DNA from: Chrysomallon squamiferum
Taxonomy: Eukaryota; Mollusca; Gastropoda; Neomphalida; Peltospiridae
Direction of reading: 5' to 3'
DNA length: 64,000 bases
Assembly: GCA_012295275.1 (NCBI GenBank)
Contig: CM022668.1
Span: forward strand, 1,139,637-1,203,636
Position 1 is the first letter of the stretch. Each line of letters begins with the position of its first letter. The notes below the pieces were generated by a model. It was not told the origin of the DNA, did not search any database, and saw nothing but the letters and a program-made list of their open reading frames with translations. Both the position numbers and the translations under genes were made by a program. Of the stretch, positions 1 to 64,000 are shown piece after piece.

Positions 1-538
1 TACCTAACACAGCAAGTTTGAATGTAGACACACCCAATGTGAAATGCATTAAACATTCACTTGTGACATTGATAACATTAAAATATTAGCTGTGTCTGTA
101 ACATTTGATGTTAAAAAGTTAGTTTAATACAACATCAAAGTAAATTAATAAACATAAAATTCATGTTAATTCAAAAATCAATTCCAGTTTATTTCAAACA
201 CCTACTTTGCCATCACCCTGAAATTGAAAATCAATATTAAGTTTTATATTAAAAATATGCAGAAATGCAATACATTCTAATTTTGCTTAACAATATTTTC
301 ACGAAATATTAATATTTTAATGTGTGTGTATTCATGAGACTTACAATACAATTGCATCTGTCATCTTTAAGAAATACTAATACAAACTTGATATATTAAT
401 TGAAGTAATGATATGTATATCATGGACCTAAAAATGTAAAATTATGCTAAAGAGAAGAAGTTTATTATACTTATAAATAATCAGACTAAATAATTGTTAA
501 TGTTGATTTATAAATAACATAAGAAAGAAGAAACCTAC
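1..538 (-). other. Intron after x110 (3' part of gene lies outside)
   Basis: AT-rich sequence left of the donor at 532-538. It has no module-like or coiled-coil reading frame, so the next coding exon must lie left of the window. Confidence 0.7.
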
Positions 539-787
539 ATAATTCTTTGTGATTCTGTTGAGCTCATCTGCCACTGCCTTGTCTTTAGTTAGCTGTTCCT
601 TCATACGTTTGCGAGCAGTCAGCTTAGCTTTCAGTTTGTCTCTTTGAGCCTCTCTCTGGTCTTCTCGCTGGCCATGAACTTTTTCCACTTCCTCTTTGAA
701 CTGTGACAGAATTCTATCACGCTCCACTGACTCAGCATCTTTGAGCATCTGTCTCACAAGTTCTTCTTGTTTTTGTTGAATAAGTTC
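539..787 (-). CDS. Exon x110: cytoplasmic coiled coil
   Basis: 249 nt, phase 0/0. It begins ELIQQKQEELVRQMLKD and continues with dense K/R/E/Q sequence (QREDQREAQRDKLKAKL) and no prolines, which is typical of coiled coil. It ends TKNY before the donor GTAGGTT. The acceptor tract is weak, but the join to x109 (RHQK then ELIQQ) keeps frame and heptad character. It is not the last exon, since no stop is reached. Confidence 0.82.
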
Positions 788-3700
788 CTTTTGAAGAATA
801 CAAAAAGTTTAATACTGGTTTTATATGATTTTTTGGAAAAAAGGATAAGAACAAAAATAGTGATTTTTTTCTTTTCAATCATTATTTTATTTATCATGCA
901 TCCTGATATCGTACTACATTAATATTTGTCATTCCCTTTAACATGCTGACCTCTGGACCATCAGACTAAACAGCATGACACTAACAAACAAAACACACAC
1001 AGGCAGGGTGCCTTGTTTGGTGCTGACAGATGTTTCCTACTTTCTAATGATATTCATTTCATTTTGAAAATTATTTCTACATTCAAAAAACATTTTGAAA
1101 ATCATACTCCATTTATAAAACTTAATCATCTCTGTTTCCTTTATAAAATTTGTAAATATAATGACACAAAACAAGGATGATAAGCTACTTACCTTCTGAT
1201 GACGTTTCCAGGCATGGAATAATGCCTGGTCTTCTTTTGTTCTGTCAGCTTCATTCTGTGTCTCCCAGGCCTTCAGAAGTTTGTTACGATCTTCTTCACT
1301 CAGATCCTGCAGTTCTTCCTCACTTGGTTTTGGTGGACTGTCTCTTCCCTTTCTGGTTTGTAGCTTAGCAAGGAAGTTCACAGCTTTATTGTTGAGATCT
1401 TGCTGACTTTTCTTGTTATCAGCAATTAATTCTTCTGTCTGAGGCTTAGATAAACCAAGATTTCTAATCTTGTCTTCAAAATCTGAATCTGTCTCTTCTT
1501 TGACAGTATCTTCTGTGACTGATGACTTACGTATTTCACCATCCATTTGATCCTGTTCTTGCTGAAGTCTCTTTAGATCTCTTACCAAATCCTCAAATTT
1601 CTTCAAGTCTTGAGAAGGAACAGCATCAGGAGAAATGTTTCTAGCATTGGCTTCCTGGACATGTCTTCGATGAAGATCTTTCTTCCTCTGACGGCGAAGA
1701 TCTGCTAGTTTCCTTCTCATGGCAGCCAGCTGCTGCTGTTTCTGTTTCTCCAGTGCTTCATCTAACTTCTGCATTCTTGCAGCATATTCTGTCAAAATTT
1801 TCTCTTTCTCCTCTTCTACTTTGGCATCTTTAAGTTTCTTCTCAACATCAGCAGTAATTTCACCTACCAGATCTTGTTTTTTGTTGTCATATTCACTCAG
1901 GATTTCATTAATGCTCTCTATTTCACCAGTTTTCAGTTCATTTTCTAGTTTGGCTGCTTCATAAGCTTGTTTCTCAAACAAATATTTTTGCTGTTCATTT
2001 TTGGCATCTTCTGTCATGGTACCAGTTTGCTGAAATTTAGCAGGATCACCAATGACAACAACTGAGTCTGTTGAAGCTGTTTCTGTCTTCTGATTCTCAC
2101 CACTCTGAACATGGGTGGTCTGCTGTACCTTAGGCTTTCCTGGAGTCTTTGATGCTTTGACCTCATCCTGACCATGATCTTGATCATCTCTTGTGCCAGT
2201 TTGTCCTGTAATGTTGATATTTGTGATGTTAGCTCCACTGCCTCCTCCAATATTAATAAGGTTTAGTAGTTCTGGCGAAAGATAGAATGGTCCACCTGCC
2301 TGCAACATTGCTATCAGCTGTTTTAACAATGGTATCAATTCAGAGTCACTACTATCAATAATGTTACCAAAACCATATGCTCCAGCAAGCTGAGCATCAT
2401 AATCCCCAGCTAACAGAGCACTTCTGGTCAGTACAACCTTGGCCTCAGCAGCACAAAGTTCGCACTTCTGTCTGGCATATTCCAGTGTAGAATGAGCATG
2501 GTCAAGAGTCTCCATTCTAGATGTAATCTGATCTCGAAGTTCATGTTGTAGTCGAGTCTTTGCCTGGTTGTAACGCTGCAGTGCAGAGTATTCAGCCTCA
2601 GGGTTCATTGCTCCTTCCAAGTCAGCCTTCCTGTCTTTGTAACGCTTTTCTTCCTCCTGCAGTTTGCTAAAGAATTTCCTCACAGTGTCTGTGTATTTGA
2701 CATGAGCAGAAATGTGACACTCCTCACAGTCTCTCTCCATGATGTCTGAGTCTGTAAGCACTGACACAACGTCTGGTGGAACCACTGCTGTGAAGTCTTG
2801 CTGTGCAGCTCCTCGCCTCTGCAGCTCTCTCTTGAAGTTTTCACTCAACTTCTGAGCATCTACATCTATTTCTTCCAGAATTTTCCTCAGAGAATGGCTG
2901 CTCAGAGAGTCTATGTCATACAACAGCTGGTGCGAGAGTTTGTGCTCTCTCAGAGTCACGTCACTTTCTTTCTGTCGTTGTCGTCGCCAGAACCCCTGAC
3001 GAGCAATTACTTCTTCTTCCAGCAGGGCAAGGGCACCAGGTGGAGCTTTTTGTTTGTGATGGCCACCTGTTGCCAAGGTTACAGGCACAGTCATCATATT
3101 TTCAGGATTCCGCCTGACACCAATCACAGGACTAAGATCACCTGTGACAGCATCAACAGCCTTTCTGCCTATCATGATGGGAACAAGTCCTGTAACAATA
3201 AAAATCATCATAATGTAACAAGTAAAATAACCTTTAACAGTGACTGAAAAAAAAACCTGTGTTTGTCATTTTGGCAATGTAAATTAACGATTTTGATTAT
3301 TAAGACAATGTTATCTTTTGTATTATTTAATTAGATATATATATATATTTTGCCTACATGAATATTAAATAAAGTGAAAAACATAAACTACCTTCTCCTC
3401 CAGGATCTTCCATTGTTCCTCCAAGTGGAATAACTCTCCCTGTGCTCTTTTCAACTTCCACACCAAGTACTGGTACTTGCTGTATGGAGCCTGCCGGGTC
3501 TGACATGTATGTTCCTATCAGTATTGGTAACAGCTGTCCTGTCTTAGAGAACTCATACATCCCTAAACAGAACACATAAACAGATATGTTAAACACTCAA
3601 ACCTCCTTTTTCTTACTGACTGACTGAATTAATTTTTATCCACAGCTCAGTATATTGTGAAGTTAACATTCATAGTAATATAACTCTCAGCAAAGCATTT

Positions 3701-6700
3701 GTTACAATCAGGACATTTTTTAAAACATTAACACTTTACCTGGTGAACCACCTGTAGTTGCTAGGAGACTGGAACGATCTTTTCTTCTAACCAAGTCCTG
3801 TCTTGTTCTTAACAGCTGTGCCTTCATCCGTGTTCGAGCCTGTGACAATTCCTTTATTGCTGCATCTAGAGTTGTCTCCTCATGTCTGATGTTTGGATTG
3901 TCACCTCGTTCACCTTGGTTTTCAATATTTGTAATTATTATTTAAAAATAATGAATGTAACAAAAGACAGCAACATAACATACATTAAAACTCTGTTAGC
4001 TTTGAAATGTCACTGGTTTAGTCAATTATCTGATAGTTCAGTAAAACATCTGACTGGCATTGATGATGACTAAAGAAGTTAAATTTGATTCTAAACACCT
4101 CATGTTATGAGTGTTTCACAAATAATATCTGGGTAATAAGATAAATGGTACCACATTATTGATTGCAATTTGCTACTTTTAATTAATATCATGATAAACT
4201 ATGACACATTAATGTTTCGCTAAGAATTTTCTACCTGCAGCATACAGAGCTTCCTTGTACTCTCTTACAGTTTCTAGCACTCGCGCTTCAATTGCCAAAA
4301 CATTGGCATCAAGTTGTGCTTGGTATCCTCCAGCAGATGGCAGCACAGTTACATCTCTAAGGTAACCACCATGGATACGAACATGTTTGCCACTTAGTGA
4401 GTCCACAAAAGTGTCACCAAGAATGATGGGAATATCTCCATGGTTACCAGGTTTGGTTCCACCAACAGGTACAACTGCTCCTAAAAGAAAATATAATAAC
4501 TTATTTAAATACTAAATTTTAAATTACTCTTTGGCTAATCTACGTGATTTGTTTTACAATGGTGTCAGAATTGTATGTATGCAAGTGTTCACTGCTGATC
4601 ACAAAGCTAGGTTCAACCATTCTTCATTCCACTGTTTTGCTTCTGTGTCTTTTATGTGATGGAAATAGATATTTTCTTGTTTTTGTTTTAATGTACCCAG
4701 ATATCTGTTAAACTGTATCTCAGTAGTTACATTTCTTTTCTATACACTAACTATAGATAATTTTATTAAGAAATAATTTTTAAGCTTTTCAAGACCCCAT
4801 TAATGAAATAAGGAAATATAATGCAACACCAAATGCTAAAAGAAATAAGCATTAATAATTATAATAAGTAAATAAACTGCCTTTAAATGTCAATATATGT
4901 AAATAATTAGAGTCTTGTTTAACTATCCATACATAATACTCTTTTATGGGAAAATATGCAATTACAAACTCTTAAAGGTAGTTTTTCAACTTTAAATTAA
5001 TTAGCAGCAAAGTTATGTAGATGGCCTAGAAATCTTAGGGTCTGAAGAAAAACAGAAAAGTAACCAGACAAGTGAATGCTTGCACAATCCCACAATTCAA
5101 TTTTATGTACACGGAGATCTCAGGAATGGATCATGAAACTTTGGTGTTGCTATGGTGGAAGTTTCATTAAGATCGGTTTCTCGTTTGTTTTGGTATGGTA
5201 ATTATGCAGAGTAATCTGTGTCATTAAATAACATATCTCAAAACTTGATTTTAATGTAATTATTTTGATTCTCCTTAATTTTTCATCAAATGGATACTTA
5301 TAGTTGAATATAAAAAAAAAAAAACAAAACAACAAATGTACCTGTATCTTGGTCCAGTGCTATAGAAAGTATTGGAACTGGTTGTCCACTGTTAGCGTCA
5401 ATCATGAATGAACCAATCTCAATGGGAACAGGAAGTCCGGTCACTGGGTCTGTGTGAATGCCACCTACAGGCAGCACTGTGCCTGTGGATGGATGGACAG
5501 TCACACCGAGTATTGGTACGTGAAGACCACAGACAGGGTCTGGGATCGGTGCACCATACCTCAGTTCCGACTTGGTCTCCAGTGGCTGCAGTTTTGTACT
5601 AACAGGGGACCCAGTCACTCGGTTTATTGGGTATGGAATGTAAGGGATGTAAGGATCTTCTGATCTTACAGTCTCACCTGGGAAAAATACAACAAATTAT
5701 TAAGTTTCTAGTTTTATTTCCAGGATAAACCTTTCAATTCTACAAGCTTTTTAAAATGAGATGCAACAAAAAGAAAAATGAACTATTTTATATCTATAAA
5801 TTTTCTGGTCTGCACAGAAATCAATAAAAGTTTTTTGAAGTAATTTTGTTATTTGGAAAAATATTTTTGCATTTAAATAATCCATTATTTTAAAAACATT
5901 ATTACATTTTTAAAATATTTATTCCACTTAAAAATTTTAAAACATTAGCCCTGCAGCACCTGTATACAATGAATCTTAATCCTTCTTAAATACCAGTGAA
6001 TAAAAATACATGGTTCTGTTTTACATCTACCTGTGGCAGAGTCCACTATGAAAACGAGTCTGGTTGTCACAGGATCATATGCAATGTTGCCATGCATTGG
6101 AAGAACGTGTCCGGTTTGTGGATGTACAAAGTAGTCACTGGGTATGGCAACTACACTGCCATCAGCTAACAACATCTGTGTGCCTGTTTTAGGCAGAATC
6201 AAACCAGTTTTAGGATCCATGCTGATAAGATTGGGCTTCATAATTTTCATATCTGAACCTAAAATATATCAAAAGAAATAAATGTTGATTATATTATTGC
6301 ATTATATTATTTAATTACTTATTTAATAGTAATTAAATATAGCTGATATTAATTATGTGTTCAATACTAAAATCTTCCCGACACAGTAAACTGGAATTTA
6401 TTCTTACAGATTGCCATACAGAAATGGAAGCAAAAACCTTTTGCATTAAGAAATGCATCTTAATTCTTTTATCTTTATCTTCATTTACACTAGATATGAT
6501 AAACTAAATATAGATGGACACGTTATAGAGAAATTTCTAACAACTTACTGATGAGATCAGTTCGAGTGAGAGGAGTATGAGTTCCTGGCTGCACAATCTG
6601 ACCTCCGGTGCCCTCTCCCAGGATTCCCCAGGCTCCAACTCTGCGACATTCATCTGAGACATCATTGGACATCTGGTTGATAAGTAGTGCAACTCGTCTA

Positions 6701-9700
6701 TCAATGTCATTGTGCATCTCATGGTCAAACTGTCCATCTTGCACCAACTGACCTCTCTGCATCTTGCTAGCGTGCTCCATCAGCAGCCTCTTAGCCTCCC
6801 GCAAACCTGCTTCGTATGTGACCTTTCAGTGTGAAACATCAAAACAGCTTGAATACACTGTGATGTACTTTTTAATAACTTTTTTACTAATGTTAAAAAT
6901 AAAAATCAAGAAATGTTTTATTTAACAACATATTAAATAAATTGCATTTTCTTTCACATTACCTTCTCAAAGGCAGCAAAGAAAACACACTCCAACAATA
7001 AAAAATAATTTATTTATAATTTGATTACTATAGAGTAAATAGAAAATTTATTGTCAAACAAAAGATTAAACAAATATTTTTAATATTATTTCTTATAAAG
7101 ATGAATTAAATAATAAATAAAGACTTTATTCATTCAAAATACAAACAAGGGAGGTAATTACCTGATGTTTTTTCCTTCCTGCCTCATCCTCATCCATTAA
7201 TTGTTCTTGTCGTTCTAGAATTGCCACAAACTGTCTTCCAACATCCTTCCTTCTCTCTAACTCTATCTCCAGTTCTTCCATCTTTCTTTCATAGGAAGCC
7301 ATATCCTCTTGTGTAGCCAATGCAGTCCTGCCACGCAGGTTCATCTTAGCAGCCCAAAGACCTTTGAGAGATTCTGTCTGATTGGCTATTTTCTGGTACA
7401 TCTGTTTCACCTCATCCTTCTGTTTGCCGATGGTCTGAGTGACGCTGCGGGACTGTTTGGAGAGTGTTTGATACAGCTGTTTCACACTGAATGCTTCCAG
7501 ATCTAACTGTCTGTCATAATCCCAGAACTCATCATTCTTCACTTCAACTGCAGAAGCTGCAACAATTATTACAGTATGTTTAGTTTTATATTATTAGCTA
7601 TATGATGAAAAACCTCATTTTCAATGATAAAAAAATATGTATTGATAAACATTTCTTACAGCAACCTCTAATAACTTGGTGTCATTTTCTTTTGTCTCAG
7701 TTTTTACTTTTTATATAATTAGCAGATCTGTTAAACATTAAGATTGATAAATTCATTTGTATACTTATTTATTATTTCTCATACAGATATAGATAAAACT
7801 GCCATTAAACAATATAAAAACTTGCCATCTAAGAGAGCAGCCTGTTTTTCAAACCCACTGCCAGACTCAGCTACTGTCAGCGCCTGCAGGTTTCTGTGGA
7901 ATTTTTTGACAGGATGGACTGTCGAACCCTTGCTAGCATAATCATCAAAGTTGAATCTTTGTGCCATGAAGCGGTAAAATGGGTACAGGTAGGATGTTTT
8001 AGTCCAGCCGTATTTTCTGAATAACACCTGCAAATATAAGTAATATGTTAGTACAGCCCTAGCAACCAAAATAAACCGCCTACAGATATCTTCCTATTTT
8101 TAGAGAAAAGAAAAACAAAACAAAATCAACAAAAAGTAAAATATCTACAACTTGTTGTAATTTCTTTCTATTAAAAGCCTTTAATTAACATTTTAACAAA
8201 AAGTTACAAGAATTGAATACTTCCAGAAAAACGATAAAGAAAACATTTAACAATTTCTGAAAGTTTTCACTAAGCATTGAACTGTTCTGTTTATGTGTCT
8301 CAATTGACTGGTGTGTCTAAAAAATGCAGTATTTGATTTGGAAATATTGTTATGTTTCAGGTTTCACAGTGATTTCATGAGTAAGATTACAAGTCAATTT
8401 ATGGGATCTCACATTATTTTAGTTGTATAATTCTGTATAATTAATTTTTACATCTATCAAAAGATAAAAAAAAAAGTTATACAAATAAATAAACTATCAA
8501 AAATTCACTAATGTATCATGTTCAGTTATAAAGTATGTTATTTAAAACAAAAAAACAAAAATTTTGTGTACCACAATCTAAATATTTAAATTTCACTTTA
8601 TTAAATGATAAATATTTCCAATAAAAACTGTTTTACTCCTATGCCATAAAATGACCTCCTGAACATAATTTCTTCTTTCAAGTGAAACTCACCAACAAGA
8701 GCAACATTAGAATCATGACCAGGAAACCTGCTGCTAACAGAATAAAAATAATCTGCCAGTCAGGAGTTTTCAGAATATCCTGGGAGACAGCAATGCCATT
8801 TTGTATGATGTAACGCGATGTTGTCGGGAAAAACGGTCCATCTTCTGTACATGTTGCATCCTGGGCCATCACTCTAACATACTAATAAATAAATTAATTA
8901 ATTAAATTAATTAATTAAACAAACAAATAACACAACTGTAAAAAAAGTAGCAAATCAGCATAAAGTAATTATAAATTAACAATTAAAAGGGATGGATACT
9001 TATATACTGTTTTCTCTATTAGTCATCAAAATTATTTTTTAATTTTTATTTCACAGTAAAAATAAAGCATAAAAAATCTATTACACAAATGATAAAATTT
9101 TTAAATTTAGCTATCTCACAGTAAATTGATAAAAAGTCTGTCTAAGCTTTTTTCTAACTTGTATCCAACTTGTGATTAAAAATTCATAGTATAACCATGA
9201 TTTTACAAGCTATTATTATTCAGTTATTCAATGACTAAGTCTAAACAGATTTTTGTTTACCATTTTGCGGTTGATGTTGCTGCTGAGGTAGAACACATAA
9301 ACTCCAGGGTCTTTGAACCTGTATGCAAACAATGTTGTTGTTGTGGAAACCTGAGACTGTGCTTCCATTAGCTCTCGGAAACCACCATAATCAAACTTGG
9401 TGTTGGTGTTGTACAGGTTGTTTCTGTGTTAAACAAGTAGATGTACAATAAGGTCTCAAAGTTTTTAATTATCATACTTTTATTATTTACTTTATTCATC
9501 ATATAAAAAAAACTGAATGTATGATTTTTAAGACTAAATTTAAATTTTTTTCTGACTTGAAATACTAATTTCTTTTCTTTTTTTTATGTTACTAACCTGT
9601 CACATTCTGGATTGTTATTACATTACTGAGCTGTCATGTTTTGGATAGTTGTTACATGACTAACCTCTCATATATTGGATAATTATTATCATTAACCTGT

Positions 9701-11262
9701 CATATGTTGCTATATTACTAACCAGTCATATTTTGGATAGTTGTTACATGACTAACCTGTCATATATTGGATAGTTGTTATATTACTAACCTGTCATATA
9801 TTGGATAGTTATTGTTATCCACATAGAAGAAAATTATCTGGCCATAGTTCAGACAAACAACAGGATTAGCTATTCCACTGAAGAGAGAACTATTTACTGT
9901 AGATGTTGCAAGAAGCCGTCGTCGACCCAGGTATGTTGAGCTGTAGTCTGTGTCCACAGTGATGTTGCCAGAAATGTTTCCCTTCACATGGAAGTCCAGC
10001 CAGTCAACAAGCTGTTCAATGTTTGGTTCATACACACCAAGGAACTTTGAACCTCCACATTCCACAATTCCTATTGGGTACTCAGTGACTCCATATTTCT
10101 CACACTGGTCATCTGTGATTGATTCTCTGGTGTTGACACCTTTCAGAAGTTTTGAACTGGGAAACTGTTTCTGAGAACACAAATTTCAAAAATATAAATT
10201 AATCTTTTTGAAATTCAACATTATTTTAATTTGTCACATGACACTTTACAACTGATAGGCCACAGATTGAATAGTAGTGTTTATGTCAATAAATTACTTT
10301 ATTTATCCCAACACTAAAATTACATCAGATGTTAGAGATAAGGGAAACTAAAGCAATGTTAATTAAAATAGGAAATCATTCCACAGAAACATCAATGATA
10401 ACTAAGCTGCATCCTGAAGTTGAACATTAATAAAAACACATTTGTGAACTGAGATACTCACTCTGACAGAGTTGTCTGTATTTCTTATCTGTATGTAAGG
10501 CTCCAGTGGCTTGGCAGGACAGACAAAGGTCAGTCGGTCACGCTGTTTCTTTCGACATTCCAAACTACAAACAACCTCAAGGTCATCTGCTTTGCAGAGA
10601 CACAGACCAAGACTTCCATCATATCCTTTATAGTCATTGTCACATACCTGTATCATACATATAGCATCCTTTATAGTCATTGTCACATACCTGTATTGCA
10701 CATATAACATGGTTTATAGTCATTGTCAAATACAACAATAATGATTGATAACAGAAATTTATGATGGAAATAAAAACATTTTCACAAAATATAGAGGAAA
10801 GAAATGATATTAAAATATTTTGGTTATGTCCTCCAGCATTACTGTCAACCATCCCATACAGAATTAAAGCAAAACTGGTTAGTCACTGTCAAGTTTTATA
10901 CATGCTCATCAATGATGTCAATGTATATTATTAAATTTTCTGGATGGATGGATGAACAAATGAATGAGTGAATAATACCTGTTCAGAACAATAGGTCACC
11001 CACTGGTCAGCACTCATACACTGACCATTCTGATTACGATATGACCCTTCAGTACAAAGGTCATAGACCTGCTTAATACAGTCCTGCTGGTTTCCAAATT
11101 CCAAGTATCCTGCTTTACATGGACAGTTCTTGTCACTGGGCTGTAATCAAACACTTTTTTTTCAAATTCAAATTCTTTGTTTCTATAATATTTACTTATT
11201 TATTTATTTGATAAAAATCTTGTAGTATTATTTACTTGATTTATTTATTTTTTATATACAAG

Positions 11263-11310
<48 letters not shown>

Positions 11311-14300
11311 TGTATGTATGTATGTATGTATGTATGTCTGTCTGTATGTATGTATGTATGTGTCTGTATGTATGTATGTTTGTATGGGATGGATGGATGA
11401 ATGTCTGTATGTATGTATGTATGTCTGTCTGTCTGTATGTATGTATGGATGGATGTATGTATGTATGTATGTATGGATGTTTGTATGTTTGTATGTATGT
11501 ATGTATGTATGGATGGATGGATATCTGTATGTATGTATGTATGGATGTATGGATCTATACCTATAGCAATGTTAGTATTAAAGTATGACTATTTACTTGG
11601 AAGTCTCTGCCTGCTCCAGTGCAGTCACATGTTATAGATCCTATTTTTGGTTGCTTTGCTTCACTTCCACACACAAAGCATGCTTTCTGGGCCTCCAGAT
11701 GATTGAAGTGGTCAACGGCACATGGATTGCAATCAGACAGACTTCCCATTCCATTTGAAGGATTGTATGTACCCTGTGGACATGGAGTAGCCTGAGAACT
11801 GTTTTTAGGGCAGTAGTAGCCTAAAAAATTATATAGATCATTATAAACAAAATTACATATATACCCAAACTGGGAAAAACAGTGTTTTGAAAACATGACA
11901 ATAAACCATCTGTGACTTTTAAACAAAATCTGTATGTAAAATAACTAATTAAAACAAGTGGTATAATAAGAGACATTTTAAAATAATACCGTTTTTGTTA
12001 AGAAAAGAATTTTACCTGGTGGACATAAGTAAGAGTTTGTAGCATAGAAGCCAGCAGACCAAACTAATGAACTGTCGTTGGCAACAGGATTGTCAGTTGT
12101 GGCCTTCGCAAGGCAGACAACTCCAGCACGACATGGCTCACACTGAGTTCGGTTGGGGTCAGCACCAAATGTTCCTGGCAGACATGGTTCACATGTGTCA
12201 TTGAAAGTTCTTCTGAGAGAGCCATCATATTCCTTGTAGCCAAGCGGACACTTCTTGGGTTCAATAGCTCCTGAAGTGAAGACAAGAAGAGAAACATACT
12301 GAATTAATGGGAGATTATACTTCTAAATGAATCCACAGTCAGTATCACACCTTCTAATTCAGGCAATATGTTTGTTAAATTATCTTTGGAATAGCAGAGA
12401 ATAAAAAAAATTCTGAAATCTATATTCAATTTTAATTTAAATTTAAAAAACATTTAAAAATTAAGTCTTTCAAGAATCTGATTAATGTATTCAAAGCTCA
12501 TACCTGCATCAGTATTATTACAGTCAGTAACAGCACCACAGTAATGACCAACTGGACATGGTATGGGAAAACTGGAGCCCACTGGGCAATAATAACCTGG
12601 TGGACATGGCTTCTGATCCATTGACATATTGCAGTAATATCCTAGAGTGATAAAACATTGACATATTGCAGTAATATCCTAGAGTGATAAAACATTGACA
12701 TATTGCAGTAATATCCTAGAGTGATAAAACATTGACATATTGCAGTAATATCCTAGAGTGATAAAACATTGACATATTGCAGTAATATCCTAGAGTGATA
12801 AAACATTGACATATTGCAGTAATATCCTAGAGTGATAAAACATTGACATATTGCAGTAATATCCTAGAGTGATAAAACATTGAAATATTGCAAGAGTATC
12901 AAAGGGACAAAAAACATAAAAATGTTGCAAAAGCATCCATGAGAAAAACATTGACATGATACAGTGACATTTAAGTCAGGATACCATAACATAATTATGT
13001 TTATTAACACGTACAAATATGGTAAAATTTAATACAAAAGAATGATTATTTCACCAAAATCACACCCTCATTTGCATGAACCCTGCTCCTTATATGTCAC
13101 AAAATACAAATTATAATTGTTCATTTTGAAAAATGCAATAAATTCACCGTGAAATAAAAATAGTTTAGTAAAGCAATAAACTTTATTTTTAATCTTAAAC
13201 TTTGATGACCAAAGTTGAATTTCAGTAAAATTGTAACTGTAATAAAATTAAACAAAAGTGAATAAAAGATAGAAACCTGCTTGGCAGACTGTCTGGTTTT
13301 GTGATCCAGGGATACAGACAAAGCCCTCATCACACTGGATTCCAGAGTAAGTCATGTTTGTGTCAGGGCAGTACTTTCCAGCAGGACAGAGATGGCAGTC
13401 ACTAACACTACCAGCAGCTATTGTATCTCTGTAACAAATGCACAGTTGATGTAAACAGCAAATTTAAAACAAAGATTTGCATAAAAAATCTGTATTTTAC
13501 TAGATCTATACTAATTTCACTAGATCTATACTAATTTCACTAGATCTATACTAATTTCACTAGATCAATACTAATTTCACTAGATCTATACTAATTTCAC
13601 TAGATCTATACTAATTTCACTAGATCTATACTAATTTCACTAGATCAATACTAATTTCACTAGATCTATACTAATTTCACTAGATCTATAATTTCACTAG
13701 ATCTATACTAATTACACTATTCTCAAATACACAAAGTTATATTTTATTACCTAAATCATACATTTATCATCACCATAGTTACTAATGAAGCTTCTGTCTG
13801 TATTATTCTGTGTTTATCTGCAGTTTAAATGCACTTCTAACATAGCAGAAAACACTAAAATCAGCCTGAGTTATAACAATTTCTTAATTTTCAATTGCTC
13901 AGCCAAAACTTCTAAATGTCTTATTATTTGTTTCTTATGAAATGAACCTGTAAGTTCCAACTGGACATGGCTCTGGTGCATCTGTGGCATTTGTACAGTA
14001 GAAGCCAGGACTGCAGGGGTTAATAGTGTAATTTGCAATTCCCTCCGTGTTACACCAGTATCCTGGCGGGCAGGGCTTGCACCAGCTGATGTCCTTACCA
14101 CCCTGTTCATCATTGTACGTTTTAACTGGACATGGCTGAAAACAAATAGTTTGTGAACAACACATATTAATGGAACAATCTTTTATGTAATGAACAGTTT
14201 TAAATTTTTTATTAAATGAGGCTTATGTAACTCGAATGTGCTTTACTTGTCTATTCATGTTGGTTTTATTTTTTTTAAATGTCTATGGATAACATGATGT

Positions 14301-16429
14301 ATCAGTAAAAGAGTCAGCTTTCTTGCAGTATCATAAACTTGTTAATCAACTGACTGATTTTATTCAGTAAACAAAGTAAAAAGCTATGTTGACTATTTAC
14401 AATTTAACAGATGTTGTTTCATGACAACAGTTGATCATACCTGCATACTCTGACTGACAGGACAGTAGTAACCAGCCGAACATGGCTCTGACACAGTTGA
14501 ATTGGCAGGACAAATGCGTCCAGCAGGACATGGCTGACATTCACTGACGTCACTGGCCCCTTCCTTGTCAATAAACTTCAGGTTGGGACAGGTTTTGGGT
14601 GTGGTTGTTCCTACAGAGAACAGTCAACAGTTTTATTTCCTTTACACATATGAACAAAATATTTTATGGACAAAACATTAAAATAATCTTTAACAAAGAA
14701 TGACTAAAATTTTTTTTATAATATACTGTTAATTTATTAAAAGCTGACTTTACCTTCAGGGCAGTAGTATCCATATGGACAAGGTCCACCATCTGGTCTA
14801 AGGGATGCATCTGGGTTGGGTACAGATATGCCTGTCTTACACAGGTAACCTGCTGAACAGTCCCCTGCTGCTATACCACCTGTACAGTATTTACCTGTTA
14901 GCAAAACAAAGAGTATTTTACCTGAGTAAACAAAGACATTAGAAGTGATTAGAAATATTTATCAGTTATTCACTATTAAAAATGTTTACCAGCTGGGCAC
15001 TGTTAGAAATATTTACCAGTTGGACACTGAGCACACTGAGATGCTTTTCCCAATCCGGTTGTAGTATCTTCTGTGTATGTTCCATTAGGACAGAGGATAG
15101 CAGCTGTTGTGTTAGCTGGACAGTAGGAAAATGGTGGACAGGGCTGAGGAACACTGGTGTTTCCTGAACAAAGATTTCCTTCAGGACATGGCAGACAACC
15201 GCTTTCTCCTGGATTAGGCTGGTAGGAGCCTGGAAATAAAGATATTAAGAAATTTCTATTAAAATGTAATTTTATAATTATTAAAAAAAAACAACTAGTT
15301 AAACATTAAAAATATTACTTTCATTATGCATATAGAACCAGAAATAAAATAGGGATGTTGAAAAAATGTGTGAACCAATAATGTTCATTCAGTGGGAATA
15401 TGAATTAGATATCAAAAATTAAATTATTATAATTATTTTTTTTTTTTTGATTGATGAATTTCAAACTTTGATACAAGAATTATATAAATGAAAAGAAATG
15501 TGAACTGTAATTCTAACATTTTTATAACCAGTCATTAATAATATTACAAAGTCAGCAGTGGTTCTATTCAAATAATAAATCATTTTTTATTGAACAAACT
15601 ATTACCTGGAGGACATCCAATAGGAATTCCAGTTTTGGGAGGACACTTGAAGCCAGGAGGACAGGCAAAGTTTGAAGGAGCACTGACACTGATGTTTGCA
15701 TAGTCAGGACAGTAGTAACGTTCTGAACAGTCTCCGCTGGCAACAAGAAGTCCTTCTGAGCCACAGAACTGACCCGGAGCACATGGCCAGCAGTCAGACA
15801 CAGATTTGCCTCCTGTCTGGTTTCTTGCAGTCCCTCGAGGACATTTTGTAGGTGAAACAGTACCTGAAGTTCACAATAATTAATGATTTTCGTTTGTTCA
15901 TTTTTTTTTTATATGTAACAATTAACAGGCCTTACTCTCATAATAATTCAGTGTAGAATGAAAATGTCAGCATCTTTCAAGCTTCTGTATTTTTTATTTT
16001 TAATTGTGACTGTGTTTTAGTAACTGTTAATGTCTTGGACACTAATATTAATCATTTATAATTTTGATTCTGCAAGTATCGAGTTAGATGGTAATCAAAG
16101 GTGAACTCCTAATTTGTTCTTACCTTCTTCACAGTAATGACCAGCAGGACACGGTCCATTGTTTGCATCATCTGGAGCAGGGTGTGATGCATTGGACACA
16201 CACAGGTATCCAGCGTGACACAGACCACTTGGACTGGCCAGGCCTGTCCCATTACAAAATTTGCCTGGGGGACAGGCTACACATTGATCTATAGTACTCA
16301 GACCCTCATGTGGGTTGTAGGAACCTGTTTGAAAATATACTCATTTTAAATATATTCTTAAAAGCCTTTTGGGGTTTAGTTTTTATTTTAGATCCTTTCT
16401 TGTATTAACTAAATTTAATTTTAAACATA

Positions 16430-16469
<40 letters not shown>

Positions 16470-19400
16470 TTAAATCTGTTAGACCAAAGCAGTGGAAACA
16501 TAAAGACTTTAAATACTGTAAATTATTAATTCTATGAGTGACTTTAAATAACAAATATAGTTACCAAGACGACAGGGTATTCCATCATTGACTGTTCCAT
16601 TTAGACAATAGTGGCCAGCTGGACATGGGAGTGTGTTGTTCATCCCTTGTATTGGACACATCTGACCAGCAGGACAGGTCAGACATTGACCTTCAGAGAG
16701 AAAAAACATTTTTCATAATCAATCATGAATTACACCAGCAGGACACATTTGTTTCTCTGATGTAGGCATACATCTGTCTGTCTGTCTGTCTATCTGTCCA
16801 TCCATCTATTTATCTATATATTTATCTATCTGTCTGTCTGTCTATCTGTTCATCCATCCATCCATCCATCCATCTATTTATGTATCTAGTTATCATATCT
16901 ATCTATATCTATCTGTCTTTCTGTCTATATTTATCTATCTAGATCTCTGTCTGTTTATAAATTAAAATATTTTTCAGATACTTAATCAAAATATCACTGC
17001 TTTCTTTATCTTCTGTCCTTAGTTAATAACTCAAGTTTATGAACCATTTGTCCATGAAGCAGAAGAACAAGTACTGGCTTGTTATAATTTCTATATTTAT
17101 TTGTTAATGAACTCTGTTTCTGATAAAATAAAAAAACAAAAAAGAAAACATTCTGAATCATGTATTCTCACCAAGACCAACTCTTGGAGCATAGGTTCCT
17201 TTCTCACACTTAGCTTCAGTAACTGCTCCTGTTAGACAGTAATGTCCAGGAGGGCAAATATATCCCATGATTCCATCTGCAGGTGTTCCAGTATTAGATC
17301 CTTTCAGGCATATATATCCAGCTTCACAGGGTAAACTAATGCCTACAATAAACATCATATTCAATAAAAATACTGAAAATTCCTCATAAACATTTAAATG
17401 GACTCTTTAATTTAATCTTTTTCCTCCTTTATAATAACTGTTTGGAGCAAACATTTCATGTCTTCTTTTTTAACTCTTGTTGCTCCATTTAAACAATTGA
17501 CAAAACAAATTTACCATTCATTGAACTGTTTGGTGTACAGTATCGGCCTGGGTTGCATGGTTCACAATCTGTGAGGTTAGTGTTGCCCTCACTGGTTGCC
17601 ATGGTACCAGCTGGACATGGAACAGGTTTGTAGCTTCCCTCTGGGCAGTAATTTCCAATTGGACAGACTGAACTAGTTGGATTAGGCTCCACAGTTCCTG
17701 AGTCACAGTAATATCTGAAAATATAGACGTTGCAGCTCAGCTCCAGTTTGGAACATTACAAAATAAAGTATTATCTGGAATGATGATAAATAATTCAAAT
17801 TTGAAAACTGAAATTTGAAAATTGTACAAATTAATATAACTTGTGTATTTCTGTCACATTGTTCATGAATAAAAATCAACAAAACAAAATAAGGATATAT
17901 TAAATTAATTTACAACAAATGTTGGTTTTTAAAAAGTACTCTAGCAATATTATTATGATTGGTTTTGGACCAGTTATTCATCTAAAGAAATTTGTCATGT
18001 AATGAAAATACAGATTCTAAGATTATTAACTTTTTAAGCTTTTCACAAAAGGTAATTTTAAATATTGTGTCTTTATACTTTTTTAATATTCTGATCATGA
18101 CATGAAATTTATAAAATATTTTATTTGCAATGAAAGCCAGTACAGAAATATTAATACCCTGCATAGCAAAGTCCTTCAGGCTGTGGCAAGCCTGTGCTCT
18201 TACAGTAGTAACCAGGAGGGCAGATCTGACATTCTGTGACGTTGATGCGATGGGTTTGGTTATTGAATGTTCCAGATGGACAAGGGTACTGGTTGGCTCG
18301 TTCAGTCAGTGGTGGACAGTAGTAGCCACTGGGACAGGCAGCATTACTCAGATTTCCAACAGCAGCAAGGTTGTTGTCACAGAAATAGCCTGAAAAATAT
18401 AATCTTATATTAGCATATACAGAAATAGCCTAACAAATATATTTATTCTTATATGAATATCATAATTAACAGTACACATATCTAATTAACAACAACAGTA
18501 TTGTAATAAATATTGTTTAAAGAATTATTTTTCCTTCTTTTTTAATTTAATTTTTTTAAATTTTAATTAATTTATTTAACATATTTTAATTTTTTTTTAA
18601 GATCACTGAAATAATGCACCTGGCAATATATCATTCCTGCATTCACTTCTTGCAATAAGCCTCAGTATCAATAAATCAGAAATGCAAAAATCTTTCATTC
18701 AACAGCCTATATTTATTGATTTATCAATATAAATTACATACTTAGATCTTCAAGTAATAATTAAAGCTAATAGAGAAATCTTTGTTTTTATATAAATCTA
18801 ATTTAATATGTGAACCTTCGGGGCAAGGCTTGCACTCAAACTGTCCTTTTTCATTCTGGTAGTACCCTGGGGCACATCGCACAGGTGTGGCAGAACCTAG
18901 TGGACAGTAATGACCTTCAGGACACAGGTAGGTCACTGGGGCTGGAGTCGTCTGCTCTGATGGACAGTAATAACCTGAAACATACAAATTCATATTTTAT
19001 ACCTAGAAGTAACAGAAAACAAAATAATCATTATTATAATTTATAATTAAAAAACAAAAGGGCAAAATTTTTACAAAAAGCATTAACTAAAAATTAATAT
19101 GTGTAAAAAAAACAACACACATATAGAGAGGTTAAAACAAACAATAAAACAATGAAATGAAAATAATAAACAACTGGAAAATTAACCTAAAAAACCCCAG
19201 CAACAACAAAAATTAAAATAGATAAAAAAGAATCAAACAAAATAGCAGCAAAATGAATATACTTGCATACTGAATGCAGAAGTTATTCTTACTTTGAATG
19301 ATATGATATATTTAGTCTTACCTCTGTCACACTGTGCTGTTACTGCACTCAGACCAGTACCATTACAGTAGTACCCCCCATCACAGGGGGTACACTCGCC

Positions 19401-22400
19401 CTGGGACCTCAGTCTCTTTGTTGGACCGTACGTTCCGTTTCGACATGGATCAGGAATGTCAGTGCCCAGCATACAGTAGTGACCGATGTAACACTCTCTC
19501 TGAGTTGCTGACGTGGAACCCAGGGGGCAGTAATAACTGAAAGAGAAATATATATACAGTTTTTAAATTGCTTTAATGTAGAAATATCAAATCATGACTG
19601 TTTAATTCCAAAACAACAACACACCAATAATAATAAATCAAACAAAAGGGCAGGAAATATCACATGAACATTTTTTTAAATTATCGTTTTATGAAATGAG
19701 CCATTTTGTTATTTACTTTTTACAAAGTTTTAATTTCCATATTAAAAAATATCTAATGTGTGTGAGAGTTATCAGGTAAATATCATTAATAGTGGAGTAC
19801 TTACCCTTCATTACAGTCTCCTGTAGGTGTGGACAGTCCTCTAGTCTGACAGTATTTCCCTGGAGTACATTTTGTCATAGCTGATGAACCCACTGGACAG
19901 AAATATCCAGCCTCGCAGATTCCTCCATTAGTTGTTGGCTGCAAAAAGAATTGGTTTTATTCAACAATTTAACAATAAATAAATCTGTTCCGTTTTTGAA
20001 TGTTTTTCATACCACTTACATCAGTAAATTAATTTGCAAATTTAAACACTGTATTCATCTTTTCATAAAGATGCAGCCATTGTCTTTGATAAACTAGCTG
20101 CAGGACGCTGACTTGGACTACTAAAGGAATCCTCTGTACTTTGGGTCAGACTCTATCCACTTGTTATATATATATTGATTGAGTTATACATTTGGTTAAT
20201 TCTTTTTATCTTGTTTGTTTTAATCCAAACAGTTTGAGATTAAGAAATATAAATAATATCAAAACCTTATTACCAAATTAAAATGAAGTTGTCTATACTG
20301 AAATGATAAAAAGTCTACAACAATATTTGTCATTGTGATAAAAAGAAATGTGATACCTGATATTGTGATGACCCATTCACACAGAACCAGCCACCAGAGC
20401 AATCTCCAGTAGGGTACGAGTTCCCATCACCCTGACAGTACATGCCTGGAGTACATGGGACACAGGACTCAGAGGTGTGTTGTCCTGTTAAATTGTTGAA
20501 TGTTCCTGGTGGACAAGGGAACTGGAAGGCTTCAGTTGTGTTGTCTCCGCAGTAGTAACCAGATGGACATACATTAACAGAAAAGTCAGTTGTATTGGCT
20601 AAGCAGAAATATCCAGCTGGACAGGCTTTACATGATTTCTGATTGGTTAGATCTTGGTAAGTTCCAGAAGGGCAGCCAATGGGGAAGTCCGTTCCTTCAG
20701 GACAGTAATGCCCAGCAGGACATATATGGCCTATGATTGGATGAACTGTTGAAACAGGACACTGACTTTCGTTTAGCATTACTGGATTATTTCTGTCTAC
20801 TCCTGAGCTGCAGTAATAACCTGCCTTGCAAATACCAGATGGAGCAGTTAAATTGGTGCCTAAAAATTAAAGAAAAAGACTGTAAATGACCTGGTTCTCA
20901 GAAAACTTATTTATTCATGATAGTGTGCAATAAAGTGCTTATGAAACTGTCATTTCAATTTCAACTGCAGTGAAAAAAATGTGAGTGCTCTATAAGAACA
21001 AAACTAATTCATACTTTCACACATTATATAGGTATTGATTATTATTCTTTTGGTGAACTGAAACGTTTAAAAGTAAATACCTTGACAATACTGTCCTGCA
21101 GTGCATGGTGTACAGTCTGCATCCTTGCCTAAACCAGTGACATTGCTGTATGTCCCAGCAGGACATGGCTGCCAGTCATGTCCAGTGCCATTGGGACAGA
21201 AGAATCCTTGAGGACAGGGATGTTTAGATGATGATGCATCTCCAGAGATGGTCAGTTCAGGGATGCAGTAATAACCTGTTGACAAAGAGAACAAGTAAAA
21301 TAAATTAACTAATGAATGCTTGTTAATATGCTTAGAGCTAGCTGTATGACACAAGAAAGGACACCTAGTACTAAAAATCTATTTTTGTCAATTAGCAGCA
21401 ATATTTTTATAAGTGTGTCTGAGTCCTATAATTTCACAGTAATCAAAAGGAAACTATCAGAGGCAATATATTTAATTTTTATTACTTTATACCTGGCTAT
21501 GCTATTCTTCAAAATTATGACTGAAGAGAGAAAGAAAAGAATACAAATACTGAAAAAATATAACTGAATACTCCAGCAAAGTACACCATCTAACCTGCTG
21601 GACAAGACAAACATTCTGATGCTCCATCAAAATCAACATAAAAGCCTGCAGGACAGTCTTGAGGTGTAGCGCTACCTAGTGGACAATGTTTGGAAGCTGG
21701 GCAGATAATCTGAATTTCAGCACTTGATCCCTCTGGACAGTAATAACCTGTAAGTAAAATAAACAACAATGTGTATAAGTTAATTACATATCACCATTAA
21801 ATAGACTAGGCTGTTGGGTAAGACTGATAATCAATATCCATGTTGTATACAATTTAAAGAGCGATAAAAACAATCTAACTATCACAAGTAAGAATGACAG
21901 TAAATTACAAAATACTGAGTTCAGAATAATACATATATACCTCTGTATTGACATAGATTTACCTTTTTTGCAAGGCCCCGACACTGTGGGTAAACCATAA
22001 CCATTGCAGTAGTAGCCAGCCAAACATGGAGTACATTCAGAGGCTTGTGCCAGTCCTGTCTGGTTGGAGAATGTTCCATTTGGACACTGACTTGGAAACT
22101 GAGTGCCAACCTCACAGAAATGACCTTCAGGACAAAGGACTTCTTTAGATGTCTTTGACCCTGAAGGGCAGTAATAGCTGGCTTCACACTGGCCTGATGG
22201 ACTAGAGAGACCTGGGCAAATACAATAATTAAAAATATATATTATTTTAAATCTATTATTATTTATCTCATCAACTGTTGTCTTTATTCACAAGCATTGT
22301 TAAATATTTTGTTGTATTTCTGATAATCTATGTGTTCACTGAGAAATCTATTATTTTTTACAGGTCACAAGATCAATTTTCTCTAGTGTCCCCTATGTTC

Positions 22401-23495
22401 TGTTATCAGTATTGTCTTAATATTTGATTTACTGACTAGTAAAGGTACAAACAAAAGATCCTTCATACTAAGTGACAGCATGTTTCTGTGAGTTATCATA
22501 ACAAAAAACATGTATTTTAACAGTAAAAACTGACAACTGAATATATAAATGTTTTCATTAATTAACTGTGAACAATAAGAATAACCTGTAGACTGGCAGT
22601 ATGAACCTCCAGTACAGTTGAGACACTGATCCTGTCGTACGATTCCAGGTGTGGGATTGTACGTCCCCTGAGGGCAGGGCAGAGGTGATGATGTCTGCTG
22701 AGGGCAGTAACTGCCTGCTGGACAAATTCCTGCTATTAAACCTTGATTTGGTGTGGTTGATGTTGCCCCTTCTTTACAGAAATAACCTTCGGAGCAAGGC
22801 CTGATGGGATAGGAAAGACCTTTAACATCACATGCCATTCCTCCAGCACAGGAAGAACACTGACTTTCCATGGACAGACCTGAAACAATAATAATGATAA
22901 TGATGATAGTGCTGATGATGGTGTTGATGATTATCATCATCTTTGTCATTGTTATCATCATCATTATAATTTCAGTTTTCTAAACAGCCATACATTTAAA
23001 AAGATCATCAATAATTATTTGTACTGAAATGAGAAATTTGATATTTGGATACTGATTCAGAGAGTGGACAACAGAATGCTGAATACTCAGATTATTACAG
23101 AAGTCTTTGAAAACATACTTTGAGAATCAAATAGTAAAATAACAAAAGTGAGATGATTCTATTCCATGCTATCTGTGAGAATAAGGAAAGTTAACATACC
23201 AGTACGGTTGTTGTATGTACCAAGAGGACAGGGGTACTGTTCAGCAAACTCTGTACCATTAGGACAGTAGTACCCTTCAATACAGATGTAGCTGCTGTAG
23301 GACACGACTGGACCAAATGTGGCATTGCAGTAATAACCAGCAGGACAAACCTTGCAGTCTGTCTGCCCGGGCATGTTCTGTAGTAGATAAAATTATTTCA
23401 GTTGTTAGAGTGGTATTACAATATCAGTATGTTTACTTGTACTCTCCTGTCTCTATCTCTCATTCACACACACAGACACACACTGAGATATACAC

Positions 23496-23552
<57 letters not shown>

Positions 23553-24451
23553 TTATATGTATATGAGTGTGTATATCAGTAACATGTTAATAAAAATCAT
23601 TCTGTAAATCTTTATCCAGTTTTTATAAATATTTCATGGTAAGTTTTCTTTTTAATGTATATAAAACTAAAAAAAACTATAAACTAGTTTTGCTGATATT
23701 AAAATTCTGCTGATGGACTATAAAACACACTAACCTGGTAGCTTCCTGAGCTGCATGCTTCTGGTGCCTCCTTACCTCCAACACAGAAGTACCCCTCAGG
23801 ACAGGTATGGTTTGCAGGGGTGGCACTTACTGATCCTTGTGGGCAGTAGTAACCAGGACTACAGTCACCAGATGGCAGTGGAAGTCCTTCTGAGCCACAA
23901 TATTTTCCTGAATTACAGTACATGAAAACTCAATAAACTGGATATAATTTACCTGTGTACAGTTCACATGTTAAGTACAAACTGCATTCATTACATTACT
24001 TCGTGTTATTCCAATAAAAAGGTGAAATAAAAATTTACAACAATAAAATCAATGTTTAGAGTGTTTTCTGACTGACAAAATAATAATACTATTTACAACA
24101 GCATACATTTGTATAAAATTATAATTTTTTTTTTCTTACAAACATAATACATCATAATATACATAAAATATACTTTATATGTTACATTTCAAATTAAAAC
24201 CAAACTCAACCTGGTGTACAAATCTTGCAGGCTGATTGGTCACTGCTTTTTTCTGAGTCCAAGTAGTAGCCAGCTGGACATGGTGTGCGGTAAGTACTTC
24301 CCTCAGGACAATAGTAACCCTGGGGACACTTGTCTCCTGTGATTCCATCCTCTGGGTCAGGGATAGTTGCACCCAGTATACAGTAGTAGCCTAGAATGTG
24401 TTTTATTTGACAAAGTTATAACACAATATAATATGCAATATCTGTATGTAT

Positions 24452-24499
<48 letters not shown>

Positions 24500-27400
24500 T
24501 TTAGCAATCATGCACATACGAGCATGAATTGATTACTTTATTTTATTAAAATTCACTTCTTTACATAATGTACACAGAGATCTTCAAATCAATATAAATC
24601 TTTGTTCCTTCATTTATTCTCTTCCTTTGTTTACAATGCTTGATATTTATATGTAAATATGTTTATATAAAACAGATTGGGTACAATACCGCTTGAACAA
24701 TTTCCTACAGGAGCAGAAAGTCTTTCTCTTTTGCAGTATTTTCCACCATCGCAGTATGTGAAATTGGCACTTCCTGCAGGGCAGTACTGACCGCGCTCAC
24801 ACTTGCCTCCCAATGATGTGTCAGACGGCATTGGGGTGTAGGAGCTGCCGATGCAGTACCAGCCAGCACTGGAAGAAAAAACTTTAGTTATTTAATTTTA
24901 TTTTGTTAAATTATTCAATGATAGAAAAAAATTGAAAATGTAAAATTAGCTCTATTTTCATTTATAGTTAAAACAGCAAATTAAAATTTAAAAAAAAGTA
25001 TGAAACACAAAAAAACTGACAGTTTAAATAAAAGAGTTGTCTCCCTTCTATGACATTTCACTAATCCTTTACCTGCATGTTCCAGTGACTGCTGACAACC
25101 CTGGAGCATTGCAGTACATTCCAGGAGTACAGGGCAAACACGCCGTCTCATTGGTGGCTTTCTGTGAGGGGTTAAATGTTCCTATGTTACATCTGAACTG
25201 ATCCAAGCGGCTAGTTCCTGCTGGACAGTATGAACCTGCTGGACATGGTTTGTCTGAATAGTCAGTGGAATTACTTGGACAATAGTAACCTGAAATAATA
25301 ACAACTCATTTATAACAGAATTATGTAAAGAAGTAATATGGAATAATTAAATTTCATTTCAAATACAGAAAGCAAATTATATGATAAATTATAGTTAACT
25401 TTATGAATAAATAATTAAGATCAACACAGTTTTCTGATGATATAATACATGACATAAGCCTCCACATATCCTGCTCTAATAGTTAGTAGCTGGAAGACAT
25501 TCACCTTTCTATAGACAGAAACCAGTTAGTTTTATTTTAGCTAGTCTAGAGACAGCAATTAAGAGTCAGTAAGTACAGAGGATTGATCCAGTTACCTGCC
25601 ACACATTGTTTACATGTGCCCTGTCCTTCTTGGTCCTGGTACTGACCATCAGAACACGTGATTGGGTCAGAACTGCCTGCTGGACACATGGAACCTCGTG
25701 GACAAATATCACCTTTACCTGAAATAATATTTTGTCCAATCGAATAAGAAATATAAGTATTCATATTATCTTGTTAAATTTGTAGAGATATAAGTAGAAA
25801 CAGAGATAAACAGACAGCCTGCAAACATACAGAATGAAGGAAAATAAAACTTAATTATTAAATCAGTGCTAAAACTGAAAAAGCTTAAATGCTATTTTTG
25901 CAAGAATAAACTAGGTAGATCAAAATGAAGAAAAGAAATAAAATCTTAAAACTGCAGGAAATAAAAAAAGCAATCTGCCTACCTGTGTGACCTTCTAGAA
26001 GTGTACAGTTTGCTGAATAGGAACTGTTAACAGCTGAACTGTCTGGATTTGGCCGGTCAATGCCAGAGTGACAGTAATACCCTGCCCAGCAAAGCCCTGT
26101 CACATTAGTGGCACCCTCAACAGAGCAGTAATATCCACCATCACACTGTGTACAGTCCTCAACCTTCACAAGCAAAACATTATATCAGCAGGTTTCATTT
26201 AACATGTTAATATTTAAATAAATAAATGAATATAAATGAATATGTTTGATAACAATACATGTTTCTAGATACATCATATTCACATCATTACAAAAAGAGA
26301 TTTGTGACTGTCAGAAAATATATCAGTTATTTGTTGAGTAACAAATAATGTTGTAGTAAGAAAACAGACAATCACACTTCAGTGTTTAACTACAGCTTTT
26401 ACCTCTAAGTGAAGGAAATTTTATTCTCTGAATTAAACTATTAAAATAAATTATTTGTGTAAAAACAAAGCACAACTTTTTAATTTGTTTTTGTCATTTT
26501 ATACTGATGTAATGTCACTTGAAAACAAAAGATTTAAAAAATCAGTTTTACCATCTTCATATTTGTCTTTGGATTGTATGTTCCTTTTGGACACAGTTTC
26601 CAGTCCATTCCTGTTCCTTCAGGACAGTAGTATCCTGCTGGACAGTTGAAGTAGCCAGATTTAGGACTACCAGCAGTTACATTCTCAGGAACACAGTAAA
26701 ATCTGGAAACAATTAACAACAAATATGAATTATAAATAGGAAAGGAAATCTTTAATGCATTAAAACTGAAGATATTTAAATGTATTGATTCCTTTAGTCC
26801 TCATTCCATTTAAATTAAAAAAAAGAAATTTACTTGTACATTTTTTTGAGATATAACATCAATTTTAACTTACACATTGGACTAATGATAAGGGGACATT
26901 CTTTTTGTTCATATTTGTTTGCTGTTTTCAGATGTTAACAAACTCACCCTGCAGGACAGATATCACACTGCCACATTCCAGTTCTGTTGGTGAAGTAGCC
27001 AGAAGCACATAACCTTGGTTGGTCAGATCCTTCTGGACACTGCAAACCAACTGGACAAATGATTGCCATGGCGGTTGTTGAACCTTAAAAAAATCCAGTA
27101 TTTTCATTAGACAGATGATCACTTACCAATGATTTTGAAGTTATGAGTACATTAGTGATAATTCTTTTCTGAATCTCATAATCAAAATTAAGAGTAATGA
27201 ACAAATCAATATTTTAAAATGCTTAGAAATTCTTTTAATTTACCTGTGGGGCAGTAATAACCCTGAGTACAAAGCCCCTCCTCTGAAGTCAACCCACTAG
27301 CTTGACAGTAATAACCAGCAGTACATTCCGTACAGTTATCTACAGATGGCAGACGTGTGGTGTTAGAAAATGTTCCTGCTGGACACTTGTTTGGTGTGTG

Positions 27401-30400
27401 CGTTCCTGTAAAATAATCTCAATCATCATTCAGATAGAAAATGTTATTAGCCATGATGTTCATGTGCATCATTGATGTTAGCAACATGTACTTCAAAGTG
27501 ACTGGTTTAATTAGTGTATGCAAATCATTGCCAGTGGTAAAATTTGGTAACAAAATATAAGGTTCATTTAATAATACATATGTCACTTTTAAATCTTGCC
27601 AATAAATTATAAAAGAATCACAGAATTTTGGAACTATAACTAAGTTTATTTTTGTAAGTTATGTTTAAGAAACAAAACAAAACAAAAATGTTAAAATTTT
27701 CATAGAGATGTTGCAAATTACCTTCAGGACAGTATCTTCCAGCAGGACAAATTTCTGGGGCTGGGTTGCTTGAACCTTCAATACAGAAGAATCCGGCCGA
27801 ACATTTTCCTGATGGTTCTATCATGGCTTGGTCTTCACAGTACCATCCTGTGTGATAAAGTTAGATTACAAAGTCCATGCTACACTCACCTGACAATCAT
27901 TTTTTTTAACAGCCTAAATAAAAACTTGTCACATTTTGTAACAGCAATTCCTACATGTCAAGTTCTTGTTATTAACTCTTTTGAAGATGAGTTTTGAATT
28001 CTTTAATTTAGTATTAAATTTCTGATTTAACTAATGATTAATATCTATAACTTTTTATATGTACCTTCTCGCATAAGAAATTGTATAATTTTTGACAAAT
28101 GCCTTAATTCATCTGAATGGTATATAAGAAATAAATAGATTAAAATTTTCATAATTACCTTTTGTACAAGGGGTGCAGTCTGTATAGTTCATCAGTTTTG
28201 TCTTATTAGAGTATGTCCCTGCTGGACATTTGATTGGTTCTGTGGTTTGCTCTGGACAGAAGTGACCAACTGGACATATGTCAGCAGCTAGACCTTGGCT
28301 TGGTGCAGCTGTTGTTGCACCAGATCGACAGAAGTAGCCAGCAGCGCAGGGCAGATACGGGATCTCAGTTCCAGCCGCACAGTAATATCCTCCTGTGAAA
28401 GTAGCAGAATTATTTCAAACATGAAATTATGAAAATAAACTCATTTCATCTTCTGACTGTCAACAGATCATAACTAAATTTTATGATCTTATATTGAGTT
28501 TTAAATACATATACAAAAATATGTATAAAAAGATAAAAGATTATATTGCTGCAAATAAAGAAATTCTGTGATCAAAATCACAGTAATTACTGACACAGGC
28601 AATCTCTAAAACTGAAGTAAAATTCTTCTCATCTCTAAATTAAAACCATGTAAAAAGTCTTGTGCATGAATGATAAAAAGCTAAAAGTGGTCTACAGTGT
28701 GGGCAGACTCACCGAGGCATGGCTGGCAGTCAGAGTCTGACTCCAGTCCTGTCATGTTGTTGTACGTTCCACTTGGACACGGATACTGTGTGTCAATTTT
28801 ACTTCCATTTGGACAGAAGTGACCTGTAAAGATATTTCTATTTGTTATATGTCTGCATACAGTGATACCAAATCAATTATTTTAAATGATGATGTTAAAA
28901 AACATAATTTAAAAGTAATTCTTTTTAACATTAACATATCAATGATTTGTTTGATTATATATAGAATAAAAAATTATCATAGTCACTGCATCAGCTACAG
29001 ACTTTAACATGTTCCTTCCCACATATAAAACACAGCCCAAATGCTAAATGTTTCAAGATATTTTATTAAATGTGAAAAAAGAATTTAACTTGTATTTAAA
29101 ATATAACTGCACTGTAATGATTAAAATTACTGAATGTTTACTTACCTTCTGGACATGAATATACTGTGTAGTTAGTGATAGGTCCATTAGAATTATCACA
29201 GTAAAATCCTGCTGGACATTCCTTACATTCCCACTGGCCAATCAGGTCTTGGTAGGAACCTGATGGACAAAGCTGGCTGTCACTAGATCCAGTTGGACAG
29301 TAATATCCTGCTGGACATTCATAGTTACTTGGATCATCAACTGTTTGACCCTCTGGACAGTAGTAACCTAACCAAATAATTTTAGTAGAAGTTTGAGAAA
29401 ATGCAGAAAAGTAATAAAGTTTTTAATTTGACTAATAAACAAAACATCTGTATATTCATGGTTTATACTCTGACAAATCTCTTTATTAATAAATTTAACT
29501 AAAATTTATTATTCTATTTCTTTATTATAATTTGTTTGTATCTGCATACCACAGGACATAACAGAACAAAATACATAGACACAAGACACATTTATACATA
29601 CAGATGTCAAACAAAATTTATTAAAAGCAGTTATTTAAACAATGAAAATGTACCCTTCTGACAATCTCCACTAGGACCAGACAGTCCACTTTGATTGCAG
29701 TATTTTCCAGCTGTACATTTGATACACCAGGTTGAATTCTGTGCCCCCAGGCTGGGCTGGTAATAGCCTGGTTCACATGGTACTGGTGACCCTGTGCCAG
29801 CCACACAGTAATGTCCTTTTGGACATCGGTCTCCTGAAACATTATAAACGATACAGCTATTTCAAAACAGAATGAGACAAGTATTGTTGCTGAGATTAAT
29901 GAAAGTGCACTACACTGCATGAAGTGACACAAATGGGAATCATTAATGCTGAATATTATTAGCATATGATGCAAAGAAAAAACCCATTTCTAAACCATTT
30001 ATAAGTTGTTTTCTCTCTCTCTGAAAGTTAAATAAGCAGGTAATTACAAACCTCCTATCCCTGTTGGCCTGTCAGTGGTTGAGTTGGCATCACAGTAGTA
30101 TCCAGCCATGCAGTCTGCCGCTGGTGCAGACATGCCATCAGCATCACAGAACTTCCCAGCATCACAGCCCCTGGGCTCTGAGCTTCCTGCAGGGCAGTAT
30201 GTACCTGTATACAGAGACAATTAATAAAAAAAAACACTGGTGACTTAATATCATGGTAACATATGTATTTAATCACTATTTAATATCCACTGAATAAAAT
30301 TTCTTACTAAATGTTTCCTTAATGTTAATTATCTTGAGTAATTAAGTAGTAGAAACCTATTTTTTAAAACAGTTCTGAAGGTTATTTTGTGTTAAACAAG

Positions 30401-33400
30401 ATATTAAAACATGTTAATATAACTCTTGGTCAATTGTATGTGTACTCTGCTGAAATAAAGCAAACAAAACCAACAGCTGTAATGAAACTGAGAAAATATA
30501 TCTTAGATTGTAATATGTCTTAATTACAATAGCATGTATCTTAATTATCATACACAGGTTATTACTTCATTGTATATACTGTTTATTTTACCTGTCATGT
30601 TATGCCTGTGTTTTAATATTTCTTACCTTTCTGACATTTTCCTCCTTCAGGGTTTGCTGGTTGTGCAAGAAAAGACTGCAGTGTACAGAACCAGCCTGGG
30701 TCACACAAACCTGTAGGTTCAGTCATTCCCTGGGATGCGCAGTAGTAACCAGGAGAACATGGAACACAAGATGATTCATTGTGCTGACCTGTACAATAAA
30801 CATAGTGGATGGCTAAATGATGTTTTTCAGACAAAAATGTACTTTTAATAGTGGATTTTAGGTGCAATTTAAAAAATAAAATTTAATTTTAATTAATAAC
30901 AATATAAGGTACTTTTTTAAATTCGAACATCTGCTCCTACTACTACTGCTACTACTACTATTACTGCATTAGGAACAACACATTTTTTAAAAAATTAATT
31001 AATTTAAATAATTAATATACAAATAGACAAATAAATAAACAAATAAATAAACAATATTTAGTAAATCAAATATTTCTAAACTAACCTGTGAGATTATTGA
31101 AAGTTCCTTTAGGACAGGGATACTGTATATCATTCTCAGTTCCATCTGGACAGAAGTGACCAGTTGGACATATTTTATCTGAATACATGCTGCTATTTGA
31201 AGTACAATAGTAACCTGATGGACAGGGGTCACAAGATGACTGTTTGCTTTTGTCCTGTTCAAACATAAAAACAAATATTTCTATCTGCTCCAGATATGTG
31301 AACACAAAATATATATGAAATTATGTAGATAATTAGAAGTAATGCTCTGTATATTACCTTAGCATAATTTGTTAAACAGAAAGACAGACAAAATTATAGA
31401 ACTGAAAAAGGAAAAGAATAAAATACTTGCCTGATATGTTCCAGCAGTGCAGCCCTCAGGAACGACAGTGCCAGCAGGACACTTATAACCTGGTGGACAA
31501 ATTCCCCCTTCACCTGTGTGATTTCCTGTTGGTGTCTGAGTATCAACACCAGAAGTGCAGAAATAACCAGCATCACAGTCTCCTGCTGGTGCTGTCAAGT
31601 TGGTAGTGTCACAGTACTTTCCTCCTGAACACTGAAGGCACTGGCTAGATGTCTGAAGACCAAGGTTACTGCTATAAGTTCCTGCTGGACATGGTGTCCA
31701 GTTGCGTCCAGTTCCACCTGGACAATAGAATCCTGCAGGACATAGGCGATAGCCAGATGATGAGTTTCCTGAAAAAGAAAAATAATATTTTTTGTTTATT
31801 TATTATTTTTTTGAGAATAAAACAAGAGAAAAGCTTCTTGTAGCAAATAAATTAATTAAAAATAAATAATTCTCAGCACACATACATATGTTAAAACAAT
31901 TAACAACAAACAATAATATTTACCTTGAATTACTTCCTCTGGAACACAGTAGAACCCAGGTGGACACTGCAAGCAGGTGTCAGCCTGTGTGAAGTTGGTG
32001 AATGTTCCTGGGTCACATGGTTTGGGCTGGCCACTCCCAAGAGGGCAGTGAAGACCAATTGGACAGGGTGTTTCTGCAGGGTTTGGCACACTGTTACCTC
32101 CCGGGCAGTAAAAACCTGCAGCACAATCCTCTACTGGAGCCAGCAGACCTGAACATTAAAAATAAATTTTTTTTAGACCAAAAAACTAATTTTTAAATTA
32201 AAACAGATGAATAAGGAAAACAATTATAAAACTAAAATATTTAAAACTAACATTCTGCCCGAACATTTTTAAGAAGACAGCTGACCTTTAATGAATAGGT
32301 ATCTAAATATATAACATTTGACAAAGCCATTGGATTACTGAGCATATTTTGATTAATATTTATTTAATTATCATCTAAACATATAAATTAACAAACTACT
32401 GACCTGTCTGATTACAAAATTTTCCTTCATCACACAGAACACACTGGGAAGAATTGACCAGACCCTGGGTGGTTGAGTATGTTCCTTGTGGACAGGGTGT
32501 GGGTGAGCCTGACCCTTCAGGGCAGTATCTACCTTCTGGACAGATGATTTGTTGAGAGTTGTTGGATCCCAATAGGCAGTAATAGCTGAAGCACAAACAA
32601 ACAAATAATAAACAAACAAGCAAATAAATAAATAAATAAATAAAATAAATAAAATAAAATAAAATAAAATAAAACTAAATAAATAACTAAATAAAATAAA
32701 ATAAAATAAAATAAAATAAAATAACTAACTATATATATAAATGAAATTTCTATCTGAAATCAAAGTATGAATAAAGGACTAAGCATATTATGTGTTTAAC
32801 AAACCTTTAGTGTAATTTATATCACAACACATTTAATGTAAGCCTGTCTAGATTTTCGTTTGTACAAAATAAGAAAACAAGGTTGAAAAATCTGTCATTC
32901 ATTATTATCACAAATAATTGATCAAAATCTTAAATGAAATTATCACTTTAAAGTATACAAGCAATACTTAGACTATTTGAAACATAGAAAATTTTCAAGA
33001 GAATGAGATCTACATACAATTTTACCACCAGAAATTCCAACAAGTGGAATCTACCGACTATTAACAAATTATTTTTCTTTATTATTTTATTCTAACAGAT
33101 GTGATAAGAACAAACCCTGCATCACACAGTCCTGAGACTTGAAGCATGCCAGTGTCCTGACAGTAACTCCCAGCTGTACATAGTGTACATTCTGATTCTG
33201 CTCCCAGTCCTGTTCTGTTGTTGTATGTTCCTTTAGGGCAAGGGACTGGTTCAGAGGTCCCTTCAGGACAGTAATGACCAACTGTACAAGTATTAGCATC
33301 CAAGCCTGATCACAAATGAAATAAAATAATGTTCAGTGTCTAGTTCCATGTACTTCTTGAAACATAATAAAACATTTTACAAATGTGATTTGAAGATCAA

Positions 33401-35781
33401 CTGACAATTTTAACTTTTAATACTTCAATGATCTAATTATATTGATTATATTTAGATTAAATACACATTAAAATTTAGATGAACAATAAAAATAAAAATC
33501 ACAGTTCAGAACTTTGTATATATGCCATATGATATGTTCAGAACCATTACATTAAATACATTGCTTTCCTTTCTATGAATTATTCTGTCTGTGAAGTGTT
33601 ATACCTTGATCAGGGGTTGAAGATTTAGCATTCTGTTTGCAGTAGTACCCTGCTGTACAGAGAGACTGTGGAGTGACGATTCCAGGAGTAGGACAGTAGT
33701 ATCTTGACAGACATGGGGAACAGTCTGAGTCTGTCTGTAGACCTGAACACACAAACACACATAATTAATTCACCAAACACAGATAATTAATTCACCAAAC
33801 ACACATAATTAATTTACTTCAGTCAATCCATATTTCTAATGAAAATACCATGAATTCACTTTGACAGTTATGACATAGTTAAACATTATGATTAAATCCA
33901 GGATTTACCCATAGTGTTTAACTACATCAGTTTCTTTTATTACCAGTCTACGTAAGTGACAGTTATAATATGTGTTTTGTTCAACAAATTATTTAATAAA
34001 AAATAATTAGTAATATTTCAACTCAAAAAAAACTTCAGTGACATCTGATAAACTTGAAGTATCCCATTATCCTATTTAATATATCACTAATGCATCAAAT
34101 TAAATAAATAAAATTAAAAATAAGTAACAGTTTAAAGTGTCATAATTTTATATATATATATATATGAAATAAATAATATGTGATAAATTATGAAATTTGA
34201 ATGATATAATTAATTTAAAAATACTTTAAACAAAGGACTGATTCAATGTTCATAAAATTAGTTTGAATCTTCTTGCCTGTTAAGTTGCTGAAAGTTCCAA
34301 TAGGACATGGATGCTCATTGGCGTATCTCGTCCCTGGTGGACAGAAATGACCCATAGGGCAGACAGTGGTAGAGTTGTCAAGAATCACAACAGACATAGT
34401 GTTATCACAGAAATAGCCAGCTGGACATGTTTTACACACATCCTGAGTTGTCTCATCTTGGTAAGTCCCATTCTCACATCTGATTGGCTGACTCACCCCA
34501 GAGGGACAGTAATGACCAACAGGACACCTGTAATCCAAATGAAAGAACATCACAACACAAATTTCATAAAATATCAAAAGTGAGATATAAGAGCAAAGTA
34601 TTTCACTGTAGACATTACCATGATGTTGTGCAAAGAAATATTTAAATTTAAAAAAATAATTTTTCCTTGTTTTAAAAATTAAGACTGGTCTGTTATATTT
34701 TATCTTGTTGAAAGCTGAAATTTTAGTTTTTCAGTTACTAATAAATATAATTTATAGATGTGCATACATATAACATACAGAAGCATTATTTATAAGAATA
34801 TTGTGTTATGAAATATTTCTTTATCTGAACATGTTTGAAAGTGAGTATTATCAAGTGAAATACTGAAGTACTGACTGTGTGTCGTGTGGAGTGGATGTGT
34901 TCTGACCGCCAGGGCAGTAATACCCAGCACTGCAGTCCCCTGTTGTGCTGTCCTGACCTGACCCTGAACAGTAGCGCCCTCCAGTACACAGCTTGCAATC
35001 AGTGCCCTTCACCTGCTGAGTGACATCCAAATAATAGCCAGGGGGACACGAGGTTGTGATTCCACTCCCTTCAGGACAGTAGTGTCCAACAGGGCAGACG
35101 TTGCCAGTGACTCCATCAGTAGGTGTTGAGGTTGTAGCATTCATAATGCAGTAGTAGCCTTAGAAACAAGATATAAAAATTAAGTGCTGTACTTATTAGC
35201 ACGATATTTCTGAAAAAAAAAATACTGTGATTACAAATAAAATTTCCAAAAGGATATAAAATGAAAGACAAATTTTCTATAACAAAAATATTTAATACAA
35301 AATCACATTAAGTTAAACATAATAAAAATGAAATTAATAAAGTGCATACACTACATACAACACAACAAGATGACAAAATACTTAGTTTTTACCACAATAT
35401 TTTGTTTTCATAGAAAAAAAAGAAGAAAAAACCCTTTGTCTAAATATAAGTTTTATTAATTCAAAAATGTTTCAGTAGACATTGCAATGTTCATGTTTCG
35501 GGTTTTTTAACAATATATTTTTGCATGTGTCTTATGTGCTTTTTGTCTGTAGGTTCATGTGTTTTGTTCAAAAATAACAATTATATTAAAAGAATGAGTA
35601 ATCTCTGACCTGCTGTGCAGTTTCCTGTGGGTGAGGAAAGTCTGGTAGTCTGACAGTACTTGCCAGGGTCACAAGACTGAGGAGATGATGATCCTAGAGG
35701 ACAGTAAGATCCTTCAGGACACTCGCCTCCTTCAGGAGCTGATGGTGTTGAAGTGCTGGCATTTGAAGTGCAAAACCACCC

Positions 35782-35818
<37 letters not shown>

Positions 35819-38800
35819 GTAGTAGTAGAAGCAGTAGAAGTAATAATAAAAATAACAACAACAATAATAAAAAAGAAGAAGAATAAAAGAAGAAGAAGAA
35901 CTATAATAAAGATCAAGAAGTAAACAAGAATAATTATATAATTCTTTAAAAAAAATTTATTATGATAGTAAACAAGAATAATTAATATTCTTAAAAAATA
36001 ATGGTAATTATTTTTTTAAACTTAAAGAGTAATTAAAATTCTTTCTAAATTTACATTTTAATCTTATTTTGATTGTTCATTTATACACTAGTTGATGATG
36101 TTATTATTATTATTTTGTGTCTGAATCAGTATTCACCTTCAGAGCATTTTCCGGTTGGATAACTCAAACCACTGGTTTCACAGTAATCTCCTCCTGGACA
36201 GGGGAGACAATCTTCAGTGCTTCTGGCCATTGTAAGATTGTAATAGGTTCCAGCTGGACAAGGAAACTGATTGGCTGATGTTGTTCCTGGTGGGCAGTAG
36301 TAACCAGGAGGACAGGGGGTTTCAAAAAATGTGTCTGCTCCTGAAATAAAAAAACAATATTAAAATACCATTATTTTTTAATATTTTAATAACATATATG
36401 AACAACAAAAACAAAAAACCTATTTTATCACTGTTTTATTTTTATTTTATATCATTTTGTCATAATGGATTTAATATTTAATATCAATTATTTTATTTAT
36501 TAGACCTTGTATGAAAATTTTGTATTTGTTAGTGGTTTCTCTCTCTTGTATAGTTTTCAAATTTATAAAGTTATAAATGTGTACTAAGTATATATCATGC
36601 TGTTTTGGGGTTTTTTTTTAACCTGTCTTTAGGATGCATGTATTTTCATTTTAGAAAAAATTTCATTATTACCTTCTAAACAGTAAAATCCTGGTGGACA
36701 CTGGACACAAGCAGCCAAGCCAGTTGTGTTACTGAAAGTACCACTTCCACAAGGTAAAGGTTGGGTTGTACCCTGTGGACAGTAATGACCTACTGGACAA
36801 ATGCCTCCAAAACCTGTTTCATCTCCAGGCATCTTACAGGTTGTATTTTCCAAGAAAGTTTCATTGCCACTGGGCCTGGGTCTGTCTACTCCATACACAC
36901 AGAAATATCCCTCATCACAAGGTCCTGCAGGTTCAGTTGCAGCCAGGGTATCACAGTACTGGCCACCAGTACATGGTTTACACTGGTTCTCCACCGACAG
37001 ACCAGTTTCGTTGTTGTAGGTTCCCCTAGGACATGGCTGCATGTCACTGTTAGTTCCAGCTGGACAGAAATAACCTTGAGGACAAAGTGCTACCAAGTTT
37101 CCATCAGCACAGTACCTTTAAAATAAAAAAAGTACATGATTTTCTGATACATTCGTAATTCAAATTTAAATTATATTTTTATTTTATATCTAAATCACCA
37201 CAGTAAATTCTTAACATTATTATATTATGTAGTATTAACATTTTTTAATTTTAAAGAAGCATGGGAGATAACTCACCATCCAGCTGTACAGATATCACAT
37301 TCAGATGCCATTGTGTGATTCATAAATGTCCCATTTGCACATGGCACTGGTTCAGATGAGTTGAGTGGACAGTAGTGACCAATAGTACACACAAATTCTG
37401 CTGGTCGAGATGTGTTCTGGCCAGGTGGACAGTAGTATCCTGGTTCACAAGGGCCAGATGTTGTGTTCAAGCCCTCATCAGAACAGTACTGACCAGCCAG
37501 ACAGGGAGTGCACTGGTCAGAGGAGTTTAGTCCTTCGTATGGATTGAATGTTCCCTGAGAAGAACAACAACATCAACATCATCAACAACATTACATTCTG
37601 AATGTTCCCTCAGAGAAACAGTCTCATCAACAAAAATAAAGTTTGAATGCTCCTTAAGACATAATGTTCTTTGAGATAATAAAAACATTTTTTAGTAGAG
37701 ATATTTGTAACATATATATATAGTGTGAAATCAATATTGAAATCAACTGAGGCAGTAACAGTTTTATTGTGTTGGTCACTGTAACACAAAGGCTGGTGGA
37801 AATTTGAAAATCTTAAATAAAAAATGGGCATCATAAAAATTACTGGAACAGGATGATTCAAAGTATTTTAGTGTGGCATATATTCATTTCAGATTAATTA
37901 CAAAAATAAATTTTGTTGATTAAAATTTACAACCATTTATTTAATTTGTTAAATTTTCAGCTATTTTAATTTAAATTATTTATGAAGATGTTAGAGATAG
38001 TAATTGATATTAAAGTATACACTTGGACATCTCTGTGGTGTTCCCACTCCTTCAGGGCAGTAGTTCCCAACAGTACAGATCTCACTGGTTTTTGTTCTTG
38101 AACCCTCAACACAGAAATATCCAGCTGAACACAGACCTAGACAAATAAACACAGCAAAGTTCTAACAAATGTGTCACAGTGAATGATAGAATAAGCTATC
38201 ATCATCATTTGAAACATTAAATCATTCGTTAATCATATAGCAGGTTTTGTATCTAGTGATTCTCAAACACACAGTCCTTGTTTTAAGAAAATATTGAACA
38301 ATAAATCATTACACAGAATATTTCATATTGGCACTTGTTATTTTTATGAAACTGACAGAAAATACTCATTGTATTAACCTTCATTAGTTGTCAAGCCTGG
38401 AGTCTGACAGAAGTATCCTGCCTGACAAGGAGTGCATTCTGTATCATTGCGGAGTCCTTCTGTAGCTCCAAATGTTCCTGGTGGACAAAGAATAGGATCT
38501 GCTGTTCCTTCAGGACAATATGAACCTGGAACAGATTTATAATGGTTTATTCTAACATTTTATTTGTTGGAGGTATAATTTATTTCAAGTATTGTTAACA
38601 TAAAGGAATATATAGGCATGGACTTTATGAATGCTTAAGATCTGCTAAGAGGACAGTTAATTTAAATTATTAGTAAAGTATGTTTTTTAATCCCTTTATT
38701 AAATGACTTCTTGTAATCAAAACAAGACTTTATCCATGAATTGTTACTAATATTTTCTTCTTTGATCTAAATCTACATACACTACATGTATCAGTAGACA

Positions 38801-41800
38801 TATTTCTGAAGAAAATTAAATTCAGGATACAATATTAAAATTTAGATATTTAAAAACAGATGGAAAAAGTCACCTTGTGGGCAGATATCTGCATCTCCTG
38901 TCTGGTTTGGTGACTGATACATTGCATATCTCTTGCAGTAGTAGCCTGCTGAACACAGAGCTGTAGGTTCTGCCTGTCCAACAACTCCACAGAAATACCT
39001 GGCAGTGCATGGGGTACAACTTTCACTTACATTCAGTCCAGTGTTGTTGCTGAATGTTCCTAGTGGACATGGGTATTGATCTCGCCGCTGAGTTCCTGCA
39101 ATTAGAACCCACATTAACTGACTAACATCAGTAGAGCATGAAAATCATTCAAAAGATTTTATTAATGTTTACTATCATCATCTTATTTTTTTAATAAAAA
39201 AACTTCAGAACTTCCAAGTGTAATGGGAATAATATTCCATTACTATGCTACATGATCATATTTAAACGTTTATTTACCTTTAGGACAGTAGAATCCTTCT
39301 GGACATTTGACTGTGTCATTGATGACTACCACCCCTAAACTGTTGTCACAGAAATAACCTGCTGGACACAATTCACATGTTGACTGGCCTGTGTTCTCTT
39401 GAAAGTATCCACTTGGACAGATGCTAGGGGAGGCTGTGTGTTCAGGACAGTAATGACCAACTGTACACAGATTTTGATTTGGAGTCCTTTCACCTTCAGG
39501 GCAGTAATAACCAGCTGAGCAATTTCCTGTTATTTAAATAACAAGATGAAAACAACATTTTAACACAAACTGATAATTGTATTTAAAACAAAAAAAATAT
39601 GGCATAATAGTCTTTTAATTTTTTAACAAGGTAACAGAAATTAAGTTTAAAAAGTATACGTAATTAATAGAATACAGCATATAACGCTTTTCTAAAACTG
39701 AAGAAAAATGAGGTTAATTTTTGTCTTCATTAGTCAATCAATGAATTTTTCACCTGATGTTGCAGTCATGTTGTAATCACCACAAAACTCTCCAAATGAA
39801 CAAGGTACGCAGTCTGAGGCCTTTGTGTTTCCAGTACTAGAACTGTATGTGCCAGGATCACAGGGAACTGGACTGGAAGATCCTTCACTGCAGAAGTGAC
39901 CTGCAGGACAAATGTCACCAGTGCTGCCATCTGCAGGAGATGATGTTGTAGCTCCTAAAATACAGTAGTAGCCAGCAGAACAGTTTCCAGTAGGTTTGGT
40001 CTAAGCCAGCTGTTTGACAGAACTGTCCACCTGGACAGCGCTGAGGGTCTGATGATCCTGAAAATGGTGACAAAAGAGTTGATAAAGGGAGTAAACTAAC
40101 ACTGACATTTTTATATTTGTATTGGTGATAAAAGTGGTGAACATTTTAAAAATATTTTGAAATTGTTATTTCAATGATGTGTTTTTCTGCATTCATTATT
40201 AAATATTATATTTTAATATCTTATTAATAAAAACTTTTCTTTTTGAACCATACATTAATCAGTAAAAATCTTATTTTGTTTTCTAATGAAACTGAAATAT
40301 AATATTCTTTGGATAATATATATTATTATACTTTATAGAAAGCAATTATTTATTAACTTTTTATTTTTTTTATTTCATTATATAATTAACACTAAATGAT
40401 ATATTTTTATATAAAAGGGAATAAATTAAGAAAAAAATAATTTTAAATGAATAGGATCAAACATTTGCAGATGTTACCTTGAGGACAGTAATATCCTGGC
40501 TGACATTTTCCTCCAGCGGTTGTTGTGTTCGGTTTGTCAGAACCTCCAGAACAGTACCATCCTGCACTGCACTCTCCGGTGTAGTTTGAGTTACCTTCTC
40601 CTTGGCAGTACTTGCCACCAGGGCAAGAAATACAGTCATTAGTAGAAGTTCCTTTCTCAGTGGGATTGTACGATCCTGGTGGACATTTGTACTGTGTGCT
40701 CACCTCTGTACCATTTGGACAATAGTGACCTACAAGTACATCCTTAATTATCTGCTTGAACTTTTCAATAATAAGCATTCATGAATAAATTAATAATGGG
40801 ATTGCTATTAAAAACAACTAGCATTAACTAGAAATAGTATTATAAAATTTGAATTTACAGATTAATAAATTTTATACAAAATGAATTTAATTTTTTTGTA
40901 CAAATAAATTATATAAATTTTTAATAAACAAAATAAAGTAAACTTTATTTCAGTTTAATAAATATAATAAAAAAAGAAGAAGATATGTATCTTCATAAAT
41001 ATCATGATTATTATTATTATTATGAAAAAGGAATATCTATCTAGTGATTTGCATGTTAACTTCCACTGACCTGTTGGACAAGGTGAACTGAGATACTCTG
41101 TTGAGTTGGCTAGACAGTAATATCCAGCTGGACAAGATGTACATTGTGACTGACCAGTGAGGTCAGTGTAACTTCCAGCAGGACAAGGGATAGGCTTTAC
41201 TGACATCTCTGGACAGTAGTGTCCTGTAGGACAAACACCACCAATGCCTGTATGGAAAGCTTGATCAGGACATGTACAATTCACTGTTTCATTTGATGAT
41301 CCTGGCATGGGACGATCCACTGCTGATGTGCAATAATATCCTGAATAAACGAATAGAATTTATTTGTAGTAAGGTCATCTCTTATCGCACATTATGAACA
41401 ATGAGCAATAACAACCAGAATTAATTTTGTAATGAAACTAAATGTCAATCATATCATGAATTTGTCTATAAAACGACTTCCAGCAGAAGACCTCAGTGAA
41501 ACAGAAACAAGAAAAGTTTCTCATTTCCAAAGAGTAGTCACAACAAAGAATTTCTCATACATTGAGAAATTAGAACAGTACAGTTTTTTAAACATGGAGA
41601 ACGTAACAAAACAGTTTCTGATTCCAGTCTGAAGAATACTCAGAACACAAAGGTTCTCCTACCTGCAGAACAGTTTCCTGTGGGCTGTGTGAGATGTTCT
41701 CCCTGGCAGTACATTCCACCAGAACATGGCTGACACTGACTGACATCATACAGTCCTTCAGCATTACTGAGTGTTCCACTAGGACAGGCCTTCCAGTCTA

Positions 41801-42721
41801 TCCCTGTACCTAAACATACAACACAAATATTGTTATTGTTTATAGAAGAAAACACAAAAATAATCTGAACAATAAATTACCAGGAATAATAAATAAAACT
41901 GATAACAGTATATATAGCCAAATAAAAACTGTAATTACCTTGTGGACAGTAGTATCCAGCTGGACAAGGCTGTGCATTTAATGTTGAGTTTTCTGGTTGG
42001 ACAGGAAGACAGTAGAAACCTTGAGGACAGGGTGAGCACTCTGCTGCTCCAGTGTAGTTAGTGTATGTGCCATCAGGACATTCCCTGTAGATGGCACTAC
42101 CATTTGGACAGTGGAGACCACGAGGACATATGTACTGAGATGGGTTTGGTTGTGACATGTTTTCTGGACAGTAGTAACCTCCCCAACATGTCTCAATCAC
42201 TCCTGTCATTCCTATGATTAGTAATAATAAACATTACAGGTAATAACTGGGTTACCAAGTGAATCAGTGCAGAACAAGTGAATCAATAAACAAAACTGAT
42301 ATTCAAACCAAAAACAATGTATGAAAAACAATTAACTGAATAATAAAATAAAAATAATTTTAAAAACAAATTTTAATTTTTTTTTTTTTAAATTAGAAAG
42401 TTTATGCATTATTTGTGGCCATTTGTTTATATGACAGTAAGAAATGTTGTGTTTAAAGAGGCTACCTGGATCAGGACAGAAATATCCTCCTGAACATGGA
42501 CTGCACTGACTGACATCAACAAGGCCTGTAGCATTGGAGAATGTCCCAGCTGGACACTGCTGTGGTTCTGTGCTCTCTGCTGGACAGTAAGAACCCACTG
42601 GACATAGGATGAATTTGTCATTGTCTGCTCTAGATGGGCAGTAGTAACCTGGCAAAGTGAAAAACATTTGATTAGAATATATACATCTTTAATACAAATC
42701 ATATTATAATGATACTAATTT

Positions 42722-42754
<33 letters not shown>

Positions 42755-45700
42755 TTAGCTCATATCCAACTAATTAAATAATAAAAAAATTAATTTATAA
42801 ATCAACTCGACAAACTATATTAAAATCTGTTGTTAATACTTACTAAACATATCAATAAACTACGTAACAGACACCCCCCCACTTACACATAAACACACAC
42901 ATATATTTACATACATACATACATACATACATGTATACACATGCAGACAATAAATAAACAAAAATGACTAACAACCATAATGTTAAAAGGGCAATTAAGT
43001 TTTACTTATAACATGATATAATTAATCAAAAGACCTCACTTAAAATCAACAAAGAGGTAGAAATAGAAATAATTTGTTTAAACATCTTAAACAGACTGAG
43101 TCATTTCAAAACTGACCGGCCTGACATGGCTGACCGGCTGAGGTCATGTTGTAGTCTGGACAGTATCTGCCTCCAGTACAGTTAGTACACTGGTCCTCAC
43201 TCTGTCGTCCAGTCGCTGGATTGAACGTTCCAGGTGGGCAGCTTTCAGGTGTAACACAGCCTTCAGGGCAGTACACACCTGTAGATTTAAAATTTTCATT
43301 ACTTCTGTCTCTATTTGATATTTATCACTGACATATTTATGATTGATTATATTAAGTATTCATCTAGTCATTGCTAATGATAAATATAATTTCAAGATCT
43401 ATATAAATTAAATCCCAATTTAATGTTATGACATTAATACAAAAAATTATGACCACTCTCTCCAGTGTTAAAAGGTTTAAGAATATATCATGTTTAGTGA
43501 AATACAAACCTTCAGGGCATATATTAGCATTATCTCCCATTGATGGACTGGAACTATTGGCACCAAAAATGCAGTAATATCCAGCTGAACATTTTCCAAC
43601 AGGAGCACCAAGTCCTTCTCTGTCACAGAACCAGCCTCCAGGACAGGGCTGACAGTCAGCTAACACTGTGCGGTGAGTCACGTTGCTGTAGGTCCCCACA
43701 GGACAAGGATATTCAGTTGAGTGAGTTGTATTGACAGGACAGAAGTATCCTGCTGGACATGCTGAATTGTTGTACAACACAACAGGATCAATTAGGTTGT
43801 CACAGAAGTATCCTGCAGGACATGATTTACAGAATGGTTGACCTATTTCGTCTTGGTAGGAACCAGATGGACATCGTAACTGCATTGAGCTACCTTGTGG
43901 GCAGTAGTATCCAGGATCACAGATGTAGCTAGAAGGTGTTGCTGTACTCTGACCTGCTGGACAGTAGTATCCCTCTGAACAGAATCCATCAGGAAGTGTG
44001 TTTCCAGCACCTGCACAGTAGTAGCCTGGCAGGCAAGGGAGACAATCGGTGTCAGCATCATTGCCTGTGCTGTTGAGAAATGAACCAGCCTGACACAACT
44101 GAGGAGCTGAACTTCCTGCTGGGCAATACGAACCCTCAGGACAAAGACCACCTGTAGATAACAACAATCAATCAGTCTTTATTGTTCAATATTGATCAAA
44201 CAACAGGTATTTCAATTTTGTTTTTAACAATGATATATATTTAAATTAGAATTAACTTAACAGAATTATGCAGCTGCTAATAAAAGATAACAATGAATAA
44301 TTATAAAAGCTGATTTCAAAGTTGAAAATTAGCAAAGTAAAGGTCTTTTTTTTACTGTGTATGAATTGATGGAAAATGGAGGAATCTCATATATATGAAG
44401 AAGCTATGTAATGTCCATAATCAACTCATTCTTATCTCAGTACTTTCTTGTTTGAAATCTACTTTTGTCCATTAATACAATTTATATGCATCTATAATTT
44501 TATCCTCTCCCAAAAAAGAAATGCAGAATGGTTGATTTCTTAGATAACTATTGTAAACTGACACATATCAATAGAATGACATTTGGTGATTCAAAAGTAT
44601 AGCTTTTGTTACAGTCGCCAAAAAGCAGGTAACACAAAATAAAGGCTATGATCATGTTTATTAGCCAAAACGTCCTGCATGCAAACCATGTTACCATTTT
44701 GCATGTGCATGTGTGGCACAAGAAACTTGAATACGAGGGTTATAAATGCAAGGTTTTTGAAAACTTCTGTTCGGTTATTTTGTTCTAACCCAACACCAAC
44801 AAATGCCATGACTGAGTGAAACACAATGAAACAACACCATTGGCTGTTTACAAGTTGGCAAATCCTTCTCTGCCCTGGTGTTCCATGTATCCCCAAGCAC
44901 CATCTTGAGATTGTGGTATCAGTTCCAGCAACACCAAACAACATGTGACCGTCCCAGATCAGGTAAACCACGTGTAACCACCAGGGCCCAGGACCGCTAT
45001 ATAGGGAACTTCATCTATGGGAAAGAACCACCATGGCAACTTCTACTGCTTCAGCAATACCATGTCTGTGTAGAATATCAGCTCAGACAGTGCACAATTG
45101 TTTACAGGAGGCAGGTATTCAAACCAGATGGCTTGTAAGAAGAGTGGTTTTGACTCAACAACATCATCAACTATGATGTCAGTGGTGTCAACTGCACAGA
45201 GTCTGGCCTCAGTTATGATGGAGAACTGTCTGGTTTAGTGACGAGGCTTGATTTCTGCTTCATTGAGCTGATGGAAGATGTTGAGTTTACAGACGTCGTG
45301 GTGAACGTTTTGCTGCAAACTGCATACAGGAAGAGGACAGATTTGGCGGTGGTAGTGTGATGGTGTGGGCAGCAATCTCATACACTGGCAGCACCAACCT
45401 GCTTCTCTTCCAAAGCATCTTAATGGCACAGAGATACCGAGGTAAAATTTTGCAGCCACATGTCGCTCCAAGTATGAATAATGGTAATGCTGTGTTCCAG
45501 CATGACAATGCGAGACCACATACAGCCAGACTCACAACAGCGTACCTACACAATAATAACATTCAGGTCCTGCCCTGGCCCTCTAAATCTCCGGATTTGA
45601 ACCCCATAGAGCATTTATGGCATGAGTTGGATAGACAACTGAGGCAGCATCAACCACAGCCACAGAATCGTGCTCAGTTGGCATTATTACTACAGACAGA

Positions 45701-48700
45701 GTGGGCCACCATTCCACAAGGTGTAATTTGTAATGTCATTACTGCCATGGGAAGAAGATGTCAGGCAGTTCTGGACTCCCATGGTGGACACACAAGGTAT
45801 TGATATTATACTGTTATAACCTTGAACTTTAACCTTTTCAATGTAATACCATCAATATTAATGAATTGCCAAAGTGTGTGTAAAATGTGAACGTTCTGCT
45901 GTTTTCTGTTGATCCATTAGATAGATAAATCCAATGTCAATAAAATCTACTTTTGCGTTTCTTTTTTGTTAGAGTATATTTGTTAATTTTTCTAATAATG
46001 AAGTAAAAAAGTGAAATAGGATTTTGAGAATGGTACAGAATGTCACTTTTTTTTAGACAAAAGAAACAGTTAAACTGAAAAATGTCTGTGTCAGGATGTC
46101 TGAACTTACTGTACTAAAATATTTGTCCAACAACTTAAATTTCCTACCTGTGACGTTTCCGTCATTAGGACTGGATGTGGTGGCTGTGCTAGAACAGTAA
46201 TAGCCAGCCATACAAGAACCAGACGTCTCGTTCAGTCCATCCACCGCACAGAACTGCCCTGGGGTGCAAGGAGTTGGCATGCTAGACTTGACAGGGCAGA
46301 AATATCCAGCTTGACATCTGTCCCCACCCAGTCCTGATGGTGTTGCTGTAGTTGCTCCTGCAGTGCAGTAGTAGCCAGCAGAACAGTCACCTGATGGTGT
46401 TGACAGGCCTGTCTGTTCACAGTATTCTCCACCTTCAATTATTAAAACATTTCTTTATTACTAAACACTTTTTACATTATATTTGTTCCACTCCTAATTA
46501 AAATACTTTTTAGAACACAGGACAAGTTCACACATGATATATATATATATCTATCTAAATCTTGTCTTACCTGGACACTGAACACAGTCTGAAGATTTTG
46601 TTCTCATAGTCATGTTGTTGTATGTTCCTGCATCACATGGAAATTGATTCCATCTCTGAGTTCCAGCAGGACAGTAATGACCAGCAGGACAGGGGAAATC
46701 TGTGTAATTGGACGTCTGCTTTGGACAGTAGTAACCTTTGTAAATGATATTATAATAATAATAATAATAATAATAGTAATAATAGTAACAATAACAATAA
46801 CTAACAATAATAATAACAATAATAGGAATAATAATAACACCAACAACAATAATAGCAATAGCAAAAACAACAACAACAATAATATTTATAATTTATTATA
46901 AATATTATTATTATAAATCGTGTGGATTGTAATTAACTAAATATATTTAAAAAATAATAAAATACCTTCTGGACACTGAAGACAGTTGTGTAGTCCCTCT
47001 GTATCAGCATATGTTCCATTATCACATGGTACTGGATAGATACTGCTAGTACCACCTGGGCAGTAGTGACCTACAGGACAGATACCACCAAACCCAACCT
47101 GTCTGTCATCATAGCAACTGTTGTTTAGTGGGTTGGATTGGTTGATTCCATTAGGAAACTCTCTGTCAATACCAGACACACACCAGTGTCCTGCAGCACA
47201 CAGACCTGAGTACAAACAGTCGTAATTAAACTATTTTGAATTACTTACTGCTATACAAGTTTTAAATACATGTACTTTCAAGTGTTTCTTTCCTGTCTAA
47301 CAGTCAGAATTTGATAAAATAATAAACCATTGTGAATTTGATTTTTAAATATTTTTTCATTGGTATTATTTTGCACAAGGAATTTCCATGTCACAGGTAT
47401 TTGCTTGTTTTTTTAAAATAAATCTCATGATTGTAGAATAAACCTGTAATTCTATGAACTGGTATATAAACAAATTTCATCTCTGTTTACAATATATAAA
47501 TAAACATAATAAGGCCAGTATGAGAATGAATCATACTCAAAGGATATTTTTGAAAAGCTGGTTAGGTACAGGAAACATGAAGTGTTAATCAGGTTTTCAA
47601 AAATGCCATTTATTTATTTTTGTGTATTACCTGTAACAGATGTCAGGTGTTCTCCTGCACAGTAGTAGCCACCTGGACAAGGTTTACACTGACTCTGATC
47701 ATACAGCCCTTGAACATCGCTGTATGTTCCACGTGGACATGATTTCCAGTCCAAGTTGGTTCCTGGTGGACAGTAGTAGCCAACTGGACAGATGATGTTT
47801 GCTCCCTGAGCTTCACAGTAGTAGCCCGCAGGACACAGATAGCACTGTGCAGCATGGGTGTGGTTTACCTGAACAAAACATGTTACAGTTTCAGTTACTG
47901 TTCAGTCTTACAACTGTTACAAAACTAACTTTGATCTGTGAGCACCATATTGATTTTTTTATATACTTTACTCAGTTTAAAATAATATCTTCAATAAATA
48001 GTTACATTTATTACCATTAGTTTTTCTAAAAAGTAGTGCTTATATTTTGTTTGTGGAGAAAAAATATTTCTAATAATAAAACAATAAAGTAACAACACTG
48101 TCATGATGCTGTTTTAAAACATCAGTGATGAAAGAACATCATGTTTTGTTGTTGTTGTTTTTTTTAGTTTTAAAATATTCCAAGCAGATATAAATTGTAT
48201 ACTTACATAGCTGTTGTTTTGACATGGTGTGGCCAGTGAACTTCCTTCTGGACAGAAATATCCAACTGGACAGTAAGTAGCTGGCTGTCTGGTGTTACTG
48301 CCAGCAGGGCAATAGTATCCTGAAATAGGTTTTTATATAATAGGTCAGTTTACACAGGGAAAACAGTTACAGTAACAATCAGCAGTGTTTCAAAATAATG
48401 AACCATTACAGTTCCAATTATTATAATTTTAAATAAATGTTAAAATAAGTTGCATTTTATGTCTTCATTTATATTTAAAAAACAAAAGAAGAACAAGGTT
48501 ATTTAAAGTAATTTATTTGATATGGTCCAGGTTTTAAGTTGAAAGGATATGTTGATAAGGTTTTAGTTAGGAACAAGTGTTAAAGAGAGGCATGCCTGGA
48601 GCACAAAGTCCTGTTGGTTGTGTCAATCCTTCCGTCTCACAGTAGTAACCAGCTGTACAAACCAGACACTCAGACTGAGCCACGAGATTAGATCTGTTTG

Positions 48701-51700
48701 AAAACGTGCCTGAAAGAAGAAATGTTTTATTGTTTTCACATAATGTATGCTTAATGACTGTTGCTTTAAGGAGAGGAGAAACCCACCGATCCCAGACTGT
48801 CATGTTTCAGTTATCTGCAATGAATCTTTTATGTGCACCTAAACAGGAAAACACAGGATAATTGATAAAGTAGGCACTGGCTGATTTTGAAATAAACAAA
48901 ACACAGGAAAGAAAAACAACTTTCTGAAAGGATTTTGCCTGTCCATAAGGAGACAAAAACATTTCTCTGTGTCAGATACACTTTAAAAATGATTATGAAA
49001 TATAAAAGAAACAGTCAAAATTAGGTAACAAGTAGGGTATTTTGTATCCTTTTAATCAAAGAAATGAAACTATAATCTTAACTTATATATAAAGATAAGA
49101 TATAATTGTTATTTCAACTGGTGTGCCTTGCTGATCATTTTTACCATAACATTTCATTATATAGGTGTGTATGTGTGTGTGTGTGTGTGTGTGAGTGTGT
49201 GTGTAAATTAACAGTTAATTAACCAGGTGAAAGATAACAAACCTTCCGTGAGACATGTATATATAAATTTGCTACATCTGAATTTAAAGAATTAACATTT
49301 ACAGTGACTAATATAAGACCTCCATTTTCAATGCCTGGTTATTTTAAAAAAAACAAATTAATCATAGGGAAGTGAAAATGTAAACAGAATTCAGATTTCT
49401 CACATGTAAGTCATATTTTAAATTCTATGTCATTTGCAACTTACCAACTGGACAGAAAACTGGTGATGCACTTTGAGCTACACAGAATGAGCCTTCGGGA
49501 CAGTTGAACTCTGTTGCACTTGATGACCTTTCTGGACAGTAGTAGCCAGCAGTGCATGGTCCACTCACAGATGTCATGTTTAGTTCACCACAGTAGAAAC
49601 CTAAAAATTAGATTTTTTAAAGCCGAATTAGTTTTTGTGGAAAAATCAAATATATACAATTCTAACTATTTTACAGAACTGGGAGCATGTTATTTGTAGC
49701 TTGTTTGGTGTTTGATACATACTAGCTGAATTGCGTTAGTTGTTTTTGTACTTGTTGCTTTTGGCTAGTACATTATTAAATTTAAATTCATATTATTAAT
49801 TTTATAATCATTTTATATATCTATATCCTTAATCTGTGAAAAGGATTTACATATAATTACAAAAGCATTCAAATAAAATTTTACTTAAACACAAAACAAG
49901 GTTTTACCTGCTGTACAGTTAAGACATTCTTCCACAGCTGTCAGTCTAACGTTACTTGAGTAGGTACCCAGTGGACACTTCTGTGGCTCAGAACTTTGTT
50001 GTGGACAGTAGTGACCCTCTGGACATTCATTTGCATCAACACCTTGGGTTGGGGTGCCAGATTTAGCACCTTGGCGACAGTAAAACCTAAATTTTAAAAA
50101 CACATTTTGCCTTTTTATCATTTTTAAGACAAACATAAATAGGATTTTAGTATTTCAATAACAATAAGATACTCAAACAGTGAATATATATTTCGTAATA
50201 AGAATGAAGATTAAAGGTTTTTGCTTTTGTAACATTACCAATGAAAAGAATCAAATTTTGACAATTACCCTGCTTCACAGATCTTAGTAAACTCAGTCTG
50301 AGCCTCCTGGTCACAGTAGTATCCACCTGGACAGGGCAGACAGTCTGTTACTGCCTGGAGACCAGACATGTTGCTATAGGTACCAGATGGACATCGGTTT
50401 TCAACAGAGTACTTGGTTCCAGGTGGACAATAATAACCTGAAATTAATTTTCAAAACTTCATTTGAGATAACAATAAAGACATCTGGAAAAAATAGTACA
50501 ATCTATAGACAGACAGCAAGACAGACAGCAAGACAGACAGCAAGACAGACAGACAGTCAGACAGTCAGACAGTCAGACAGATAAACAGATACACAGACAG
50601 ATATAAAACATTATGAAAAAATTATTCTATATCTTTGAAATGTAAATATTAAAGATAATGACAACAATAATCTCTTGAAACTGTATGTTTAATTTTACTT
50701 GATCTGATACTATTTGAAATTTAACTGTAAAACTAATGTTGACAATACAACACCTGGTGGACACACTGTGTTGTTGTAAAGTACAACCGGACTCAGAGTT
50801 TTGTCACAGTAAAATCCAGCTGGACACATCTTGCACGTCCCTTGTCCGACTTCATCCTGGTATGTTCCACTTTCACATCGGACAGGCTCCTCACTGCCTG
50901 ATGGACAACTGTGGCCTGTAATATACAAATTAAATAGCCCTGATTTAACACCAAATATGTTTAAACCAGTATAAAGTAGTGGCTTTGACAACCTGTTATT
51001 AAAACTTACAACTTATTACAGCCTATCAGAAAGTATTTAAAAAGAAAGTTACCTTGAGGACAGGTGTACTCAGAAGGGTTGGAAACTTTCATCCCAGCAG
51101 GACAGTAAAACCCAGCATCACAGAGACCGGAGGGATAGGCATTACCATAGCCAGCACAGAATGAGCGGGGAGGGCAAGAGAGACAGTCAGACTGAGTGCG
51201 AGACCCGGTCTGGTTCAGATACGTTCCTGGTGGACAGTAGGATCCATTAGCACTTCCTGGTGGGCAGAACTGTCCCATTGAGCATACATCACCTGATAAA
51301 AATAAGTTTATATATAATTATAGATGTACAATTATATGGTATATGTCTCACATAATAAATTGCTATCATAGAATTTCTCACTGAAAGACACGATACATCA
51401 GTTATTAGATGTTATACAGAGATAAATGTGTAAGTACGTTACATAGAAATAGTGATACATCTGTTTGAAGGAAGAGATACAGCAACAGCTAATGATTTAT
51501 GAACAAAGCGAGTTGTAAATTGAATCTAATAATAAATGAAACCAGTTCAGGTAAAAACTCAGAGGGATAATAAAAGTAAGAATTATTGCTGCAGAATAGT
51601 TTAGACCTGTTCAATGTAATCAATATCTGTTTTAACACTTTTTTAATTATTTCAGTCTTGTGATCTGAGAGTTTAAACTTTTTTCATTTTCCAGTCTGCA

Positions 51701-54700
51701 GTAAGTAGTAAGTCATACCATATGACTGGCCAACTGGAGTTGCAGTGGGTGAACCAGACTCACAGTAGTAACCTTCACTGCAGCTTCCTGTCGGTGCGGC
51801 AAGTTCTAGAAACAGTAATAAAACAAAATTGTTAACATGAAAGAGATAATTCTAACATGAAATACTGCTTACAAGTATTTGTTAGATCAAAGTATACTAT
51901 TTTAAAATTACGTAACTTCAAAAACTCTTAATTTCTTAATGAAAACAATCATAATAAGTGAATGAATATATTCACCAACATACATACATTCATGCAGAAA
52001 TGTTGATTTTTTTTTTGTTTCTGTAATGTCACAAAAGCTTATAGTTTTGGAGGTCCACTGAAAAGAATTGATCAAGTCATCTTTGAAATCTCAGTTCTGA
52101 TTTCTGAAGGAAAAATCTCACTGAATATATTTAAAACATTTTTTTTTTTTTTAAATTCTGATAAATTAATATCAGAGCTAAATTCAAAACTATAAATACT
52201 AACCTGCATCCTGACAGAACATTCCTGGTGTACATGGTATCTGAGTTGGGCTGCCTTGAGGACAGAAGTATCCTGCCTGACATTGGCCTCCTTTTGTAGG
52301 ATCTGCTGGTTTAGCTGCGTCAGATCCTGATTTACAGTACCAGCCAGGATCACACTGGTCTGTGGGGCTGCTGAGTCCTTGTGAACTGCAGTACATTCTG
52401 AAAACAACACGTTAACATATTATAGCTAGCACAGTACAGACGTGTCTGCATCCAAACACTAACCATCAAAAGGACCAAAGCATTAGTAACAGTAAACAGT
52501 ATTTCATTTATTCTTTCTGGTAAAATAAACTAATTAATCTAAAAAAAGTATAACTTCTGATCACTTATATAAATATGTTATCTAAACTTATATTATATAC
52601 TATACACACATATTTTACTAAAATAGACATTAATAAAAATTTTAAATATTTTAATACAAATCCTAGTGAGATATTTTGCAAATATTTGAGAAAAATAATT
52701 CTGAATTCTTTTAATGGAAACGTAGTGAAATGATGATAATTTGTGATCTTCATAAAGAGTGATAATACAAACCCTGGAGAACATGGCAAACAGTCGTCAG
52801 CTTTCGATGCTCCTGTAAAGTTGAGGTAAGTTCCTGCTAAGCAGGGTGTCTGAGTTCCACTTTGATACTTGGCTCCACACCAGTAGCCAGTGGGACAGGG
52901 GATGGGGTCACTGGTGTTTACAGGACAGTAACTACCGGCTGGACAGTTGAGGCAGCTGACTGCTCTCGTGTTGTTGACGTACGTCCCAGCTGGACAAGCT
53001 TGTGGAGCTGTTGATCCTTCTGCACACTTGTAACCTAAAATAAGTTTTTTATTTAGCTTTAAAAACAGCAAAACTCAGACATTTCACACAATAGTAATAC
53101 TAAGTGTGTCTTATGACTGTACAAATAATATGAATGTATATATCCCATAAACACTGATTTAGTTTGTTCAGTGTATCTGTGACTGATATGTCTCTGACAC
53201 CTAAATATTCTCTGATGTCTCTGTGATTGTATAACTAAGCTCAGCAGACGGTTTTCTGTTCAGGATACTGAGTGACTGCATTCTATGTGAGCATTTTTCT
53301 ATAATTTTATAATTTCAACTAAAAAGAGCAAGGACTGACAAACCTGTTGGACATTCATCTCCGTATGTCTTGTTAACTGGTGATGGTTCTGGGGAGCCCT
53401 TAGTGCAGTAGTACCCAGCTGTACACAAACCTGCAGGTTCTGTTGCATTCAGATATGGACAGTACTTTCCTCCATCACACAACAGACAGTCTGATTCCTT
53501 TGTATTCTCTGCTGAGTAACTGAAAAGTTCAGTGTTAAGATTAAAATCTCTTATCATTAGAGGAGCAATAAGTATATCTATGGTAAATTATCTAAATTCA
53601 TTTTGTATGCAGCTTTATTATTACTATTATTACTATTATTACTTGTCTTTCTTTTTCCTTTTTCTTTCTATTTATTTATTATTAGTTGTATTTTTTAAAT
53701 ATTTTTTTTATTAAATCAACCTTTACTAATGACAAACAATAATATTTTGGGGATACATAATAAGGAATGTTTTCCTTTTGTATTGACATCATTTTATATT
53801 AACAGAAAGGTTAAATAATATATATATTGTTGAGAAACAATATCAACCCAGAGAAAGAAGTAAATACTCATATAAACACTGACAGCTTTGAACAGTGTCC
53901 AGAGTGTACATTCCTGTCATAAAACTTATTAGAACTAAATGACAGTTTACAATCACGGTCATTTGTCTGAAGCCAAAGAAACACCAATGGTTGCTGTGTA
54001 TACAACTTACTCGAGTCAGTCAGAAACCCCCTTTCTCATCTCTCAGAGCACAGAAGCAGGATTACAACAGTGATAAAGAATTTGGCTAACATAATCTATA
54101 CATAACTAATTTCTGCTTTTTGCTAATGGCTTGCAGAGAATTTTAAAACATATTGTGGCTTAATTATTTTTTACACACCCATAAGTTCCAGGAGGGCACG
54201 GTGTGGGTGTTACGCTTCCTTCAGGGCAGTAGAATCCCTTCAGACATTTCCCATGCAGTGCATGATCTATTTCATTAGGTACTGGAGTTGTGGCTTGGGC
54301 CTTTGCCCAGTGACCAGCTGCAATTTGCCCAGTGACATTTGCACTGCCTGAAACAAAGTGAATAGTAATGAATGAACTGAATGAATAAATATTGTCATTA
54401 TAAAATATCTAGTATTTTTAAAACAACAAGAGGATGTTAGAATACAGCTGTGAATAAACTGGACAAATACATTTTGTCTGTATGAATATCTGGTAGTTAT
54501 TTTAAAATTAAAATAATATAACAAGATGAAAGAGTATAATTAGAAATATTTCTAATATATGAATCACAACAAGTTAATGAATGCCAACATCTCAGGATCA
54601 GCAAATCAGTTTTAAATCAATGGTCACCTTCAATACAGTAGAATCCTGGCTCACAGTCACTGCACTCTGCTGCAGATTTCAACCCTTCTCGGGCCCCATA

Positions 54701-55653
54701 CGTTCCTGCAGGGCAGGGCATCCCACTGGTCACTGGGATTGCAACAGTGCTGGCAACACAGTACAGACCTAAACAGAAACACACACATAGTACTCCTCAT
54801 TCTAACACAAAATTCTCTACTATTTCAGTGTGTCTCTCTCCACTGAACTAAATCTGTATGTTACAAAGAAATAAATTATAATACAATTTATTAAAAAAAA
54901 ATTTAAGGTATTTTTAAAATAAATTTTGAAGACTGTTTCTATCAAATTCCAGTGAAAAATAACGTTAAAAATATCCATTAAAAATCTTTTAGAAATAATA
55001 TGCCTAATGTAAATAAATGCATTTTCAATTAGATAAAAAAGAAATGATAAACATTTGTAATATTGTTACACCTGTAAGACAAACAGCTGGTGTTTATTAT
55101 CACCTGATATATCAAATCTCTAATTACCTTTAATATAAAGCATTTGTTATCACCTGTAGAATCAAATGTTTGTTATTACCTATTGGATTTGTTGTTTACA
55201 TTATAACTTCTAGGACAGGAATGTCATTATCTCTAGGTTAAGGTGTTTCTTTTGTTTACTGGTTCTTACCTCTAGAACAAGGACTTGGGGCTGTCCCAGG
55301 AGAACACAGGAATCCTGCAGGACACAGAACACATTCCGACATACCAGTGTTGTTGGCATGGTAACCTATAGAACATTGTTTAGGAGTGTCAGATCCAGCT
55401 GGACAGTAGTGATGTAGTGGACAAATTGATCCAGTTGAATTAGAACAGGTGGGTCCAGTTTCATTAACTGGATCAGGAATCCAGGCCCCACCTATACAGT
55501 AGTAACCTGGTGAACAGTCACCTAGAGTATATGGAAAAATAACGTAGTATCAAAGAGAAAACATAAAAGGAAAAATATAATGTGTAACTTGATTTCTAAA
55601 ACATCTTCTATGTTTCTTCTTATTCTCCTTTGTGTCACACACTCACAAACTCA

Positions 55654-55701
<48 letters not shown>

Positions 55702-58700
55702 CACACACATGCACCACACAACACACAAACACACAACACAACACACACGCACGCACCACACACACACACACACACACACACACCAAGACAGAGATGTCAG
55801 AAACATACCTTCAAAAATACTAACTAACATGATAATATTGACAAATAAACTATTTAATAAATATTTACATATATTTATATATTTAACAAGAAAATGCAGA
55901 ATTAGATAAACTTGTTTGGTACCTGTAGGTTCTGTGAGTGCAGTTCCATTGCAGTATTTTCCTGGATCACAAGGTTTACATGCTGTTTCCTCAGACGCTC
56001 CACCCATATCTGGGTTATATGTTCCCCTGGGGCAGGGAATCATGTATGATGTTCCTTGTGGACAGTAGTAACCAGCATGACAACGGTCTCCATAGGTGAT
56101 CAGAGTTTTGTTACCAGAAGTGTCATTGTTGTACACTGGGTCATCATTAAGAGCTCCTTCATAACAAATGTGCCCAGCTTTGCACGGCCCGGTGGGTTCA
56201 GTCGCACCCCGGTTCTGACAGTAGTAGCCTTTCTCACACACAACACAGTCATCAATACTTGTCCGGTGAGTCCTGAAAATATCAGTTTATTCTCTGTCAA
56301 CCATATTAAGCTGTTTAATGAATATAATAAACCATGGTATAGATTACACAGCAACAACCAATAATTTCTAAAGCTTAGTTTCCAACTTACGCATTAGAGT
56401 AGGTTCCTGGTGGGCAATCTTGGGGTACCACACTGCCATTTCCACAGTACTGACCAGCTGGACATGGAACTTTGTCAGTCATTGTCTTGTTTTCACAGTA
56501 GTAGCCCGGGTCACATACAAAGCAATATGAATAGGCGTGATACGGCATGTATGTACCAATCTCACACTCTCGCTGAGCTCGAGAACCATTCAAAGAGTAA
56601 TGTCCTGAAAATATGAGTAAAACAGTTTCATAAAAACACTGCATGACAAACAAGGTTTTAAAATAACTAAACATGCATGTGTACTGTAAATGTTTGTAAG
56701 TTAAACATGCTACATCTAATCCAAATTCTAAAGGCACACCTATTTTCCTAGACCCAGTCCAACAGAACCAAAAAATAATTAATTTATAAAGTAATATATT
56801 AAACATTTTCATAAAAGTCAGACTCATCAACAGGCATTTAAAACAATTCAGCCCATTGTAACATTTTAAATAATAATAACACATACCTGGTTCTGTTGCA
56901 TTCTGGGTAGGAATTTTTGCTCCCCCTGTACAGAAATAGCCTCCCCAGCATTGTCCTGTTGGGGCCCCACCTGCCACAGATGAGCAGTAGTACCCAGGGT
57001 CACATTCGAAACAGTCGTATGTGTTAACAGCACCTGTCACATTGCTGTAAGTACCCATAGGACACGGCTTTGCAACCCACGAACCTTAAAACATTAGTGA
57101 AATGTTCAGTTTAAATCACTCTTAACATCTACTGTATTTTATAAAAAGAAATGAAAAGTTAAGATGGAAAATTTCATGAAAACAATCAGGAATAATTATT
57201 AGTTTACAGTTATAAAAATAAATAATGTTTGGACAAGTCAGCTTCTTCAGTTCCTGTACATTGTAAAAAAATAAATTGAAGGTGAGACTAAGATAGAATT
57301 TCTTTATACTGCTAAAACAATCAAAGACACATATTAACATGAATAAATATTAATATATGCATTGTAATATTTAAACTGATGTTTATATTCAGTATATTAA
57401 CCTAAGATAATTACAACAAATAATCAGAATTAATAACAACAAGACACATACATATATTAAATTCGCTGAATCTGTCAACATCTCTATCTGTATCCTTGTG
57501 CATATACACCTGTGCACTAAAACACAAATAGTTTATTACTACTACACGCCCACCTAAAGTACAGTAGCCACCAGCTGGGCAGACTTCTCCAGTGACTCCA
57601 TCAATGGGACTGGACGATGAGGATCCATTGTAACACAGGTAACCAGGATCACATGGAGCACGGGGCTGGAGCAAACCAGGAGCGTCACAGTACCAACCAG
57701 GATCACAGAGTTTACAGTCCTCCATCTTCTCCAGTTCTGAACACAAACAGGTAAGTAAATAAATAAATAAATAAATATAAATGTTGATGTTGATGGAAAA
57801 AGATGAAGTAAAAATAATGTTGAAGTGTATTTTGTTACAACTTACTTTGGCTCTCTCCATATCTTCCCACTGGACAAGGCTCTGGTTTAGCAGAGCCCTG
57901 GGTGCAGTAGTAACCCCTGGGGCAGTCTGTGGGTTGTGATGACGCCTGCTCACAGTATGACCCAGCAGGACAAACCTTACACGATGTCACGTTTGGTGTA
58001 GCTAACACGTCTGTGTATGTTCCTTCAGGGCATGGCTCCTACATTACATAGAGACAATGTGAAACTTTACAATCTTATCTTAACAAAATATGTATTTCTC
58101 CACTGTTCAATATCTTGATGATTAATTTTGGTATATTTTTATTAACTGTACTAATAATCATGATATGATCATTTCAATAATAATAATAATAATAATAGCA
58201 ATGAAAAAAAAGACAAAAATGACAATAACAACAGCAAAACAACAACAATTTTTAAAAAGATGTTCAGTAGAAAATGAGAGTATTATAAATAATTATCATC
58301 AAACAATTAACGTGAGTTGTGGCTGTGTTGTAAGATATTAATCTTTCTTGCATCTTTGTACACACCAATTCATTACCTGTTTGTTTGTACACCTCAGTTC
58401 ATTACCTGTTTGTACACCTCAGTTCATTACCTGTTTGTTTGCACACCTCAGTTCATTACCTGTTTGTTTGTACACCTCAGTTCATTACCTGTTTGTTTGT
58501 ACATGTCAATTCATTACCTGTTTGTTTGTACATGTCAGTTCATTACCTGTTTGTTTGTACATGTCAATTCATTACCTGTTTGTTTGTACATGTCAATTCA
58601 TTACCTGTTTGTTTGTACATGTCAGTTCATTACCTGTTTGTTTGTACATGTCAGTTCATTACCTGTTTGTTTGTACATGTCAGTTCATTACCTGTTTGTT

Positions 58701-61700
58701 TGTACATGTCAATTCATTACCTGTTTGTTTGTACATGTCAATTCATTACCTGTTTGTTTCCTGAGCCTCCTATCTGTGGAGGGTTGTTTCCGTATGGATT
58801 TGTGAATGGGCTGGGACAATAATATCCTTGAATACAGGCTCCTGTTGTAGAACTTGATCCTTCCAGACAGTAGTATCCTGCAGGACAAGGAGCGCAGTCT
58901 GTGACTGCAGCAGCTCCTACAGTTTCCCTGATTGTACCAACTGGACATTTTATCTCTTCCACGGTCGCTGTACACAAACAAAAACAAAAACAATTATTGT
59001 ATTTTTTTAAAGAAATTAAAAATAAATGTTTTGTGGAATATGGAGAAGAAGATAGTCACTGGTAAGAAGTGTGTGATAAGCAACAGGATCAATCTTCAGG
59101 TTACTCACTGAACCTTTTCTAATTACAGGAAGGGTTCCATGAATAAAATGATCAAGCTGTAATGTATGCCTGCCTCTCAGAGGAAAGATACATAAAACCC
59201 TCCCCCAGTTAATCAAATAAGTGGTGGTGGCAGGTTTCTGCTCTCTTTTCATTTCTGTATTAAAGTTGTATTTGCCACCTGGTACTTGTTTGATATTAAA
59301 ATGTGTGTCATTGAACATTCATTCATTCAGGTGTCAGATAATGGTCTCACCTGATGGGCAGTATTTGCCTGCAGTGCAGTCTGTTGCCTCGGAGACATCG
59401 GTCAGTCCACCTTTACAGTACTTGCCTGCTGGACACTGTTTTGTAGTCAACATGGCCTCTTCAGAAGTTGTGTCATTATCACAGTAATATCTGAATAACA
59501 AATAACCTGGATTTTAATTATCACAGTAATATCTAAATAACAATATTAACCTGGATTTTAATTATCACAGTAATATCTGAATAACAAACAGTAACCTGGA
59601 TTTTAATTATCACAGTAATATCTGAATAACAAACAGTAACCTGGATTTTAATTATCACAGTAATATCTGAATAACAAACCGTAACCTGGATTTTAATTAT
59701 CACAGTAATATCTGAATAACAAACAGTAACCTGGATTTTAATTATCACAGTAATATCTGAATAACAAACAGTAACCTGGATTTTAATTATCACAGTAATA
59801 TCTGAATAACAAACCGTAACCTGGATTTTAATTATCACAGTAATATCTGAATAACAAACCGTAACCTGGATTTTAATTATCACAGTAATATCTGAATAAC
59901 AAACCGTAACCTGGATTTTAATTATCACAGTAATATCTGAATAACAAACCGTAACCTGGATTTTAATTATCACAGTAATATCTGAATAACTAACCGTTAC
60001 CTGGATTTTAATTATCACAGTAATATCTGAATAACAAACCGTAACCTGGATTTTAATTATCACTGTAATATCTGAATAACAAACCGTAACCTGGATTTTA
60101 ATTATCACAGTAATATCTGAATAACAAACAGTAACCTGGATTTTAATTATCACAGTAATATCTGAATAACAAACAGTAACCTGGATTTTAATTATCACAG
60201 TAATATCTGAATAACAAACAGTAACCTGGATTTTAATTATCACAGTAATATCTGAATAACAAACATTAACCTGGATTTTAATTATCACAGTAATATCTGA
60301 ATAACAAAATTAACCTGGATTTTAATTAACATTGTTAATGATCTCAAATCAGACAAATCATTGATCATACAAATAAAAAACATTTTCATCTCTGCAATGT
60401 ACAAAAATCTTATTCAGTGAAGAGAACTGGTATTTTGCAAATTCACATCTCAGCTGATTAAATAAATAAAACAAGTACTAAATTTGTTAATATTAACATA
60501 GAGGATATCCATCTTTGATCATAAATTAAATTTTTTTTTTATCATCAATTACCCATTGAACAATGACAAAATATTTTGTGTACAGTTTAACATAGCTACC
60601 CAATTTTACAGCTTTTGCAGTCAAACTCTCCTGCTTTTGAATAGAAGCCCTTTCCACAGGCAACCGGGGCGATTGTTTGTTCAGCACACTTTGATCCTCC
60701 TGGACATGGCAAACAGTCCGATTCTCTCTTTGCTGCAGAACCATCTAAAAAACAAGTATAACCTTTAACAGTATTTTAAATAAATAATTTGAAATAATTA
60801 TTTTTTTTACAGAATTTTAATTTTTTTTTTTAATGTTCTTACAAATACAAAAACATTTTTCTATTCAGATCCTTAACAAATTACAAAATGATCCATATTT
60901 TGCATGAGTTTACCCCCATGGCTGTGATACTGAGTTCCTTTACAAATGGAAAAGGATTTTTCTCACAGCATATTCACAAAATGTTTCTGAAAAAGATCCA
61001 GCTGTTGCAGGAATATTTTTGGCATAACTGTTACCTGTCACATGGAATATTGTTATCACATATCTGTAACAAAATAATGTCCTGTTGAAATAAAATATAT
61101 CATTTTTTTAATAGAAAAACACACACAATATATATATTTTAATTAAAAGAACATTTATTAGTCTTATATTACTAAACAGCAGATCAAACAATAAATTCAC
61201 TTTGTAAAAAATAAAAACTGTTAAGTAAAAATAATCAGAAGATATGTTTAATGTATCTACTGATTACAAAGACACTGTAATAAACAAGCAACAGTTAAAG
61301 ATTTTACTGTGTGGTAATGAAAACAGAAAATTCTCCAATGCTTATTCAGTACAGATTTATGACTTTGTCTTAACTGATTGATATCTTCTGCCAATATGAA
61401 CAGTATTTTGTTCACAGTGTGATGATTACTTCTTGTTTACCTTGAGTGCAGTTGAGACAGTCGCTAGTTGCTGACTTCCCGTCATGTGGGTTGTAGGTTC
61501 CATTCTCACAGCCGTGGTCAGTGTAGTACGCAGTTTTCAGTGGACAGAAGTAGCCAGGCACACAGAGACCGTCAGGGGCCGACTGACCACCTGCAAATAA
61601 CAACACAAGTTTTATAAACAGGTTATTTTAAATATATTAAAAGCAGGATAAAAAGAAAATTTAGTATTTCTGTGATAAAGCCAGTATAAAGCTGATTTTT

Positions 61701-64000: not shown

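What the first reader, a model, noticed from the sequence alone, without database searches (positions are those of the whole stretch)
539..64000. A single gene of at least 110 exons encoding a giant (over 8,190-residue) transmembrane protein of ephrin-receptor-like modules
Hand splicing gives a phase-consistent chain with one transmembrane helix, an ectodomain of more than 6,500 residues made almost wholly of GCC2-GCC3-like Cys modules, and a tail with DPxTG repeats plus coiled coil. I know of no named protein with this order of parts. The size suggests a very long cell-surface filament or sensor.
Basis: partly seen in the sequence, partly recalled or inferred. Interest (0 to 1): 0.78.

Follow-up and report, generated by a model that had tools for sequence, protein, structure and literature searches.

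The report
Giant conserved cell-surface filament protein gene
A 139-exon animal gene appears to encode a membrane protein of about 9,850 amino acids whose outer part is a very long chain of cysteine-rich modules; relatives exist from oysters to fish, and I found no study of any of them.

Summary
Confirmed and extended. The minus-strand chain is one gene of about 89 kb that runs past both window ends (window coordinates 81,952 to -6,845). My model: 139 exons (110 wholly inside the window), 9,852 residues, a likely signal peptide, one transmembrane helix at residue 7,493. DNAJC10, just upstream, is a separate gene.

Independently predicted proteins of oyster, sea slugs, mussel, annelid and brachiopod align collinearly (51-62% identity); shorter relatives occur in a bryozoan, a sea cucumber, fishes and a caecilian. 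Their database names are uninformative.

New here: six super-repeats of 662-692 residues, five of them matched by position with oyster and/or sea slug; a cupredoxin-like domain before the membrane (model-based, weak, no conserved copper site); a beta-rich DPxTG region; a C-terminal domain with 68 of 190 positions invariant and no Pfam or PDB match; a second giant gene on another contig with the same order but almost no DPxTG motifs. The 'ephrin-receptor-like' label passes Pfam's cut-off in the first 300 residues, but not in the one 590-residue sample tested inside the window.

Best reading: a membrane-anchored filament about 0.27 micrometre long, tied to an intracellular coiled-coil scaffold. 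The function is inferred.

The parts
539..64000 (-). the part of the giant gene that lies in the window (exons 17/18 to 128 of my 139-exon model; the gene runs on to window coordinates 81,952 upstream and -6,845 downstream)
   Evidence: collinear homologues
11597..64000 (-). array of Cys-rich modules inside the window (modules continue upstream to the exon at 80,250)
   Evidence: own module profile, 146 stretches over residues 32-7109; homologues
18824..50825 (-). six tandem super-repeats B1-B6 of 669, 662, 685, 679, 692 and 680 residues (approximate ends; starts near 50,825, 43,821, 39,367, 34,425, 29,217 and 23,347)
10462..11820 (-). last modules and the membrane-near Cys-rich segment
   Evidence: conserved in relatives; exons
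8860..10170 (-). membrane-near domain, cupredoxin-like in a model, interrupted by a linker with RRRLL (exons 10,170-9,791, 9,423-9,261 and start of 8,881-8,693)
   Evidence: alignment A2, model, fold comparison
8693..8881 (-). exon with the single transmembrane helix
   Evidence: aligned in relatives
6603..8027 (-). cytoplasmic helical part with SSKGST and DEFWDYD segments
   Evidence: 29 columns invariant over 14 relatives, many of them here
3100..6258 (-). DPxTG region (approximate low end)
   Evidence: motifs; beta-rich model of the gar relative
539..2050 (-). start of the coiled-coil-like stretch (860 residues by composition, residues 8571-9430; continues outside the window)
   Evidence: composition only, no coiled-coil program was run

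Best explanation
One gene for a single-pass plasma-membrane protein of about 1.05 MDa. Read from sequence: a likely signal peptide, about 7,080 residues of Cys modules with six super-repeats, a conserved membrane-near region, one TM helix, and about 2,335 cytoplasmic residues (DPxTG region, coiled-coil-like stretch, conserved C-terminal domain). Inferred: the disulphide-type modules stack into a stiff filament reaching about 0.27 micrometre from the cell; the cytoplasmic part joins it to a scaffold inside; the whole acts as a mechanical tether or antenna of set length on the cell surface. It would work like other long surface filaments without being one of them by descent. That three super-repeats keep their length to within one residue between a sea slug, an oyster and this animal suggests that length or register is selected. 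The second giant gene of the same order could be its partner.
Against: No expression, localisation or structure of the filament. The same module fold occurs in EphB2, CaSR and thyroglobulin, which are no filaments. Fish relatives seem to have one or two modules only (by eye), so a long filament is not the ancestral or universal need. B2 differs by 28 residues between this animal and Elysia (662 against 690) and the oyster model lacks B3, so length is not kept everywhere. Attachment to a cytoskeleton is a guess from the coiled-coil composition.
Confidence: 0.5

Rival explanations
1. A very large adhesion or ligand receptor: the modules bind partners, the linker with RRRLL inside the cupredoxin-like domain is cut so that the outer chain stays bound to the membrane stub, and the DPxTG region and C-terminal domain pass a signal inside (compare Notch or GPS-type receptors; comparison recalled).
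For: The strongest conservation is at and below the membrane. RRRLL occurs in 5 of 10 rows of A2, RRLL in 2 more, and RRRLL also in the paralogue. In the model the strands of the cupredoxin-like domain lie on both sides of the linker. Fish relatives keep this part with hardly any array.
Against: No R-x-K/R-R site in this protein. No kinase or other signalling family in the four cytoplasmic pieces scanned. Both fish rows of A2 lack RRRLL.
Confidence: 0.28
2. A hair of cilia or sperm flagella in animals, working like Chlamydomonas mastigonemes.
For: Mastigoneme entries 8wa2 and 9b4h are among the best module matches.
Against: The best Foldseek match has E 0.019, none reaches 0.001; the fold is shared with non-ciliary proteins. 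I have no localisation or phylogenetic evidence for cilia.
Confidence: 0.12
3. Several neighbouring genes wrongly joined, as in my first model, where DNAJC10 was fused to the 5' end.
For: The finder did fuse DNAJC10. Residues 1 to about 2,380 have no homologue behind them. No transcript data.
Against: Single predicted proteins of Saccostrea, Elysia, Owenia, Lingula and Dreissena run across the parts; a phase-matched signal-peptide-like exon exists upstream; these homologues are gene models too, so this is strong but not proof.
Confidence: 0.06

Closest known systems
Saccostrea LOC134264959 and its relatives (uncharacterized proteins; Elysia EGW08_011985, Owenia, Lingula LOC106159584, Dreissena, Plakobranchus)
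   Same: Same order of parts and collinear alignment at 51-62% identity.
   Different: Shorter or partial models; oyster lacks super-repeat B3. None is characterised in what I saw.
Chlamydomonas mastigoneme protein MST1
   Different: MST1 has Ig-like domains and a poly-proline helix (passages); I saw no sign of descent.
ELAPOR1
   Different: Chain of about 800 residues in the PDB entry; the rest of the architecture was not compared.
Eph receptors / PF07699 modules
   Same: Ephrin_rec_like modules at the N-terminus.
   Different: No kinase in the four cytoplasmic pieces scanned; array of 146 module stretches.
Cupredoxins (plastocyanin, amicyanin, pseudoazurin)

Membership tests
Orthologue group of Saccostrea LOC134264959 | collinear alignment through modules, membrane-near domain, TM and tail | tested here: met
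   57% over 6,538 columns, residues 3446-9842
Orthologue group of Saccostrea LOC134264959 | position-specific super-repeats | tested here: met
   B4, B5 and B6 clades 100/100 with oyster and Elysia; B2 with both (oyster by its first block); B3 with Elysia only; B1 had no partner
Ephrin_rec_like / GCC2-GCC3 module (PF07699) | score over the curated cut-off at the N-terminus (residues up to about 300) | tested here: met
   62.8 bits against 23.1
Ephrin_rec_like / GCC2-GCC3 module (PF07699) | score over the cut-off for modules inside the window (one 590-residue sample) | tested here: not met
   21.9 bits against 23.1; the Owenia relative passes with 26.8, the Lingula relative has no match
Eph receptor tyrosine kinases | cytoplasmic kinase domain | tested here: not met
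   no kinase in the four pieces that cover the TM region and the tail except about residues 8,835-9,430
Cupredoxin fold | beta sandwich of cupredoxin topology | tested here: inconclusive
Type-1 copper proteins | conserved Cys and two His ligands (ligand set recalled) | tested here: not met
   no invariant His among the 34 invariant columns of A2
Mastigoneme proteins | assembly on cilia with PKD2 | not testable with these tools
   needs localisation

The most novel reading that the evidence does not exclude
An undescribed bilaterian family of megadalton surface rulers: a membrane-anchored filament built from super-repeats of about 680 residues (about 26 nm each if MST1's compaction holds), several of them kept to the residue between gastropods and an oyster, with a copper-free cupredoxin-like collar that is cut in its linker, a new DPxTG beta scaffold and a new C-terminal domain, in two giant copies that may work as a pair. 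Fish kept collar and scaffold but hardly any of the array.
Probability: 0.28. Interest if true: 0.85.

Novelty: new variant of a known kind. Interest (0 to 1): 0.68.

Why it matters
If right, it is one of the larger membrane proteins predicted in animals, shared by molluscs, annelid, brachiopod, bryozoan, echinoderm and fishes, with three conserved parts that Pfam did not recognise here and no study that my searches found. Its super-repeats make a direct test possible of whether animals use protein length as a ruler outside the cell. Gene sets split or misname it ('cytadherence high molecular weight protein 2', 'myosin-2 heavy chain-like'), so comparative work can easily miss it.

Tried and rejected
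Gene finding. The first run, with cheap splice sites, over-split everything and was discarded. A single coding model lost parts of the tail. The three-class model fused DNAJC10 to the 5' end and added three doubtful exons at the 3' end; rejected after the NDEL stop and the DNAJC10 match. In one search three exon regions got a score bonus. The 5' exons were then replaced by hand: a signal-peptide-like exon and one 13-base exon. The 13-base exon lies in a local triplication, so the exact 5' splicing is uncertain. The acceptor of the TM exon was moved by 21 bases because relatives show MYVRVM there. The finder allows only GT/GC and AG ends, so these ends are no evidence. No signal-peptide, TM or coiled-coil program was available; these calls rest on hydrophobicity, composition and eye.

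Range. No mammal, bird, insect or nematode is among the named sources of the 20 homologues, but candidates were limited by length and shared words (one search scored only the best 7,995; proteins of about 1,163-1,539 aa fell between the searches), so absence is not shown.

Full report
1. The gene. The window is part of a 404.6 Mb, 22-contig genome. I fetched 160 kb of flanks and wrote a gene finder trained on the region. On the minus strand it gives one chain of exons. Two corrections were needed. The 5' end of the first chain was a separate gene, DNAJC10: read on, its last exon region shows ...RPNDEL and stop, and the translation matches DNAJC10 structures at 1.7e-88. The exon with the transmembrane helix had been skipped; it lies at 8,881-8,693. 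A signal-peptide-like exon (81,952-81,883, MEAKFHKLLILLTICWSYPRYTA, donor score 7.2) ends in the phase that the exon at 80,250 needs. The final model has 139 exons, 9,852 residues and about 1,053 kDa, window coordinates 81,952 to -6,845.

2. Is it real? A simple module motif occurs 252 times on the minus and 4 times on the plus strand of the 224 kb. The module profile, trained on this protein, finds 167 stretches on the minus strand of the window, none on the plus strand, and 1, 0, 0 in three shuffles. In the ectodomain 85 of 113 introns are in phase 1, as is common for extracellular modules (recalled). The outside check is stronger. blastp of the model against the 20 homologues gave, as best single stretches: Saccostrea 57% over 6,538 columns (residues 3446-9842), Elysia 62% over 5,123 (2381-7460), Owenia 53% over 4,231, Lingula 51% over 4,186, Dreissena 51% over 3,506, Plakobranchus 51% over 2,551. 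Residues from about 2,380 on are thus backed by other gene sets; residues 1 to 2,380 are not.

3. The ectodomain has 7,469 residues after the signal peptide, 146 module stretches over residues 32-7109 and 173 N-glycosylation sequons, and 786 Cys (before the last small change). From residue 2195 to 6262 it is built of six super-repeats of 669, 662, 685, 679, 692 and 680 residues with 71-73 Cys each, 45-49% identical to each other. A tree of 15 blocks groups them by position and not by species: B2, B3, B4, B5 and B6 each form a clade with 100/100 support, B2 with the first oyster block, B3 with Elysia only, B1 without a partner. B4-B6 measure 679/679/679, 692/691/691 and 680/680/680 residues in this animal, oyster and Elysia; B3 685 and 686; B2 662 and 690 (this animal, Elysia). 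The oyster model lacks B3, one gap of 724 residues, a real loss or a model fault. Owenia, Lingula and P0018 show no gap over 25 residues in the 1,750-1,830 residues that they share before residue 7,500.

5. The cytoplasmic part, about 2,335 residues. Of 29 columns invariant over 14 relatives, many lie in the SSKGST and DEFWDYD segments just inside the membrane. In a model of the gar relative (mean pLDDT 59.4, pTM 0.46) the DPxTG region, residues 771-1090, is beta strands with a long helical pair and block pLDDT 67-90. About 860 residues of coiled-coil-like composition follow. The C-terminal domain has 68 of 190 positions invariant in 8 sequences (8 of the 11 that hold it were aligned). Pfam and the PDB show nothing for it up to E 1. 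Pfam shows nothing up to E 1 for the DPxTG piece and only a sub-threshold 0.8 hit for the long exon. NCBIfam shows nothing in three relatives.

6. A second giant. The sea-cucumber relative also hits C5:7,934,762-7,936,880. That locus gives a model of 92 exons and at least 7,458 residues, its 5' end not reached: 5,786 residues before the TM, a RRRLL motif, one TM, then about 1,670 residues with a coiled-coil-like stretch and the same C-terminal domain. By one motif pattern its tail has 1 DPxTG-like site against 4 in this gene; the tails align at 25% over 1,349 columns, the ectodomains at 37% over 5,696. The long tail exon of the present gene gives one match in the genome, itself.

7. Fish. Gar (1,154 aa) and whitefish (1,007 aa) proteins begin with what looks like a signal peptide, then one or two modules, then the same membrane-near domain, TM and DPxTG region. 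If these models are complete, fish lost the array or invertebrates gained it. Read by eye.

9. What is known. Ten literature searches listed no paper on this family; I saw listings only, apart from passages of PMC11015965. Names given by the databases to the 20 homologues: uncharacterized, hypothetical or unnamed protein, two with domain-based UniRef names (P0007 TNFR-Cys, P0015 ephrin type A/B receptor-like), 'cytadherence high molecular weight protein 2', 'myosin-2 heavy chain-like', and five without a name. I file the gene as an orthologue of Saccostrea LOC134264959 and as a new variant of a known kind, the long modular single-pass surface protein.

Noticed in passing
45285-45803 (+): Open frame with a DDE_3 transposase domain (PF13358, 49.3 bits, cut-off 28.6), probably a Tc1/mariner-type element (type recalled), in the 1,996-base intron between the exons ending at 46,148 and starting at 44,151.
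   Followed up: partly
10623-10733, 12619-12892, 14949-15029, 58355-58759, 59475-60328: Five tandem arrays each overlap the edge of a predicted exon by about 10-25 bases, as if minisatellites had grown out of splice junctions of this gene; chance was not tested.
   Followed up: no
window coordinates about 75,700-75,950, outside the window (-): A short stretch with the 13-base exon-like CTATGTCCATCTG is present in three similar tandem copies; perhaps duplicated micro-exons.
   Followed up: partly
window coordinates about 98,100-90,600, outside the window (-): DNAJC10 (ERdj5) gene directly upstream on the same strand, ending in NDEL.
   Followed up: partly
window coordinates about 131,700-192,100, outside the window (-): My finder joins astacin-, VWA- and glycosyltransferase-like pieces (names by eye, recalled) with a repeat of the form W.I...DG.V..G.G.IP; probably several genes, the repeat looks unusual.
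   Followed up: no
L032-L035, L037, L038 (C5:7,895,001-7,955,000, +): Second giant gene with the same order of parts but almost no DPxTG motifs; 5' end not reached.
   Followed up: partly
G000 contigs C15, C8, C4 (about 2.0 Mb), C3: Large clusters of other genes with strong PF07699 modules; relation to this gene not tested.
   Followed up: no
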